DNA from: Frigoribacterium sp. PhB24
Lineage (GTDB): Bacteria > Actinomycetota > Actinomycetes > Actinomycetales > Microbacteriaceae
Assembly: GCF_003755185.1 (NCBI RefSeq)
Contig: NZ_RKIC01000009.1
Coordinates: 744,001 to 808,000, forward strand
DNA: 64,000 nucleotides
Direction: 5' to 3'
Numbering within the stretch: position 1 is the first letter of the stretch; every line of letters starts with the position of its first letter. The notes under the pieces are model-generated. The model was given only the letters and a program-made list of their open reading frames with translations. It was not told the origin of the DNA and made no database searches. A program made the position numbers and the translations under genes. Below, piece after piece: positions 1 to 64,000 of this stretch.

Positions 1-46
1 GGCCGACGACGATGAGCGGGGCACGGTCGACGATGGGCGGAACGCG

Positions 47-1177
47 ATGAGCTGGTGGAGCGACGGCGACGACGCCGACGACGAGCGCGACTACGGCGAG
101 TACGACGAGAGCTCGGTGCGGGTGCGCCCGAACCCCAAGGGCAACAAGCCGCGCACCAAGCAGCGGCCGGCCTACGCGAACGCCGAGGAGGGCGTCGTCT
201 GGACGGTCGACCGTGGCCGCTACGGCGTCCTGATGGACGCGGGCACTCCCGACGAGCGTGAGATCACGACGGCCCGGGCGCGCGAACTCGGCAAGAAGAG
301 CGTCGTGACCGGCGACCGGGTCGGCGTCGTCGGCGACACGAGCGGCTCCGAGGGGTCGCTCGCCCGGATCGTCAAGGTGCACGAGCGGTCCACCCTGTTG
401 CGGCGCAGCGCCGACGACAGCGACGCCGTCGAGCGCGTCATCGTCGCCAACGCCGACCAGATGCTGATCGTCGTGGCCGCGGCCGACCCCGAGCCGCGCC
501 CGCGCCTCGTCGACCGGTACATGGTCGCGGCGTTCGACGCGGGGGTCGAACCGATCCTCTGCATCACGAAGACCGACCTCGCCGACCCGGCGCCGTTCGC
601 GGCGCACTTCTCGTGCTTCGACCTGCGCATCGTCACGACGACGTCGACCTCGTTCGACGAGGTCGCGCCCGGCGGGCAGGTCTCCCCCGCGCTCGACGAG
701 CTGCGTGGTGTCCTCGACGGCCACGTCACGGTCACGGTCGGCCACTCGGGCGTCGGCAAGTCCACCCTCGTGAACGCGCTGACCGGGTCGCGACGCGAGG
801 TGGGCGTGGTCAACGCCGTCACCGGGCGCGGGCGGCACACGTCGTCGTCGACGGTGTCGTTCAAGGTGCCGACGGGCGGCTGGATCGTCGACACCCCGGG
901 TGTGCGGTCGTTCGGGCTCGGGCACGTCGACCCCGAGAACATCCTCAAGTCGTTCGCGGCGCACGCGATCCCGGCCGAGGGCGAACCGGTCGACGGCATC
1001 CCTCTGGCCGAGGCCCACGACTGGGAGATCGTCGACCGCGTCGAGGCCGGTGAGCTCGGCGACGTCGGCCGCGAACGGCTCGAGTCGCTGCAGTCGCTGC
1101 TCCAGTCCAAGGGCGGCGTGAGCGGTCGGGACCTCGCCGCGGCCGCCGACGACGCCCGCAGCGACGAGCTCGGCTAG
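47..1177 (+). CDS. rsgA: Ribosome small-subunit-dependent GTPase A
   Basis: Circularly permuted GTPase that checks late maturation of the 30S subunit. The G-motifs come in permuted order: TKTD (G4) at residues 174-177, then the P-loop GHSGVGKS at 232-239 and DTPG (G3) at 282-285. An OB-fold-like N-terminal part (around residues 50-120) precedes them, after an acidic and basic N-terminus. The length of 376 aa is normal. The C-terminal zinc-finger region carries no cysteine (none after about residue 190), so the usual C-X6-C-X-H-X5-C site is lost while the surrounding helices remain. The ATG at 47 is chosen because MSWWSD begins the conserved tail-like N-terminus. Another open frame ends with TGA at 48-50, overlapping this start as ATGA. 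It may be the end of aroA, which commonly precedes rsgA in this family, but too little is visible to call. Confidence 0.95.
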   Translation: MSWWSDGDDADDERDYGEYDESSVRVRPNPKGNKPRTKQRPAYANAEEGVVWTVDRGRYGVLMDAGTPDEREITTARARELGKKSVVTGDRVGVVGDTSGSEGSLARIVKVHERSTLLRRSADDSDAVERVIVANADQMLIVVAAADPEPRPRLVDRYMVAAFDAGVEPILCITKTDLADPAPFAAHFSCFDLRIVTTTSTSFDEVAPGGQVSPALDELRGVLDGHVTVTVGHSGVGKSTLVNALTGSRREVGVVNAVTGRGRHTSSSTVSFKVPTGGWIVDTPGVRSFGLGHVDPENILKSFAAHAIPAEGEPVDGIPLAEAHDWEIVDRVEAGELGDVGRERLESLQSLLQSKGGVSGRDLAAAADDARSDELG

Positions 1178-1217
1178 CGCACACCCGCGTCGTCCGGCGA
1201 CGGGCCGGACGTGCGCT

Positions 1218-1283
1218 GTCGTACCGCGTTCCGTGCAGCACACCGGGACTAGTCGCGGTGCCGTGCACGAAACGCGGTGCGAC
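1218..1283. repeat. 66-bp imperfect palindrome centred on GACTAGTC
   Basis: The arm 1218-1237 (GTCGTACCGCGTTCCGTGCA) matches the reverse complement of 1264-1283 at 18 of 20 positions. The perfect palindrome GACTAGTC lies at 1247-1254 near the centre. It sits 40 bp after the rsgA stop and just before the fic promoter. It could act as a terminator for rsgA, or it could be a small palindromic insertion (MITE-like). No T-run follows it. Confidence 0.55.
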
Positions 1284-1290
1284 GAGGCGC

Positions 1291-1390
1291 AGGAGGCGCG
1301 GGTCGAGCCGGCGGACAGGGCGCCGACGAGCAGGGCGGGCTGGGTACGCTGACGGGGTGACCGATGCCGCCGAGCCGACCCGCGCCTCCT
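1291..1390. repeat. Inverted pair of the AGGAGGCGCG dispersed repeat flanking the fic start
   Basis: AGGAGGCGCGGGTCG at 1291-1305 is the exact reverse complement of 1376-1390, a perfect 15-bp inverted pair. The left copy lies upstream of the fic promoter. The right copy lies inside the first codons of fic and encodes part of PTRASS. The other inverted pairs of the window are annotated at 5576, 26914, 32836 and 46421. Confidence 0.7.
1345..1350 (+). promoter_or_regulatory. -10 box placed for a leaderless fic transcript
   Basis: TACGCT fits the actinobacterial -10 consensus TAnnnT and ends 6 nt before the GTG at 1357. That spacing would start the transcript at or next to the start codon. No ribosome binding site lies before the GTG, which agrees with leaderless translation. 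No clear -35 is visible. Confidence 0.4.
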
Positions 1391-2781
1391 CGTCCGAAGC
1401 TGTGTATACGCCGTTCCCGTCCTTCGCAACGTGGATGCGGTCCTTCTCGATGGACGAACGACTGTTCGCGACCTTCGCCACCCGTCTGTCGACGGCAAAG
1501 GACGGCGCTGACCCCGAGTCATTGAGGGAGGCGATCGAGACCGCGACCAAGTGGGCGGCCATCGACACCGGAGCGATCGAGGGACTCTACGAGGTCGACC
1601 GTGGGTTCACGTTCTCGGTCGCGGCAACGGCGGCGGCGTGGGACAACATCCACTTGGCCAAGAATGAGCAGACAGAGCGGGCCATCAAGGACGCGCTCGA
1701 GGCCTACGACTTCGTCCTCGACGCGGCGACTCGACGGACGCCGATCTCCGAGATGCTGATCAAGACGATCCACGAGATCATCTGCCGGTCGCAGGACGAG
1801 CACTCGGTCGTGACGGCCGTCGGCCTGCAGAAACAGGAGATGCCGAAGGGTGAATACAAGAAGCACGCCAACAGCCCGTTCAACATCGCGACCGAGACGG
1901 TACATGCCTACGCATCGGTGCTCGACACACCGCCCGAGATGGCACGACTCATCGCCGAATTGTCGAGTGACGAGTTCGCATCGGCACATCCCGTGGCGCA
2001 GGCGTCGTATGCGCACTACGCGTTCGTATGCATCCATCCCTTCGCTGACGGCAACGGCCGGGTGTCTCGTGCACTGGCGTCGATCTACCTCTACCGCCAG
2101 CCCGGCGTGCCGCTGGTCATCTTCGCAGACCAGAAAAACCTCTACATCGACGCGCTTGAAGCTGCTGATGTCGGGCAGTTCGGACAGTTCCAGCAGTTCA
2201 TCGCGGATGCCACGATCGACACGATCCAGTCCGTCGTCGAGCAGTTCAGAAGCAGCAAAGCGAACTCCGAACAAGATGTCCAGGCTCGTCTCCGAGACGC
2301 GCTCGTCGGCCCTGGCGGATTGCCTCACGACGAGGTCGATTCGCTGGCCCGTCGCTTGCTGGCCGAGTTTGCTGCTGCCCTGGAAGATGCGTGTACCGCT
2401 GCCAACCTCCAAGCACCCCTGGAAGTGACCGTTCAATCCAACGTTCATTACGATCCGACGGCCCTGCCCGAGGGTTATCGGCCTCTGGGCAACAGGTCCA
2501 GCCTGATCCTGACCGTCACGAGTGCCGAACCTGCCGGCGCAAGGTTGGAACATTACTTCGCGGCGAGCGTGGCGCGTCCGACGACGACAGGTGCCGACCT
2601 AGCCATTCACGACGGTTCTGGCATGCTCGTCGCGGAAGCTTTTGTACGAGATCTGGCTCCGCGCTTGTCTTCCTCCCTTGCCTACCGCCTCGAATTGACT
2701 GCGGCACGGCTCGTCGGCGAACTCGTGTCCCGAACTGCTTCTGCTGCCGCTGACACCCTCCGACAGAATGGCTACCTCTGA
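1357..2781 (+). CDS. Fic-domain protein (probable AMP-transferase), self-inhibited type
   Basis: 474 aa. The Fic core motif HPFADGNGR starts at His227; in characterised Fic enzymes this His deprotonates the target hydroxyl and the NGR loop binds ATP. The inhibitory motif [ST]xxxE[GN] is present as TGAIEG, residues 71-76, with Glu75, upstream of the core. That marks a class II, self-inhibited Fic. A long C-terminal part of about 200 aa follows, predicted helical and of unknown role. GTG 1357 is chosen over an upstream ATG because the upstream part is arginine-rich, runs through repeat DNA and has no family similarity. Its stop overlaps hisN by one base (TGATG). GC falls to about 55% in its C-terminal half. 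No antitoxin gene is adjacent. Target and biological role are unknown. Confidence 0.85.
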   Translation: MTDAAEPTRASSSEAVYTPFPSFATWMRSFSMDERLFATFATRLSTAKDGADPESLREAIETATKWAAIDTGAIEGLYEVDRGFTFSVAATAAAWDNIHLAKNEQTERAIKDALEAYDFVLDAATRRTPISEMLIKTIHEIICRSQDEHSVVTAVGLQKQEMPKGEYKKHANSPFNIATETVHAYASVLDTPPEMARLIAELSSDEFASAHPVAQASYAHYAFVCIHPFADGNGRVSRALASIYLYRQPGVPLVIFADQKNLYIDALEAADVGQFGQFQQFIADATIDTIQSVVEQFRSSKANSEQDVQARLRDALVGPGGLPHDEVDSLARRLLAEFAAALEDACTAANLQAPLEVTVQSNVHYDPTALPEGYRPLGNRSSLILTVTSAEPAGARLEHYFAASVARPTTTGADLAIHDGSGMLVAEAFVRDLAPRLSSSLAYRLELTAARLVGELVSRTASAAADTLRQNGYL

Positions 2782-3578
2782 TGGCGGAGAACGACTCCTT
2801 AGTGTGGGCGGACGACCTGGCGCTCGCGCTCGAACTGGCCGACCTGGCCGACGCGATCAGCACCGAACGGTACCGGTCGGCCGACCTGCACGTGTCGCTC
2901 AAGCCCGACCGGTCGCACGTGACGGACGCCGACCAGGCGGTCGAGCGGGCGATCCGCGAGCGGGTCGCGGCCGCGCGTCCGGACGACACCTTCTACGGCG
3001 AGGAGTACGGCCACGACGCCCCCTCGCACCGCCAGTGGGTGGTCGACCCGATCGACGGCACGGCGAACTTCTTGCGCGGAGTGCCGGTCTGGGCGGCGTT
3101 GATCTCGCTGGTCGTCGACGGGGTGCCCGTGGTGGGTGTCGTGAGCGCACCGGCCCTCGGGCGGCGCTGGTGGGCGACGCAGGGCGGCGGAGCGTTCTCG
3201 ACCGAGCACGAGGGGCCGCTGCGGGTGTCGGGCGTGCGCGACCTGGCCGATGCGTCGTTGAGCTTCAACGGGCTCGAGTACTGGATCGACGCCGGGCGCC
3301 TGCCGCAGCTGCTCGAGCTGACGAGCCGGGTCTGGCGGACGCGGGCGTACGGCGACTTCTGGTCGTACATGCTCGTCGCCGAGGGCGCGCTCGACGTCGC
3401 GGGCGAGTTCGACCTGCAGCCCTACGACATGGCGGCCGTGGCGGTCGTCGTCGAGGAGGCCGGCGGACGGTTCACCAGCGCCGACGGTCGGCCCGGGCCG
3501 TGGCACGGCACCGCGATGGCGACGAACGGGCTGCTGCACGAGACCGTCCTCGGGGTCGTGGCCGCGCCTCCTGCCTGA
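2781..3578 (+). CDS. hisN: Histidinol-phosphatase of the inositol monophosphatase family
   Basis: 265 aa. Predicted to remove phosphate from L-histidinol phosphate, the penultimate step of histidine synthesis, using Mg2+. Metal ligands are visible: GEEYG around residues 73-77 and the motif DPIDGT at 89-94. The second metal motif near the C-terminus is FDLQPYDMAAVAVVVEEAGG. In actinobacteria the copy next to rsgA is usually HisN rather than a general inositol phosphatase, so the assignment rests on family and context. The start overlaps the fic stop by one base. Residue 7 is a TTA codon, rare in this DNA, and the first dozen residues may have been rebuilt at the fic insertion junction. The last residues (AAPPA) are encoded by an AGGAGGCGCG-type repeat (3563-3572). 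Confidence 0.88.
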   Translation: MAENDSLVWADDLALALELADLADAISTERYRSADLHVSLKPDRSHVTDADQAVERAIRERVAAARPDDTFYGEEYGHDAPSHRQWVVDPIDGTANFLRGVPVWAALISLVVDGVPVVGVVSAPALGRRWWATQGGGAFSTEHEGPLRVSGVRDLADASLSFNGLEYWIDAGRLPQLLELTSRVWRTRAYGDFWSYMLVAEGALDVAGEFDLQPYDMAAVAVVVEEAGGRFTSADGRPGPWHGTAMATNGLLHETVLGVVAAPPA

Positions 3579-3737
3579 CCGGTGTCGGCGTCGGCATCGA
3601 GGTTCATCCCTCCGACGGAGGGACACTCAGCCCTGCGCTTATGTTCACGCGACGTCGAGGCGGCTTGACTGGTCGCACGACGTCACCGGCTCCAGCAGGA
3701 GCACCGAGCATCTCGGGCAGGGGCGCCAGGGGCTCCG

Positions 3738-3762
3738 CCGCCCGTCTCCCCGAGACGGGCGG
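3738..3762 (+). terminator. 11-bp perfect hairpin downstream of hisN
   Basis: CCGCCCGTCTC at 3738-3748 pairs with 3752-3762 across a 3-nt loop. A smaller hairpin, CCCTCC-GAC-GGAGGG, lies upstream at about 3607-3621. No T-run follows, so termination is plausible but unproven. The rest of 3579-3830 shows a 28-codon open frame from a GTG at about 3582 and, in another frame, a stretch ending at TAA near 3824 with no start codon. Neither is strong enough to call. Confidence 0.5.
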
Positions 3763-3830
3763 CCGGGCCTCGCCAACCGTCTCGCCGACCGCGCCACCGA
3801 CCGCCTCACCAGCTAACCGAAGGACCGACC

Positions 3831-3971
3831 ATGTTCGTCACGCCCGCCGTCTCCGTCTCCGCCACCACCAGCACCGCCACCGGTTGGGTCGACCCCGCGT
3901 CGATCGCCCTGCCGGGCACGCGTCAGGTCGACGTCACGAGCTACGTCGTCGAGGCCTTCGCCCGCCTCTGA
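3831..3971 (+). CDS. Small hypothetical protein, 46 aa
   Basis: An ATG preceded at proper distance by a GAAGGA ribosome binding site opens a 46-codon frame with strong G/C third-position bias that ends in TGA. The product begins MFVTPAVSVSATTSTATG, is rich in Ser, Thr and Val, and has no cysteine, transmembrane segment or recognisable motif. It lies 7 bp from the convergent stop of the exporter gene. The binding site and codon bias argue for a real gene; its function cannot be guessed. Confidence 0.5.
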   Translation: MFVTPAVSVSATTSTATGWVDPASIALPGTRQVDVTSYVVEAFARL

Positions 3972-3978
3972 CCGCCGA

Positions 3979-5499
3979 CTACGCCCCGGCCGCCTCGCCC
4001 ACGCGCCCCTTCTTGCGGGCCCGCAGGTCCATCAGCCCGAGCACGAGAGCCACGGCCACCAGGGCGATCGTGACGAAGAAGCCGTTGCGGTAGGCCTCGT
4101 GGTAGACGTCGAGGTCCGAGCCCTCGGCTCCCCCGGCCCCGGCGATCACCGAGTAGAACGTCGAGACCGCCGCCGCCGTGCCGATGGCGGTGCCGGCGCG
4201 CTGCCCGACCTGGCCCATCGAGCCGGCGACGCCGCCCATCTCGACGGGTACCTCGGCCAGGGTCAGCGTCTGGTTCGGCGAGATGACGAAGCCACCACCC
4301 GTGCCGGCGATCAGCATTCCGACGCCCATGGCGTACGGCGTGATCTCGCGCGGGGTGAGCACGGCCGCGAGCAGCAGGGCGACGAAGCCCACCGCCACGA
4401 GGACCAGGCCGAGCACGACCAGGCTGCGGCCGAAGCGGTCGACCAGGCGTCCGCCGGAGAAGGCGGCGACGGCGCTGGTCAGGGCGAAGGGGATCGTCAC
4501 CATGCCGGCGTAGACGGGTTCGAGGCCGAGTCCCTGCTGCAGGTAGAGCGTCGTCAGCAGGAAGGTCGCGGGCAGGGCGCAGAAGTACACCGTGGCGATC
4601 AGCGTGCCGTTGCGGTACGACGCGAGCGAGAACAGGCTGAAGTGCACGACCGGTGACTTGCCCCGGGCCTTGTAGCGCTGCTCCCACCAGACGAAGGCGG
4701 CGCCGAATCCGACGAAGCCGATCAAGAACAGCCAGCGCAGCGGGTCGTCGCCCTGGCCGGTGGTCAGCACGAACGGCAGCATCAAGGTGAAGATCGTCAG
4801 GCCGAGCAGCACGATGCCGAACAGGTCGAGCTCGTTGTGGCCGTTCGAGGCCGTGCGGGTCTTCGGCAGCAGCTTGAGGGCGAAGAAGATGGCGATCAGG
4901 CCGAGCGGGATGTTCATCCAGAACAGCAGCCGCCAGCCGTCCTCGGGACCGCCGATCGCGATGAGCAGGCCACCGAGGGTTGGGCCGAACGCCGTGCTGA
5001 CACCGATGATGGCGCCGAAGAAGCCGAACGCCCGGCCGCGCTCCTTGCCCTGGAAGAGCTGCTGGATGAGGCCCAGCACCTGGGGCATCTGGATGCCTGC
5101 GGCGACGCCCTGCAGGATGCGTGCGGCGACGAGCAGTTCGATGGTGGGGGCGAGGGCGCAGAGCAGGCTGGCGATGGTGAACGAGCTCAGGCCGATGACG
5201 AACATCATGCGGCGTGACTTGAGGTCGCCGAGGCGGCCGGACGGCACGAGCGACAGGCCGAAGGCGAGCGCGTAACCGGCGACGATCAGCTGCAGCGCGG
5301 TGGGCCCGGCGCCGAGCGAGGCCTCGATGCTGGGCAGTCCGACGTTGACCTTCGACAGGTCGAGGATCGTCAGGGCGGCGACGCCGACGCAGACGGCGAA
5401 CGCGCGCCACTTCTGGCGGTCCTCCTCCGTGCGGTCGGTGGAGGCGGGGCGGGCGGCGTCGGCGCCTCCCGAGGCAGGTGTGTCGGATGTCTTCGTCAT
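3979..5499 (-). CDS. MFS multidrug exporter, DHA2 (EmrB/QacA) type
   Basis: 506 aa polytopic membrane protein with about 14 predicted membrane segments, the hallmark of DHA2 drug:H+ antiporters. The cytoplasmic loop after segment 2 has the motif-A form GRLGDLKSRRMMFVIG. Motif C-like glycine-rich sequence occurs near residues 145-165 (GPTLGGLLIAIGG). The charged N-terminus (about 30 aa) is cytoplasmic. It is transcribed alone; no TetR- or MarR-type regulator is adjacent. The start at 5499 keeps the short polar N-terminus before the first segment; an in-frame alternative would truncate it. The substrate cannot be told from sequence. Confidence 0.88.
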   Translation of the reverse strand: MTKTSDTPASGGADAARPASTDRTEEDRQKWRAFAVCVGVAALTILDLSKVNVGLPSIEASLGAGPTALQLIVAGYALAFGLSLVPSGRLGDLKSRRMMFVIGLSSFTIASLLCALAPTIELLVAARILQGVAAGIQMPQVLGLIQQLFQGKERGRAFGFFGAIIGVSTAFGPTLGGLLIAIGGPEDGWRLLFWMNIPLGLIAIFFALKLLPKTRTASNGHNELDLFGIVLLGLTIFTLMLPFVLTTGQGDDPLRWLFLIGFVGFGAAFVWWEQRYKARGKSPVVHFSLFSLASYRNGTLIATVYFCALPATFLLTTLYLQQGLGLEPVYAGMVTIPFALTSAVAAFSGGRLVDRFGRSLVVLGLVLVAVGFVALLLAAVLTPREITPYAMGVGMLIAGTGGGFVISPNQTLTLAEVPVEMGGVAGSMGQVGQRAGTAIGTAAAVSTFYSVIAGAGGAEGSDLDVYHEAYRNGFFVTIALVAVALVLGLMDLRARKKGRVGEAAGA

Positions 5500-5575
5500 G
5501 GGATCGTTCCGTCATACACCGTGCACGGCGTGCGGCGACGCGAGCGCCTGTGGGGCGGAGCGGCCCCGGCTGGGC

Positions 5576-5633
5576 CGACCCGCGCCTCCTGGGCTCTGCC
5601 GGTTCAGGGGACCGAGAGCCGAGGAGGCGCGGG
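5576..5633. repeat. Inverted pair of the AGGAGGCGCG repeat, probable terminator of fdhA
   Basis: CGACCCGCGCCTCCT (5576-5590) faces AGGAGGCGCGGG (5622-5633). Between them GGCTCT and AGAGCC extend the pairing, so the RNA could form a long hairpin. It lies just after the fdhA stop on the minus strand and upstream of the exporter gene. It may serve as a terminator while being a member of the dispersed family. Confidence 0.6.
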
Positions 5634-5645
5634 GGGCGACGACCG

Positions 5646-6866
5646 CTAGGCCGCCTTGATCAGGTCGTTCGGGTTGAGGACGTACTTCGTGGCGGCGCCC
5701 TGGTCGAACTCGGCGTAGCCGCGCGGGGCGTCCGAGAGGCTGATCGCCTGGGCGTGGACGTTCTTCGCGATGCTCGTGCGGTCGTGGAGGATCGCCATCA
5801 TCAGCTGCCGGTTGTACTTCATCACCGGGCACTGGCCCGTGGTGAACGACAACGACTTGGCCCAACCGGTGCCGAGGCTGAGCGACAGCGAGCCCTTCTG
5901 GGCCGCGGCGTCGACGCCGCCCGGGTCGCCGGTGACGTAGAGCCCCGGGATGCCCATGGCGCCGCCCGCCGCGGTGATGTCCATGAGCGAGTTGAGCACG
6001 GTGGCCGGTGCCTCGTCACCCGATCCGCCTCCGTGGCCCTTCGCCTCGAAGCCGACGGCGTCGACCGCGCAGTCGACGAGGGGTTCGCCGAGGATCTGGT
6101 CGATCTGCTCGCCCGGTTCGCCCTTGGTCAGGTCGACGGTCTCGCAGCCGAAGCTGCGGGCCTGGGCGAGGCGGTCGGCGTTCATGTCGCCGACGATGAC
6201 GACGCTGGCACCGAGCAGCAGGGCTCCCGTGGCGGCGGCGAGGCCGACCGGGCCGGCTCCGGCGACGTAGACGGTCGAGCCGACCTCGACGCCCGCGGTG
6301 ACGGCGCCGTGGAACCCGGTCGGGAAGATGTCGGAGAGCATCGCCAGGTCGAGGATCTTCTCCATGGCCTGGTCGCGGTCGGGAAACTTCAGCAGGTTCC
6401 AGTCGGCGTAGGGCACGAGCACGAACTCGGCCTGGCCGCCGACCCAGCCGCCCATGTCGACGTAACCGTAGGCGCTGCCCGGGCGGTCGGGGTTGACGTT
6501 GAGGCAGATGCCGGTCTTGCGTTCCTTGCAGTTGCGACAGCGGCCGCAGGCGATGTTGAAGGGCACCGAGACGATGTCGCCGACCTTGATGAACTCGACG
6601 TCGGGGCCGACCTCGACGACCTCGCCGGTGATCTCGTGGCCGAGGACGAGATTCGTCGGGGCCGTGGTGCGACCGCGGACCATGTGCTGGTCGGAGCCGC
6701 AGATGTTGGTGGCGATCGTGCGCAGGATCGCGCCGTGGTTGACCTTGCGGCCGACGTTCGCGGGGTTGACGCCTGGCCCGTCCTTCAGCTCGAAGGTCGG
6801 GTACTCGGTGTCGATGACCTCGACCTGGCCGGGGCCCTTGTAGGCGACCGCGTGATTCGTTGCCAT
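5646..6866 (-). CDS. fdhA: Glutathione-independent formaldehyde dehydrogenase (zinc alcohol dehydrogenase family)
   Basis: 406 aa, close to the roughly 398 aa of the Pseudomonas putida enzyme. It is predicted to oxidise formaldehyde to formate with tightly bound NAD+. The catalytic zinc ligands are visible as Cys56, His61 and the HE pair at 77-78. The structural zinc lobe has Cys107, Cys110, Cys113 and Cys121. The nucleotide-binding fold shows GAGPVGL around residues 213-219. The long insertion DEAPATVLNSLMDITAAGG and the GxxKGxxGGGSG-type loop are typical of the formaldehyde dehydrogenase branch rather than ordinary alcohol dehydrogenases. The ATG at 6866 has a strong AGGAGGATCACC ribosome binding site. 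The gene stands alone. Confidence 0.87.
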   Translation of the reverse strand: MATNHAVAYKGPGQVEVIDTEYPTFELKDGPGVNPANVGRKVNHGAILRTIATNICGSDQHMVRGRTTAPTNLVLGHEITGEVVEVGPDVEFIKVGDIVSVPFNIACGRCRNCKERKTGICLNVNPDRPGSAYGYVDMGGWVGGQAEFVLVPYADWNLLKFPDRDQAMEKILDLAMLSDIFPTGFHGAVTAGVEVGSTVYVAGAGPVGLAAATGALLLGASVVIVGDMNADRLAQARSFGCETVDLTKGEPGEQIDQILGEPLVDCAVDAVGFEAKGHGGGSGDEAPATVLNSLMDITAAGGAMGIPGLYVTGDPGGVDAAAQKGSLSLSLGTGWAKSLSFTTGQCPVMKYNRQLMMAILHDRTSIAKNVHAQAISLSDAPRGYAEFDQGAATKYVLNPNDLIKAA

Positions 6867-7186
6867 GGTGATCCTCCTTGATCACGTGCGAGCACGGGGC
6901 GTGCCCGTCGTCGGCAGGCTATTGCGCGCGGCGGGCGGCACGTTCGAATCCCAGCGAGCGTCCAGGGTGCTCTCTCGACGACGGGTGTCGGGATGCACCC
7001 CTCTTCGGGGGCCACTTTTCGGGATCGAACAACATATGTACCCCGTCTGGGCGTCCCGTGTGTGAGTATGGGTTCCGGCGTAGAGCCGTGGGGAGCCATC
7101 AGGGTGCCGGGAGGCATGGTCCGCGCGGTGTCTGCCCGGGTACCTGCCACGGTGCTCGCTCCCGATCAGGACAGGAATCCAGCCAC
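6867..7186. promoter_or_regulatory. Divergent control region of fdhA and the polysaccharide locus
   Basis: This 320-bp gap separates fdhA (minus) from the Wzz/BY-kinase gene (plus). It holds no convincing gene. Near-palindrome CCCCTCTTCGGGGG lies at 6998-7011 and resembles CCCCCGTTCGGGGG sites found upstream of other surface genes (22426, 23910, 34919). An A/T-richer patch at about 7020-7040 (AACAACATATGTA) is the likeliest core promoter area, but no clean -35/-10 pair could be fixed. Confidence 0.4.
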
Positions 7187-8626
7187 GTGGAACTCCGTGA
7201 CTACATCCGCATTCTCCGCAAGGGCTGGATCTTCATCGCCGCCCTCACGCTCGCCGGCGTCGCCGCGGGAGCCCTCGCCTCGATCCTGGCCACGCCGACC
7301 TACGTGTCGTCGACCCGGCTGTTCGTCTCGGTGCAGGCGCAGGACTCGTCGACCACGGGCGACGCGGTCCAGGGCAGCAGCGCGGCTCAGCAGAAGGTGC
7401 GGTCGTACGTCGACGTCGTGACGAGCGACGCCGTGCTCGACCCGGTGATCGACCAGCTCGGCCTCGACACGACGGCCGCGGCGCTGGCCGGTCAGATCAC
7501 CGCCGACTCCCCCCTGAACACCGTCTTGATCAACATCACCGTGACCGACACCGACGCCCAGCGGGCGGCCGACGTCGCCAACGCGGTGGGCACCTCCCTG
7601 ACCGACGTGGTCGTGAACGAGCTCGAGACGCCCGCGGACGGAGGCGCGAGCCTGGTCAAGATCGCCACGATCGTCCCCGGGTCGGTCGCCTCGGCACCCG
7701 CGACCCCCCGCACCGCGCTCAACCTGGGCCTCGGCCTGTTGATCGGCCTGGCCCTCGGCGTCGGAGCCGCCGTGCTGCGCAGCACGCTCGACACCCGCAT
7801 CCACGGTTCGCACGACGTCGAGCTCGTCACCGACGCGCCCATCGTCGGCGGCATCAGCTACGACCCCGGGGCCAAGAAGCACCCGCTGATCGTGCACGTC
7901 GACCCCCGCAACCCGCGCGCCGAGTCGTTCCGCACCCTGCGCACGAACCTGCAGTTCGTCAACGTGGAGTCGGCCAGTCGCTGCTTCGTCGTCACGTCGT
8001 CGCTGCCCGGAGAGGGCAAGACGACCACGACGGCCAACCTCGCGGTGGCCCTCGCCGAGACCGGCGCCACCGTCGCCGTCGTGGACGGTGACCTGCGTCT
8101 GCCCCGCCTGGCCGACACGCTGGGCCTCGAGGGCGTCGTCGGCTTGACCGACGTGCTGATCGGCCGTGCCGACCTGCAGGACGTGCTGCAGCCCTGGGGG
8201 CGCGGCACGATGTACGTGCTGCCGGCCGGCCGCGTTCCCCCGAACCCGAGCGAGCTGCTCGGCTCGAAGGCCATGTCGTCGCTCATCGAGTCGCTCACGA
8301 CGTCGTTCGACTACGTGTTGATCGACGCGCCTCCGCTGTTGCCGGTCACCGACGCGGCGATCCTCAGCAAGTTGACCGGTGGGGCGATCGTCGTCTCGGC
8401 CGCGGGACGCACGACCCGCAACGAGCTGCAGTCGGCGCTACGCAACCTCGAGCACATCGGCAGCCGGGTGCACGGCATCGTGCTGACCATGCTGCCCACC
8501 AAGGGACCGGACGCGTACGGGTACGGCAACTACGGCGCGTACTACGGCATGGAGCAGGACGCTCCCGAGGCGGGCGTGGGCGACCTGCCTGTCGCTCCCA
8601 AGACGAGCTCACGCTCGGCGAAGTAG
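7187..8626 (+). CDS. Polysaccharide co-polymerase fused to bacterial tyrosine autokinase (Wzz-BY-kinase)
   Basis: 479 aa. An N-terminal Wzz chain-length domain lies between two membrane segments (about residues 13-37 and 180-205), with an outside loop. A cytoplasmic kinase follows: Walker A PGEGKTTTT at residues 274-282, Walker A' VVDGDLRLPR, and Walker B VLIDAPP. The tyrosine-rich tail (YGYGNYGAYYG) is the autophosphorylation site of this family. Such proteins set polymer length and tune synthesis by cycles of phosphorylation. GTG 7187 is chosen because VELRDYIRILRKGW starts the conserved Wzz domain; the longer upstream frame has no coding character. A phosphatase gene follows by 7 bp, so kinase and phosphatase form a pair. 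Confidence 0.92.
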   Translation: MELRDYIRILRKGWIFIAALTLAGVAAGALASILATPTYVSSTRLFVSVQAQDSSTTGDAVQGSSAAQQKVRSYVDVVTSDAVLDPVIDQLGLDTTAAALAGQITADSPLNTVLINITVTDTDAQRAADVANAVGTSLTDVVVNELETPADGGASLVKIATIVPGSVASAPATPRTALNLGLGLLIGLALGVGAAVLRSTLDTRIHGSHDVELVTDAPIVGGISYDPGAKKHPLIVHVDPRNPRAESFRTLRTNLQFVNVESASRCFVVTSSLPGEGKTTTTANLAVALAETGATVAVVDGDLRLPRLADTLGLEGVVGLTDVLIGRADLQDVLQPWGRGTMYVLPAGRVPPNPSELLGSKAMSSLIESLTTSFDYVLIDAPPLLPVTDAAILSKLTGGAIVVSAAGRTTRNELQSALRNLEHIGSRVHGIVLTMLPTKGPDAYGYGNYGAYYGMEQDAPEAGVGDLPVAPKTSSRSAK

Positions 8627-8633
8627 GCCCGGG

Positions 8634-9272
8634 ATGTCCTTCGTGATCCCCCGCCCGACGTCGACGACCTTCTCGCTGCTGACCGTCTGCACCGGCAACA
8701 TCTGTCGATCGCCGTTGGCCGAGCTGTACCTGCGTCGCGGTCTCTCGTCGCTCGACGACGTCACCGTGTCGAGCGCCGGCACGATGGCCGTGGACGACGA
8801 CGTGATGCCCGACCAGGCCCGGGCCCTGGCCCGGTCGTTCGACCTCGAGCCCGACGAGCACCGGGCGCGCTTCCTGTTCGAACGAGACGTCCGCGACGCC
8901 GACCTCGTGATCGCCCTCGCTCGCGAGCACCGCCGGGCCGTGGTCTCGATGCACCCGCGGGCCAGCCGCTACACGTTCACGCTGCGCGAGGCCGCACGCC
9001 TCGCCCGAGACGTGACCGACGCCCAGCTGGCCGACGCCCTGCCCTCGGACGCGTCGGCCACCGCCGACCGACTGCGGGCCACCGTCGCCCTGCTGGCCTC
9101 GCGCCGGGGTTCGGTCGAGGCCCCGGACGATCCGCTCGACGACGACGTGGTCGACCCGTACCGTCGGTCGGACGAGACGTTCGCCGAATCGGGGCGTCAG
9201 CTGGTGCCCGCCGCCGACGTGCTCGTCGACCTGCTGACCCGTGCCGCCGCGCTCGACGGGGGTGGGCGCTGA
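8634..9272 (+). CDS. Low-molecular-weight protein-tyrosine phosphatase
   Basis: 212 aa. The phosphate-binding loop VCTGNICRSP has catalytic Cys19 and Arg25, the CX5R signature of the family. The general acid aspartate is probably in DPYRRSDE near residue 176, where canonical members have DP[YF]. Longer than the usual 150 aa because of an insertion in the middle. By position it should reset the tyrosine tail of the preceding kinase. The gene overlaps the next by one base (TGATG), suggesting translational coupling. Confidence 0.9.
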   Translation: MSFVIPRPTSTTFSLLTVCTGNICRSPLAELYLRRGLSSLDDVTVSSAGTMAVDDDVMPDQARALARSFDLEPDEHRARFLFERDVRDADLVIALAREHRRAVVSMHPRASRYTFTLREAARLARDVTDAQLADALPSDASATADRLRATVALLASRRGSVEAPDDPLDDDVVDPYRRSDETFAESGRQLVPAADVLVDLLTRAAALDGGGR

Positions 9273-10242
9273 TGCCGGACGCACGTCGCAAGAGGGGCTC
9301 GCGAGCCCGGGCCCGCCGCCGCCTGGCCATCGTGGGGATCAGCGCCTTCGTCCTCGTCGACCTCGGTCTCGTCGCGCTCGCGTTGACCCGCGAACCGTCC
9401 GGTCTGGCTGCCGACGCGCAGCCTGCGGCCAGCCCGGCTCCCGTCCCGGTCGAGACCACCGCCGAGCCGGAACCCACCGAGACGCCGACCGCCGTGGCCG
9501 AGGCCGTGCCCCCCACCCGCCTGCTGTCGGCGGTCGACGCCGACACCGCCTGGCGGGCCGAGGCGGGCACGTGCACGCCCGGCACGCCGGGGACGACCCC
9601 GACGCTCGAACTGACCACGTCGGCGGGCGATGCCTGGGCACCCTCGTCGGTGTCGACGACCGGCTCGCCCGCAGGCGTCGACAGGCTCCAGGCGACGGAC
9701 GCCGCGAGCGCCTTCGTCGTCGGACCGTCCGGCTCGACATGCACGCCGGCGTTCTCGCAGACCTTCTCCGGCGGTGCCGAGTACCGGAACTACCCCGAGC
9801 GTCTGGCGGCGTCATGGTACGTCGCGCGGACCGCTCCGGACGTCGTGCACTCCCCGTCGGGCGACCACGAGGCGCCGTGTCCGGCCGTCGTCGACCTCGC
9901 GGTCGTCAGCGACGCCCAGGCCGGGGTGCTCTGCAGCGATCGACGGTTCTTCCGCACGGGTGACGGCGCGAGCACCTGGGACGCGGGCACCGTCGTCGAC
10001 GGCGCCGTCGCGGTCACCGCGGTGTCGGGCCGCTTCCTCGTGGCCTCGGTCGGCGCGGTCGACTGCGACGGGACCGCCGTCGACTCGCCGGCGACGACCG
10101 CGGGGGCGACCTCGACCCGTGTCGGGTGTGCTCCGGCGTCGTCCGACACCCCGGGATCGGTGGCCCTGTCCGGTGGCGGAGGCTCGGTGTGGCTGTGGGC
10201 GGGCGACGACGTGCTCGTGTCGGCCGACGGCGGGGTGACCTG

Positions 10243-10246
<4 letters not shown>
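9272..10246 (+). CDS. Membrane-anchored extracytoplasmic protein with Asp-box (BNR-like) motifs
   Basis: 324 aa, function unknown. A basic N-terminus and a hydrophobic segment (about residues 14-36, AIVGISAFVLVDLGLVALAL) give a signal anchor. An Ala/Pro/Thr/Glu-rich linker follows to about residue 80, then a globular part with several cysteines. Two Asp-box-like motifs are seen: RTGDGASTW near residue 230 and VSADGGVTW at the very C-terminus. Asp boxes mark beta-propeller blades in sialidases and YCF48-like proteins, but here the protein ends on the box, so any propeller is partial. It sits between the phosphatase and the dehydratase with overlaps on both sides, so it belongs to the polysaccharide operon. 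Its role is unknown. Confidence 0.7.
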
Positions 10247-12041
<1,795 letters not shown>

Positions 12042-12045
<4 letters not shown>

Positions 12046-13187
12046 CAGAACGCATCTACATGAGCTCGCCCGACGTCGGCGAGCTCGAGGAGCAGGCCGT
12101 CGTCGCCGCCATGCGCGGAGGGTGGATCGCCCCGCTCGGCCCCGACGTCGACGGCTTCGAGCGCGACGTGGCCGCGCGCGTGGGAGTCGACCACGGTGTC
12201 GCGCTCAGCTCGGGCACCGCAGCACTGCACGTCGCCCTGGTCGCCTGGGGTGTCGGGCCGGGCGACGTGGTCCCGACGTCCACGATGACCTTCGCGGCTA
12301 CGGCGAATGCCATCGCGTACACGGGCGCGACGCCCTACTTTGTCGACTGCGACCCGGAGACGGGCAACATCGACCCCGGCCTCCTCGGTGAGGTCCTCGA
12401 CGAACTCCGAGCCGAAGGAGCTCGCGTCCCCGTCGTCGTGCCCGTCGATCTGCTGGGCAAGGCCGTGGACTACACGAGCATCCTCGAGCTCGCGGACGAG
12501 CACGGATCACGCGTGCTGTCCGACGCGGCAGAATCGCTCGGCGCGACCCACGTCGGCCGTGCCGCGGGGTCGTTCGGTGACGCATCGGTGGTGTCGTTCA
12601 ACGGCAACAAGATCATGACGACCTCCGGCGGGGGCATGTTGCTCACCGACGACGGGGATCTCGCGACACGGGTGCGATACCTGTCGACCCAAGCGCGGCA
12701 GCCCGTCACCCACTACGAGCACACCGAGATCGGCTACAACTACCGTCTCAGCAACCTGCTCGCGGCACTGGGCCGAGCCCAGCTCTCCCGGCTGGACGAC
12801 ATGATCGCTCGCCGACGCGCCGTTCGCGATCGCTACCGGGCCTTCTTCGCCGGCATCGACGGCGTCGAGTTGTTCGGGGCAACCGACGACGCAGGTGACA
12901 ACTGCTGGTTGACATCGATCCTCGTCGACGAGTCCACGACCGGTTACAGCACCGCCGAGATCTCCCGGGTCCTTGCCGAAGACCAGATCGAGTCACGACC
13001 GCTCTGGAAGCCGATGCACCTCCAGCCCGTCTTCGAGGGTGCCCGGCAGCGGACCAACGGTGCGTCCGAGTCCTTGTTTCGGCGGGGGCTCACTCTCCCG
13101 AGTGGCTCAGCACTCTCCGAGGCCGAGGTGGATCGCGTTCTCGCCGCGCTCTCAATCGTCATGGGAGAGGCCGGCGGGCGTGCCTGA
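12042..13187 (+). CDS. DegT/DnrJ/EryC1-family sugar aminotransferase
   Basis: 381 aa PLP enzyme, fold-type I. The PLP-binding lysine is Lys190 in SFNGNKIMTTSGGGML. The family N-terminal signature occurs as GSxxAP-like WIAPLGPDVDGFE. It is predicted to aminate the 4-keto sugar made by the dehydratase, giving a UDP-4-amino-4,6-dideoxy sugar. GTG 12042 overlaps the dehydratase stop as GTGA. Its 3' end overlaps the next gene by 8 bp. Dehydratase, aminotransferase, acyltransferase and phosphoglycosyl transferase in one operon follow the logic of the bacillosamine pathway; the exact product is inference. Confidence 0.88.
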
Positions 13188-14220
13188 GCTCGCGTCCTTC
13201 GAAGTCCTCGATCGTCGTGAGCCCGAACAACTCGCGGCCTGGCTGAGCGCCTGGGCCGCGAGTGACGACGCGGACCCGTTCGGCCACCCCACACACGTCG
13301 ACCTCTTCGCCGGCCCGAGCGACGCCGCTCACTGCGCCGTGTTCACCTGGAACGGCGGCTCGATCTTGCTGCCCTTCGTCCTCCGTGCCATCGACGGCAC
13401 CAGGCATCGCGACGTGACGTCGGCCTATGGCTACGGCGGCCCGTTCACGAGCGGCGAGGTCACGATGGACCGCTGGCGCGACTTCTGGGCCGGCTTCGCC
13501 GCATGGTGCACCGGCCAGGGCGTCGTGTCGGAGTTCCTCCGGTTCAGCACGTCCCCGGACCCACTTGACATCGCCTACCCCGGGCAGCTGCACCACCGAT
13601 CGACGACGGTCGTCCGCACTCTCGACCTGGAGCCCGACGCTCTATGGATGGACTTCGAGCACAAGGTACGGAAGAGCGTCAACAAGGCCCGTCGATCGGG
13701 GGTCGAGATCAGCGTCGACACCGAGGGAGAACGCCTCGAGGAGTTTCTCGCCATCTACGAGGGCACGATGGAACGTCGCGGTGCGCACGAGCGCTATCTC
13801 TTCGGGCGACGCTTCTTTGAGCGCATCCGCGACGAGATGAGCGGCTCCTTTGTCTTCTTCCACGCCGACGTCGACGGCACCTTAGTGTCAACAGAGCTCG
13901 TCTTGACCGGGCGAAACAGGCTCTATTCCTACCTCGGAGGCTCCGATGAATCGGCTTTCGCCCTCCGTCCTAACGACCTGCTTAAACACAGCGTAATGAC
14001 CTGGGGCATGGCCAGGGGCGCCACAGAATTTGTCCTGGGAGGCGGTGCAGCACCAGGAGACGGCATCGAGCGCTACAAGCTCTCGTTCGCGTCTGACGGG
14101 GCCCACAAATTTTTTACGGGTCAAAGGATCGTTGACTCCCGAGCCTACGATCGCTTGGCGGCGCAGCGAGCCATCACAGACACATCCTTCTTTCCGGCAT
14201 ACCGTGCGGAGCAACAATGA
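13180..14220 (+). CDS. FemAB/GNAT-like acyltransferase
   Basis: 346 aa. Middle and C-terminal parts match the FemAB-related acetyltransferase fold: KVRKSVNKARRSGVEI, a helix carrying ERRGAHERYLFG, a strand FVFFHADVDGTLVSTELV and FVLGGGAAPGDGIERYKLSF near the end. It probably N-acylates the amino sugar formed upstream, though FemX-type aminoacyl transfer is possible. The GTG at 13180 starts 8 bp before the end of the aminotransferase gene. Base composition changes inside this gene: up to about 13.86 kb it is high-GC like the flanks, and from codon 235 (a TTA) on it is A/T-richer. This looks like a recombination joint. Confidence 0.75.
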   Translation: MPELASFEVLDRREPEQLAAWLSAWAASDDADPFGHPTHVDLFAGPSDAAHCAVFTWNGGSILLPFVLRAIDGTRHRDVTSAYGYGGPFTSGEVTMDRWRDFWAGFAAWCTGQGVVSEFLRFSTSPDPLDIAYPGQLHHRSTTVVRTLDLEPDALWMDFEHKVRKSVNKARRSGVEISVDTEGERLEEFLAIYEGTMERRGAHERYLFGRRFFERIRDEMSGSFVFFHADVDGTLVSTELVLTGRNRLYSYLGGSDESAFALRPNDLLKHSVMTWGMARGATEFVLGGGAAPGDGIERYKLSFASDGAHKFFTGQRIVDSRAYDRLAAQRAITDTSFFPAYRAEQQ

Positions 14221-15419
14221 AGATACGAATGCTTGTCGGGGGGCGCCCTAGCGTCTCCCCAGATGAAATTGAGCGCATGACTCAAGGGCTGCGGCAACTT
14301 GGCCATCACGTCGAGGTAAGGGTGCGGGGTAGATGTGACGACAACAGATCCAATCCTCCTCTCCGTGTCAAGTTCCTAATCGTCAAGCGGGTTATCAAGG
14401 CGATAATTCGCCCTGCCCCAGACGTGGTCCTGGTCCGAGGCGCTGACCTCGCGACCAGCGTCGAGGCACTGACGCTCCACAAGGCAAGGAACGTTCCGTA
14501 CGTGGTCTGGACTGACACCGCTGTAGCTATGCCAGGTGGAATAACGGGACTAATTCTGCGCCTTGCGGTACGGTCTGCCGGCCGGGTCGTTGTGGACACT
14601 CCTACACCGAGCACGTGTCTCAAGGACCTCCGGGTGCCAATGGGCAAGGCCGATATCGTGGCACGGGTCGGAATCGACGGCGCCGGATCGGGGTACGTCA
14701 CGAACGGAAGCACGCCGCGCGAGACCCGTTGGCACGACGCGGCTCATCTTCTCCGAACCCTTGAACGCGCGCGGCCTCAGAAGCCCTGGCGAATGAGCGC
14801 GAAGCGCGCCCTCGATGTCGTCGGCAGTGCCGCCGTGATCGTCCTGGCCTCGATTCCACTCGTGGTTCTAGCGTCGACAACAGCAACGTTCATTGGTCGC
14901 CCTGTGCTGTTCCGTCAAACCCGACCAGGGCTATACGGCCAGCCTTTTCAGATGATCAAGTTCAGGACCATGACCGAGGCGACGGACAACCAGGGTGATC
15001 TCCTTCCCGACGCCCTCCGGCTTACTCCCTACGGACGTTTTCTCCGGGCGACGAGTCTTGACGAACTGCCGAGCCTGGTGAACGTCTTGTCCGGGCAGAT
15101 GTCGTTCGTCGGCCCCCGGCCACTTCTCTTCCGGTACATCCCTTGGTTCACCGAGACAGAACTGCAACGCCTGGATGTGAGACCCGGCATCACCGGGCTG
15201 GCCCAGGTGTCTGGCAGAAACACGACCACCTGGGACGACCGACTTGCATTCGATGTGTCCTACGTGCAGAAGCTCTCACTTCGCAAGGACGCCCGCCTAA
15301 TCGTTGCGACGCTGGTTCGAGTCTTCGAGCGTTCAGGTGTCGTCGTCGACCCAGTCTCGATCATGAAGGACCTCGACGAAGAACGAAAGTCCCGGATTAT
15401 CAGTGGAGGACACCGATGA
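14217..15419 (+). CDS. Phosphoglycosyl transferase with an N-terminal half glycosyltransferase domain
   Basis: 400 aa. Residues from about 193 (MSAKRALDVVGS) form a monotopic sugar-phosphate transferase of the PglC/WbaP core type. It has one re-entrant hydrophobic helix, then FRQTRPG, KFRTM, the DE dyad in SLDELPSL, SFVGPRPLL, RPGITGLAQVSGR and a C-terminal basic tail. It moves a sugar phosphate from UDP to undecaprenyl phosphate to begin each repeat unit. Residues 1-190 look like the acceptor-side N-terminal Rossmann domain of a GT4 glycosyltransferase (MKIRMLVGGRP...LGHHVEV, VLVRGAD, YVVWTDT), but the donor-binding C-terminal half is missing. The start overlaps the previous stop as ATGA. 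GC is lower than in the flanks. Confidence 0.85.
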   Translation: MKIRMLVGGRPSVSPDEIERMTQGLRQLGHHVEVRVRGRCDDNRSNPPLRVKFLIVKRVIKAIIRPAPDVVLVRGADLATSVEALTLHKARNVPYVVWTDTAVAMPGGITGLILRLAVRSAGRVVVDTPTPSTCLKDLRVPMGKADIVARVGIDGAGSGYVTNGSTPRETRWHDAAHLLRTLERARPQKPWRMSAKRALDVVGSAAVIVLASIPLVVLASTTATFIGRPVLFRQTRPGLYGQPFQMIKFRTMTEATDNQGDLLPDALRLTPYGRFLRATSLDELPSLVNVLSGQMSFVGPRPLLFRYIPWFTETELQRLDVRPGITGLAQVSGRNTTTWDDRLAFDVSYVQKLSLRKDARLIVATLVRVFERSGVVVDPVSIMKDLDEERKSRIISGGHR

Positions 15420-16228
15420 TCCCGTCGGTACGCCCCGCTGTCCTGGAAGATGTACCGAGCATCGCCCGACTTTTCCTTGAATCTTTCGACCCTGATCTGC
15501 ATCCTTTCCTCACCCAGGCCCAACGCGGCGCGTCACGCTTCATGTCGCTTCCGTTCCTCTATCCGCACATGCATGGCCATCACAGGGTCTATGTGGTGAC
15601 AATCTCGGGCCGGATCGCGGGCTATGCAGATTTTCGCCTAATGTCTTCAGGTCAAGGATTCTTGTCCTACCTCGCTGTCGCATCCTGGGCACGCGGTAGG
15701 GGTCTGGCCAGCTCATTGATCCATAAATTCCTTAGCGCTGAGCCCATGACAACTCTCACCCTGGATGTTTTTACGTCGAATGTGGCAGCAAATGCTCTGT
15801 ACGAGAAAATCGGATTCTCACACGGGCCGGTCACCACATGGGCAACGAGAGAATTGCCAGAGGCTACCGTCCCAGAGGCAATCGGTGCCTTTTCCGTCCA
15901 GCAGGCAGCATTCGACACTTACGGCTTCTCAGAATTCTTGACCGAATCAGGTAGCTCTCCCGAGCGCTTTGGCCGGATTGGTCATCGGGTTCTTCGATGC
16001 TTTAATACGTCGACGTTCGAGAACGACAGGCAACTTGCGCGTGTTAGAGCGTCGTTCCCCCAAATGAAGATCGCTTTCGGGACTTTCGATTCGAACACCA
16101 TGCCTGCTGTACCGCACGAGGTGATCGTGCGATCTGAACGCAGGGTGCTCACCGTTTCACCACAGGCCAACCCATCTGGTCCGAGCTCTGAAACCAAACT
16201 GGAAACTCAGTATCATGACGAGGATTGA
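15416..16228 (+). CDS. GNAT-family N-acetyltransferase
   Basis: 270 aa. The acetyl-CoA-binding loop RGRGLAS follows the strand FLSYLAVASW, and LDVFTSNVAANALYEKIGF is the standard GNAT C-terminal segment, all within the first 150 residues. A C-terminal extension of about 110 aa is unassigned. It probably acetylates an amino sugar or another substituent of the repeat unit. ATG 15416 overlaps the preceding stop (ATGA) behind a GTGGAGGA ribosome binding site; the longer upstream frame is a shadow of the transferase gene. GC is locally about 47% in a counted line, well below the chromosome. Confidence 0.8.
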   Translation: MIPSVRPAVLEDVPSIARLFLESFDPDLHPFLTQAQRGASRFMSLPFLYPHMHGHHRVYVVTISGRIAGYADFRLMSSGQGFLSYLAVASWARGRGLASSLIHKFLSAEPMTTLTLDVFTSNVAANALYEKIGFSHGPVTTWATRELPEATVPEAIGAFSVQQAAFDTYGFSEFLTESGSSPERFGRIGHRVLRCFNTSTFENDRQLARVRASFPQMKIAFGTFDSNTMPAVPHEVIVRSERRVLTVSPQANPSGPSSETKLETQYHDED

Positions 16229-17456
16229 GCCCCATCGACCCGGCAGGTTCCGGAGCCGCGTCGAGATTTTCGTGGCAGGTTCGAAGGTTACGCTCGTTCT
16301 CCAGGGTGCCCAGATTGTCACGGCTGGCGTCGCCGTTCTTGTTGGTCTCCTAGCCGCTGCGAGTATGGCCCCAACGGGCCGAGGCGATTTGGCGTTCTGG
16401 CTACAGATCGGGTACGTACTCACCACGCTCGCGTTGCTTGGGATCGAGAGACCCTACGCCGCGCGCGGTGCGGATTCCTTTGACGTAGCAAGCGCGGATC
16501 TTGTTCGTCTCATGAGGCCTGCGGCCATCCTGACGGGTGTCATGTTCCTCAGTTCCGGCGCGACCTACGGCCTGGGAGAGACCGAGATCGCGGTTCTCAT
16601 CGCCGGCCTTGGTTTCTTTGTAATCAGCAACCAGTTCGTGCGGTTCCTTAGAACGGCCTACATTTCAAGCGGCTCGCCGATCAGATTTATTGGCTTCAGT
16701 CTCGCCGGACAAGCTTTTCTTCTCATAGGGGCCTTGACACTCTCTGCGAATACCATCAATGACCCTCTCGCTTGGTTTGCACTGTATATAGTGAGCTCGC
16801 TGCCGCACGTGGTGCCTATTGTGAGATCGGCTTGGCGGCGAGAACCATCAAAAGCTCCTGTGATTCGCGAGGTGAGGCGTTCTGGCCTTCGCCTGCTTCC
16901 GGCGTCCTTTGGCAATACGGCGATGCTTCGCTCCGATCGGCTTCTCCTTCCGGTCCTGGCCAGCTCCGAGGCTTTAGGTCTCTACATAGTTGTCGCCAGC
17001 GTCATGGAACTCGCTAGCTGGCCAGTGCAGAACTGGGTAGACGCCTCCCTGAAGAGATGGCGAACGGACAATCCAAATGGGAGCCAGATTTTTACGTCAG
17101 TCGCTCGAACAGCTGCCTTCGCCGTCGCGATGAGTGTCGCCATGGGACTCGCGTCAGCCGCTATCATCATATATTTCCTTTCGGAATCCTACGCGCCGTC
17201 TCTCGCCTTGATCATCCCCCTCGGGATGGCTGGTGTTGTATATTCTTTGAGCCGAGTTCTGCAGGGACACCTTGTGAGCAGAGGACGGAATACTGCTGTA
17301 TCGCTCAGTGAGCTCATTGGCATGGTCGTGTCAGTCGGGCTGTACCTCCTTCTAATCCCGACCCACGGGGCGGAAGGGGCCGCATGGGGCTCACTGGCGG
17401 GCTATTCCGTGTGCTTTTTCGTCGCTCTCGGTCGACTTATCCAGGCAGTACGATGA
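16215..17456 (+). CDS. Oligosaccharide flippase, Wzx-like (MOP superfamily)
   Basis: 413 aa with about 12 predicted membrane segments and short loops. The N-terminal pattern, VEIFVAGSKVTLVLQGAQIVTAGVAVLVGLL, and a C-terminal half with repeated membrane hairpins fit the MOP exporter superfamily. Its job would be moving undecaprenyl-linked repeat units across the membrane. The start lies 14 bp inside the acetyltransferase gene in another frame. It is followed by the polymerase gene with an ATGA overlap, the usual Wzx-Wzy pairing. Sequence drift makes flippases hard to confirm by motif alone, so the call leans on topology and context. Confidence 0.8.
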   Translation: MTRIEPHRPGRFRSRVEIFVAGSKVTLVLQGAQIVTAGVAVLVGLLAAASMAPTGRGDLAFWLQIGYVLTTLALLGIERPYAARGADSFDVASADLVRLMRPAAILTGVMFLSSGATYGLGETEIAVLIAGLGFFVISNQFVRFLRTAYISSGSPIRFIGFSLAGQAFLLIGALTLSANTINDPLAWFALYIVSSLPHVVPIVRSAWRREPSKAPVIREVRRSGLRLLPASFGNTAMLRSDRLLLPVLASSEALGLYIVVASVMELASWPVQNWVDASLKRWRTDNPNGSQIFTSVARTAAFAVAMSVAMGLASAAIIIYFLSESYAPSLALIIPLGMAGVVYSLSRVLQGHLVSRGRNTAVSLSELIGMVVSVGLYLLLIPTHGAEGAAWGSLAGYSVCFFVALGRLIQAVR

Positions 17457-18700
17457 TGAGCATCGCACCGATCAGGTCGACTGCGCCCCAGCGCGTGAGC
17501 AGCATGGTCCTCCTCACTGGACTCATCGCAGGTCGCTTCGACCTCGCCCGCTTTTCTCCCACCTTGGCCGTCCTCGACATTCGAATGGTCTTCGCCATTG
17601 CAGCGTGCCTGGCGACTCTGCTGCTGTCCACGACCAGGCCGACCGTCCGTCGCAGCGTCCCATCGCGCTTTCTCCTACTGCTATCCCTCTGGTTCGCGTG
17701 GCTATTGCTCGGGGCAGCGTGGGCACCTACTGGGGCACGTCTGGATGAATATGTCGCGGACATCGGCTACCTCGCGGTCTTCCTCTTATGCACGTTGGTT
17801 ACGCTCGTCCACTTCGACTCGCGCGATTGGCTATTTTTGTGGAAGGTAATACTCGTCATTGCGGTGGTGTACTTCCTCGGGGCAGTTGCTGCAGGGCCGG
17901 GTGATCAGGGGCGCTATTCGGCCTTTGGCGGCGGACCCAATGTATTCGTGCGCATTATGGGATTGGGCGCTATTGCCGCGCTCCTTATCCACCTGAGAAC
18001 TCTTAACGTGTTGGTGCTTGGGCTGCTCCCGATCTTCGCCGCAGGCGCAGTTTTGTCGGGCAGTCGGGGTGGACTTGTAGCGGCGGCGTCCATTGCCGTC
18101 ATCGCTGTCCCGGCCCTGTTCAAAAGGCTCGGCTGGCGGCGATCCTTCGGGTTCTCCGTTCTCGTCCTCGGTGGTGGTGTGATCAGCTTCATCGCTTTCG
18201 GTAGCGCACTGACCAGGGTCTTCGAGCAAAGAGTCGTGCTTCTGACCCTCGTTGACGGATACAGTTCGGGCAGGAGCGAGATAGTCGCAGCAGCTCTCGA
18301 CCTCTTCAGGCAGCACCCGTTCATCGGCGTCGGCCTCGATGGTTACTACGGCCTCGTAGGCCAGTATGCTGGTCTCGAGTACCCCCACAACCTCTTCCTC
18401 GCCGCTGCGGCTGAGGGCGGACTGATCGGCCTCGTACTCTTGCTCTTACCATTGACGTTCGTAGCAACGTGCCTCCTAAGAGGGCGCCCCCTAACTGCCG
18501 TCACTCTTTGCGCCTGGCTCGCAAGCTTGTTTATGCTCGTGAGTTCGATGTTCTCGGGCGACTACTACGACTCTCGCTTCATCTGGTTCTTCGCTATAGC
18601 TGCATTGTCTTCCGCTTCCGCTGCGGCCGGGAGTCCCGAAAGGGGGCGGGCCAAGCTAAACAACTCCGCGAAGTCCCTTCCTCGCATCACGCCTTTGTGA
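17453..18700 (+). CDS. O-antigen/polysaccharide polymerase, Wzy-like
   Basis: 415 aa with about 11-12 predicted membrane segments. The large periplasmic-side loop and the motif YPHNLFLAAAAEGGLIGLV near residues 330-345 are typical of the O-antigen polymerase/ligase fold (HN, then E-G-G-hydrophobic). It would join repeat units into polymer on the outer face of the membrane. ATG 17453 overlaps the flippase stop as ATGA; ATG 17456 is an alternative. It is the last gene of the plus-strand operon; the facing gene ends 41 bp away. Confidence 0.82.
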   Translation: MMSIAPIRSTAPQRVSSMVLLTGLIAGRFDLARFSPTLAVLDIRMVFAIAACLATLLLSTTRPTVRRSVPSRFLLLLSLWFAWLLLGAAWAPTGARLDEYVADIGYLAVFLLCTLVTLVHFDSRDWLFLWKVILVIAVVYFLGAVAAGPGDQGRYSAFGGGPNVFVRIMGLGAIAALLIHLRTLNVLVLGLLPIFAAGAVLSGSRGGLVAAASIAVIAVPALFKRLGWRRSFGFSVLVLGGGVISFIAFGSALTRVFEQRVVLLTLVDGYSSGRSEIVAAALDLFRQHPFIGVGLDGYYGLVGQYAGLEYPHNLFLAAAAEGGLIGLVLLLLPLTFVATCLLRGRPLTAVTLCAWLASLFMLVSSMFSGDYYDSRFIWFFAIAALSSASAAAGSPERGRAKLNNSAKSLPRITPL

Positions 18701-18741
18701 CTGGCAGTGGTGGCGGCATCCCGTTAGGGCCTGCACAACTG

Positions 18742-19947
18742 CTAATTCTCGCTCGATCCTTCGACCTCTCGCACGAAAGTTGCCGAGAGAATTGGCAAGG
18801 AAAAGTCGCCTTCAGCCACACGTCTTGCAGCTACGCCAGCTTGGTCCCGAGCATGCACGTCGCGATCAAACCTCTCGAGCTGAACGGCAGCACGACCGGG
18901 GTCGCGACTAAGTGACAACCCAGCCCCCCGCGATTCGAGCATCTCCGCTTGCCAACCGCCGTGGTTGAGAAGGACAGGCCGAGCCGCTGCCAACGTATCG
19001 AAGAATTTGTTAGCGCTGTTGTTCTCCAAGGCGGGTACGTCTATAACCCAGGAAGATCCGTAGGACGCTCGGGCCAGAAGCACAGGTAGATCCTTCTTTC
19101 CCACGGCGGGCAGCGCGACGAACGCTGTGTCGAGCACGCCGAGCTCTTGAGCCCTCTCGATCACCCTGGCTTTCTCGGCTCCTTCGCCCACAGCGACGAA
19201 GACCAACTCCGATCCGATTCTCGCCGAAGCCGCGGCTAGTTCTACCATGTAGTCGAGGCCATTTACTCGACCGAACGCCCCGCAGTACATGACTAAGCGA
19301 CGGCCCGTCAACCGACTGTCGCCCTCGAAGGGGTCAGGACTGGGTTCGTCGCCGGCACCGAACATCTCAACATCAGCAATGTTCGGCACAACAACGATCT
19401 TCTTGTGGAGTGGGGCCTTTGCGCGCACGCCGTCCGCCATGCCGGGCGACAAAGCCACGACGACATCGGCCTTCCGGTATGCCAGTCGTTCGAGCGACTC
19501 CGCGGCCAGGATTAACAGTCGGTTGCGGAGGACCCCCATCGCAACGGGTACCGACGGCCAGAGATCTCTCACTTCAAACACAAATCTCGTGCGCCGAAAC
19601 GCCAGGCCCCATAGCGCAGGTATCACGATAGTCAGTGGGGTGCTCGTCGCCACGATCGCGTCGCCCCGGAGCTTCCGGACTCGCCGGGCCGAGCGAACAG
19701 CGAAAGATGCGAACGAAACTAGTCGCCGAGCCACGCCCATGTCGCTCTGATATGGAACGCCGAAGTAGTGCACGGAGATACCGTCGACCATTCGATGCGC
19801 ATAGCCCGGGGCGCCCAAACTGCGATCGCTGGTGACCATCTCGACGTCGTGGCCGGCATGTCGGAGAGCCTGGGCAAAATGGTAAGAGCGAACACCACCA
19901 TTTTCGGTCGGCGTCCTAAAGTATTGATGCAGGTAGATAATGCGCAT
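18742..19947 (-). CDS. GT4-family glycosyltransferase, WbuB-like
   Basis: 401 aa GT-B enzyme. The N-terminus MRIIYLHQYFRTPTENGGVRSY is characteristic of WbuB-like fucosamine or related transferases. The donor-binding half has MYCGAFGRVNGLDYMVE and a degenerate E-x7-E region near PALENNSANKFFDTLAAARPV. It is predicted to add a sugar to the lipid-linked acceptor on the cytoplasmic side. It is the only complete glycosyltransferase in the locus. It is transcribed toward the polymerase gene and starts 9 bp after the UDP-sugar dehydrogenase gene, so those two form a minus-strand operon. Confidence 0.87.
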   Translation of the reverse strand: MRIIYLHQYFRTPTENGGVRSYHFAQALRHAGHDVEMVTSDRSLGAPGYAHRMVDGISVHYFGVPYQSDMGVARRLVSFASFAVRSARRVRKLRGDAIVATSTPLTIVIPALWGLAFRRTRFVFEVRDLWPSVPVAMGVLRNRLLILAAESLERLAYRKADVVVALSPGMADGVRAKAPLHKKIVVVPNIADVEMFGAGDEPSPDPFEGDSRLTGRRLVMYCGAFGRVNGLDYMVELAAASARIGSELVFVAVGEGAEKARVIERAQELGVLDTAFVALPAVGKKDLPVLLARASYGSSWVIDVPALENNSANKFFDTLAAARPVLLNHGGWQAEMLESRGAGLSLSRDPGRAAVQLERFDRDVHARDQAGVAARRVAEGDFSLPILSATFVREVEGSSEN

Positions 19948-19956
19948 GGTCGTCGT

Positions 19957-21210
19957 CTAGAGGCGCTGGACGCTGGGCCCAGTGAGCACATTTCTTGCGT
20001 CAAAGACTGGGACGCCTTCTGCGACGAGGGCCTCGAGGTCTACGTCTGCGTGATGAGTCAGCACGATGACCAGATCTGCGCCGGCCATAGCGTCCTGCAG
20101 TGTTGAGAGGCGCTCGACGCCCTGGGGCCAACGGTGTTCTTCAACGTGCGAGTCAAGCCCTCCAAGGTCCGCGCCCAATGCGGTCAAAAGTTCGATTACG
20201 CGGGCCGACGGCGCCTCTCGAATGTCACCCGTGTTCGGCTTGTAGGCGAGTCCCACGAGCGCGATACGCGCCCCCCGAACAGCCCTCGAGCGGTCGTTAA
20301 GCATGGTCATCGCTCGCTGGACCACGTAGTCGGGCATGTGGTCATTTACGTCGTTCGCGAGTTCGACGAAACGGAAGCTCTTACCAAGCTGCTTTCGCAC
20401 CTGCCACGACAGATAACTAGGGTCGACGGGTAGGCAATGGCCGCCCACACCAGGGCCAGGAGTGAACTTCATGAAGCCGAAAGGCTTAGAGGACGCGGCG
20501 TCAATCGACTCCCACACATCGACACCCAACTGGTGGGCGAAAATCGCCAACTCGTTGACCAAAGCGATGTTGACGTGGCGGAAGGTGTTTTCGAGAAGCT
20601 TCGTTAGTTCGGCCTCTCGGGTGCCCGACACAGGCACAACCGAATCAACCAGTTGAGAGTAAAAAGCCTGAACCTCTAGAAGCGATTCGGGGTTCATTCC
20701 CGAAACGACTTTTGGTGTTTCACGGAAACCCCAGGTTTTGTTCCCGGGGTCAATGCGCTCAGGGCTGTAGCCCACAAAGAAGTCGACGCCTGCAACGAGA
20801 CCCGACCCGGACTCAAGGATCGGTACGAGTAGCTCGTCGGTAGTCCCTGGATACGTCGTGGATTCGAGGACGACGGTCGACCCGCCTCTTATGAAAGGGG
20901 CGAGAGACGCTGCAGCCTGCTCAATAAAGCTCAAGTCGGGCAACGAATCCCGCAAAGGTGTCGGCACGGTGATGACTGCTACGTCGAATCCCTCCGCGTA
21001 GGCGTAGTCCAAGGTCGCGAGATACCGGCCGCCGCCGGTTGCCTCGGCGAGGGTCTCGTCCGAGATGTCGTCAACATAGGACGAACCGGCCTTCAGCAGC
21101 CCAACGCGGTTGCGGTCGAGATCGATGCCGACAACGTCATGACCGACCTCGACGGCTCTCATGGCAACGGGCAAGCCAACGTAACCCTGGCCAACGACGA
21201 CGGTCTTCAT
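19957..21210 (-). CDS. UDP-sugar 6-dehydrogenase (WecC/TviB type)
   Basis: 417 aa. The N-terminal NAD-binding signature is VVGQGYVGLPVA. The catalytic cysteine is Cys259 in GPGVGGHCLPVDPSY. The C-terminal UDP-binding domain has GLAYKPNTGDIREAPS. These enzymes oxidise UDP-GlcNAc, UDP-ManNAc or UDP-glucose at C6 to a uronic acid, so the surface polymer is probably acidic. The subfamily resembles UDP-N-acetylhexosamine dehydrogenases more than UDP-glucose dehydrogenase, but substrate is not certain. It is first in the minus-strand pair with the GT4 gene; 76 bp separate it from the end of the LCP gene. Confidence 0.9.
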   Translation of the reverse strand: MKTVVVGQGYVGLPVAMRAVEVGHDVVGIDLDRNRVGLLKAGSSYVDDISDETLAEATGGGRYLATLDYAYAEGFDVAVITVPTPLRDSLPDLSFIEQAAASLAPFIRGGSTVVLESTTYPGTTDELLVPILESGSGLVAGVDFFVGYSPERIDPGNKTWGFRETPKVVSGMNPESLLEVQAFYSQLVDSVVPVSGTREAELTKLLENTFRHVNIALVNELAIFAHQLGVDVWESIDAASSKPFGFMKFTPGPGVGGHCLPVDPSYLSWQVRKQLGKSFRFVELANDVNDHMPDYVVQRAMTMLNDRSRAVRGARIALVGLAYKPNTGDIREAPSARVIELLTALGADLGGLDSHVEEHRWPQGVERLSTLQDAMAGADLVIVLTHHADVDLEALVAEGVPVFDARNVLTGPSVQRL

Positions 21211-21286
21211 ATTAAAGCTCTCTTTAGGTTCGACTGCGCGCGGCCGTCACATGAGATTGGGGATGTGTGAAATCGAGGAACGAAGG

Positions 21287-22339
21287 TCATTGTGCGATAG
21301 GCACACTATTGAGGGAGTCGTTGGCCAAGGCGGCCTTGACAGCGTCGAGGCCGGGCTGGTCGACGTTCACGATGGACTGCCCGCCGATTGAACCGGTGCC
21401 GGCCGTCGGCACGGTGAAGAAGTGCATCTTCGACGCGTCGATCGATCGCAGGCTGACGCCGAGCGAGGCAATCGTTCCTATGTCGAATTCTTTGTCGACG
21501 GTGAGGTAGGGCGACATGGCCGTAACGAAAGCCGACACCTTGCCCGGGTCGGTCAAGGTCGACCTACTCAGGATCGTGTTGGCCAGGCCCTTGACGAACG
21601 CCTGCTGGTTCTTCACCCGCGTGAAGTCGGCATCGGCGAACGCGTAGCGCTCTCGGACGAAGGCCAGTGCAGCGTCGCCCTCCAGCTTGTTGAGGCCAGC
21701 AACGTACGAGAAACCAGCCTTGGTCGAGAACGCCTGCGGCGAGAACACGTCGACCCCGCCCAGCGCCGTCGTCATGCCCTTGAAACCTTCGAAGTCGATG
21801 ATGGCGACGTGGTCGATGCGGACGCCGAGCAGCTGCTCGACGGTCTGGACGGTCAAGGGCGAGCCGCCGTAGGCGAAGGCGGCGTTGATCTTGTTCGAGC
21901 CGTGACCGGGGATCGGCACGTAGAGGTCGCGCATGATCGACATCACATAGACGTTCTCGCGGTCGGCGTCGACGTGCACCAGCATCATCGAGTCGGTCCG
22001 CTGGTCCGACGCCGAGGCGTCGTCGATCGTCGTCGCGTCGGCCCGCGAGTCCGAACCCATCAGCAGGATGTTCATCGCCCCGTCGGGTGCCGGCGCCGGC
22101 CGCGTCGACTCTTCGGGGAAGGCCTGCTCGATCTTCGTCGCGTTGTCGTTGAACGAGTTCGCCAACCGCGACGCGTAGACACCGCCCACGACCCCGACGA
22201 CCACCAGCACCCCGACCAGCACCGACGCCAGCGTGATCAGCGCGATGACCGGCTTCGACCGACGCCGCTTGCGCTTCTTCTGCGGGGTCGGCTCGTCGCC
22301 GCCGCCCTCGTCCGGCGTCAGAGTGAAGATGTCGCTCAT
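21287..22339 (-). CDS. LytR-CpsA-Psr (LCP) family wall-polymer ligase
   Basis: 350 aa. A Lys/Arg-rich cytoplasmic tail (about 30 aa) and a membrane segment (about residues 30-55) are followed by an extracellular LCP domain. Conserved pieces are GSDSRAD, QRTDSMMLVHVD, SIMRDLYVPIPGHGSNKINAAFAYGG and DFEGFKGMTTALGGVDV. LCP enzymes transfer undecaprenyl-linked glycopolymers onto peptidoglycan, which fits attachment of the polymer made here. GC is back to chromosome level for most of the gene. It has its own probable promoter (TATAGT, 22396-22391). Confidence 0.92.
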   Translation of the reverse strand: MSDIFTLTPDEGGGDEPTPQKKRKRRRSKPVIALITLASVLVGVLVVVGVVGGVYASRLANSFNDNATKIEQAFPEESTRPAPAPDGAMNILLMGSDSRADATTIDDASASDQRTDSMMLVHVDADRENVYVMSIMRDLYVPIPGHGSNKINAAFAYGGSPLTVQTVEQLLGVRIDHVAIIDFEGFKGMTTALGGVDVFSPQAFSTKAGFSYVAGLNKLEGDAALAFVRERYAFADADFTRVKNQQAFVKGLANTILSRSTLTDPGKVSAFVTAMSPYLTVDKEFDIGTIASLGVSLRSIDASKMHFFTVPTAGTGSIGGQSIVNVDQPGLDAVKAALANDSLNSVPIAQ

Positions 22340-22390
22340 GCGGCTTGCTCCCCTAGCACTTGGTCACGGATCTCGGCCAAAGCTCACCCG

Positions 22391-22396
22391 ACTATA
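22391..22396 (-). promoter_or_regulatory. Probable -10 box of the LCP gene
   Basis: TATAGT on the minus strand lies about 50 nt upstream of the LCP start. It is an unusually A/T-rich spot in this GC-rich gap. The -35 region is poor (CCGAAG at 17 nt), so an activator or a different sigma factor may be needed. Confidence 0.45.
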
Positions 22397-22425
22397 ACAA
22401 GGGGCCGCAACGCCTTCGGCTCGCG

Positions 22426-22439
22426 CCCCCGAACGGGGG
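22426..22439. promoter_or_regulatory. Perfect palindrome CCCCCGAACGGGGG between divergent surface genes
   Basis: CCCCCG-AA-CGGGGG lies between the LCP gene (minus) and the 457-aa membrane protein gene (plus). Neither gene ends here, so a terminator role is unlikely. The 12-bp core CCCCCGAACGGG recurs at 23910-23921 and, inverted, at 34919-34930. A variant is at 6998-7011. It is a candidate operator. Confidence 0.45.
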
Positions 22440-22529
22440 TCGCCCTCACCCGACCAGCTCGTTCGTCGTGCGCAGGACGCCCCGGACGCGAGCTCCTCCC
22501 CGTGATGCGCTCGAGCCGTTGTTAGGGTC

Positions 22530-23903
22530 GTGACGTCCCGACCGACCAGACCCGAGAACGGCACACCCATCACCACCATCGCTCGCACACCCGCGTCACG
22601 TGTCGCCCGCCCCACCGCCTCGGCAGTCGATGTCGTCGTCGCCGCCGGGCTCTTCGTCGTCACGTCGGCGCTCGCCTGGTGGCGGTTGGCCCCTGCCGCA
22701 CGCAACAGCCTCTGGGCCGAGGACGGTCGCAACTTCCTCGCCGACAGCGCCGGCTCACGAGTCGGAGGCGCATGGTTCGACCCCTACGCCGGCTACCTCC
22801 ACCTGCTGCCGCGGATGTCGGCCGACCTCGTCACCGCGCTGGCACCGCTGTCCCGGTACGCAGTCGCCGTCACGGCCGTCAGCTGCCTCGTCGTCGCCGT
22901 CGTCGCGGTCGTGGTCTACGTCTGCGCCGGTGACGTCATCGGCGACCGGACCAGCCGGGTCGTCGTCGCACTCGTTCCGACGCTGCTTCCGGTCACGTCG
23001 TGGGAGGTCCTCGGGAACCTCGCCAACCTGCACTGGTTCCTGCTGTGGGTGACGCCCTGGCTGCTCCTGCGGCGCTACCGCACGCGCACCGGCCTCGTGC
23101 TGGCCACCATCGGTGCCGCCGTCATCGCCCTGACCGAGATCCAAGCAGTCCTCTTCGTGCCCCTGATGCTGTGGCACGTCCGCGACGCCCGGCGATGGCC
23201 TCCCCGAGTCGCCCTGCTGATCGGCCTGGGCGCGCAGGTCGCGGCCACGGTCGCTTCCCCCCGGGCCGAGGTCGAAGGGACGGCCGGCAGCCTGTCCGAT
23301 CTCGTCACGGGCTACGTCGTCAACGTCATCGGTGGCGTCTGGTGGGCCGATGCGCACCAGGTGGGCCAGATCGCCGCATCACACTGGCCCCTGCTCGTGG
23401 CCGCTGCCCTGCCGTTCGTCGCCGCCACGGCCTACCTGCTCGTGCGCGGCGACTCCCGCCATCGCGTCGCCACGGCGGCACTCGCCCTCGGATCGCTCGG
23501 CGCATACGCCGGTGCCTACCTCGCGAACGGCTACCACCGGGCCCTGTACTCCACGTACACCCCCGATGCCTGGCTCGACGGCTTCCAGTACACGCGCTAC
23601 GGCGTGGTGCCCGGCATGCTGCTCGTCGCCCTGCTCCCCCTCGCTCTCTCACTCGCCCGATCCCGGTCGGCGCGCGTACCCACCCTGCTGATCACCGCCG
23701 GCCTCCTTCTCGTGCTCGTGGTGCAGGCCGCCCAGCTCGGCTCCGTGCAGGGCGCCCGGGCGGCAGGACCGGTCTGGCCGCCGCAAGCGACGACCGTCGT
23801 GGACGAATGCGACGCCGGCGCAGCCGTGGGTGACGCGAGCATCGCTCCCGGTGGCCCCTGGCTGATCGTCCTCCCCTGTTCCTTCGTCGAGGACGGCGAG
23901 TGA
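22530..23903 (+). CDS. Polytopic membrane protein, possibly GT-C-like
   Basis: 457 aa with about 10-11 predicted membrane segments. After the first segment comes NSLWAEDGRNFLADSAG and then YAGYLHLLPRMSADLVTALAP; an acidic pair in the first outer loop followed by such a segment is seen in GT-C-type membrane glycosyltransferases. A second polar stretch, NGYHRALYSTYTPDAWLDGFQYTRY, lies near residues 325-350. The product may act on lipid-linked sugars outside the membrane, but that is inference from topology and location. The GTG start is the only one before the coding block begins; a TAGGGT just upstream could be its -10 only if a later start is used. Confidence 0.65.
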   Translation: MTSRPTRPENGTPITTIARTPASRVARPTASAVDVVVAAGLFVVTSALAWWRLAPAARNSLWAEDGRNFLADSAGSRVGGAWFDPYAGYLHLLPRMSADLVTALAPLSRYAVAVTAVSCLVVAVVAVVVYVCAGDVIGDRTSRVVVALVPTLLPVTSWEVLGNLANLHWFLLWVTPWLLLRRYRTRTGLVLATIGAAVIALTEIQAVLFVPLMLWHVRDARRWPPRVALLIGLGAQVAATVASPRAEVEGTAGSLSDLVTGYVVNVIGGVWWADAHQVGQIAASHWPLLVAAALPFVAATAYLLVRGDSRHRVATAALALGSLGAYAGAYLANGYHRALYSTYTPDAWLDGFQYTRYGVVPGMLLVALLPLALSLARSRSARVPTLLITAGLLLVLVVQAAQLGSVQGARAAGPVWPPQATTVVDECDAGAAVGDASIAPGGPWLIVLPCSFVEDGE

Positions 23904-23909
23904 CCACCC

Positions 23910-23921
23910 CCCGAACGGGTC
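23910..23921. promoter_or_regulatory. CCCCCGAACGGG site upstream of the LAYTG protein gene
   Basis: Second copy of the 12-bp word found at 22426. It lies 7 bp after the stop of the membrane protein gene and 222 bp before the LAYTG protein start, so it could be an operator or part of a terminator. The remaining gap to 24142 has no gene. TAGGTT at 24031-24036 is a possible -10. Confidence 0.35.
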
Positions 23922-24142
23922 GATAGCAGGTCGCGCGCGAGCTGTCATCCGCGAACGGGTGACGCACGGGTGTACCGAGAATCACCCGACGGTAAGTGGA
24001 CCGAACGGTGTCGTTCTCTCAGCTTCGGGATAGGTTCGTCTGGTGCCGCCCTCCGGGCCGGCACTGCGTGTCTCACCCGGCGCTGGGCCAGGAGCGGACA
24101 AGCGATGACGCTTGCACCACCGATCAAGAAAGCACTCACCAC

Positions 24143-25678
24143 GTGATCACCAAGTTCTCTTGGCGTCGTGCGGTGGCCGTTCCGGCCGTCCTCACGCTCG
24201 CCCTCGGAGGGGCCCTCCTCTCCTCCACCGCGGCACAGGCCGCCCCGGGCAACCTCGTCATCACGAGCCCGACGGACGGCGGCGCGACCACCTCGCGCAC
24301 CGTCGTCGTCACCGGCTCCGTGACGCCGGGTGCCATCGTCACGTTCTCGACCGCTGAGGGCGGCACGGAACTGACGCGCACCACCTCCGACCGCAACACG
24401 GGCGCCTTCACCGCGACCCTGCCCACCTACGCCGACGACGCCGTCCGCAACCAGAGCGTCTTCGTCAACGGCCTGGTCGGCTTCAGCGGTTTCGACGAGC
24501 CCAAGACGCTCTCGTTCGTCCTGCCGCTCACCAAGTACCTCACGCTCGCCACGCCCACAGAGGGCTCGACGACCGACTCGCGCACCGTGACCTTCACCGG
24601 CACGGCCACCCAGGGCTCGACCGTCACGGTCTCCAACGCCTCGGGTGAGCTCGGTCGCCAGAACCTCGGCAACGCCTCGACGTACTCCATCACGGTTCCT
24701 TACGACGCTGCAGCCACCCAGGCCCAGACCGTCACCGTCGGCGGCATCCTCGGCGGCAGCGGTCTGACTCCGATCACGCGCAACTTCACGATCCCGGCCG
24801 TCGCGGCCCCGGCCAAGACCGTCACGCTCGACTCGCCTGCCGCGGGCACCACGACCGAGTCCCGCTCGGTCACCTTCACGGGTACCGCTCCCGTGGGCTC
24901 GACGGTCACCATCACCGGTGCCGACGGCGAGCTCGGCCGCGCCAACCTCGGCAACGCCAGCACCTACTCGATCACCGTCGAGTACGCGGCCGACGCCCCC
25001 GTCGACCAGACCGTGACCGTCGGCGGCTTCGTCGGCGGCAGCGGCTTCGACAACACCGTCGTGCGCTCGTTCGCCCTGCCCGCCGAGGTCGTTCCCCCGA
25101 CCACGCCCGTCGTGCTCGACGCACCCGTCATCACCTCGCCCACCCAGGGCCAGGTCGTCGTCGGTGACCAGGTCACCTTCGAGGGCACCGGCACCCCCGG
25201 CTCGAACATCCTGCTCGCCGTCGTCCCGACGGACCAGCTGCCCGAGCTCGAGGCACCCGCTGACGAGATGCGCGCCGCTGCCGAGCCCGCCGACCCCGCC
25301 GACCCGATCGTGGTCGACGCGGACGGCAACTGGACCGTCACCCTCGCCCTGACGCCGGACGACTACACCGCCGCGGCCGTGGCGTTCCTGCTCGACGCGG
25401 ACGGCGCCCCGGTGCTCGACGACGCCGGTCAGCCGATCGTCTCGGACCCCTCGGCCGACGTGGCCTTCAGCCTCGTCGCCGCGGTCGTCCCGGCCGGCAC
25501 CCCCGCCACCCCGATCGCCACCGGCACCGCCGGTACGACCGGCCTGGCCTACACGGGTAGCGAAGGCACCGAGGCCGCCATCGGCATCGGCGCCGCCGTC
25601 CTGCTGCTCGGCTCGACCCTGATGGTCCTCGCTCGCCGCCGCGCGAAGCTCGCGACCACCGACGTGGCCGGCGAGTAA
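24143..25678 (+). CDS. Wall-anchored (LAYTG) surface protein with Ig-like repeats
   Basis: 511 aa. The signal peptide spans residues 1 to about 33 (basic start, hydrophobic core, cleavage near AQA-AP). Three tandem repeats of about 93-95 aa follow, each with a TSRTV/ESRSV strand, FTGTAxxGSTVT and a GGxxGGSGF turn. A fourth, more diverged unit starts at APVITSPTQGQ. These look like bacterial Ig-like adhesion modules. The C-terminus has LAYTG near residues 468-472, a hydrophobic helix and a RRRAK tail, the substrate signal of class E sortases in actinobacteria. No sortase gene is in the window. GTG 24143 is chosen because it begins the signal peptide. It is a monocistronic gene with a strong terminator. 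Confidence 0.85.
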   Translation: MITKFSWRRAVAVPAVLTLALGGALLSSTAAQAAPGNLVITSPTDGGATTSRTVVVTGSVTPGAIVTFSTAEGGTELTRTTSDRNTGAFTATLPTYADDAVRNQSVFVNGLVGFSGFDEPKTLSFVLPLTKYLTLATPTEGSTTDSRTVTFTGTATQGSTVTVSNASGELGRQNLGNASTYSITVPYDAAATQAQTVTVGGILGGSGLTPITRNFTIPAVAAPAKTVTLDSPAAGTTTESRSVTFTGTAPVGSTVTITGADGELGRANLGNASTYSITVEYAADAPVDQTVTVGGFVGGSGFDNTVVRSFALPAEVVPPTTPVVLDAPVITSPTQGQVVVGDQVTFEGTGTPGSNILLAVVPTDQLPELEAPADEMRAAAEPADPADPIVVDADGNWTVTLALTPDDYTAAAVAFLLDADGAPVLDDAGQPIVSDPSADVAFSLVAAVVPAGTPATPIATGTAGTTGLAYTGSEGTEAAIGIGAAVLLLGSTLMVLARRRAKLATTDVAGE

Positions 25679-25694
25679 CACCCGCACCACGACG

Positions 25695-25732
25695 ACGGCC
25701 CCCGTCGCTGCCTCGGCAGCGACGGGGGCCGT
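25695..25732 (+). terminator. Strong hairpin terminator after the LAYTG protein gene
   Basis: An 18-bp perfect stem (25695-25712 with 25715-25732) closes on a 2-nt gap, in effect a CTCG tetraloop. It begins 16 bp after the stop codon. There is no long T-run, as is usual in high-GC actinobacteria. Confidence 0.8.
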
Positions 25733-25806
25733 TCCGCGTCCGGCGCCGGCCACCCGGCGCGGCCGCAAGGCTGTCGGCGCGAACCGCTCAGGCCACAGAC
25801 GCACGA

Positions 25807-25835
25807 ACGCCCCCACCTCGAGAAGGTGGGGGCGT
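25807..25835 (-). terminator. Hairpin terminator of ssrA
   Basis: A 12-bp perfect stem, ACGCCCCCACCT (25807-25818) with 25824-25835, has a 5-nt loop and lies about 32 bp beyond the 3' end of tmRNA on the minus strand. Confidence 0.7.
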
Positions 25836-25866
25836 CCGGTGTTCGAGAGCGTGTGACGACGACCGG

Positions 25867-26244
25867 TGGTGGAGATGGGGGGAATTGAACCCCCGTCCAT
25901 CGCTGAGATTGCACGCATTCTACGGGCGTAGCCAGATGAGGCGTTCTGCTCGGCTCCGACCTTTGTTACTGGCTTCTAGGTCGACGAGCCCAGCCCGAGT
26001 GCAAGTCCCGTGTGACCCCCAGGCGTAGTCACACAGCAAGCCATCTAAATGACGTCAGGATCTGGTTAGAAGGCGGTCACCAGACTGACGGACTCCATGT
26101 GGCTCTACTGCTTACGCAGCGAGAGCGAAGTCAGTGCGCTTGTTATTGGCACTTATTGTTTTCCAGAGATCGTTTACGAGATAACCCTGGATCCTCGGCC
26201 CGCTTCTCGTTCGCACACAGGCGATGTCGAAACCGATCATCCCC
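25867..26244 (-). ncRNA. ssrA: tmRNA (transfer-messenger RNA)
   Basis: About 378 nt. The 5' end GGGGATGATCGG (from 26244) pairs with the 3' end CATCTCC before the encoded CCA at 25869-25867, forming the alanine-type acceptor stem. The T-arm is the GGGGG-TTCAATT-CCCCC hairpin. The mRNA-like part has a GCC resume codon and encodes ANNKRTDFALAA followed by TAA, the degradation tag of Microbacteriaceae type. tmRNA frees stalled ribosomes together with SmpB, whose gene follows closely upstream in the same direction. Confidence 0.95.
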
Positions 26245-26373
26245 ATGAGGGGGCCGTCGTCACACGCTCTTGAGTTACCAACGCACGTTTCCGTGCGGCC
26301 CATCAGTCTACGTCGTCCGTCGCGTTCGCGCCACCGGCGGCCCTCACCCCACACGGGCCCACGGGCCGACCGG

Positions 26374-26850
26374 TCACTCCCCCAGGTGCTTGCGCGCCGA
26401 CATCGCCGACTGCGCCTCGCGCGTGGCGGTGCGCTCGCGCAGGGTCTGACGCTTGTCGTACTCGCGCTTGCCCTTCGCGAGGGCGATCTCGACCTTGGCC
26501 CGGCCGTCGCTGAAGTAGATCTTGAGCGGGACGACCGTGAAGCCGCCCTCTTTGGTCTTCTGCCCGATCTTGTCGATCTCGTGGCGGTGCAGCAGCAGCT
26601 TGCGCTTGCGCCGGGGCGCGTGGTTGTTCCAGGTGCCCTCGGTGTACTCGGGGATGTGCACCGCGTCGAGCCACGCCTCGCCGCCGTCGACGAACGCGTA
26701 CCCGTCGACCAGCGACGCGCGCCCCTGCCGCAACGACTTGACCTCGGTGCCGCTCAGGACGATTCCCGCCTCGTAGGTGGTGTCGATCGTGTAGTCGTGG
26801 CGCGCGCGGCGGTTCGTGGCCACGACCTTCTCACCGCGTTCTTTCGCCAC
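26374..26850 (-). CDS. smpB: SsrA-binding protein SmpB
   Basis: 158 aa, standard length. Conserved parts are [44 protein letters not shown] and the C-terminal basic tail [15 protein letters not shown] that enters the decoding channel. It binds tmRNA and delivers it to stalled ribosomes. GTG 26850 is chosen because [18 protein letters not shown] begins the family and an AGGAGG ribosome binding site sits just upstream; the longer frame is not conserved. It shares orientation with ssrA, 130 bp away. Confidence 0.95.
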
Positions 26851-26901
26851 GCTGGCCTCCTGGGTCGTTCGGGTGGGGATGCTGCCGACAGGCAGCCGTT
26901 C

Positions 26902-26907
26902 AGTATA
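26902..26907 (-). promoter_or_regulatory. Probable -10 box of smpB
   Basis: TATACT on the minus strand, 5 of 6 matches to TATAAT, lies about 50 nt before the smpB start. Its -35 position falls inside the adjacent AGGAGGCGCG inverted repeat, so the repeat overlaps the promoter. Confidence 0.45.
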
Positions 26908-26913
26908 CAGCGA

Positions 26914-26952
26914 AGGAGGCGCGGTGCCCGTGTGACGGACACCGCGCCTCCT
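26914..26952. repeat. Inverted pair of the AGGAGGCGCG repeat between ftsX and smpB
   Basis: AGGAGGCGCGGTG (26914-26926) faces CACCGCGCCTCCT, with CCCGT and ACGG extending the pairing toward the loop. After it comes CGGCTCTGCCG, also found beside the copy at 5581. It lies immediately downstream of ftsX on the minus strand and is probably its terminator. Confidence 0.65.
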
Positions 26953-26968
26953 CGGCTCTGCCGCCGGC

Positions 26969-27879
26969 CTAGACCTTGAGGTAGCGCCGGATGGCGACGT
27001 TCGCGCTGAGCGCGGCGAGCAGGATGCCGACGACGATGACGATCGGCACGACGAGCGCGGCATCGCGGAGGCCGATGAACGGTGTGCCCTGGAAGGTCAC
27101 CGCCAGGTAGCCCTTCACGAAGAAGTTCACGATCGCGATGATCGCCCCGCCCGCGAGCAACGACCCCACGAGGGCCGCGATCACGCCCTCGAGGATGAAC
27201 GGCGTCTGGATGAACCGGTTCGAGGCGCCGACCAGGCGCATGATGCCGAGCTCTCGACGCCTGCTGAACGCACTCAACCGGATGGTCGTGGCGATCAGCA
27301 GCACGGCCGCGATCAGCATGAGCGAGGCGATGCCGATGGCCGTGTAACTCGCCGCGTTCAGCACCGCGAAGATCGGGTCGAGGTACCCGCGCTGGTCGAC
27401 GACGCTCTGCACCCCGGCCAGGCTCGACAGGCTCTCGGTGAGGACGTCGGACTGCGTCGGGTCTTTCAGGTTCACCCAGAAGGTCTCGTTCAGGTAGGCC
27501 GGCTGGACGAACTCGGTGGCCGGGCTGTCGGCGAACTGCTGCTTGAAGCGGTCGTAGGCCTGGGTCTGGTCCTCGAAGTAGAACTTGTCGACATAAGGCG
27601 TGAGCACGTCGCTGTCCAGTTGCGCCTTGACGCCGGCGATCTGGTCCTGCGTGGCCATCGCGCCGGTGCAGTTGCCGGTCGTGTCGGTGTCGGTGCAGAG
27701 GTACACGGCGACCTGGGCCTTGTCGTACCAGTAGCCCTTCATCTGCGTGATCTGCATCTGCAGCAGGGCGGCCGTGCCGACGAAGGTCAGCGAGATGAAC
27801 GTGACGAGCACGACCGAGACGACCATCGAGGCGTTGCGGCGGAGGCCGCTGCCGACCTCGCTCATGACGAGTCCGAGTC

Positions 27880-27883
<4 letters not shown>
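26969..27883 (-). CDS. ftsX: Cell-division ABC transporter permease FtsX
   Basis: 304 aa, with four predicted membrane segments: one near residue 20-45 and three in the C-terminal half. Between the first two lies a large outer domain (about residues 47-165) holding the paired cysteines C63 and C71, here [10 protein letters not shown]. It partners FtsE and relays a signal to cell-wall hydrolases at the septum. The ATG overlaps the ftsE stop by 4 bp (ATGA). The family C-terminal core [26 protein letters not shown] is intact. Confidence 0.95.
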
Positions 27884-28623
<740 letters not shown>

Positions 28624-28726
28624 GACGGGGATCACCCTAAGCGCGGGCCGTGACGATCGTCGCAGCGACTCGCTGCGGCGGGGCGGCTATGGATGTGCTG
28701 GGAGCCGCCGGCCGGCCGGGGCCGGG

Positions 28727-29836
<1,110 letters not shown>

Positions 29837-29905
29837 GGTTCCCGAGCTTACCCGGCGCGGGTGAGCGCGACGTGCGGGGCCGGCCCCGCACGTCGCCGCC
29901 GAGGC

Positions 29906-30508
29906 TCAGCGCCGGGCGACACCCGCCTCGCGCAGGGCCACGTCCGCGAGGCGGCGGACGACGGCCGGCTCCCCCGCGCGCCAGGCGGCGACGGGGTCGG
30001 GTGACACCGCGAGAGCGGCCTTCGCGTCACGGCCGGTCAGGGCGCGCAGCGCGAGCAGGTCCTCGCCGCCCGGCAGGGCGAGCAGCGAACGGACCGAGGA
30101 GGCGCGGCGCACGAACGCGATCCGCCCGCGCAGCCAGACCCACAGCACCACGAGGCTCGGCACCCCGGCCACGACCAGGCCGGCGACGAGCGCGGCCCGG
30201 GCGACGCCGTCCTGCTGCTGCCGGCCGGCGTCGGCCAGGGACTGCCCCGCACCGCTGGCCCCGTCGAACGGCGCACTGGCGGCACCACCGACCAGGGGCA
30301 GCCCGGCCAGCGCGCGCGACGCGTCCTGCATCGTCCCCTGGAAGCCGGCCCCCGCCTCCTCGAGCTGCCTGCCGAGGTCGGCGAACGTGCCGATGAAGCT
30401 CGCGATGCTCACCCCGAGCACGACGAAGAGGACGACGAGGCCGATCGCCACCACGTCTCCGGTCACCTGGCGGGTGCGGACGAGGGGGGACGACGAGTAG
30501 AGCTGCAT
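29906..30508 (-). CDS. Hypothetical membrane protein, 200 aa
   Basis: Two predicted membrane segments: about residues 16-42 (TGDVVAIGLVVLFVVLGVSIASFIG) and about 100-122 (ALVAGLVVAGVPSLVVLWVWL). Between them is an outer stretch rich in Gly/Ala (GFQGTMQDASRALAGLPLVGG). The cytoplasmic C-terminus of about 75 aa is Arg/Ala-rich and predicted helical. No catalytic motif. It resembles unnamed actinobacterial membrane proteins. ATG 30508 follows a short A/G-rich stretch and places the hydrophobic segment near the N-terminus; the longer frame is not supported. A 65-bp gap with one AGGAGGCGCG-type copy (30548-30557) separates it from the surface-protein operon; another copy (30097-30106) is inside the gene. 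Confidence 0.6.
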   Translation of the reverse strand: MQLYSSSPLVRTRQVTGDVVAIGLVVLFVVLGVSIASFIGTFADLGRQLEEAGAGFQGTMQDASRALAGLPLVGGAASAPFDGASGAGQSLADAGRQQQDGVARAALVAGLVVAGVPSLVVLWVWLRGRIAFVRRASSVRSLLALPGGEDLLALRALTGRDAKAALAVSPDPVAAWRAGEPAVVRRLADVALREAGVARR

Positions 30509-30573
30509 GGCCCCAGTCTGACGCGAGGTGGACCGCGGAGGCCGACCCGCGCCTCCTCGGGCCGTCGCGGTGA

Positions 30574-32409
30574 CTACCGGGGCAGGGTGCTGACGGGCCC
30601 CACGCGTGACGTCGCGAGGTCGAGCGAGGTGACGGTGGCCGCCCCGGCGAGCAGGGCGACCCTGAGGGCGCTCACCTGGTACGGGCTGGTCGACCACTTC
30701 GTGGAGGGCGGGGTCGTGACGACGCCGCCGGGGTAGCCCGGCTGGTCGGGGCGCAGGTTGACGCGGAGCGACAGCACCGAGGGCAGGCGTGCGGTGAGCA
30801 CGCCGACGGCGGTGACGACCGGGGCGAGCGTGGTCGAGAGGGTGCTGCCGAGGGTCGTGATCGGGGTGACGAGGGTGGCCGTCACCAAGGTGGCGATCGA
30901 CCCCACCAGGGTGGGGGCGGAGTTCGCCAGGGGCGTGAGGAGTCCGTTCAGCACCGCGCTCAAGGCCGCGCCGAGACCGAGCACGGGCAACAGGTTGCCC
31001 GTCACGGACGCCTGGGCGGTCGACGGCGACGCGAGCACCTGCGACAGCGACCCCTTGACGATCACGTCCACCCGGAGGAGCGGCACGACGGCGCCGAGCA
31101 GCGTCGCCGTGAGGTCGACCTTCAACGCCACGTCGAGGTTCACCCTGTCGACTGCGGCCTTCAGCGCGGTGACGATCGACGAGGTCAGCCCGTCGAGCAG
31201 CCCGCCCACCGTCGCCGTGATCGAGTTCATCGCCGCGGCGCCGAGGACGAGCTCGGTGTTCGGCGCCAAGCCGTTGATCCCACCCGTGGGCCCCACCAGC
31301 TTGACCAGGTCGACCGTCACCCGCCCGGTGGCCGGGGTGATCGTCACCGTTCCGTCGGTGCTCGTCAGGGAGCCCGCCAGCAGAGGATCCACCGCGGCCT
31401 GCAGGTTCAGCCCCGAGACGACGACGTCGCCGCTCACGGACCCGAGGCTGAGCAGGTTCGTGAGGTCGTTGACCGTCTTGAACACCCCCGACTTGACGAC
31501 GCCGGAGATCGCCCCGTCCTTGCCTCCCAAGCCCGCGAACGCGGTGTTCAGGCTCGTGACCGTGCTCGACACCTGGCCCGACAGTCCCGCCACCGCCGGG
31601 CTGCGCAGCTCGAGGCCGAGACCGGCGACGCCGTAGTCGCGGACGACCCCGGTCACGCTGCCGTCGCCCCAGATGCGGCTCTCGAGCGCGCGGCAGCCGT
31701 CGAGGGTCGCCGACGAGGCGACGGCACCGACGGTCAGGTCGGCCCGGTCGAGGGCGGTCGTCGCGGGCAGCACCGAGGTCAGTCCGATGCGCGCGGGGCC
31801 GGGCAGCGAGGTGCTCGGCGTCGTGGGCGTCACACCGAGTCCGCCCGAGTCGCTCACCAGGCCCGAGGCGGCCGCAGCCGTGCCGGTCGGAGCGACCCGC
31901 GTGAACTGGTTCAGGGCTCCGGCCGATCCGGCCGGCAGGTTCGTACCGAGACCGGCGAGGTCGAGGCCCACGAGACCCGAGCCGGCGCTCGCCGACAGCG
32001 GATTGCGGAACGTCGTCGTGCCTCCGGCGTCCGTGGTCGGAGCGGGCGACGTGGGTGCCGCGGTGACGACTCCGGCCCGGGTGCGGGCCAGGTCGGCGCC
32101 GCGCAGGGCGGCGACGGTGTCGAGATCCGTGCCTGCCAGGCTGCCGCGCGCGAACCGGCTGGACGCCGCCGCGGCGTAACCGGTGTCGGTGCCGCAGGTG
32201 AACTTCGATGTGCCGACCAGGCCGTACGTCCGTTCGGAGTCGGTCCAGGCGGCGGTCGTCATGGGCGGCGGTGGCACGATGACGGCACCCAGGACGGCGG
32301 CCACCGCGACGGCCGCGACCAGGGCCCGGCGCGGGGTGAGCCGCGTCCGACGCGGGGTGAGCCGCGTCAGCAGCGACGGGCGACCGGCCGTGTGCCGTCC
32401 GCGCGTCAC
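30574..32409 (-). CDS. Large secreted protein with alternate (SipW-type) signal, choice-of-anchor-G-like
   Basis: 611 aa. An Arg-rich N-terminus, a hydrophobic segment (RALVAAVAVAAVLGAVIVPPPP) and AAWTDSERTYG make the alternate signal cleaved by SipW peptidases. The mature part resembles proteins annotated 'choice-of-anchor G': FARGSLAGTDLDTVAALRGADLARTR, then long stretches of Ala/Val/Leu/Thr/Gly strands with short repeats around TLLGAVVPLLRVDV. No membrane helix or sorting signal is seen at the C-terminus, so it is probably released or held by another protein. The GTG at 32409 overlaps the upstream stop as GTGA. It is last in a four-gene operon coupled by such overlaps. Confidence 0.75.
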   Translation of the reverse strand: MTRGRHTAGRPSLLTRLTPRRTRLTPRRALVAAVAVAAVLGAVIVPPPPMTTAAWTDSERTYGLVGTSKFTCGTDTGYAAAASSRFARGSLAGTDLDTVAALRGADLARTRAGVVTAAPTSPAPTTDAGGTTTFRNPLSASAGSGLVGLDLAGLGTNLPAGSAGALNQFTRVAPTGTAAAASGLVSDSGGLGVTPTTPSTSLPGPARIGLTSVLPATTALDRADLTVGAVASSATLDGCRALESRIWGDGSVTGVVRDYGVAGLGLELRSPAVAGLSGQVSSTVTSLNTAFAGLGGKDGAISGVVKSGVFKTVNDLTNLLSLGSVSGDVVVSGLNLQAAVDPLLAGSLTSTDGTVTITPATGRVTVDLVKLVGPTGGINGLAPNTELVLGAAAMNSITATVGGLLDGLTSSIVTALKAAVDRVNLDVALKVDLTATLLGAVVPLLRVDVIVKGSLSQVLASPSTAQASVTGNLLPVLGLGAALSAVLNGLLTPLANSAPTLVGSIATLVTATLVTPITTLGSTLSTTLAPVVTAVGVLTARLPSVLSLRVNLRPDQPGYPGGVVTTPPSTKWSTSPYQVSALRVALLAGAATVTSLDLATSRVGPVSTLPR

Positions 32410-33335
32410 GGGGTCACCGTCCGGCGTCGGCCGCGCAGGTGCAGGGCGAGACCGACGAGCAGGGCGCCCGCGCCGGCGACGGCCGGGCCGACCGCGAGAC
32501 CGCCCGTGTAGGCGAGGGCGCGCCTGGGGTCGGCTCGGACGACGGCCACGTCGGCACCGGCGGTCACGACCTCGGTGCCGTCCGCTCCGTCGCCGAGGGC
32601 CGCCGCGCCTCCGTCCTCGGGGTCGGCCCCGGGGACGGCGGTGCTCGACCCGCCCGGCTGGGGCTCGTCCGTGGGGTCGGGGTCGGGGTTGGGGCCGGGT
32701 TCGGCGGGCAGCGTGGGGATCGGGTCGAGGGCGGTCGCGGTGATGCCCACACCCACGCGCGCGGTCAGACCCATCAGCGAGCCGTCGTCGCTCGCCGGAC
32801 CGTCGACGAGACCGAGGCTGACCAACAGGAAGACCCGACCCGCGCCTCCTGCCGACCGCACCGGCCAGGCCGGACCGCCGTCGACGAACGAGGAGGCGCG
32901 GGTCGGCTCGGTCACGGTCCTCTGCCCGGTCGCGCAGCGCGGCGTCGTCTCGAGCCGCTGCCACTCGACGTCACAGGCCTCCACCCCGAGCGTGAGGCCG
33001 TCGCGTCGCTCGACGAGCGAGCCCGAGCTGACCAGCTCGATGCTGAGGGCCACCCGGTCGCCCGTGGTGACGTCCGTCGCGATCTGCCAGCGTCCCGGCG
33101 AGGACGGCGCGATGTCGGCGGTGCCGGTCAGGTCGTCGGCGAGGACGAGATGGCCGTCGAGACCGGTCTCGGGCACGGGTTCGAGGGCGCGGGCGGTGCC
33201 GGCCTGGACGGTCAGGGCACCGCCCAGCACGAACGCCGCCGCGCCGACGACGGCGAGCAGCGTCGACGGGGTGCGGCGCCCACGGTGCTCGGGGTCACGC
33301 TGCCCACGGCTCGCGGGGTCCACGACCGCCCTCAC
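32406..33335 (-). CDS. Secreted wall-anchored (LAYTG) protein of the SipW operon
   Basis: 309 aa. It has an N-terminal signal peptide (hydrophobic LLAVVGAAAFVLGGALTVQAG) and a mature domain of about 170 aa with two cysteines (ACDVEW, TPRCATG). A Pro/Asp/Glu-rich linker (PGPNPDPDPTDEPQPGG) leads to LAYTGG near residue 273, a hydrophobic helix and RGRRR, a class E sortase signal. It may be the wall anchor for a fibre made from the neighbouring SipW substrates. An inverted pair of AGGAGGCGCG repeats lies inside the coding frame (32836-32905). The GTG overlaps the peptidase stop (GTGA). Confidence 0.78.
   Translation of the reverse strand: MRAVVDPASRGQRDPEHRGRRTPSTLLAVVGAAAFVLGGALTVQAGTARALEPVPETGLDGHLVLADDLTGTADIAPSSPGRWQIATDVTTGDRVALSIELVSSGSLVERRDGLTLGVEACDVEWQRLETTPRCATGQRTVTEPTRASSFVDGGPAWPVRSAGGAGRVFLLVSLGLVDGPASDDGSLMGLTARVGVGITATALDPIPTLPAEPGPNPDPDPTDEPQPGGSSTAVPGADPEDGGAAALGDGADGTEVVTAGADVAVVRADPRRALAYTGGLAVGPAVAGAGALLVGLALHLRGRRRTVTP
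32836..32905. repeat. In-gene inverted pair of the AGGAGGCGCG repeat
   Basis: CGACCCGCGCCTCCT (32836-32850) and AGGAGGCGCGGGTCG (32891-32905) form a perfect 15-bp inverted pair within the LAYTG protein gene, in frame. It encodes PTRASS on one side and GGAGRV on the other. The pairing is identical to the one at the fic start. Confidence 0.7.
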
Positions 33336-33994
33336 CCTCGACGGCGGGCGTCGCGTCGCGTCGGCCAGAAGGCCAGCACGATCGCGCCGCCGACGACGGC
33401 GACCGCGAGGCCCCGGGCCGGCGGGGTCGACATCGTCGTGAGGACGAAACCGAGTCCGGGGGCCGAGGCGACGACGATCCGGGCGTCGCGCACGACGTAG
33501 GGGTCGCGGTCGTCCGAGTCGTTGGCGTCTCCCCGCAGCACGAGGGACCGCGCGGCGGCGTCACCGGGCACGGCGGTGGTCGAGACCACGCGGTGCGTCA
33601 CGGGCACCTCGAAGCCGGGACGCGGCACCGTGACCACATCGCCGGGACGCACGTCGGCCGCGGCGATCGCGCGCGTGACGACGGCTCCGCCCGCGGGCAC
33701 GGTCGGACTCATCGAGCCGGTGAGCACGACCACGAGCGAGAGGCCGAGCACCGTCGAGACGGCGAGCCAGAGCAGGCAGATCGCGCCCACGACGCCGACG
33801 ACCGAGAGCAGGACCGTCGAGGCGACCTCGACCGGACGCCGACGCGGACGGCGCGGGCGCGTGGAGGCCCGGGTCGCGGCCCGGGTCGCCGCCCGGCCGA
33901 GCGTCTCCTCGGCGCCCGCCACTCGGCCGCTCGACGACGCGTCGCCGCGGGCCGGGGGTCGCGTGTCGGTGTCGACCACGAGGGGCTCCGTCAC
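33332..33994 (-). CDS. SipW-type (ER-type) signal peptidase I, first copy
   Basis: 220 aa. The catalytic serine is Ser94 in LTGSMSPTVP. The usual bacterial lysine is replaced by His134 in VTHRVV, the mark of SipW/archaeal/ER-type peptidases. The acidic region RGDANDSDD follows (154-162). One membrane segment precedes the serine (about 60-92) and one lies near the C-terminus. It should cut the alternate signals of the flanking genes. GTG 33994 overlaps the upstream stop as GTGA; a longer start nine codons upstream would run into the previous gene. Confidence 0.88.
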   Translation of the reverse strand: MTEPLVVDTDTRPPARGDASSSGRVAGAEETLGRAATRAATRASTRPRRPRRRPVEVASTVLLSVVGVVGAICLLWLAVSTVLGLSLVVVLTGSMSPTVPAGGAVVTRAIAAADVRPGDVVTVPRPGFEVPVTHRVVSTTAVPGDAAARSLVLRGDANDSDDRDPYVVRDARIVVASAPGLGFVLTTMSTPPARGLAVAVVGGAIVLAFWPTRRDARRRG

Positions 33995-34731
33995 TCGACG
34001 CTGGTCGAGGCGAACTCCCACGCCGGGGCGACCGTGCGGCCCTGGAGGGTCGTGGACGCGGCCGTCGCGGCGCTCTGCGGCAGGGTCACCTCGAAGCAGT
34101 AGAACTGCGTGGTGCCGGACGAGGCGGCGAGACGCTGCGTGCCCGTGGCGCCGGTCGAGGCGAGCGGCCCGGTGCCGATGGTCGTCGGAGCCGTGAAGGC
34201 GGCGGCGGTGCAGGTCGGTGCGGCTCCGGTCGCCGGGACGACCACGGTCGCCACGCGGACGGTGAGGGCGGCGAACAGCGTGCCCCCGGCGTCGGCGACG
34301 GTCACGCCCGTCGCGGGGACGGCGGCGCGGACCTGGACGTCGGCCGGCACGGTGGTCGTGGCGGTCGTGCGCAGGGCGACGCCGGCGTAGACGCTCTCGC
34401 CGGGGCTCAGCGTCTGGGCGCCCGGGGTGAAGAGCATGGCCTGGCCCGGGTTCGCCTCGAAGTCGGCGAAGCCGGCGGTGTAGGGCGACGTGACGCTCTG
34501 CTGCACCTCGAACGTGCCCGTGCCGATGCCGGGGCCACCGGCGCCGTCACCGGCGTAGACCCACTCGCTGTCGGTCCAGGCGGCGACCGTGTAGCCGAGC
34601 CCACCGACGACCAGGGCACCACCGGCCGCCAGCGCGGCGACCTTGCGGAACCGGCGCGACCGCGGGGCCTGCTGCTCGGGGGACGCGTCGACCGCGCCGG
34701 AGGTGTCGGAGGCAGGGCTGTGCTGCGTCAT
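33991..34731 (-). CDS. Alternate-signal exported protein (SipW substrate), first operon
   Basis: 246 aa. A polar N-terminus, Arg-rich RSRRFRKVA, hydrophobic ALAAGGALVVGGLGYTV and AAWTDSEWVYAG constitute the alternate signal of the RER_14450-like family. The mature domain of about 190 aa is Thr/Ala/Val-rich and beta-strand-like, with two cysteines (PTCTAAA, FYCFEV). It is like TasA/camelysin-type subunits in size and layout. It is the first gene of the operon, with a 230-bp upstream gap. Its stop overlaps the peptidase start. Confidence 0.82.
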   Translation of the reverse strand: MTQHSPASDTSGAVDASPEQQAPRSRRFRKVAALAAGGALVVGGLGYTVAAWTDSEWVYAGDGAGGPGIGTGTFEVQQSVTSPYTAGFADFEANPGQAMLFTPGAQTLSPGESVYAGVALRTTATTTVPADVQVRAAVPATGVTVADAGGTLFAALTVRVATVVVPATGAAPTCTAAAFTAPTTIGTGPLASTGATGTQRLAASSGTTQFYCFEVTLPQSAATAASTTLQGRTVAPAWEFASTSVE

Positions 34732-34961
34732 GGTGGTGCTCCTGATCCGCGACGGCTGGTGAGGTCGTCGCTCGGGTGATGCGATGGACGCCCGTGGTGA
34801 GCAGGCGGCGGGCCGCGAGTGAGCGGCGGTGGCGCGGGATGGTGAGGCCCTGCCCGTGAGACGTGCTCACGTGTGATGTCGTCGAGTACACCACCCCCGT
34901 GTGGGGTCCGACAACCCACCCGTTCGGGGGCCACGGGACCTCGGTGACCGCGTCCCCCGGG
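34732..34961. promoter_or_regulatory. Control region of the first SipW operon
   Basis: This gap lies between the desulfurase stop and the first SipW substrate. On the minus strand, TGTCGG and TGTACT are 17 nt apart and could be -35/-10 (the latter 34890-34885), giving a leader of about 150 nt. CCCGTTCGGGGG (34919-34930) is the third copy of the palindrome seen at 22426 and 23910. ACCCC-N5-GGGGT near 34893-34907 overlaps the putative promoter. No gene is seen. Confidence 0.35.
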
Positions 34962-36128
34962 TCAGCGGGCTCCGAGGGCGGGAGCGCGGTCCGCGTAACC
35001 GGCCCGACCGGCGCGCGCCACGGCGGTCGGCAGGGCCGCGAGCAGCGCGTCGACGTCGGCGTCGGTGCTCGTGTGCCCGATCGTCATGCGCAGCGCGCCG
35101 CGGGCGGCGTCCGCCGGCAGTCCCATGGCGAGCAGCACGTGCGACGGTTCGGGGATGCCCGCCTGGCAGGCCGACCCGGTCGACACGCTGACACCGGCGG
35201 CGTCGAGCAGGAACAACAACGAGTCGCCCTCGCAGCCGTCGAAGGTGAAGTGGGCGTTGCCCGGCAGCCGGTCGACGGGGTCGCCCCGCAGCACCACCCC
35301 GGGCACCGAGGCGAGCACCCCGGCGACCAGCCGGTCGCGCAACGGCTCGTAGGCCCCGTGCGGCTGCTCGGCGGCGACGGCGAAGGCCACGGCGGCCGGG
35401 GCATCCTGAGTCCCCGAGCGCACCTGCCGCTGCTGCCCGCCGCCGTGGATCAGCGGCACGACGGTCGCCGAGCGAGACAGCACGAGCGCGCCGATGCCGA
35501 TGGGCCCGCCGATCTTGTGGGCGCTGACGCTGAGCGCCGCGAGCCCCGATGCCGCGAAGTCGATCGGCACCTGCCCGTACGCCGCGACGGCGTCCGAGTG
35601 CACCGGCACCCCGTGAGCCGCGGCGAGCGCGACGACCTCGTCGACGGGTTGCATCGTGCCGACCTCGTTGTTGGCCCAGAGCAGGCTGACGAGGGCGACG
35701 TCGTCGTGTTCGTCGAGGGCGGCGGCGAGCGCGTCGACGCGCACCCGGCCCCGCTCGTCGAGGGGCAGCCAGGTGACGACGGCCCCCTCGTACCGTTCGA
35801 GCCACTCGACGGTGTCGACGGTGGCGTGGTGCTCGCCGGCGGGGACGAGGAGGCGCGGGCGCGGTCGGTCGGACTGCCTCGCCCACCAGAGTCCCTTGAT
35901 CGCGAGGTTGACCGCCTCGGTGCCGCCCGAGGTGAAGACGATCTCGATGGGGTCGCAGCCGAGGGTCGCGGCGACGCGTTCTCGCGCCTCTTCGAGGACG
36001 CGTTTGGCGTTCTGGCCGGCCGAGTGGATGGACGAGGGGTTGCCGACGGTGCCGAGCGCCTCGGCGTAGGCGGCGATGGCCGCCGGGTGCATCGGCGTGG
36101 TGGCCGCGTGGTCGAGGTAGACGCTCAT
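34962..36128 (-). CDS. Cysteine desulfurase, IscS/NifS-like
   Basis: 388 aa PLP enzyme. The PLP lysine lies in SVSAHKIGGPIGIGAL and the active-site cysteine in VSTGSACQAG. It takes sulfur from cysteine for tRNA thiolation or iron-sulfur clusters. In actinobacteria this type often sits with mnmA, which is not in the window. The start MSVYLDHAATTPMHP is conserved and its ATG at 36128 is behind a GAGGA stretch; the far longer open frame is the antisense of glgX. One AGGAGGCGCG copy (35848-35857) encodes part of a surface loop (residues about 91-94). Confidence 0.92.
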   Translation of the reverse strand: MSVYLDHAATTPMHPAAIAAYAEALGTVGNPSSIHSAGQNAKRVLEEARERVAATLGCDPIEIVFTSGGTEAVNLAIKGLWWARQSDRPRPRLLVPAGEHHATVDTVEWLERYEGAVVTWLPLDERGRVRVDALAAALDEHDDVALVSLLWANNEVGTMQPVDEVVALAAAHGVPVHSDAVAAYGQVPIDFAASGLAALSVSAHKIGGPIGIGALVLSRSATVVPLIHGGGQQRQVRSGTQDAPAAVAFAVAAEQPHGAYEPLRDRLVAGVLASVPGVVLRGDPVDRLPGNAHFTFDGCEGDSLLFLLDAAGVSVSTGSACQAGIPEPSHVLLAMGLPADAARGALRMTIGHTSTDADVDALLAALPTAVARAGRAGYADRAPALGAR

Positions 36129-36194
36129 GTTCGGGTCCTCAGGCTGGGGTGGGCGGCGACGCTCGATGATTTCGGGGCCGACGCGCGCCTCCTC

Positions 36195-36200
36195 TACTGT
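36195..36200 (+). promoter_or_regulatory. -10 box for a leaderless glgX transcript
   Basis: TACTGT (TAnnnT type) ends 6 nt before the glgX GTG, so transcription would start at the start codon. No ribosome binding site is present. On the minus strand the overlapping TACAGT can serve the divergent desulfurase gene. An AGGAGGCGCG-type copy (36184-36193) abuts it. Confidence 0.45.
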
Positions 36201-36206
36201 AAACGC

Positions 36207-38252
36207 GTGACCGACCTCGACCCCCTCCGCGATCTCGGCATCCGCTCCGGCCCCGACGGGCCGACCCTGCGCGTCTGGTCGGCGTCGGCGTCCCGGGTCG
36301 ACCTCGTCATCGACGACGCCCCGCACGACCGCGTCGTGCCGATGGTCCGCGACGAGCACGACGTGTGGAGCGCCACGGACGGAGCCCTCTCCGCCGGGCG
36401 ACGGTACTGGCTGCGCGCCGACGGGCCGGCCGGTGCCGGCAACGCCTTCGACCCGTCGCTCGAGCTGCTCGACCCGTACGCGCGCGGCCTGGGGCGCACC
36501 GGTCGCGGCACGTGGCAGTCGGCCGTCGTCGACGAGTCGTTCGACTGGGGCGGGGTGGCCAAGCCCCGCACGCCCCTCGACCGGGTGGTCGTCTACGAGG
36601 CGCACGTCCGCGGCCTGACCCGGCTGGCCCCCTTCGTACCCGAAGAGCTGCGCGGCAGCTACGCCGGCCTCGCCGCCGAATCGACCATCGCGTACCTCAC
36701 GGGCCTCGGCGTGACGGCCGTGCAGCTGCTGCCGGTGCACCAACACGTCGACGAGCAGCGCCTCGTCGCACAGGGCATCGAGAACTACTGGGGCTACAAC
36801 ACCCTGGGCTACTTCGCCCCGCACGCCGCCTACGCCAGCCGTGACGCACAGCTGGCCGGCGCCTCGGCGGTCCTTCGCGAGTTCAAGGGCATGGTGCGCC
36901 TGTTGCACGAGGCCGGCATCGAGGTCTACCTCGACGTCGTCTACAACCACACGGCCGAAGAGGGCGAGGTCGGCGGGCCGGTCACGAGCCTGCGCGGCCT
37001 CGACGGTTCGTCGTACTACCGCCACGACGCCGAGGGTCGACCGGTCGACGTGACCGGGTGCGGCAACTCCCTCGACACGAGCACGCCGGCCGCGTCGCGG
37101 CTCGTGCTCGACTCGCTGCGCTACTGGGCGGACGAGGTGCAGATCGACGGGTTCCGGTTCGACCTGGCCGCGACGCTCGGCCGAGGGGCCGACCACGTCT
37201 TCGACCCCGAGCACCCCCTCCTCGAGGCGATCGTGACCGATCCGACCCTCGAGGGCGTCAAGATGATCGCCGAGCCGTGGGACGTCGGCATGGGCGGCTG
37301 GCAGACCGGCGCGTTCCCCGACGGCTGGATCGAGTGGAACGACCGGTTCCGCAACCGCGCCCGCGACTTCTGGCTGACCGACGTCGCCGCCGCCCGCTCG
37401 CAGGGTGCGCCCCCGTCGGGACTCGGCAGCTTCGCGTCCAAGCTCAGCGGGTCGAGCAACATCTACGCCCACGACCGCGGCCCCTTGTCGGGCGTCAACT
37501 TCGTCACGGCGCACGACGGCTTCACGCTGCTCGACCTCGTCTCGTACGACGGCAAGCACAACCTGAGCAACGGCGAGGGCAACCGCGACGGCACCGACGA
37601 CAACCGGTCGTTCAACCACGGGGTCGAGGGCGACAGCGTCAATCCCTGGATCTCGGACGCCCGTCGCCGCTCGATGCGCAACCTGCTCGCCACGCTCTTC
37701 GTGTCGGCCGGCATCCCGATGCTGACCGCCGGCGACGAACGTGGTCGCACCCAGCACGGCAACAACAACGCCTACTGCACCGACAGCGAGCTCACCTGGG
37801 TCGACTGGTCCGACGAGCCCTGGCACCGGGCCCTGCACGACGACGTCGCCGCCCTGGCCCGGCTGCGGGCCGAGCACCCCGCCCTCCGCCCGTCGCGGTT
37901 CGGCGTCGACGGCGCGTGCACGCTCAGCGCCAACGAGATGTCGTGGCACTCGGCCTCGGGTGACGAGATGCGACCCGACGAGTGGAACGACCCGGGCGTC
38001 CGCACCCTGCAGTACCTCGCCACCTCGACGCCCGAGCACGAGGCGCCCGACACGGTGCTCGTCGTCGTGCACGGGGCCGAGACCAGCGTCACGGTGACGC
38101 TCCCCCGGCACGCCGGAGTGACGGCGTACGCGGCCCTCTGGACGAGCGACGATCGCACCCCGCCGCAGGCGGCCGCCCCCGGTGACGAGCTGCTCGTCGC
38201 GGGGCCGACCGTGGTGGTGTTCCACGCCACGACGGGCGAGGACGCCTCGTGA
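36207..38252 (+). CDS. glgX: Glycogen debranching enzyme GlgX
   Basis: 681 aa, GH13. An N-terminal CBM48 (LRVWSASASRVDLVI) precedes the catalytic barrel. Visible catalytic residues are the nucleophile Asp319 (DGFRFDLA), the acid Glu356 (IAEPWDVG) and Asp437 (TAHDGFTLLDL). NYWGYNTLGYFAPHAAYAS and EVYLDVVYNHTAEE are family landmarks. It cleaves alpha-1,6 branches of glycogen or other alpha-glucans. GTG 36207 is chosen because VTDLDPLRDLG leads straight into the CBM and fits the leaderless promoter. The ybaK-like gene overlaps its end (GTGA). It is encoded 11 kb from glgE-glgB. Confidence 0.93.
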   Translation: MTDLDPLRDLGIRSGPDGPTLRVWSASASRVDLVIDDAPHDRVVPMVRDEHDVWSATDGALSAGRRYWLRADGPAGAGNAFDPSLELLDPYARGLGRTGRGTWQSAVVDESFDWGGVAKPRTPLDRVVVYEAHVRGLTRLAPFVPEELRGSYAGLAAESTIAYLTGLGVTAVQLLPVHQHVDEQRLVAQGIENYWGYNTLGYFAPHAAYASRDAQLAGASAVLREFKGMVRLLHEAGIEVYLDVVYNHTAEEGEVGGPVTSLRGLDGSSYYRHDAEGRPVDVTGCGNSLDTSTPAASRLVLDSLRYWADEVQIDGFRFDLAATLGRGADHVFDPEHPLLEAIVTDPTLEGVKMIAEPWDVGMGGWQTGAFPDGWIEWNDRFRNRARDFWLTDVAAARSQGAPPSGLGSFASKLSGSSNIYAHDRGPLSGVNFVTAHDGFTLLDLVSYDGKHNLSNGEGNRDGTDDNRSFNHGVEGDSVNPWISDARRRSMRNLLATLFVSAGIPMLTAGDERGRTQHGNNNAYCTDSELTWVDWSDEPWHRALHDDVAALARLRAEHPALRPSRFGVDGACTLSANEMSWHSASGDEMRPDEWNDPGVRTLQYLATSTPEHEAPDTVLVVVHGAETSVTVTLPRHAGVTAYAALWTSDDRTPPQAAAPGDELLVAGPTVVVFHATTGEDAS

Positions 38253-38752
38253 GCACCAAGAACGCAGGAGGCGCGCGCGGCCCCGCCACGCCGGCCACCG
38301 TCGCCCTCACCGCCGCCGGCATCCCGTTCACGGCCCACACCTACGAGCACCACGACACCGCGACGAACTTCGGCGCGGAGGCCGCCGCCGAACTCGGCCT
38401 CTCCGAGGAGCGCGTCTTCAAGACCCTCGTGGTCGACACCGACGGCACCCTCGTCGTGGGCGTCGTCCCGGTCTCGGGTCGTCTCGACCTCAAGGCGCTC
38501 GCGGCCGCCGTCGGGGCGAAGAAGGCCTCGCTGGCCGATCCCGCCCTGGTCGAACGCCGCACCGGCTACGTCGTCGGCGGCATCAGCCCGCTCGGCCAGA
38601 AGACCACCGCGACGACCGTGATCGACGCGAGCGCCGCCTCCTTCGACTCGGTCTTCGTCAGCGGCGGGAGGCGCGGGTTCGACATCGAGATCGCCCCGGA
38701 CGACCTCGTGCGCGCCACCGGCGGTCGCTACGCGGCGATCCGTCGCGACTGA
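38249..38752 (+). CDS. YbaK/EbsC family aminoacyl-tRNA deacylase
   Basis: 167 aa. YbaK-type proteins hydrolyse mischarged Cys-tRNA(Pro). Family landmarks are AAGIPFTAHTYEHH at the start, VFKTLVVDTDG, LDLKALAAAVGAKKASLAD with the conserved lysine, and YVVGGISPLGQKTTATTVID. Length matches YbaK. GTG 38249 overlaps the glgX stop. An AGGAGGCGCG copy (38266-38275) encodes residues 6-9 (GGAR) of the variable N-terminus. Confidence 0.9.
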   Translation: MSTKNAGGARGPATPATVALTAAGIPFTAHTYEHHDTATNFGAEAAAELGLSEERVFKTLVVDTDGTLVVGVVPVSGRLDLKALAAAVGAKKASLADPALVERRTGYVVGGISPLGQKTTATTVIDASAASFDSVFVSGGRRGFDIEIAPDDLVRATGGRYAAIRRD

Positions 38753-38782
38753 CGCACGGGCGGCGCGGCTAGGGTCGGGCGC

Positions 38783-39424
38783 ATGACCGGCAGTCCGGCC
38801 CGGGTCGAGGGCACGCTCACCTCGTGGGACGACGACCGCGGGTTCGGGTTCCTGACCCCGGTCTCGGGCCGGGGCCGTGCGTTCGTCCACATCACGGCGT
38901 TCGGCCGCGGCACGGCCCGACCCCGGGTGGGCGACGCGTTCTCGTACGAGGTCGATCGTCACGGTGACCGGGGACCCGCGGCCGTGCGGGTGTCGTCCCT
39001 CGGCACGGGGTGGTCCGCTCCGCGGGCTCGGGCGCCACGACCGACGCGGGCCGGCGGGGTCTCCCTCGTCGTCGGCCTGGTCGTCGTGCTCGGCGTCGCC
39101 GCGGTCGTCTGGGCCCTCGGCCGCGACTCGACGTCGCCGCGGTTCGACGGCCTCGCACCCTGGCTGATCGGCGGGCTCGTCGGCGTCAGCGTGCTCACGG
39201 CCCTCGTCTACGCCCTGGACAAATCCGCGGCCCGCCGCGGTCGCCGCCGCGTACCCGAACGCACTCTGCTGCTGCTCGGCCTGCTCGGCGGCTGGCCCGG
39301 TGCCCTCGTGGCCCAACAGCTGCTGCGCCACAAGACGAGCAAGCGCTCGTTCCAGCTCGCCTTCTGGGCGTCGGTCGCCGTGAACGTGCTCGTGGTCATC
39401 CTCTCGCTCGCGCTGCTGCGTTGA
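38783..39424 (+). CDS. Cold-shock domain fused to DUF1294 membrane domain
   Basis: 213 aa. Residues 1 to about 72 form a cold-shock/OB domain (LTSWDDDRGFGFLTPV, FVHITAF, SYEVDRHGDRGPAAVRV) with RNP-like aromatics. After a basic linker come four predicted membrane segments, two before and two after YALDKSAARRGRRRVPERTLLLLGLLGGWPGALVAQQ, the DUF1294 signature. The fusion is known in bacteria but has no established function; it may couple RNA binding to the membrane. TAGGGT at 38770-38775 ends 7 nt before the ATG and no ribosome binding site is visible, suggesting a leaderless message. Confidence 0.88.
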   Translation: MTGSPARVEGTLTSWDDDRGFGFLTPVSGRGRAFVHITAFGRGTARPRVGDAFSYEVDRHGDRGPAAVRVSSLGTGWSAPRARAPRPTRAGGVSLVVGLVVVLGVAAVVWALGRDSTSPRFDGLAPWLIGGLVGVSVLTALVYALDKSAARRGRRRVPERTLLLLGLLGGWPGALVAQQLLRHKTSKRSFQLAFWASVAVNVLVVILSLALLR

Positions 39425-39436
39425 CCCACCGCGAGC

Positions 39437-41554
39437 TCAGACCAGCTGCTTCTCGCGGGCGAAGTGGCAGGCGGCCGTGTGGTCGGCGCCGTCGCGGCCG
39501 TGCGGCAGCATGGCAGGCACCTCGTCCTCGCACCGAGAGCGCTGGGCTTCCGGCAGCATCGCGTAGAGCGGGCAGCGGCTGCGGAACCGGCAGCCGGTCT
39601 GCTTGACGGTCGGCGTCGGCGGATCGCCGGGAAGCACGATGTGCTCGCGTGCCCGCTCCTTCACGGGGTCGGGCACGGGCACGGCCGACAGCAGCGCCTG
39701 GGTGTACGGGTGCAGCGGGTGCTCGAACACCTCGTCGACCGGGCCCGTCTCGACCGTGCGGCCGAGGTACATCACCGTGACCCGGTCGGCCACGTGCCGG
39801 ATGACCGAGAGGTCGTGCGACACGAACAGGTACGACAGGTCGAGCTTGGCCTTGAGCTCGGCCAGCAGGTTGAGCACCCCCGCCTGGATCGACACGTCGA
39901 GCGCCGACACCGGTTCGTCCAGGACGATCAGCTTGGGATCGGCGGCGAGCGCCCGCGCGATCGAGATGCGCTGCCGCTGCCCGCCCGAGAACTCGTGGGG
40001 GTAGCGGGTGGCCGCAGCGGGCTCGAGCCCGACGAGCCGCATGAGCTCGGGCACCCGCCGCGACACCTCGTCGCGGGGTCGACCGATGGCGAGGAGCGGC
40101 TCGGCGATGATGTCGCTGACCGGCTGCCGGGGGTCGAGGCTGGCCATCGGGTCCTGGAAGACCATCGAGACGGCACCCCGCAACCGCTTCACCGTCGAAC
40201 CGTCGAGCTTGCGGTCGAGGGCCGTGCCGAGCAGTTCGATGGTGCCGGCCTCGGGCACGCGGAGGTCCATGATCTCGTGCAGGGTCGTGCTCTTGCCCGA
40301 GCCGGACTCACCCACGAGCCCGAGCGTCTCGCCCTCGCGCACGTCGAGGTCGACCCCGTCGACCGCCCACACGCTGCCCACGCGCCGCTTGAAGACCGAC
40401 CCCTTGGTGAGCGGGAACGTCTTGACGAGTCCGTCGACGTGCAGCACCCGGTCCCGCGACGCCCGGGGCACGGCCGCCAGGTCGGAGGTGAGGGCGGGCG
40501 GCAGGTCGTAGACGTCCTCGGGGTCGGTGCCCTCGCCCACGAGCCGGTCGGCGTGCAGGCAGGCCGCGCGGTGGCCGGACTCGACCGCCGGAGCCTGCTC
40601 GAGCGCGGGCTCGTCGACCCGGCACTCGGCCGTCACGAGCGGGCAGCGCGCGGCGAACGGGCAGCCGGGAGCCAGTGACAGCAACGACGGAGGCGTGCCC
40701 GGGATCGGCACCAGCGGCTGGTCCGACCGCTGGTCGAGCCGCGGCAGTGCGCCGATCAGGCCGACCGTGTAGGGCATGCGGGGGTGGGCGAACAGGTCGT
40801 CCGCCGTCGCCGTCTCGACGACGCGTCCGGCGTACATGACGGCGATGCGGTCGGCGAACCCGGCGATGACGCCCAGGTCGTGGCTGACGAAGAGCAGCGC
40901 CGCCCCGGTCTCGCGCTGGGCCGTGCGCAGCACCGAGATGACCTGGGCCTGGATCGTCACGTCGAGGGCAGTGGTCGGCTCGTCGGCGAGGATGACGTCG
41001 GGGTCGTTGGCGATCGCCATGGCGATCATCGCGCGTTGCCGCATGCCGCCCGAGAACTCGTGCGGGAACGAGTCGACGCGACGCTCGGGCTCGGGGATGC
41101 CCACGAGACCGAGCAGTTCGATCGCCCGCTCGCGGGCCTGCCTCTTCGTGCCGCCACGGTGGATCAGCACGGTCTCGGCGATCTGCTGGCCCACCGTGTA
41201 CACCGGCGTGAAGGCCGAGAGCGGGTCCTGGAAGACCATGGCGATGCGCTTGCCGCGGATCGCCGACATCGCCTTGTCTCCGCGGCCGAGCAGTTCTTCG
41301 CCGTCGAGCGTGATCGAGCCGGTCACCTTCGCGGTGGCGGGCAGCAGGCCGAGCACGGCGAGGCTCGTGACCGACTTGCCGGAGCCCGACTCGCCGACGA
41401 TGCCGAGCACCTCGCCGCGGCGCAGCGTCAGGTCGACGCCGCGCACGGCGCGCACGGCGCCGTCCGGGGTCGGGAAGGTCACGGTGAGGTCGTGCACCTC
41501 GAGCACCGGAGCCGAGGAGGCGCGGGTGCGGTCGACCGGTTCGGTGAGCGTCAT
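39437..41554 (-). CDS. Oligopeptide ABC transporter ATPase, DppD-DppF fusion
   Basis: 705 aa with two complete ABC domains. The first has GESGSGKSVT, FSGGMRQR and VILADEPTTALD; the second has GESGSGKSTT, FSGGQRQR and LIVLDEPVSALD. Each ends with the oligopeptide/dipeptide C-terminal extension with clustered cysteines (APGCPFAARCPL and CRFRSRCPLY). It energises uptake of peptides or related solutes. An AGGAGGCGCG copy (41515-41524) encodes variable residues near the N-terminus (TRASSAP). The start overlaps the permease stop by 4 bp. Confidence 0.93.
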   Translation of the reverse strand: MTLTEPVDRTRASSAPVLEVHDLTVTFPTPDGAVRAVRGVDLTLRRGEVLGIVGESGSGKSVTSLAVLGLLPATAKVTGSITLDGEELLGRGDKAMSAIRGKRIAMVFQDPLSAFTPVYTVGQQIAETVLIHRGGTKRQARERAIELLGLVGIPEPERRVDSFPHEFSGGMRQRAMIAMAIANDPDVILADEPTTALDVTIQAQVISVLRTAQRETGAALLFVSHDLGVIAGFADRIAVMYAGRVVETATADDLFAHPRMPYTVGLIGALPRLDQRSDQPLVPIPGTPPSLLSLAPGCPFAARCPLVTAECRVDEPALEQAPAVESGHRAACLHADRLVGEGTDPEDVYDLPPALTSDLAAVPRASRDRVLHVDGLVKTFPLTKGSVFKRRVGSVWAVDGVDLDVREGETLGLVGESGSGKSTTLHEIMDLRVPEAGTIELLGTALDRKLDGSTVKRLRGAVSMVFQDPMASLDPRQPVSDIIAEPLLAIGRPRDEVSRRVPELMRLVGLEPAAATRYPHEFSGGQRQRISIARALAADPKLIVLDEPVSALDVSIQAGVLNLLAELKAKLDLSYLFVSHDLSVIRHVADRVTVMYLGRTVETGPVDEVFEHPLHPYTQALLSAVPVPDPVKERAREHIVLPGDPPTPTVKQTGCRFRSRCPLYAMLPEAQRSRCEDEVPAMLPHGRDGADHTAACHFAREKQLV

Positions 41555-42621
41555 GCGCGCTCCCCCTTCTCGTCGTTCGTGCGGGATGGCGCGGGGCTCG
41601 CGGCCTCGGAGACGCCGCCGGTGCGCCCGAGCGGCGCCGCGCCTCCTGCGCTCTCGGCCGTCCGGCCGCGGGTGCGACGGCGGCGGCCCGTTCGACCGGC
41701 CGTCGAGGTCGGGTCGAGCGCGTCACGCAGCCCGTCGCCGAGCAGGTTGCTCGCGAGGGCGAACACGATCAGGGCGCCGGCCGCGAAGAAGAACAGCCAC
41801 GGCTTGGTCGTCGCGGCGCTCTGGTTCTGGGCGATCAGCGTGCCGAGCGACACGTCGGGCGGCTGGACGCCGAAGCCGAAGTAGGACAACCCGGACTCGG
41901 TGAGCACGGCGGCCCCGATCGCGATCGTGGCGTCGATCACCAGGAACGACGCGACGTTCGGCAGGATGTGCCGAACGATGATCGTGAAGTGGCCGATGCC
42001 CATGTAGCGGGCCGCCCGGATGAACTCCCGCTCCTTGATGCTCAGGGTGAGCGAGCGCACGACGCGGGCCGTGATCATCCACCCGAACAGGGCGAGCAGC
42101 GCCACGAGGATCAGCCAGCCGAACTGCTTGAGGCGAGGCGACAGGATCGCGATGATCAGGAACGACGGCAGCACGAGCAGCAGGTCGACGAAGACCATGA
42201 CGACCCGGTCGACCCAGCCGCCGAAGTAGCCGGCCATCGCGCCGAGCATGCCGGCGATGACGGTCGAGAACAGGGCCACCAGCAGACCGATCAGCAGCGA
42301 CTTCTGCAGGCCGCGAGCGGTCTGGGCGAAGACGTCCTGGCCGATGTTGTTCGTGCCGAACCAGTGCGCGCCGGTCGGCGGCGACGACAGGGCCGTGTAG
42401 TCGATGTAGTCGTAGGCGTACGGCGAGACGAGCGGGCCGGCGAACGCGAACACGAACAGCAGCAGCACGACCACGAGGCCGACGGTGGCGCCGCGGTTGG
42501 CGAACAGGCGGCGGAAGGTCAGCACGAGGCGGTTCGGCGTCGTCGCCGCGACCTCCTCGCGCGACTCGGGCACGACGGCGTCGGACGGCCCCTCGAGCAG
42601 GTCGGGTGTGAATCGAGTCAT
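41551..42621 (-). CDS. Oligopeptide ABC transporter permease, DppC-like
   Basis: 356 aa. N-terminal cytoplasmic tail, membrane segment (VGLVVVLLLFVFAFAGPLVSP), then the five-segment BPD_transp_1 domain with the EAA loop REFIRAARYMGIGHFTIIVRHILPN. The C-terminal about 50 aa are Arg/Ala/Gly-rich and carry an AGGAGGCGCG-type copy (41638-41647, encoding AGGAA). It is the second permease of the importer; the start at 42621 is 9 bp after the DppB-like gene. Confidence 0.92.
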   Translation of the reverse strand: MTRFTPDLLEGPSDAVVPESREEVAATTPNRLVLTFRRLFANRGATVGLVVVLLLFVFAFAGPLVSPYAYDYIDYTALSSPPTGAHWFGTNNIGQDVFAQTARGLQKSLLIGLLVALFSTVIAGMLGAMAGYFGGWVDRVVMVFVDLLLVLPSFLIIAILSPRLKQFGWLILVALLALFGWMITARVVRSLTLSIKEREFIRAARYMGIGHFTIIVRHILPNVASFLVIDATIAIGAAVLTESGLSYFGFGVQPPDVSLGTLIAQNQSAATTKPWLFFFAAGALIVFALASNLLGDGLRDALDPTSTAGRTGRRRRTRGRTAESAGGAAPLGRTGGVSEAASPAPSRTNDEKGERA

Positions 42622-42630
42622 GGGGTGGCC

Positions 42631-43617
42631 CTACTTCTGCGCTCGGACGCGCGGGTCGAGCACCGCGTTCAGCACGTCCGACACGAAGCCGGCGAGCAGC
42701 ACGACGACGGCGCTGTAGAGGGTGTAAGCGACGACGATGTTGATGTCGTTCGACTGGACGGCGTCGATGAACCAGGCGCCGAGGCCGTTCCAGGCGAAGA
42801 TCTTCTCGGTGAACGTGGCCCCGGTCAGCACCCCCAGGAAGGCGAAGGCGAACAGGGTCGTCATCGGGATGAGGGCGGTGCGCAACCCGTGCTTGAAGAT
42901 GGCCGGTCGACGACGCAACCCCTTGGCCCGGGCCGTGCGGATGTAGTCGGCCTGCAGCACGTCGAGCATCGTCGCCCGCTGGTACCGGCTGTACACCGCG
43001 ATCAGGCCGACGCCGATCGAGATGGTCGGCAGCAGGAGGTGCGCGATGCGGTCCCAGGCGATCGTGCCGAAGCCTCCGGTCAGGTTGGGCGTCGCCTCGC
43101 CGGTGAAGGTGATCAGCTGGTAGCCCAGGACGTCATTGAGCTTGGTCGCCCCGATCTTGAGCAGCACCGCGGTGAGAAATACCGGCGTCGAGATCAGGAC
43201 GAACGACAGCACCGACGACACGCGGTCCGAGAACTTGTACTGCCTGATGGCGTTCCAGGTGCCGACCACGACCGCGAGCACGATGCCGAGGATCGAGCCC
43301 ACCAGCAGGAGGCGCAGGCTGACCCCCAGCCTCGGTCCGAACTCCTGCGCCACAGGCTTGTCCTGGATGGTCTGCCCGAGGTCGCCCGTGACCGCACCGC
43401 CCAGCCAGTGGACGTACCGCTCGCCCAGGGGGTCCTTGTCGTTGACCCCGATCGAGCTGAGCTTGGCGTCGACGACCTCGGAGGACGGACGCGGGTTGCG
43501 ATCGGCGTAGACCGCGCGCGGGTTGAGGGTCGCCGAGGCGAGGAAGTAGGTGAGCGACGTCGCGATGAAGACCAGGGCGACGTAGTACACCAGCCGGCGG
43601 GCGAGGAATCGAGCCAT
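42631..43617 (-). CDS. Oligopeptide ABC transporter permease, DppB-like
   Basis: 328 aa. The N-terminal membrane segment RRLVYYVALVFIATSLTYFLAS and the DppB-type outer loop lead to the permease domain with the EAA-like loop ADYIRTARAKGLRRRPAIFKHGLRTALIP. It pairs with the DppC-like permease. It is the first gene of the three-gene minus-strand operon, divergent from the binding-protein gene. Confidence 0.92.
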   Translation of the reverse strand: MARFLARRLVYYVALVFIATSLTYFLASATLNPRAVYADRNPRPSSEVVDAKLSSIGVNDKDPLGERYVHWLGGAVTGDLGQTIQDKPVAQEFGPRLGVSLRLLLVGSILGIVLAVVVGTWNAIRQYKFSDRVSSVLSFVLISTPVFLTAVLLKIGATKLNDVLGYQLITFTGEATPNLTGGFGTIAWDRIAHLLLPTISIGVGLIAVYSRYQRATMLDVLQADYIRTARAKGLRRRPAIFKHGLRTALIPMTTLFAFAFLGVLTGATFTEKIFAWNGLGAWFIDAVQSNDINIVVAYTLYSAVVVLLAGFVSDVLNAVLDPRVRAQK

Positions 43618-43693
43618 GGCAGATCACACTAGACGTACCCCGCGGCCCGACCAGCTGGCCAGGTTTCGAGCGTGTAACAAATTCACATGAAAG

Positions 43694-43722
43694 TTTGCGT
43701 GGATTCAAGGCGTCCGTACATT
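43694..43722 (+). promoter_or_regulatory. Probable promoter of the substrate-binding protein gene
   Basis: TTTGCG and TACATT are separated by 17 nt, in an A/T-rich stretch of the 219-bp gap between divergent transporter genes. The leader would be about 110 nt. Nothing else gene-like is seen in the gap. Confidence 0.4.
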
Positions 43723-43836
43723 TGGGCACACGCGATCAGTTCTCGGGAGGCGTCGCGGCACGTGTCCGCACGGGTCGACCATGACGCGAAATGCCCGCTG
43801 ATCAGCACTTTTCACCACCCTTCAGTTCGGAGTGCC

Positions 43837-45510
43837 ATGAAGATCACGAAGAAGCTCGGCCTGGCGGCCGGCCTCGTCAGCATCGCCCTCGTCGTCACGG
43901 CGTGCAGCGGTGGCGGCGGCGACGACGGCGACGGGGCCGCCAAGAACGGCCAGTTGTCCCCCGACGGCGACATCAACGCCACCGCCGCGGCCGACGTCGA
44001 GCAGGGGGGCACGCTGACGCTTCCGCTGCAGCAGCTGCCCTCGCAGTGGAACTACGCGCAGCTCGACGGAGCCCTCGGCGATGCCTCGTTGATCGAGAGC
44101 GCCGTGCTGCCGCAACCCTTCCGCATCGACGAGAAGGGCGTGCCGCAGATCGACGATAACCTCGTCACGAGCGCCGAGGCGACGAGCGAGGACCCGCTCG
44201 TCGTGACCTACGACATCAACCCCGACGCGGTGTGGAACGACGGCACCCCGATCACGGTGGCCGACTTCCAGGCCTGGAAGACCGCCCTCGACGGGTCGAA
44301 CGCCGAGTACCAGGTCGGCAGCACGCTCGGCCCGGACCGAATGGCCTCGGTCGAGGCCGGTTCGAGCGACAAGCAGGTCGTCGTGACCTACTCGGAGCCG
44401 TTCTCGGACTGGAAGAGCATGTTCGCGCCGCTCTACCCGGCGAGCCTCTACAACGACCCGACGGCCTTCAACACGGCCTACGTCGACACCCTGCCCGTCT
44501 CGGCGGGGCCGTACGAGGTCCAGAAGATCGACACGACGGCGCAGACCGTGACCATCGTCCCGAACGAGAAGTGGTGGGGGGACGCGCCGAAGCTCGACTC
44601 GATCGTGTTCCGCGCCCTCGACAGCGACGCGGACATCGACGCGTACCTGAACGGCGAGATCGACTACGTCACCGGCAACTCGTCCGAGCGGTACGACCGA
44701 CTGAAGGGCGCCAAGAACACCGACATCCGCGCGGCACCGTCCAACCGGTACACGCACGTCGACTTCAGCACCAAGGGCGTCCTGGCCGACGAGAAGATCC
44801 GCCAGGCGATCCAGCACGCCGTCGACCGCGAGGCGCTCGGCAAGGTCATCACGGGCACCCTGCCCTACGAGTTGACCACGCTGAACAACCACCTCTTCCT
44901 CAGCACCGACGGCGCCTACCAGGACAACGCGAAGGAGACCGGCGACTACGACGTCGACGAGGCCAAGAAGATCCTCGCCGACGACGGGTACGAGCTCAAC
45001 GGCGACGTGCTCGAGAAGGACGGGAAGAAACTCGAGATCGCCGTGACGATCCCGTCGGGCACGCCGATCTCACAGCAGCTGTCCGAGGTCATGCAGAGCC
45101 AGCTCGCCACGGTCGGCATCACCCTGAAGATCAACGCGGTGGCCGTCGACGCCTTCTTCGAGGACAACGTCACGCCGGGCAACTACGACATGACGATCTT
45201 CGTCTGGCAGGGCACCGGCTACCAGGCGTCGAGCGTCAGCATCTACAACTCGGACGAGCAGGGCCAGAACTACGGCCGCGTCTCGAGCCCCGAGATCGAC
45301 GACCTGCTGAACCAGGCCGTCGGCGAGGGCGACCCCGAGAAGGCCGCCGACCTGTACAACCAGGCCGACGAGAAGATCTGGCAGATCGGGCACTCGATGC
45401 CGATCATCCAGGCGCCGTTCATCTCGTTCCAGAGCCCGAAGCTCGCGAACTACGGCGCTCGCGCCGGCGCGAGCGACGTGGACTGGACGGTCGTCGGCTT
45501 CACGAAGTAG
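43837..45510 (+). CDS. Peptide-type ABC transporter substrate-binding lipoprotein (SBP family 5)
   Basis: 557 aa. Signal peptide with the lipobox VTAC, lipidated Cys23, then a Gly/Asp-rich linker. The mature part matches family 5: YDINPDAVWNDGTPITVADFQAW, VDTLPVSAGPYEVQKID, VTIVPNEKWWGDAPKLDSIVFRAL, YTHVDFSTKGVLADEKIRQAIQHAVDREAL. It captures the solute for the divergently encoded importer. ATG 43837 is chosen as the start of the signal peptide, behind GGAG. The substrate is unknown; family members take oligopeptides, nickel or heme as well. Confidence 0.92.
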   Translation: MKITKKLGLAAGLVSIALVVTACSGGGGDDGDGAAKNGQLSPDGDINATAAADVEQGGTLTLPLQQLPSQWNYAQLDGALGDASLIESAVLPQPFRIDEKGVPQIDDNLVTSAEATSEDPLVVTYDINPDAVWNDGTPITVADFQAWKTALDGSNAEYQVGSTLGPDRMASVEAGSSDKQVVVTYSEPFSDWKSMFAPLYPASLYNDPTAFNTAYVDTLPVSAGPYEVQKIDTTAQTVTIVPNEKWWGDAPKLDSIVFRALDSDADIDAYLNGEIDYVTGNSSERYDRLKGAKNTDIRAAPSNRYTHVDFSTKGVLADEKIRQAIQHAVDREALGKVITGTLPYELTTLNNHLFLSTDGAYQDNAKETGDYDVDEAKKILADDGYELNGDVLEKDGKKLEIAVTIPSGTPISQQLSEVMQSQLATVGITLKINAVAVDAFFEDNVTPGNYDMTIFVWQGTGYQASSVSIYNSDEQGQNYGRVSSPEIDDLLNQAVGEGDPEKAADLYNQADEKIWQIGHSMPIIQAPFISFQSPKLANYGARAGASDVDWTVVGFTK

Positions 45511-45513
45511 TCG

Positions 45514-46125
45514 TCACACCTCGGGCCCGTCCGTGCCCCCGCTCACGCGGGAGGCGCGGGCGGGCCCTCGGCGTCCACGCCGACGTCGCACCTCCAGCAG
45601 TCCCGTCGCCACGGCGTAGCCCGCGTAGCCGAGCAACGCGATCGCCAGCAACGGCACGATCCACGACCGGGCATCACCGTTCACGACCTGGTTGACGAAT
45701 CCGAGCCACGGCACCGAGTACCACAACGTCCCGCGCACCTGCTCGGGCAGGACGAGGGCCTCGTCGGGCTCGGAATTGTCGTCGCCCTTCGTGACGAAGG
45801 CCGTGCGGCCGTCGGACGACGACACGATCTCGATCACCCGGTGGCTGATCACCTCGGGCCGGCCGCTCTCGATCTGGTAGGTGACGACGTCGCCCAGGTG
45901 GATCCCGCCGACCGGCGTCGGCTTCACCACGATCAGGGTGCCCGGGGGCAGGCGCGGCTCCATCGAACCGGTCAGCACCGTGAGGGGCGTGGCCCCGGCC
46001 GCCTTCGGCACGACGACCAGCACCAGCGCGAGCCCCAGCACGAGAGCGAACAGACCCGCGCTGAGGCCGAGGACGAGAGCGTGCAGCAGGCCTTTCTCGC
46101 GCACCGCGGCCCGGCGGCCTCTCAC
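45514..46125 (-). CDS. SipW-type (ER-type) signal peptidase I, second copy
   Basis: 203 aa. Catalytic Ser54 in LTGSMEPRLP and His95 in ISHRVIEI instead of lysine, with the acidic pair KGDDNSEPD (113-121). Membrane segments are at about 15-42 and 155-177. It ends the second operon of alternate-signal proteins and should process them. GTG 46125 overlaps the preceding stop as GTGA. It is clearly different from the copy at 33332 (SMEP versus SMSP, no long N-terminal tail), so the two peptidases may serve different substrates. Confidence 0.88.
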   Translation of the reverse strand: MRGRRAAVREKGLLHALVLGLSAGLFALVLGLALVLVVVPKAAGATPLTVLTGSMEPRLPPGTLIVVKPTPVGGIHLGDVVTYQIESGRPEVISHRVIEIVSSSDGRTAFVTKGDDNSEPDEALVLPEQVRGTLWYSVPWLGFVNQVVNGDARSWIVPLLAIALLGYAGYAVATGLLEVRRRRGRRGPARASRVSGGTDGPEV

Positions 46126-47096
46126 GGCCGCTCCCCCGCCGTGTCGTCGACGTCCGCCGGGTGGCGACGTCCGACCGCCACGAACGCGCCCGCCGAGACG
46201 GCGATCGCCGCGATCAGCAGCGGCAGCCACGTGCCCCGCAGCGGCACGGGCACGAAGTCGTCGAGCACGTCGAGGGCGTGGACGGGCAGCTCGGTGCCGC
46301 CGCCGGCTCGGGCCGGGCCGTCGCCGTCCACGTCGTCGCCGTCCGTATCGTCGCCGGAGGACGCGGCACCGCCCTCCCCGTCGCCGCCGGAGGACGCGAC
46401 TCCGCCGGCCTCCGCAGCCGAGGAGGCGCGGGTCGTCACCGCCTCGATCGTCGCGCTCGAGGCTCCGTCGCCCCCCGCGCCTCCTGCGCTCGTCTCGGCT
46501 GAGCCCCCCGGGTCCGCAGGAGCGGCGGTTCCGGCCGGAGAGCAGCCCGTGGGCGCGGTCGCCCCGGTCAGGCCGGTGAGCGTGACGAGCACGCCGAAGT
46601 CGAGGGTCTGACCCGCGGTCCCGTCGGCGGCGGACTCGGCGAGCGCGACCGAGACGGTGACGGGGGCCTCGCTCCCGGCGGCCAGACGGAGCGGGGCGAG
46701 GACGCGGGTGCAGCCGTCGCCGGCCAGGGTGACGGGCGGCAGGTCGCCGACGTCGAGGTCGGAACGCGAGCTGACGGTGACGGCCTCGGCGAACGCGGGC
46801 GACGAGGTCGTGACGTCGACGAGACGGGCGGTGAGCGTGGCCGGCTCGCTCGACAGGTTCTTCACCCAGAAGGTGCCGGTCGTGCTCGACCCGGGAACGA
46901 GCCTCAGGTCGTCGCCGAACAGCGCGGAGTCGAGGCGACCCTGCCAGTGCTCCCCGTCGTCGCTCACCATCAGACGCGGCGCGGTGGCCGCCGCCGCGGG
47001 CGTCGGGGCCGTGAGCGCACCGCCGCCCACCAGCGCCGTGACCAGGGCAGCCACCCCGAGGACGGCCGCCGCGACGGAGCGGCGGGTCACGGTCAC
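46122..47096 (-). CDS. Membrane-tethered secreted protein of the second SipW operon
   Basis: 324 aa. N-terminal signal peptide (RRSVAAAVLGVAALVTALVGGGALTAPTPAAAA), a beta-rich domain (residues about 40-165) starting APRLMVSDDGEHWQGRLDSALFGDDLRLVPGS and containing TGTFWVKNLSSEPATLTARLVDV. A low-complexity Gly/Ala/Ser/Asp-rich linker of about 90 aa follows, then a C-terminal membrane helix (LRGTWLPLLIAAIAVSAGAFVAV) and a short tail. The layout fits a membrane base or assembly factor for exported subunits. The linker holds an inverted AGGAGGCGCG pair. GTG overlaps connect it to both neighbours. Confidence 0.7.
   Translation of the reverse strand: MTVTRRSVAAAVLGVAALVTALVGGGALTAPTPAAAATAPRLMVSDDGEHWQGRLDSALFGDDLRLVPGSSTTGTFWVKNLSSEPATLTARLVDVTTSSPAFAEAVTVSSRSDLDVGDLPPVTLAGDGCTRVLAPLRLAAGSEAPVTVSVALAESAADGTAGQTLDFGVLVTLTGLTGATAPTGCSPAGTAAPADPGGSAETSAGGAGGDGASSATIEAVTTRASSAAEAGGVASSGGDGEGGAASSGDDTDGDDVDGDGPARAGGGTELPVHALDVLDDFVPVPLRGTWLPLLIAAIAVSAGAFVAVGRRHPADVDDTAGERP
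46421..46485. repeat. In-gene inverted pair of the AGGAGGCGCG repeat
   Basis: AGGAGGCGCGGG (46421-46432) and CCCGCGCCTCCT (46474-46485) face each other inside the low-complexity linker of the 324-aa protein, in frame. Confidence 0.6.
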
Positions 47097-47992
47097 GAGC
47101 ACACCACGGTGCGGGCCGTGCTGGTCGAGTGCTGACCGAACGTGACGTAGCCGCTCGACACGACGGTCGACGTGGCCTGCCCGGCCTGGTCGAGGACCAC
47201 GACCCGGGTCAGCACGCGCCCGTCGGGGGCGACGTCCTTGCTGATGTCCGCGGCGTCGAGCTGGAAGTAGCCGTTGTACCCCTGGTCGGGATCGGTCACG
47301 AGGGTGCCGTTGATGCTCAGGCCGTAGTAGGTGTCGAGGGGACGGCTGGCCTTGTCGTAGCGGATGGTCACGTACCAGGTGCCGTTGTCGGTGCAGTAGA
47401 CGGGCGGGAGCGAGTCGGCGGTGTTCTGCGAGAAGCCGGCCGAGCTGCGAGCGATCCACGAGCCGGCGGCGACCGTCGTCGTGAGGCTGGGATTGACGGT
47501 GGCGGACGCCGGAGCGTTGACCGTCGGCGTCGTCCGGTAGCACCACGAGGCCGACCCGCCCGCCGGCAGCGTGACCGACGGGGGTGTGGGCGGTGAGGCC
47601 CAGGTGCCGGTCAGGGCGTTCGAGGGGGCGGTCGCGGCCGCCGTGCAGGCCGCGGTCGAGCCGACCGGCCACGTGACGACCGAGACCTCCGAGAGCAGGG
47701 TGGTCGAGGCCTGGGTGTTCGTCGGGGCCGTCGAGGCCTGGATCGTCCCCGTGGCCGCCACGTTGCTCGTGTTGCGCAGGGTCACGGGCGCCGTGACCGA
47801 CGCCGACCGACTCGCGTACGTCGTCCCGAGACCCGAGGCACCGTCGACGGACGTCGACAGCGTGCCGAGGGTGGCCGTCTGGCCGAACGACTGCGAGGCG
47901 TTCCACAGGGCCCAGCTCGTGCCGGTGCCGGTGCCGACGAGCAGCACGACGAGTCCCACGACGAGCGCGACCCGGAGGCGTGCGGCCTTCAC
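47093..47992 (-). CDS. Alternate-signal exported protein, 299 aa (second SipW operon)
   Basis: Basic start VKAARLR, hydrophobic VALVVGLVVLLVGTGTGTSW and ALWNASQSFG make the SipW-type signal. The mature part is Thr/Ser/Ala-rich. Around residues 55-80 it has VTLRNTSNVAATG, and toward the C-terminus a separate domain with PPVYCTDNGTWYVTIRYDKASRPLDTYYGLSINGTLV. Cysteines are few and paired. It is probably a surface or fibre component; it is larger than its two sister proteins. GTG 47992 overlaps the upstream stop as GTGA. Confidence 0.78.
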   Translation of the reverse strand: MKAARLRVALVVGLVVLLVGTGTGTSWALWNASQSFGQTATLGTLSTSVDGASGLGTTYASRSASVTAPVTLRNTSNVAATGTIQASTAPTNTQASTTLLSEVSVVTWPVGSTAACTAAATAPSNALTGTWASPPTPPSVTLPAGGSASWCYRTTPTVNAPASATVNPSLTTTVAAGSWIARSSAGFSQNTADSLPPVYCTDNGTWYVTIRYDKASRPLDTYYGLSINGTLVTDPDQGYNGYFQLDAADISKDVAPDGRVLTRVVVLDQAGQATSTVVSSGYVTFGQHSTSTARTVVCS

Positions 47993-48606
47993 GACGTCAC
48001 CTGCGTCCCCGACACGGTGATCGTCAGGTCGGCGACCGAGCCCGACGTGGCCGCGGGGGCGTCCGGATCGAGGGCGAGGACGAGACACGCGAGGGCCGAG
48101 ATGCCCGAGGGGAGCGTGAAGTACCCCGAGCCGGTGTCGAAGGCGGCCGGCCGGGCCGAGTACCCGCCGGTGGTCGTCGCCGTGCAGTCCGAGGCCGACG
48201 AGACCGGCGTGATGCGCAGCGTCAGTTCGTCGAGCGAGCCCGCGCCGGTACCCGACTCGCCGGACGACGTCCTGGTCGTGGTGACGGCCACCCTCATCGA
48301 CAGCGGGACGTCGCCGCCGTTCGTCACCGAGAAGGTGGTCGCGGTCGCCTGCCCGGGGGCGAGCGGCGTGCCGAGGTTCGGCTGCCCGGAGATCGAGAGC
48401 GCGGCCGTCCCCGACCTCACGACCTGGGCGTTCGAGGTCGAGGACGTGTTCCACAGCGCGTACGTGCCGCCCGTCGCCACGAGGGCGACGGTGACGGCAC
48501 CGGCCACGACGGCCGTCCCCGCCCAGAGCGAACGCAGCGGACGCCGGGACGAGGAGGCGCGCTCGGTCGAGCGGTGACGCGCGCGTCCGCGGGACGGTCC
48601 GGGCAA
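47989..48606 (-). CDS. Alternate-signal exported protein, 205 aa (second SipW operon)
   Basis: An Arg/Ser-rich N-terminus, hydrophobic LWAGTAVVAGAVTVALVATGG and TYALWNTSSTSNA form the alternate signal. The mature domain of about 140 aa has FSVTNGGDVPLSMRVAVT, like the TasA/camelysin fold, and two cysteines (SDCTATT, ALACLV). The start is taken as TTG 48606 because GGGGTGAG lies 7 nt before it and no ATG or GTG is in place; this is inference. An AGGAGGCGCG copy (48552-48561) encodes ERASS in the N-terminal tail. Confidence 0.75.
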   Translation of the reverse strand: MPGPSRGRARHRSTERASSSRRPLRSLWAGTAVVAGAVTVALVATGGTYALWNTSSTSNAQVVRSGTAALSISGQPNLGTPLAPGQATATTFSVTNGGDVPLSMRVAVTTTRTSSGESGTGAGSLDELTLRITPVSSASDCTATTTGGYSARPAAFDTGSGYFTLPSGISALACLVLALDPDAPAATSGSVADLTITVSGTQVTS

Positions 48607-48730
48607 CGTCTCACCCCCTGGTGGTCGGTCGTGCGATGCGGTGGCCCGGATCGATGCCGCTGGTCGGGCGGGTCGGTCGGGAGGTGGCGACCGGACCGCG
48701 TCGGGTGCGGTCCGGTCGCCGGTCGGTGGC

Positions 48731-48765
48731 GCGGGTGCGGCGGCCGTCCGGCCGGCGGCACCCGC
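48731..48765 (-). terminator. Hairpin directly after the first substrate gene, possible attenuator
   Basis: GCGGGTGC (48731-48738) pairs with GCACCCGC (48758-48765); CGGCC and GGCCG extend the stem inside. The structure begins at the last base of the stop codon of the 192-aa gene and precedes the rest of the operon by about 125 nt. Partial termination here would make far more of the first subunit than of later products. Confidence 0.55.
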
Positions 48766-49343
48766 TACGCGATGGGGCGCTGCTTGAGCGTGAAGGTCAG
48801 CTTGCTCAGGTCGAGCGTGCCGCCCTGGCTGGCGGCGTCGCTCACCGCCGAGGGCAGCTCGACGACGAAGGTCAGGACGGCCGAGGTGCTCCCGGCGGTG
48901 ACGGGCGCGACGACGTAGCTGCCGGCCGTCCCCCCCGCGGTGACGCCGGACGGCAGGGTGGTGTTGCCGGCGGCCGTCGAGACGGTCAGCGCGTTCTTCA
49001 CGTACGACGTGAGGCTGCCGGTGACCGAGGCCGCGTCGTAGGTGAGGTCGGCACGCAGGTCGTTGCCCGAGGCGGCGATCGTGATCGGCTGCGTGAACTG
49101 CAGCTTGCTGCCGGGGACGATCTTGTAGGCGGCGAGCTGGGCGGCCGTCAGGGGCGCGCTCCGGCCGTTCGTGACGTCGGTCCAGCTCCCCGCCGACGCC
49201 TGGGTGAGCGAGAGGGTGCCCGAGGCGACGCTGGCGGCGTTGACCTCGGTGCTGGCGTTCCAGAGGGCGAAGGTCCCGGCGCCGCCGAGGAGAAGGGCGA
49301 TGCCGGCCGCACCGGCGACGGCACCCGTGACGAGCTTGTTCAT
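48765..49343 (-). CDS. Alternate-signal exported protein, 192 aa, likely major subunit (second SipW operon)
   Basis: MNKLVTGAVAGAAGIALLLGGAGTF followed by ALWNASTEVNAASVASGTL is a compact SipW-type signal. The mature domain of about 160 aa is Thr/Ala/Val-rich, free of cysteine, with LQFTQPITIAASGNDLRADLTYDAASV and a C-terminal strand LDLSKLTFTLKQ. Size, composition and lack of cysteine resemble TasA/camelysin-type fibre subunits. The ATG follows AGGACCCCC, a weak ribosome binding site. It is first in its operon and is followed at once by a hairpin, so it is probably made in excess. Confidence 0.82.
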   Translation of the reverse strand: MNKLVTGAVAGAAGIALLLGGAGTFALWNASTEVNAASVASGTLSLTQASAGSWTDVTNGRSAPLTAAQLAAYKIVPGSKLQFTQPITIAASGNDLRADLTYDAASVTGSLTSYVKNALTVSTAAGNTTLPSGVTAGGTAGSYVVAPVTAGSTSAVLTFVVELPSAVSDAASQGGTLDLSKLTFTLKQRPIA

Positions 49344-49742
49344 GGGGGTCCTGTTCCGCGCGCCGAGGCGCGCTCGAGCACCGCCGTGCGCCGTCGGTCG
49401 GGTCGACGTCGGGTGGCACACGGCGTTGCAGGGCTGTCGGCTCCGGGTCGGGCGGCCGATCGGTGTCGTCGGGCGCCGGGCTCTCGAGGAGTTCGGGTTC
49501 TTCGGGCGGGCAGGCCGCGACGACAGATCCGACATTACGCGGTCCCCCAAAGCGCCGACAGGAAATCCATGCCGATGCATGCACCCAGTTGGGGGGACAA
49601 ACCGTACCGCGACGTCTGTCGGCGACAGGGCGGACACCTTTTTGTACCCCGAAGCGTCCGTTCCGCACCCCGATCCACCGTCGCCGCCCCGAGGTGGGTC
49701 CGGGTCGGGACCGGGCGGGCCAGACCGGGTACGGTCGACAGC
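49344..49742. promoter_or_regulatory. Divergent control region: second SipW operon and glgE
   Basis: No gene is seen in these 399 bp. GGTCCCCCAA (49541-49550) and TTGGGGGGAC (49589-49598) form an inverted repeat with one extra G, centred near CATGCATG-like sequence, a candidate operator. On the minus strand TGTCGG and TAATGT (49537-49532) are 17 nt apart and may be the promoter of the SipW operon, with a leader of about 190 nt. A T-run (TTTTTG) lies at about 49641-49646. Confidence 0.35.
49730..49735 (+). promoter_or_regulatory. -10 box for a leaderless glgE transcript
   Basis: TACGGT (TAnnnT) ends 7 nt before the glgE GTG with no ribosome binding site between, matching the arrangement at fic, glgX and the CSD-DUF1294 gene. 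Confidence 0.4.
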
Positions 49743-51743
<2,001 letters not shown>

Positions 51744-51753
51744 GAGCGACCCG

Positions 51754-53934
51754 ATGACCACCACTCCCCCGACCGGACCCGACACGACCTTCGCTCTCGG
51801 CGACGACGAGGTCTACGCGGCTGCCACCGGCACCCACGGGCACCCGCACGCCGTCCTCGGCGCGCACCCCCGCGGCGGCCGCACCGCCGTCCGCGTCGTC
51901 CGACCGCTGGCCGACACGGTCACGGTGACCGGCGCCTCCGGGTCCTCGTTCGCGCTCGAGCACGTGGCCCACGGCCTCTGGCAGGGCGTCACCAGCGAGC
52001 CCCTCGACGCGTACACGGTCGAGGCGACCTACCAAGGAGGCGCGGCCTGGGTCTCCGACGACCCCTACCGCTTCGCCCCCACCGTCACCGAGTTCGACCT
52101 GTACCTGTTCGGCGAGGGGCGCCACGAGCAGCTCTGGAAGATGCTCGGCAGCCACGTGCGCGAGCACGAGGGCGTCACCGGCACCTCCTTCGCGGTCTGG
52201 GCCCCGCACGCCCGCGCCGTCCGTGTGAAGGGCGACCTCAACGGCTGGAACGGCGAACGGCACGCGATGCGCCGCCTCGACGGCAACGGCGTCTGGGAGC
52301 TCTTCGTGCCCGGCACCACGGACGGCATCTACAAGTACGAGATCCTCACGCCCGACGACGTCTGGGTCGACCGCGCGGACCCGATGGCGCGGACCTCCGA
52401 GGTGCCGCCGCTGACCGGTTCGGTCATCACGAAGGCCGGTCACGCCTGGGCCGACGACGCCTGGATGACCTCCCGCGGCGAGAACGACGTCCACGCGGGC
52501 CCGATGAGCGTCTACGAGTTGCACGTGGGCTCGTGGCGACCCGGCCTCGGCTACCGCGAGCTGGCCGACCAGCTGATCGAGTACGTCGGCGACCTGGGTT
52601 TCACCCACGTCGAGTTCATGCCGCTCGCCGAGCACCCCTTCGGTGGCTCGTGGGGCTACCAGGTCACGGGCTACTACGCGGTGACCAGCCGGTTCGGCAG
52701 CCCCGACGACCTGCGTTACCTGATCGACCGGCTGCACCAGGCCGGCATCGGCGTGATCATGGACTGGGTGCCCGGGCACTTCCCGAAGGACGAGTGGGCC
52801 CTGGCGAAGTTCGACGGTCGTGCCGTCTACGAGCACTCGGACCCACGCCGCGGCGAGCAGCCCGACTGGGGCACGCTGGTGTTCAACTTCGGCGACTCGC
52901 AGGTGCGCAACTTCCTCGTCTCGAACGCGCTCTACTGGCTCGAGGAGTTCCACATCGACGGGCTGCGCGTCGACGCGGTCGCCTCGATGCTCTACCTCGA
53001 CTACAGCCGCAACGAGGGCGAGTGGCTGCCCAACGAGTTCGGCGGGCGCGAGAACCTCGAGGCGATCAGCTTCTTGCAAGAGGCCAACGCGACGGCCTAC
53101 AAGCGCCACCCCGGCATCGTCATGATCGCCGAAGAGAGCACCAGCTGGCCCGGCGTCACGCGTCCGACGAGCGAGGGCGGCCTCGGCTTCGGCCTCAAGT
53201 GGAACATGGGCTGGATGCACGACACCCTCGACTACGTCGAGAAGGACCCGCTCTACCGCGCCTACCACCATGGCGAGATCACCTTCTCGTTCGTGTACGC
53301 CTTCAGCGAGAACTTCATGCTGCCGATCAGCCACGACGAGGTCGTGCACGGCAAGGGGTCGCTGCTGGCCAAGATGCCCGGCGACCAGTGGCAGAAGCTC
53401 GCCAACCTGCGCGCCTACCTCGCCTACATGTGGGGTCACCCCGGCAAGCAGCTGCTGTTCATGGGCAGCGAGTTCGGCCAGCCCAGCGAGTGGAGCGAAG
53501 AGCGCGGACTCGACTGGTGGATCCTCGACCAGCCCGTCCACCAGGGGCTGCACGGGCTCGTGTCGCGCCTCAACGAGGTGTACCGCGACGAGCCGGCACT
53601 CTGGGCGCACGACTTCGACACCGACGGCTTCGAGTGGATCGAGGGCGGTGCCGCCGAGCACAGCGTCGTGGCGTTCCTCCGCAAGTCGGGCTCGGGCGAG
53701 TCGGTCGCCGTCCTGGCGAACTTCTCGGGCCAGCCCGTGCGGATGCGCTTCGGTCTGCCCGAGGCGGGCCGGTGGGACGAGATCCTCAACACCGACGCCG
53801 AGGTCTACGGCGGCTCGGGCGTGGGCAACTTCGGCGGCGTGACCGCGACCGACGAGCCGTGGGCGGGCCGCCCCGCCGCGGCCGACGTTCAGCTGCCGCC
53901 GCTCGGCGTCGTCTGGCTCAAGTTGCGCCGCTGA
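51754..53934 (+). CDS. glgB: 1,4-alpha-glucan branching enzyme GlgB
   Basis: 726 aa. Two CBM48-like N-terminal domains (HPHAVLGAHPRGGRTAVRVVRP and SFAVWAPHARAVRVKGDLNGWNG) precede the GH13 barrel with MSVYELHVGSWRPG. The nucleophile is Asp407 (DGLRVDAVASMLYLDYSR), the acid Glu460 (MIAEESTSWPGVT), and ISHDEVVHGKGSL follows. It makes the alpha-1,6 branches. Start at ATG 51754 behind TAGGAG, which overlaps the glgE stop codon. An AGGAGGCGCG copy (52035-52044) lies in the first CBM region (QGGAAW). Confidence 0.94.
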   Translation: MTTTPPTGPDTTFALGDDEVYAAATGTHGHPHAVLGAHPRGGRTAVRVVRPLADTVTVTGASGSSFALEHVAHGLWQGVTSEPLDAYTVEATYQGGAAWVSDDPYRFAPTVTEFDLYLFGEGRHEQLWKMLGSHVREHEGVTGTSFAVWAPHARAVRVKGDLNGWNGERHAMRRLDGNGVWELFVPGTTDGIYKYEILTPDDVWVDRADPMARTSEVPPLTGSVITKAGHAWADDAWMTSRGENDVHAGPMSVYELHVGSWRPGLGYRELADQLIEYVGDLGFTHVEFMPLAEHPFGGSWGYQVTGYYAVTSRFGSPDDLRYLIDRLHQAGIGVIMDWVPGHFPKDEWALAKFDGRAVYEHSDPRRGEQPDWGTLVFNFGDSQVRNFLVSNALYWLEEFHIDGLRVDAVASMLYLDYSRNEGEWLPNEFGGRENLEAISFLQEANATAYKRHPGIVMIAEESTSWPGVTRPTSEGGLGFGLKWNMGWMHDTLDYVEKDPLYRAYHHGEITFSFVYAFSENFMLPISHDEVVHGKGSLLAKMPGDQWQKLANLRAYLAYMWGHPGKQLLFMGSEFGQPSEWSEERGLDWWILDQPVHQGLHGLVSRLNEVYRDEPALWAHDFDTDGFEWIEGGAAEHSVVAFLRKSGSGESVAVLANFSGQPVRMRFGLPEAGRWDEILNTDAEVYGGSGVGNFGGVTATDEPWAGRPAAADVQLPPLGVVWLKLRR

Positions 53935-53956
53935 CCCGGCGCCGCTCCGACGACGG

Positions 53957-53988
53957 AACCCCCGCGACCCTTCTGGGTCGCGGGGGTT
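53957..53988. terminator. Bidirectional hairpin between glgB and the CnoX-like gene
   Basis: AACCCCCGCGACCC (53957-53970) pairs with 53975-53988 across a TTCT loop, and CGACGG/CCGTCG extends the base. It lies between convergent genes, so it can end both transcripts. A copy of AGGAGGCGCG follows at 54002-54011. Confidence 0.8.
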
Positions 53989-54013
53989 CTGCCGTCGGTG
54001 CAGGAGGCGCGGC

Positions 54014-55021
54014 TCAGTACAACAGCATCGCCAGACGACGGCGGGCGGTCGCCACGCGAGGGTCGTCGACCCCGACGATCTCGAAGTACTCGAGGAGGCG
54101 CGCCCGGGCGGCGTCGCGGCCCTGCGGATCGAGTGACGGGAAGACGGTCAGCACACGGTCGAACGCGTCGTCGATGTGCCCGCCGCTGAGGTCGAGGTCG
54201 GCCACGTCGAGCTGGGCGTCGAGATCGGTGGGCGCGGCCGCGGCCGTCGCACGGACGTCGGCCAGCGACGCGCCCTGCAGCCGCTCGAGCAACGACACCT
54301 GGGCGAGCCCCGCCACGGCGAGCTGGTCGCGTGGGTCTTGGGCGATGGCGGTCTTGTAGGCCGTGATCGCCGCGGCGTAGTCGCCCCGGTCGATCGCGTC
54401 GTAGGCGTCCTGGTGGTGCGGGGGCAGCGGCTCCGGCTCGGGCTCGACGTCGTCGGTCTCGACGGCGGGGGCGCCGTCGACCACCGCCGTGCCGGTGACG
54501 CCGTTCTGAGCGGCGAGCTCGAGCACCTGCTCGAACACGTCGCGCACCTGGGCTTCGGGCAGGGCCCCGACGAAGAGCTGGACGGGACGACCGCCGATGA
54601 CGGCGGCCACCGCGGGGATCGACTGGGCCTGGAAGGCCTGGGTCAGCTGCGGGTTGGCGTCGACGTCGACCTTGACGAGCAGGAGACGGCCGGCGTACTC
54701 GCCGACCAGCTTGTCGAGGACGGGCGAGAGCTGCTTGCACGGGCCACACCACTCCGCCCAGAGGTCGACGATCACCGGGACGGTGTTGCTGATCTCGAGC
54801 ACCTGCGTGAAGGTCTCGTCGGTCGCGTCGAGCACGAGGCCCGGCACCGCGATCTGGCCGGCGGCCGCGGCCGGGGCGGCCCCCGCGCCTCCTGCGGTCG
54901 CGCCGTCGGCAGACGGCCCACCGGACGGGCCGGCCGGCGCGGGTGCCGGTGCGCGGTTGACCAGCGACGAGAGGTCCACGGCGCCGCGAAGGCCGGCGGG
55001 GACGGGAGGAAGGTTGGTCAT
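54014..55021 (-). CDS. Thioredoxin-TPR protein, CnoX/YbbN-like
   Basis: 335 aa. A Pro/Ala/Gly-rich N-terminal tail (to about residue 58, carrying an AGGAGGCGCG-type copy at 54884-54893) is followed by a thioredoxin fold with active-site Cys92 and Cys95 (WAEWCGPCKQLSP) and SIPAVAAVIGGRPVQLFVGALPE. The C-terminal third is TPR-like helices (AYDAIDRGDYAAAITAYKTAIAQDP), as in CnoX chaperedoxins, which protect proteins during oxidative stress. Unlike the E. coli protein, it keeps both cysteines. ATG 55021 overlaps the preceding stop (ATGA). Another repeat copy (54093-54102) encodes residues near the C-terminus (ARARLLEY). Confidence 0.9.
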   Translation of the reverse strand: MTNLPPVPAGLRGAVDLSSLVNRAPAPAPAGPSGGPSADGATAGGAGAAPAAAAGQIAVPGLVLDATDETFTQVLEISNTVPVIVDLWAEWCGPCKQLSPVLDKLVGEYAGRLLLVKVDVDANPQLTQAFQAQSIPAVAAVIGGRPVQLFVGALPEAQVRDVFEQVLELAAQNGVTGTAVVDGAPAVETDDVEPEPEPLPPHHQDAYDAIDRGDYAAAITAYKTAIAQDPRDQLAVAGLAQVSLLERLQGASLADVRATAAAAPTDLDAQLDVADLDLSGGHIDDAFDRVLTVFPSLDPQGRDAARARLLEYFEIVGVDDPRVATARRRLAMLLY

Positions 55022-56820
55022 GGCAGCTCCTTGGCAGAGGTGAGGGCCTGGCTGAAGCCGAGCAGGACGATGGGGTCGTCGCTGCCGACGGGCGGGACGG
55101 AGAACAGGAGCTCGACGCCGTAGGTCGCCTCGATGCCCTTCGACGACTCGTCGAGGCCCAGCAGGGTCTTGACGTTCCCCTCGGGGTTGACCTTGGCGCC
55201 CGTGGCCGTGGGCTTCACGGTCTCGATCTCGTTCAGCGCGACCGAGACGATGGCGCCGGCGTCGTTGGTCGCGAACGCGACCGGGGTCTCGTCGTCGGCC
55301 TGCGACGTGTAGTCGATCGAGGCGGTGGTCGGCAGGGCCGCGCGCTTGGCGTCCTTGTAGGTCTTGCCGATCTTCTCGCGCAGGGTGTCGCCGTCGGTCT
55401 GGAACTGCGCCGCGTACTGGCTCTCGTCGCCGTTGCGCAAGATGTCGCCGTAGGCCTCGGCCAGCTGGTCGGGCTGCAGCTTGAGCAGCTTGACGTCGGG
55501 CGAGAGCCGGGCGGCGCCGATCGACGCGGGTGCGACCGTCAACGGGGTCTGCGTCTGCAGGCTGACCGCGTACTCGACCTTGTACGGGTCGCGTGCCGTC
55601 TCTTGTTCGAGGGTGAGGGCGACGGGTGCGACGCTCGTGTCGGCGTCCTGGACGACGACGAACGCCGATCGCGGCCACGAGTCGGCCTGTTGCGGCAGCG
55701 TGAGCGTGACGGTGCCGGTCGGGATGGCCAGGGGTGCCGCGGCTGCGGCGTCCTTGGAACGGATCGTGTAGTTGGCCTGACGCTGTTCGAGGGCCGGGCC
55801 CGTGAAGCGGGTGGCGGCGAGGTCGGCGTTCAGCGAGGCGTCGGCCTCCGTCGCCGTCGCCGAGATGCGCTCGACGATGCGTTTCGCCTGGGCCACGCTG
55901 ATCACGGGGGGCTGCAAGGCGTTGCCCTGGTCGCCCGTCCCCGTGCCGTCGGTCGAGGTGGGCGTCGGGGTCGGGGTCGACGAGTCGGAACCCGCAGCCG
56001 GCGCCTGCTGCGGCCAGTAGTCGGCGGTGCACGCCGACAGGGCGAGCGACGAGACCAGCACGATCGGCGCCACGGCGACGAACCGACGGATGCCGCGGGC
56101 ACGACCCCGGCCGGGTGCCGGCGTCTCGGTGCCCCCGGCGTCGAGCGCCCTGATGGCCTTGCGGCCGGCCCGACGCGACAGTCGGGGTCGCTTCCCGTCG
56201 CCCGAGCGCCGACGCGGGCCGCGCGTGCGACGGTGGTGCAGGATCGCCCAGACGTACAAGCCGATGCCCACCAACAGGACCACGAGCCCGCCGACGATCA
56301 GCGGACCGGCCAGGGGCGTCGCGGTCGAGAGCGGCCAGGTGATGCGGAGGTCTGCCGGGGCGGGCTGCGTGCCGTCCGAGACGATCACGAGCGAGACGTC
56401 GTCGGGCGCGTCGAGCGAGAACGTGAGGTCGGCGCCGGTGAACTGGTCGAACCAGAGGTCGGAGTCGGTCGGGTCGGGCACCTCGGCGGTGTCACCGGCG
56501 ACCGTGCGGCTGACGAGCTCGCCGGCGGCCTGGTCGTACTCGACCTCGTTGTAGCTGGCGTCGCCCACCCAACCGAGCACGTCGGACGTACGACCGTAGG
56601 CGGCGAAAGCGGTGTCGCCGCCCGACACCGACACCGTCTGACGCCCGTCGTGGCCGTGCAACGCCGAAGCGGGGACCACCGTGACGGTCGCGTCGGAGTC
56701 GCTGGTGTCGACCTGGGACGACACGCTCGGCGGTGGTGCGAAGACGGTGCGTTGGGCGAAGCCCAACGCCACCATCACCGCCGCCAGGACGACGACGACG
56801 ACTGCGACGATGAAACGCAC
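55018..56820 (-). CDS. Multi-domain membrane protein with an internal lipobox-like segment
   Basis: 600 aa, unknown function. Membrane segment 1 is at about residues 3-24, followed by an outer domain of about 130 aa (HGHDGRQTVSVSGGDTAFAAYG). Segment 2 (PLIVGGLVVLLVGIGLYVWAIL) is near 170-195. A strongly basic cytoplasmic stretch leads to a third hydrophobic segment RFVAVAPIVLVSSLALSAC, whose end looks like a lipobox (LSAC), then a Thr/Pro linker and a C-terminal domain of about 290 aa starting QPPVISVAQAKRIVERISATA. It looks like a membrane protein joined to a lipoprotein. GTG 56820 is chosen for its GGAGGGAG ribosome binding site; an ATG 24 bp upstream is the alternative. It is coupled to the CnoX-like gene. 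Confidence 0.7.
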   Translation of the reverse strand: MRFIVAVVVVVLAAVMVALGFAQRTVFAPPPSVSSQVDTSDSDATVTVVPASALHGHDGRQTVSVSGGDTAFAAYGRTSDVLGWVGDASYNEVEYDQAAGELVSRTVAGDTAEVPDPTDSDLWFDQFTGADLTFSLDAPDDVSLVIVSDGTQPAPADLRITWPLSTATPLAGPLIVGGLVVLLVGIGLYVWAILHHRRTRGPRRRSGDGKRPRLSRRAGRKAIRALDAGGTETPAPGRGRARGIRRFVAVAPIVLVSSLALSACTADYWPQQAPAAGSDSSTPTPTPTSTDGTGTGDQGNALQPPVISVAQAKRIVERISATATEADASLNADLAATRFTGPALEQRQANYTIRSKDAAAAAPLAIPTGTVTLTLPQQADSWPRSAFVVVQDADTSVAPVALTLEQETARDPYKVEYAVSLQTQTPLTVAPASIGAARLSPDVKLLKLQPDQLAEAYGDILRNGDESQYAAQFQTDGDTLREKIGKTYKDAKRAALPTTASIDYTSQADDETPVAFATNDAGAIVSVALNEIETVKPTATGAKVNPEGNVKTLLGLDESSKGIEATYGVELLFSVPPVGSDDPIVLLGFSQALTSAKELP

Positions 56821-57061
56821 GTTTCTCTCCCTCCGAGCCACCATCCCGGTCGGGGCGCCAGGAACCGTCGTGGTCGACGACGGGCCTCGCACGAGCCTGG
56901 CCAGGGGGCCGGGCGCGGCAGCAGAATTTAAGACGGCTCAGCGTATCCGACGAGGCTGAGAGGCACCTAACCCGTGGATCGGCGTCCGCCGAGGAGCTCC
57001 CACTAGCATCGTGACGCGGACCGCGCTCCCCTGGTCCGACCCCTGCACCGAAGGAGACACC
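56821..57061. promoter_or_regulatory. Divergent promoter region
   Basis: A 241-bp gap between divergent genes. An A/T-rich stretch near 56925-56955 (GAATTTAAGACGG, GCGTATCCGACG) is the likely promoter area for one or both genes. TTAAAT on the minus strand is a possible -10 for the membrane protein gene. No gene is seen. Confidence 0.3.
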
Positions 57062-58945
57062 GTGGCCGCTGACGAAGCCGATTTCGGCATTGAACTCCGG
57101 GGCTACCGCAAGGACGAGGTCGATCGTGTCCTGGGCGACCTACGGCGCGAGCTCATCAAGGCCAACGCCGACCGGGCCGACCGGGCGAGCGAGGTCGCGT
57201 TCCTGCAGCAGCGCGTCGACGAGATCCGCGCCGAGCTCGAGGAGGCCGGCACCCCCACCTACTCGGGCCTCGGCAGCAAGCTCGAGCAGACCCTCCGCCT
57301 GGCCGAGCAGCAGTCCACCCTGTTGATCAGCCAGGCCGACATCGACGCCGAGGCCCTGCGCTCGTCGTCCACGGCCGAGGCGAAGCGCCTGGTCGACGAC
57401 GCCACCGAACGGGCCACGGCCCTCCTCGACGACGCCCGGGGCCGTGCCGCGGCCCAGGTGGCCGAGTCCACCGCCGACGCCGACCGTCTGGTCGCGCGCG
57501 CCAAGGCCGAGGCGCGCGACCTCGTGCAAGAGGCCCAGCGCGACGCCATCTCCATCCGCGGTTCGGCGGCCACCGAGGCCGCCCAGAACGTCTCGACGGC
57601 GCGACGCGAGGCCGCTGCGCTCCGGGCCGAGGTCGAGCACGAGGTCGCCGAGCAGCGGGCCTCCGTCGCCCGCGACCTCGCCGAGGCCCGCGACGAGGCC
57701 GAGACCCTGACCGCCGACACGCGCGAGGCCCGTGCCGTCTTCGAGAGCGACTTCGAACGCCAGCGCGCCGACCTCGACCGCGAAGGCGTCACGGTCCGCG
57801 CCGAACTCGCCCGGCTCGACCAGACCACCCGTGCCGACCTCGACGCCGAGATCGGCGCACGCCGCGCCGAACTCGACCGCGAGATCACGACCGCCCGCGC
57901 CGAGCTGGCCGACGACGTCGCGGCCCAGCGCGCCGAGCTGGAGCGCGACGTCGCCGCGGCCCGTGCCGAACTCGCCCACGAGGTCGCCGAGACCAGGGCA
58001 CTCCTCGCCCGAGACGTCGACGCCACCCGGGCCGACCTCACCGACGAGGTCGAGTCCACCCGGGTCGAGCTCGAGCGCGAGATCGCCACCGGGCGCGATC
58101 GCCTTGCGGCCGAGATCGCCCAGGCTCGTTCCGAGCTCGAGAAAGAGGTCGACGACGCCCGCACCGAACTCGACCGCGAGACACGACGCCGCCGCGACGA
58201 GCTCGACCTCGCCGAGACCACGTCGCGCGAACGCATCGAGCGTGTCACCGTCGAGACCGACGAGCGCCTCACCCGCGAGAGCGAGGCGCAGGCCGACCGT
58301 CTCGCCCGCGAGGACACCGACCGACGGGCCGAACTCGCGACCGAACTCGAGCAGGTACGAGCCGAACTCGCCGCCGAGACCGCCGAGGCCCGCGCCGCCC
58401 TGGCGGACGAGACCGAGGCCCAGCGTTCGCGGCTCGCCGCGGACGACGCCCGGGTCCGTGCCGGGCTCGAGGCCGACCGCGAGCGAGCCACCGCCGACCT
58501 GCGCCGCGACGTCGACCAGGGGCGGGCCGACCTCGAGGTCGAGCTGCTCGCCCGACGCGACGAGGCCGAGGTCGAGCTCACGCAGCGACACCAGCAGGCC
58601 GTCGCCGAGACCCAAGAGCTGCTCGACGCCGCGGCCGAGCAGCTCGCCGAGGCCACCCGCCGCGCCGCCGAGGTGCGGCGCGAGGCCGACGAGCTCGAGC
58701 GGAGCGCGACCGAGTACGCCCGCACGACCCGGGCGGACGCCGACGAGACGGCCCACGACGTTCTGACCAACGCCGACGAACGCTCGCGGTCGATCCTGGC
58801 GGACGCCCAGCGACGGGCCGACGACCTCGTCGGCGACGCGGAGGAGCGCCTCGCCGAGATCACACGTGAACGCGACGCCGTCGCCGACTACTTCGAGAAC
58901 CTGCGTGGCATGATCGGACAAGTCGGCGGCGGTACGTCAGAGTAG
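57062..58945 (+). CDS. Long coiled-coil protein with a DivIVA-like start (Scy/FilP-like)
   Basis: 627 aa. The first 30 residues, FGIELRGYRKDEVDRVLGDLRREL, match the DivIVA membrane-targeting motif. Almost all the rest is an uninterrupted coiled coil rich in Ala, Glu, Arg and Asp, with short repeats such as ARAELADDVAAQRAEL and ELDREITT. Such proteins organise polar growth and the cytoskeleton in actinobacteria (Scy, FilP, Wag31 relatives). GTG 57062 lies behind GAAGGAG at a good distance, and translation from there starts just before the DivIVA motif. Transcribed alone; the AI-2E gene follows after 73 bp. Confidence 0.85.
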   Translation: MAADEADFGIELRGYRKDEVDRVLGDLRRELIKANADRADRASEVAFLQQRVDEIRAELEEAGTPTYSGLGSKLEQTLRLAEQQSTLLISQADIDAEALRSSSTAEAKRLVDDATERATALLDDARGRAAAQVAESTADADRLVARAKAEARDLVQEAQRDAISIRGSAATEAAQNVSTARREAAALRAEVEHEVAEQRASVARDLAEARDEAETLTADTREARAVFESDFERQRADLDREGVTVRAELARLDQTTRADLDAEIGARRAELDREITTARAELADDVAAQRAELERDVAAARAELAHEVAETRALLARDVDATRADLTDEVESTRVELEREIATGRDRLAAEIAQARSELEKEVDDARTELDRETRRRRDELDLAETTSRERIERVTVETDERLTRESEAQADRLAREDTDRRAELATELEQVRAELAAETAEARAALADETEAQRSRLAADDARVRAGLEADRERATADLRRDVDQGRADLEVELLARRDEAEVELTQRHQQAVAETQELLDAAAEQLAEATRRAAEVRREADELERSATEYARTTRADADETAHDVLTNADERSRSILADAQRRADDLVGDAEERLAEITRERDAVADYFENLRGMIGQVGGGTSE

Positions 58946-59018
58946 GGCGACAGGCCGTGTCGGGCAGTCGGTGCCGCCGTGGCCTCGACCGGCCCGCGCC
59001 GTCGACAGGAGCCCGCCC

Positions 59019-60077
59019 GTGAAGATCCACAACCCGTTCCGCATCGGCCTGCTCGCGGGCCTGGGTGTGCTCGTCGCCCTCGTGATCGGTGGTGCCGTCG
59101 GCCAGCTCTCGACGATCCTGACCTACGTGGGCGCGGCCCTGTTCATCTCGCTGGGCCTCGACCCCATCGTCTCGTGGCTCGAGAAGCGCCGGGTACCCCG
59201 CGGCATCGCCATCGTGATCGTCCTCGTGGCGGTGGTCGGCGCCTTCGTGGGAGTCGTCTTCGCGATCGTGCCCGTCATCGTCCAGCAGACCACGAGCCTG
59301 ATCCAGGCGCTGACCTCGTACCTGCAGAGCGTCACCACCCAGCAGTTCGTCGACAACCTGCAAGAGCTCGTCCCGCAGAACGTCTTCGACGTGCAGAACG
59401 CGCTCGACTCGATCGTCGACTTCCTGACCAACCCCGACAACGTCGTCACGATCGGTGGCGGAGTCCTCGCCGTCGGCGTGGCGATCGGCAACGGCCTCTT
59501 CGGCACGATCGTCGTGGTCATCCTGACGATCTACTTCACCTCGTCGATCAACAGCGTCAAGCGGGCGCTCTACCAGCTCGTCCCGGCCTCGAAACGGGCC
59601 CAGTTCGTCGACATCTCCGAACAGATCAGCCAGTCGGTGGGGCGCTACGTCATCGGACAGTTCACGCTGGCGGCGATCAACGGCATCCTCAGCTTCGTGT
59701 TCCTCAGCATCATCGGTGCCCAGCAGCCGGCCGTCTTCGCCTTCATCGCGTTCCTCGGCTCGATCATCCCGCTCGTCGGCACCATCAGCGGCTCGGCGGT
59801 CATCGTGCTGGCGCAGATCGCGCTGCTGCCCCAGTCACCCTCCACCTGGATCACCGCCGCCATCTACTACCTCGTCTACATGCAGGTCGAGGCCTACCTC
59901 CTGAGCCCTCGCATCATGCGTCGCGCGGTGCGCGTGCCGGGCGTGATCGTCGTCATCGCGGCCCTCGTCGGCGGCACGCTGCTGGGCGTGCTCGGTGCCC
60001 TCATCGCCATTCCGGTCGCCGCATCGGTCCTGCTGATCATCCGCGAGGTCTACGTGCCCCGGCAGAACCAACTCTGA
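59019..60077 (+). CDS. AI-2E/PerM family membrane permease
   Basis: 352 aa. Seven to eight predicted membrane segments. The family pattern is visible: paired segments at the N-terminus (LLAGLGVLVALVIGGAVGQL, TYVGAALFISLGLDPIVSWLEKRRVPR), a hydrophilic section (about residues 85-160), then LSFVFLSIIGAQQPAVFAFIAFLGSIIPLVGTISGSAVIVL and a C-terminal pair. Members export autoinducer-2 or work as Na+/H+ antiporters. The substrate is not readable. GTG 59019 follows ACAGGAG at 8 nt; an ATG upstream would add a basic tail with no support. Confidence 0.9.
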   Translation: MKIHNPFRIGLLAGLGVLVALVIGGAVGQLSTILTYVGAALFISLGLDPIVSWLEKRRVPRGIAIVIVLVAVVGAFVGVVFAIVPVIVQQTTSLIQALTSYLQSVTTQQFVDNLQELVPQNVFDVQNALDSIVDFLTNPDNVVTIGGGVLAVGVAIGNGLFGTIVVVILTIYFTSSINSVKRALYQLVPASKRAQFVDISEQISQSVGRYVIGQFTLAAINGILSFVFLSIIGAQQPAVFAFIAFLGSIIPLVGTISGSAVIVLAQIALLPQSPSTWITAAIYYLVYMQVEAYLLSPRIMRRAVRVPGVIVVIAALVGGTLLGVLGALIAIPVAASVLLIIREVYVPRQNQL

Positions 60078-60141
60078 AGCGGGCGGTCACCACCGCCGAC
60101 GGCGAGACACCGCGACAGACGCGGGCCGAGGTCGGACGCCG

Positions 60142-60897
60142 TCAGGAGGCGCGGGGCGGCCACGTGGACGGCAACGGCAGCGCACCGGGCGCCACCCGAC
60201 GGACGATCTCGGTCAACACGCGGCTGGTCTGCTTCTCTCCGACCCAGAGGTGCTTGCCCCCCTCGACGGCGACGACCTCGGCCTCGGGCACGAGGGCGAA
60301 CCGTCGACGGGCCTCGTCGGGCCGCAGGTAGTCGTCGAACTCGGGAACCACGGCCACGACGGGCAGGCCGACCCCGTGCCAGGCTCCGAGCTCGGCGTCC
60401 GACGTGCGATGCAGCGGCGGGGACAGCAGGACGACGCCCGCGACCTCGACGTCGAGGCCGTGCTTGAGGGCGACCTCGGTGCCGAACGACCAGCCCACCA
60501 GCCACGGCAGGGGCAGACCCCGCTGGCGCACGAAAGCCACGGCAGCGGCGAGGTCGGCCGCCTCGGCCACCCCCTCGCCGAACTCACCGTCGGAACGACC
60601 CCGCGGGGACGACACCCCACGGAAATTGAACCGGAGCACGGCCAGGTCGGCCAGGGCCGGCAGGCGGGCCGCCGCCTTGCGGATGACGTGGGAGTCCATG
60701 AACCCGCCGGCCGTGGGCAGGGGGTGCAAGGCGACGATCGTGCCGATGGGCTCACGATCGGCCGGCAGGCTCAGCTCGCCCACCAGCGTCAGTCCGTCAC
60801 CAGTGTGGAGTTCGACGTCCTCGCGGCGAGCGGGCAGCAGGACTCCCCCGCGGATGTCGGCGGCATCGGTGTCGGCGTCGATGTCGGGAGTGGTCAC
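60142..60897 (-). CDS. Alpha/beta hydrolase
   Basis: 251 aa. The nucleophile elbow is GWSFG, and HPLPTAGGFMDSHVIRKAAARL with VLRFNFRGVSSPRG are landmarks of the small alpha/beta-hydrolase family near KANL3/Tex30 and dienelactone hydrolase-like proteins. The acid is probably in PEFDDYLRPDEA and the catalytic His in GGKHLWVG. Substrate unknown. GTG 60897 has GGAGGATCTC directly upstream and overlaps the previous stop. The last residues (PPRAS) are encoded by an AGGAGGCGCG copy (60144-60153). Confidence 0.82.
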   Translation of the reverse strand: MTTPDIDADTDAADIRGGVLLPARREDVELHTGDGLTLVGELSLPADREPIGTIVALHPLPTAGGFMDSHVIRKAAARLPALADLAVLRFNFRGVSSPRGRSDGEFGEGVAEAADLAAAVAFVRQRGLPLPWLVGWSFGTEVALKHGLDVEVAGVVLLSPPLHRTSDAELGAWHGVGLPVVAVVPEFDDYLRPDEARRRFALVPEAEVVAVEGGKHLWVGEKQTSRVLTEIVRRVAPGALPLPSTWPPRAS

Positions 60898-61193
60898 GAG
60901 ATCCTCCAGCAGTGGGTGTGCCAGTGTCGGCGGGCCGCCAGGTCGTCCTCGGCGCCGAAGAGCCCGTCCGCCCGCCACGCCACGACGTGGGGCGTCGCCG
61001 GGACGATGCCCAACGAGCAGCCGGGGCAGACGTATTCTTTGACGGCGGACGACGCCGACACCGACTGCACGTTGAACGAACGCCCGTGTTTGGTCTCGAC
61101 GGTCAGGCCACCGAAGGACGCCCGGGTGACGTCGTACGCCTCGTCGGCCTCACGCCGGTCGCGCGAGCGACGGGATCGGTTGCTGCGGGGCAT
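60894..61193 (-). CDS. Small zinc-binding protein, 99 aa
   Basis: The N-terminus MPRSNRSRRSRDRREADEAY is highly basic. A compact part follows with CPGC (residues 55-58) and, near the C-terminus, HWHTHCW, giving a CxxC...HxHxxC arrangement able to hold zinc. It resembles short actinobacterial proteins sometimes labelled 'ATP/GTP-binding', for which no function is known. Its stop overlaps the hydrolase start (GTGA), so the two are coupled. Confidence 0.75.
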   Translation of the reverse strand: MPRSNRSRRSRDRREADEAYDVTRASFGGLTVETKHGRSFNVQSVSASSAVKEYVCPGCSLGIVPATPHVVAWRADGLFGAEDDLAARRHWHTHCWRIS

Positions 61194-61241
61194 GACGACC
61201 AGCGTAGCAACGGCCCCCGTGGACGAGGGCCGTGCGACTAC

Positions 61242-62066
61242 TCAATACCAGTTCTTGGCGACGGAGTGGGCCCAGGCTCCGCACGGCGTGCCGTAGCGTC
61301 CACCGATGTAGTTGAGGCCCCATGTGATCTGCGTCGCGGGGTTGGTCTGCCAATCCGCACCGACCGAACCCATCTTGCTGCCGGGCAGAGCCTGAGGGAT
61401 GCCGTAGGCCCCGCTCGAGCGGTTCGACGCGTAGACGTTCCACCCGGACTCTTTCTGCCACAGCGACACGAGGCAGTCGTACTGATCGGAACCCCAACCG
61501 CGTGCGGTGACCAGTTCGGCGGCGACGGCCTTGGCGCTGCCCGGGTCGGGCGTACCCGCCACCGGAGCGACGGAGGACTTCTTGGCGGAACCGGAGGTCG
61601 CACCCGAGGGGGCGTCGGGCTTCTCGGTCTCGGCCACCACGACGGGCGGGGGCGGCGGCGGGACGTATTCGGTGACGCCGTAGGCGTCTCGATCGGCGAC
61701 CGTCACCGCGGCATCGGCGACGGTGAGGGTCTGGCCGGGCGCCGTCAGCACCGAGGCGGCACCCGGGACGGTCGTCGCGGCCTCGGCCCCGGCCAGCGGG
61801 TTGACGAGGGAGGCCGACACGAAGGCGAAGGACGCGCAGAACCCGATGAGGGGCAGGACGACGCGTCGCGGGACACCGGGCCGACGAGCGGCCGGGGCGG
61901 TGGCACGGCCGGGCCCGGTGAAGGCGAGGGAACCGGCTGACGGACGGCGGACGACGCTCTGTGACGCCGGGACGCGGACGCGTCGACGGGTCGAAGATCG
62001 TTCGACTGCGGCCGGATGCTCTCGTCGAGAGGGTCCGGGGGTCGGATTCGCTGCGTGCCTGCCCAT
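61242..62066 (-). CDS. Secreted transglycosylase-like protein
   Basis: 274 aa. A long basic cytoplasmic N-terminus (about 70 aa) leads to a signal-anchor helix (RVVLPLIGFCASFAFVSASLV) and a Pro/Ser/Ala linker. The C-terminal domain (from about residue 195) has YDCLVSLWQKESGWNVYASNRSSGAYGIPQALPGSKM...GLNYIGGRYGTPCGAWAHS, the lysozyme-like fold of aggregation-promoting and transglycosylase-SLT proteins, with the catalytic Glu in QKESGWN. It should cut peptidoglycan glycan strands. The long N-terminal tail before the helix is unusual. Signal cleavage is uncertain. Confidence 0.88.
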   Translation of the reverse strand: MGRHAANPTPGPSRREHPAAVERSSTRRRVRVPASQSVVRRPSAGSLAFTGPGRATAPAARRPGVPRRVVLPLIGFCASFAFVSASLVNPLAGAEAATTVPGAASVLTAPGQTLTVADAAVTVADRDAYGVTEYVPPPPPPVVVAETEKPDAPSGATSGSAKKSSVAPVAGTPDPGSAKAVAAELVTARGWGSDQYDCLVSLWQKESGWNVYASNRSSGAYGIPQALPGSKMGSVGADWQTNPATQITWGLNYIGGRYGTPCGAWAHSVAKNWY

Positions 62067-62167
62067 GAGTCCGTCCAGGGTAACCGATGGCGCACTGGAG
62101 GGCCAGAGACGGCGGTCAGCGTGTCGGGGTGTGATCTCGCCGCCCGGGCCGGAACCCGGGGTGATCG

Positions 62168-62725
62168 TCAGCGCACCGCGAGCATGACGTCGACCACCGT
62201 GTCGAGCAGGAGGTCGACCTGACTCTCGCGATAGCCCCCGCGCTTCGCCCGGAAGACCGAGGCACGTACGTCGTCGATGCTGAGGGGCCGCCCATCGGTG
62301 AAGTAGCCGTGGAGGCGGCGGGTCAGGCGGTCGACGTCTCGCGGGTGGTAGCCCGACGTCAGGATGCCGACACGGTCGAACCGATGGCCCTGCGGTCGCT
62401 CGAGCCGGGCAACGATGTCTTCGGCCCCGGAGCGCGCGGACGAGAACCAGGTGGACTCCGCACCGGACGAGACGGCGCGTTCACGCTCGCGACTGGCGAA
62501 GGCGTCCTCGAGACGTTCGAGCGCGGCGTCGACGTGCGCCGTTGAGTAGCCGTTCTTCGTCAGCCCGAAGGCCGTGCGTCGGATGCGTGCCGAGTCGATG
62601 CCGAGGCTCGCGTCGCCGGCGTAGGCCTTGCGGGCCTCGGTCAGGAACGCGTCGACCTCGTCGACGACGTAGCCCCGCTTGCCTTGGGGGACGGTCGGAA
62701 ATGTGCTGCTCACGGCGACCATCAT
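62168..62725 (-). CDS. Protein with four DivIVA-like GY...VD motifs
   Basis: About 185 aa. Four similar motifs occur: FPTVPQGKRGYVVDEVDAFL, FGLTKNGYSTAHVDAALERL, FDRVGILTSGYHPRDVDRL and FRAKRGGYRESQVDLLL. Each follows F-x(5-8)-GY-x(3-4)-VD-x2-L, the N-terminal DivIVA pattern. DivIVA itself has one such motif and then a coiled coil; here the motifs alternate with short helices and no long coil follows. It is possibly a septal or polar protein. The start is uncertain: ATG 62725, ATG 62722 or GTG 62713 are all possible. Confidence 0.75.
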   Translation of the reverse strand: MMVAVSSTFPTVPQGKRGYVVDEVDAFLTEARKAYAGDASLGIDSARIRRTAFGLTKNGYSTAHVDAALERLEDAFASRERERAVSSGAESTWFSSARSGAEDIVARLERPQGHRFDRVGILTSGYHPRDVDRLTRRLHGYFTDGRPLSIDDVRASVFRAKRGGYRESQVDLLLDTVVDVMLAVR

Positions 62726-62785
62726 GCCGCATCGCCACATGACCACCCGCTGGACGCGCGGCCCGTCGGCGTCGGCCGACCGCGG

Positions 62786-63784
62786 TCAGGCGAAGAGGAG
62801 GTAGAGGCCGTACGCCGCCGCGGCGGACGGCAGCGTGCTGTCGAGCCGGTCGAGGAATCCACCGTGACCCGGCAGCCAGGTGCTGATGTCCTTGATACCG
62901 AGATCGCGTTTGATGAGTGATTCGGACAGGTCGCCGATGGTGGCCGTGACGATGATCACGCCTCCGAACACGAAGCCGAACCACCACGGTTCGTCGAGCA
63001 GGAACACCGAGAGCAGGACGGCCGCGATCAGGCTGGCGGCCACCGAGCCGGCGAAGCCCTCCCAGGTCTTCTTCGGGCTGATGCGCGGCGCCATCGGATG
63101 CTTGCCGAAGTTGAGCCCCGTCGCGTAGGCGCCGGTGTCGACGGCGATCACGACGATGAGCGCCGACAGCGTCCACCACTGACCGTCGGGCCGGGCTGCC
63201 ATGAGAACCATGAAGCTGCCGAGGAACGAACAGTAGATCTGGACGAAGGCCCCGGCCCCCAGGTCACGACCAAGCGAGGAGGCGCCACCCCGATGCGAAG
63301 GACGCGCCAACTCGACGAGGCGCCACAGCGACACGAAGACGATGCCACCGACGAGGGCGGCCCATTGTCCGCCCGCGCCGCCGTAGAAGGCGGCGGGGAC
63401 GACCGCCACGCCCGCGAGGACGCTCGGCAGCCGAGGCACGTCGCGGCCCGCGAAACGAAGGGCACTGGCGAGCTCGAAGCACAGCGAGCCGATCAGAGCC
63501 GCCGCGACGATCATGAAGAACGCCTTGACGAAGATCAGGCTGAGCAGGACCGCGGCACCCAGCAGCACGCCCACGGCGATGGCCGCGGGCAGGTTGCGAC
63601 CGGTGCGTGCCGTCAGCTTCTCGTTGCGGGAGTCGAGGCGTGCCTTGCCCGCCCGCAGCTGGTTCTCGATGTCGTGCCTCGCCGCCTGCGCGCGAGCGTC
63701 GAAGTCGGCCCGGCGACTGCCGAGAGTGCTCTTCTGAGCCGGTGACGGGTCGTCGGGGCCGGCGTCGTCGGGTCGCTGTCTCAT
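62786..63784 (-). CDS. cdsA: Phosphatidate cytidylyltransferase CdsA
   Basis: 332 aa. Makes CDP-diacylglycerol from phosphatidate and CTP. A cytoplasmic N-terminal tail (about 65 aa, charged) comes first; about eight membrane segments follow. The family signature is SESLIKRDLGIKDISTWLPGHGGFLDRLDSTL near the C-terminus, with the preceding conserved FGKHPMAPRISPKKTWEGF. Its start overlaps the frr stop by one base (TGATG), the standard frr-cdsA arrangement. Confidence 0.95.
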   Translation of the reverse strand: MRQRPDDAGPDDPSPAQKSTLGSRRADFDARAQAARHDIENQLRAGKARLDSRNEKLTARTGRNLPAAIAVGVLLGAAVLLSLIFVKAFFMIVAAALIGSLCFELASALRFAGRDVPRLPSVLAGVAVVPAAFYGGAGGQWAALVGGIVFVSLWRLVELARPSHRGGASSLGRDLGAGAFVQIYCSFLGSFMVLMAARPDGQWWTLSALIVVIAVDTGAYATGLNFGKHPMAPRISPKKTWEGFAGSVAASLIAAVLLSVFLLDEPWWFGFVFGGVIIVTATIGDLSESLIKRDLGIKDISTWLPGHGGFLDRLDSTLPSAAAAYGLYLLFA

Positions 63785-64000
63785 CAGACCTCGAGCAGCT
63801 CCGCTTCTTTCTTCTTCAGCGCGTCGTCGATCGAGTCGATGTAGCCCTTGGTGATCGACTCGAGCTCTTTCTCGGCACGAGCGACCTCGTCGTCGCCGAC
63901 CTCGGTCTTCTGCGCGTCCAGCGCCTCTTTCGACTTGCGTCGGACGTTGCGCACCTGCACCTTGGCGTCCTCGCCCTTGCTGCGCACGATCTTGACGAAC
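63784..64000 (-). CDS. frr: Ribosome recycling factor, C-terminal part (cut by the window edge)
   Basis: The last 72 residues or so of RRF, running off the right edge on the minus strand. [15 protein letters not shown] and [23 protein letters not shown] match the conserved three-helix-bundle C-terminus. RRF splits the ribosome after termination together with EF-G. It is followed directly by cdsA. Confidence 0.93.

What the first reader, a model, noticed from the sequence alone, without database searches (positions are those of the whole stretch)
1291..60153. A 10-bp word, AGGAGGCGCG, occurs 25 times, often as inverted pairs
Copies of AGGAGGCGCG or its complement start at 1291, 1381, 3563, 5581, 5622, 26914, 26943, 28953, 30097, 30548, 32841, 32891, 35848, 36184, 38266, 41515, 41638, 46421, 46476, 48552, 52035, 54002, 54093, 54884 and 60144. 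A hand estimate from 70% GC predicts fewer than one in 64 kb. Flanks often extend to GGTCGG. Five inverted pairs (1291/1381, 5581/5622, 26914/26943, 32841/32891, 46421/46476) make hairpins, two of them at gene ends. In genes it falls in protein termini or linkers. The pattern resembles DNA uptake sequences or a REP/MITE family; it could also be a Chi-like or chromosome-segregation word. The copy in prfB (28953) is probably chance.
Basis: partly seen in the sequence, partly recalled or inferred. Interest (0 to 1): 0.8.

Follow-up and report, generated by a model that had tools for sequence, protein, structure and literature searches.

The report
Uptake-sequence-like DNA word in Frigoribacterium
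A leaf-associated actinobacterium and the 15 sister genomes examined carry hundreds to over a thousand copies of one short DNA word that looks like the self-recognition tags by which some bacteria choose which DNA to take up, tags that I found described only in two Gram-negative families.

Summary
AGGAGGCGCG occurs 25 times here and 1342 times in the 3.46-Mb genome (reversed control 15). The organism is a Frigoribacterium (Microbacteriaceae). The 16 genomes of the genus carry 513-1570 copies; of 315 searched outside it, one is mildly raised. The unit is a core, GGAGGCG(CG), with a preceding base that differs between species and a loose tail. It shows no strand bias, is about 7-fold denser between genes, favours protein ends, forms hairpins behind genes, changes by substitution and is absent from two prophages. 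Neisserial DUS and pasteurellacean USS share these features. In 71 of 108 other Microbacteriaceae CGGATGC(C/G)G is enriched instead (1 of 55 genomes from other families). Best explanation: an independently evolved DNA-uptake sequence, the first I found in Gram-positives, perhaps served by Flp/Tad pili with ComEA/ComEC; three genomes without a type IV pilus keep the word. Uptake preference and receptor are inferred, not shown. REP/MITE, Chi, segregation and codon-bias readings are rejected.

The parts
1291..1300 (+). word AGGAGGCGCG; inverted pair with 1381; near the start of a Fic-domain gene (called as 1357-2781 +; the ORF can also start at 1258)
   Evidence: Pfam Fic
1381..1390 (-). word in the N-terminal codons of the Fic-domain gene
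3563..3572 (-). word in the last codons of an inositol-monophosphatase-family gene (2781-3578 +)
5581..5631 (.). inverted pair (5581 -, 5622 +), hairpin 14 bp behind the 3' end of an alcohol-dehydrogenase-like gene (5646-6866 -)
   Evidence: fold z -4.5; Pfam
7640..7648 (+). 9-mer core GGAGGCGCG with another base at -1
8326..8334 (-). 9-mer core
8335..26914 (.). 18.6-kb stretch without the 9-mer core; contains an exopolysaccharide-type gene cluster (DegT aminotransferase, FemAB, sugar transferase, Wzy_C, glycosyltransferase, UDP-sugar dehydrogenase, LytR_cpsA_psr)
   Evidence: positions; Pfam; longest gap of the own sample (18589)
26914..26952 (.). inverted pair (26914 +, 26943 -), 19-bp stem, 17 bp behind the 3' end of the gene at 26969-27883 (-; called ftsX from gene order and recall, no family search run) and upstream of smpB (26374-26850 -)
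   Evidence: MFE -39.8, z -8.6; kept in several species with different flanks; SmpB
28953..28962 (+). word inside prfB (28727-29836 -); may be coincidental
   Evidence: Pfam PCRF and RF-1; intact in 7 of 11 species
30097..30106 (+). word in gene 29906-30508 (-); kept in nine relatives shown, while L005 (Leaf263) has three mismatches
30548..30557 (-). word in the gap on the 3' side of gene 30574-32409 (-)
32604..32612 (-). 9-mer core
32841..32900 (.). inverted pair (32841 -, 32891 +), loop 42, inside called gene 32406-33323 (-)
   Evidence: fold z -6.3
35848..35857 (+). word kept in 9 of 10 other species; F. endophyticum has GGAGTCGCG at the same place; lies inside the aminotransferase-V match on the - strand
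   Evidence: Pfam Aminotran_5
36184..36193 (-). word present here and in four of ten relatives, the other six have different sequence; lies between a - strand aminotransferase match and a + strand CBM_48/amylase match, so probably intergenic (my gene caller put it in one long + gene)
38266..38275 (+). word in the first codons of an aminoacyl-tRNA-editing-domain gene (38249-38752 +)
38667..38675 (+). 9-mer core
41515..41524 (+). word at the N-terminal end of an oligopeptide ABC ATPase gene (39437-41554 -)
41638..41647 (-). word near the C-terminal end of a transporter permease gene (41551-42621 -)
45550..45558 (+). 9-mer core
46421..46485 (.). inverted pair (46421 +, 46476 -), loop 45 between 9-mers, inside called gene 46122-47102 (-)
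   Evidence: z -2.5
48552..48561 (+). word between genes 47989-48507 and 48765-49343
50215..50223 (-). 9-mer core
51402..51410 (-). 9-mer core
52035..52044 (+). word inside a glgB-like gene (51754-53934 +)
54002..54011 (+). word in the convergent gap between 51754-53934 (+) and 54014-55021 (-)
54093..54102 (+). word near the C-terminal end of a thioredoxin/TPR gene (54014-55021 -)
54884..54893 (-). word in the N-terminal part of the same gene
60144..60153 (+). word in the last codons of an alpha/beta-hydrolase-like gene (60142-60897 -)

Best explanation
The word is a DNA-uptake-type sequence (like DUS/USS) of the genus Frigoribacterium. A receptor of the competence machine prefers DNA that carries GGAGGCGC(G). 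Cells therefore take up and recombine fragments of their own lineage, and alleles with an intact word replace alleles without it. Copies accumulate wherever the sequence is tolerated (between genes, at protein ends, as hairpins behind genes), and decayed copies are replaced. The receptor drifts, so species change the word one base at a time (dialects). Shown: abundance, genus restriction, core with variable flank, strand neutrality, location, difference by substitution in alignable places, better conservation than background in a small test, absence from two prophages, presence of comEC and dprA in the genus and of comEA and a Tad locus where read. Inferred: that the biased step is DNA uptake, that the machine is the Flp/Tad pilus with ComEA/ComEC, and that the CGGATGC(C/G)G word of other genera is a related dialect.
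For: Counts and control. 16 of 16 genus genomes 513-1570 copies, 44 other relatives 0-61; in the 299-genome family draw the 292 outside the genus have at most 124, except G092 with 216. Sharp core: 26 single mismatches at its eight places against 24.3 expected, with tolerated change on both sides (my sums). Exact to one-mismatch 153:184, within the 1:1.15 and 1:1.45 quoted for two DUS genomes. Strand-neutral; 45 sense and 51 antisense in genes; 56 of 153 copies in the 7.7% of bases called non-coding; 42 of 96 coding copies in the outer tenths of genes. Within 200 bp 30 adjacent pairs are inverted and 5 tandem; of 14 tight inverted pairs 11 are intergenic, each 8-70 bp from a gene 3' end. Species dialects at similar core density. 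Substitution turnover; cores intact in 30 of 37 comparisons against about 16 expected. Two prophages in dprA with 0 cores, 9.9 and 5.4 expected at genome density. ComEC in 16 of 16, DprA matches in 16 of 16, comEA in G000, Tad loci in G000 and G003. [quoted passage not shown]
Against: No uptake or transformation experiment in Frigoribacterium was found, and no receptor was identified. ComEC and pilus ATPases occur also in genera without the word, so they do not explain specificity. The type IV pilus is missing in three genomes that keep 1204-1492 copies. Coding copies are denser in atypical genes (6.7, 6.0, 2.3, 2.1 per 10 kb from the least to the most typical quartile), so enrichment in core genes was not seen. 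The Microbacteriaceae shown to be transformable have genomes under 2 Mbp, and small-genome members of my draw mostly lack the CGGATGC excess. The tight-hairpin excess was seen in the own genome; the 80-kb sample of G005 had 3 pairs within 200 bp, none with a loop under 23. Inside the core there is no summed excess of one-mismatch forms, unlike the graded excess reported for H. influenzae and N. gonorrhoeae, although GGAGGCGGG is in excess (27 against 11.5). Prophages have lower G+C, and by composition alone only 0.54 cores would be expected in one, so they show absence of enrichment, not avoidance.
Confidence: 0.6

Rival explanations
1. Binding site of a lineage-specific chromosomal protein (nucleoid structure, repair or recombination hot spot), kept by selection at each site, with no role in uptake.
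For: Would also give a sharp core, genus restriction and absence from prophages; genomes without a type IV pilus keep the word.
Against: No strand bias, no even spacing (gap CV 1.2); placement follows tolerance. Separate selection on more than 1300 sites without a drive seems implausible (inference).
Confidence: 0.22
2. A HIP1-like abundant word linked to DNA modification or restriction, kept for an unknown reason.
For: The CGGATGC-type words of other genera lie mostly in coding sequence and are frame-biased.
Against: HIP1 is palindromic (recalled); this word is not, and the Frigoribacterium copies are about 7-fold denser between genes. No modification data were available.
Confidence: 0.1
3. 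A family of transcription terminators in which the word is a preferred hairpin arm.
For: 11 of 14 tight inverted pairs lie 8-70 bp behind gene 3' ends; the folded ones beat shuffles; 17 copies in 4521 bp of convergent gaps.
Against: 96 of 153 copies are in called genes in either orientation, and only 14 tight pairs occur among 242 cores. Terminator use looks secondary, as described for DUS.
Confidence: 0.05
4. A polar replication or segregation word (Chi-like, KOPS-like) or a codon-usage artefact.
For: G-rich and abundant.
Against: No consistent strand bias in 21 stretches of the own sample or in genes; synonymous-codon null maximum 13 against 61 observed.
Confidence: 0.02
5. REP/MITE-type mobile element.
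For: Many copies, some inverted pairs.
Against: Flank information falls to near zero within roughly ten bases; in alignable cells without the word 63 are ungapped and 4 gapped. In 405 cells no alignment was possible, so insertion there is not excluded.
Confidence: 0.01

Closest known systems
DNA uptake sequence (DUS) of Neisseriaceae and its dialects
   Same: Ten-base asymmetric word, 943 to nearly 6000 copies per genome in the examples quoted, conserved inner core with dialects, inverted pairs linked to terminators, permissive placement, similar exact to one-mismatch ratio.
   Different: Host is a monoderm actinobacterium; the word is unrelated; ComP itself was not searched for; genomes without a type IV pilus keep the word; no uptake data.
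Uptake signal sequence (USS) of Pasteurellaceae
   Same: Abundance, bias to gene termini, fewer copies in ORFs than expected, no general genome orientation bias (65% of USS in ORFs against about 86% coding; here 63% against 92%).
   Different: Different word and phylum; USS and DUS show one orientation more often in reading frames, here 45 against 51; no uptake data.
Flp/Tad-pilus competence of Micrococcus luteus
   Same: Same phylum; comEA, comEC, dprA and a five-gene Tad cluster resembling the described tad-2.
   Different: The term 'uptake sequence' does not occur in that paper's main text; the role of Tad in Frigoribacterium is untested.
HIP1 of cyanobacteria (recalled)
   Same: Lineage-specific, very abundant short word.
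   Different: HIP1 is palindromic; this word is asymmetric, enriched between genes and has dialects.

Membership tests
DUS/USS-type uptake sequence | Hundreds to thousands of copies of a roughly 10-bp asymmetric word that tops the over-represented words | tested here: met
DUS/USS-type uptake sequence | No general strand bias in the genome | tested here: met
DUS/USS-type uptake sequence | Excess in non-coding DNA and at gene termini; inverted pairs behind genes | tested here: met
   (own gene caller; tight hairpins not seen in the 80-kb sample of G005)
DUS/USS-type uptake sequence | Dialects around a conserved core | tested here: met
   within the genus, 12 of 16 genomes sampled; relation to the family-wide CGGATGC word is suggestive only
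DUS/USS-type uptake sequence | Not enriched in recently acquired DNA | tested here: met
   0 cores in two prophages; exopolysaccharide-type cluster without cores
DUS/USS-type uptake sequence | Competence genes present | tested here: met
   comEC 16 of 16; DprA matches 16 of 16, split in 2; comEA read in G000; TadA-like hit 16 of 16, Tad locus by Pfam in 2
DUS/USS-type uptake sequence | Graded excess of one-mismatch forms | tested here: inconclusive
   184 one-mismatch 10-mers against 123.5 expected, mostly at outer places; no summed excess inside the core
DUS/USS-type uptake sequence | The word raises DNA binding or uptake through a specific receptor | not testable with these tools
   needs experiments
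Neisserial DUS (type IV pilus and ComP) | Maintained through a type IV pilus | tested here: not met
   G002, G003, G006 lack N_methyl pilins and the PilB-type hit yet hold 1249, 1492 and 1204 copies; one clade in a single-locus tree, support 0.91. Recent separate losses would weaken this
Chi / KOPS | Strand bias along replichores | tested here: not met
   origin and terminus were not mapped
REP/MITE | Extended conserved unit with insertion at orthologous sites | tested here: not met
HIP1 | Palindromic octamer (recalled) | tested here: not met
   the word is not its own reverse complement
Intrinsic terminator | Hairpin followed by a T-run | tested here: not met
   hairpins behind genes, no T-run in the 16 bases on either side

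The most novel reading that the evidence does not exclude
Microbacteriaceae as a family use a sequence-coded self-recognition system for DNA uptake, with CGGATGC(C/G)G as the widespread word and GGAGGCGC(G) as the diverged Frigoribacterium dialect (shared GGA-GC frame; the intermediate GGATGCGCG is in excess in G002). It would be a third independent origin of uptake sequences, in monoderm bacteria, working through a Flp/Tad pilus instead of a type IV pilus.
Probability: 0.4. Interest if true: 0.93.

Novelty: new variant of a known kind. Interest (0 to 1): 0.86.

Why it matters
The papers seen here describe uptake sequences in Neisseriaceae and Pasteurellaceae. An unrelated case in a monoderm phylum, with dialects, with genomes that lost the type IV pilus and with prophages sitting in dprA, would be a natural comparison that separates what belongs to the receptor from what belongs to the drive. 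It also predicts that adding the word eases the entry of DNA into these bacteria, and that word-rich genes mark exchange within the genus.

Tried and rejected
Markov over-representation in orthologous loci was swamped by conserved low-GC words and was replaced by samples from separate places. TGGGCGTGGG of G031 was a coding repeat, 15 of 15 copies in one frame and in the first fifth of genes. G092, the one raised genome outside the genus (216, control 75), showed only a weak excess of GGAGGCGC (46 against 20). The type IV pilus was my first candidate machine and was demoted after the genomes without it; their clade rests on one locus of about 2.5 kb with support 0.91, and by plain identity G006 is nearest to G014, so separate losses are possible. 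Enrichment in typical genes was not found; the opposite trend was. The table used one label for intact words and single mismatches; it was redone, and the conservation counts do not use that label. The reversed control of CGGATGCSG contains TAG and is too low in coding DNA, so the family claim rests on other families and on synonymous-codon nulls. Gene calls are from my own hexamer caller; at 35-38 kb it made one + gene where Pfam shows a - strand aminotransferase and a + strand CBM_48/amylase match. Four stretches of G019 could not be had because its contig 1 is short. L226 was fetched and not read. Curtobacterium was read only at the ftsX locus. G009, G010, G013 and G014 were not sampled for dialects.

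Literature: searches listed no paper whose title or shown abstract start reports an uptake sequence in Microbacteriaceae or another Gram-positive. Searches had no hit; some searches listed only the top 15, 15, 15 and 8 of 838, 847, 31 and 23. Only open-licence PMC papers are held. Passages were read of PMC4322843, PMC3630211 (and its section 11), PMC1939737, PMC6370729, PMC11577799 and PMC2346458; other papers were seen as listings only.
Full report
OBSERVATION. AGGAGGCGCG occurs 25 times in the window, at the stated places; dinucleotide shuffles give 0.69 on average and 4 at most. In the whole genome (G000, 3,457,365 bases, 17 contigs; window = C1:744001-808000) it occurs 680 + 662 times against 15 for the reversed word. 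The window carries a tmRNA, the only Rfam match at gathering threshold, beside smpB. A search with the protein at 26969-27883 (ftsX by gene order, a recalled label) returned named genomes: 10 of the 11 best loci are Frigoribacterium, then mostly Curtobacterium. So the organism is a Frigoribacterium or very near it, family Microbacteriaceae.

DISTRIBUTION. Among 60 genomes (16 of the genus with G000, 44 others) the genus holds 513 to 1570 copies each and the others 0 to 61. In a 299-genome draw from the family, 7 belong to the genus; the other 292 have at most 124 copies, except G092 with 216 (control 75). The two calls share 21 genomes, so 315 different genomes outside the genus were searched.

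ANATOMY. The own sample is 451,373 bases (stretches plus the window) with 153 copies. Inside GGAGGCGC single substitutions sum to 26 against 24.3 expected by a third-order Markov model; the base in front (A preferred, C and G tolerated) and the following G vary, and a loose G-G-T-C-G tail follows (my sums). The 9-mer GGAGGCGCG has 242 copies, one per 1.9 kb. Its variant GGAGGCGGG is also in excess (27 against 11.5), so the end of the core is less strict. Exact to one-mismatch 10-mers are 153 to 184; 1:1.15 and 1:1.45 are quoted for two DUS genomes. One-mismatch forms of the 8-mer are below a composition estimate (1058 against 1689).

PLACEMENT. By my own gene caller 96 of 153 copies are in genes, 56 between genes and 1 on an edge, while 92.3% of bases are coding: about a 7-fold higher density between genes (my arithmetic). 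In genes 45 are sense and 51 antisense, and 42 of 96 lie in the first or last tenth. No stretch-wide strand bias appears. Within 200 bp there are 30 inverted and 5 tandem neighbours, 35 in all against 25.7 expected; nine facing pairs have loops of 11-21, where I estimate about 0.7. Of 14 inverted pairs with loops up to 50, three are inside called genes and 11 are intergenic, each 8-70 bp from a gene 3' end, without T-runs. Five examples fold with z from -2.5 to -8.6. In the 80-kb sample of G005 no facing pair was tight. Convergent gaps hold 17 copies in 4521 bp. Copies are denser in atypical than in typical genes.

DIALECTS. In samples of 12 of the 16 genomes (80 kb each, 451 kb for G000) the 9-mer has similar density, 24-48 per 80 kb. 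The base in front is mostly A, nearly tied with C in G011 (13 A, 12 C), C in G004 (27 C, 11 G, 8 A) and G in G007 (19 G, 12 C, 11 A). G007 also over-uses GGAGTCGCG (15 against 2.0), G008 GGAGGTGCG (14 against 3.0) and G002 GGATGCGCG (9 against 1.7). G007 matches F. endophyticum AS3.20 in contig length and in the ftsX region; at the site of window 35849 that species has GGAGTCGCG where the other nine relatives have the word.

TURNOVER. In an 11-way alignment of the ftsX region, over 55 sites with a core in any species, 133 cells have it, 67 alignable cells do not (13 by one base, 25 by two, 13 by three, 10 by four, 2 by five, 4 with a gap) and 405 are not alignable. Where alignment is possible the word thus differs by substitution. 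The window's cores (at most 7 sites) are intact in 30 of 37 species comparisons against about 16 expected from background 9-mers (my sum); these comparisons are few and share ancestry.

FOREIGN DNA. DprA matches are split in G006 and G010 by elements of 18.1 and 18.5 kb that begin with a serine-recombinase-like gene and carry phage-type genes (functions recognised by eye, no family search). Neither holds a core, against 5.4 and 9.9 at genome density, though composition alone predicts only 0.54 in one. One of 380 windows of that size in the own sample is empty; the longest gap, 18,589 bases, is window 8335-26914, with an exopolysaccharide-type cluster.

MACHINERY. ComEC matches occur in all 16 genus genomes and in 29 of 30 genomes searched, DprA matches in all 16; ComEA lies beside ComEC in G000. 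A type IV pilus operon lies in G000 between rpoC-like and rpsL-like genes (labels by eye; Pfam for its main genes). N_methyl pilins and the PilB-type hit are found in 13 of 16. The three without, G002, G003 and G006, hold 1249, 1492 and 1204 copies and form one clade in a single-locus tree with support 0.91. If the loss was single, the word has been kept without a type IV pilus; separate recent losses are not excluded. A TadA-like hit is present in all 16, and a five-gene Tad locus was read in G000 and in G003 (three to four of five genes with Pfam support in each). [quoted passage not shown] Rhodoluna lacicola and Aurantimicrobium photophilum, other Microbacteriaceae, are naturally transformable (passages).

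FAMILY CONTEXT. Samples from other genera had a different leading word built on CGGATGC: CGGATGCCG in G143, G016, G067, G139 and G100, CGGATGCG(T) in G086, AGCGGATGC in G023 and G017. A synonymous-codon null leaves CGGATGCCG 7- to 14-fold in excess in G067, G139, G100, G143 and G016, and not in G082, G031 or G000. CGGATGCSG reaches at least three times its reversed control in 71 of 108 Microbacteriaceae outside the genus and in 1 of 55 genomes of other families; in two Frigoribacterium it is at control level (291/263 and 205/283). The word is strand-neutral where checked. Its density between genes relative to genes ranges from 0.4 to 2.3, 3.8 for one 10-mer, and it is frame-biased in genes, unlike the Frigoribacterium word. 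So kinship is a suggestion, supported by the shared GGA-GC frame, by mutual exclusion and by the GGATGCGCG excess in G002.

MECHANISM AND VERDICT. A word that is favoured wherever it lands, on either strand, explains placement by tolerance, scarcity of decayed forms and one-base dialect shifts. Biased uptake followed by recombination is the accepted cause for such words in Neisseriaceae and Pasteurellaceae. I put 0.6 on an uptake sequence, 0.22 on another chromosomal binding site, 0.1 on a modification-linked word. Uptake itself and the receptor remain to be shown.

Noticed in passing
G010 (L243, L244) and G006 (L245, L246): Prophage-like elements of about 18 kb split dprA in two different Frigoribacterium species (the other 14 of 16 have an unsplit match): mobile elements in a competence gene.
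   Followed up: partly
L149:4653-17645 (G000 contig 4): Type IV pilus operon between rpoC-like and rpsL-like genes; pilin and PilB matches in 13 of 16 Frigoribacterium.
   Followed up: partly
L109-L112 (G023), L235-L238 (G100), L239-L242 (G082): Other repeats: GGGTTGAGGA and GGTTTCGAGA in G023, GGTTTCGACA and TTGAGCCTGT in G100, CGTATCGAGA in G082; they may be longer REP-type repeats.
   Followed up: no
L129-L132 (G072) and Curtobacterium ftsX loci: Palindrome CGGATCCG strongly over-represented (106 against 15.9 in the codon null; 120 against 2 reversed in orthologous Curtobacterium loci, which are not independent).
   Followed up: partly
own sample L081-L100 and window: Runs of nine or more G, and CGGGGGAGT / GGGGGAGTC, are also over-represented.
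   Followed up: no
window 8335-26914: Exopolysaccharide-type cluster, partly with low coding scores, without the 9-mer core.
   Followed up: partly
G092 (genus g76): The one genome outside the genus with a raised AGGAGGCGCG count (216, control 75).
   Followed up: partly
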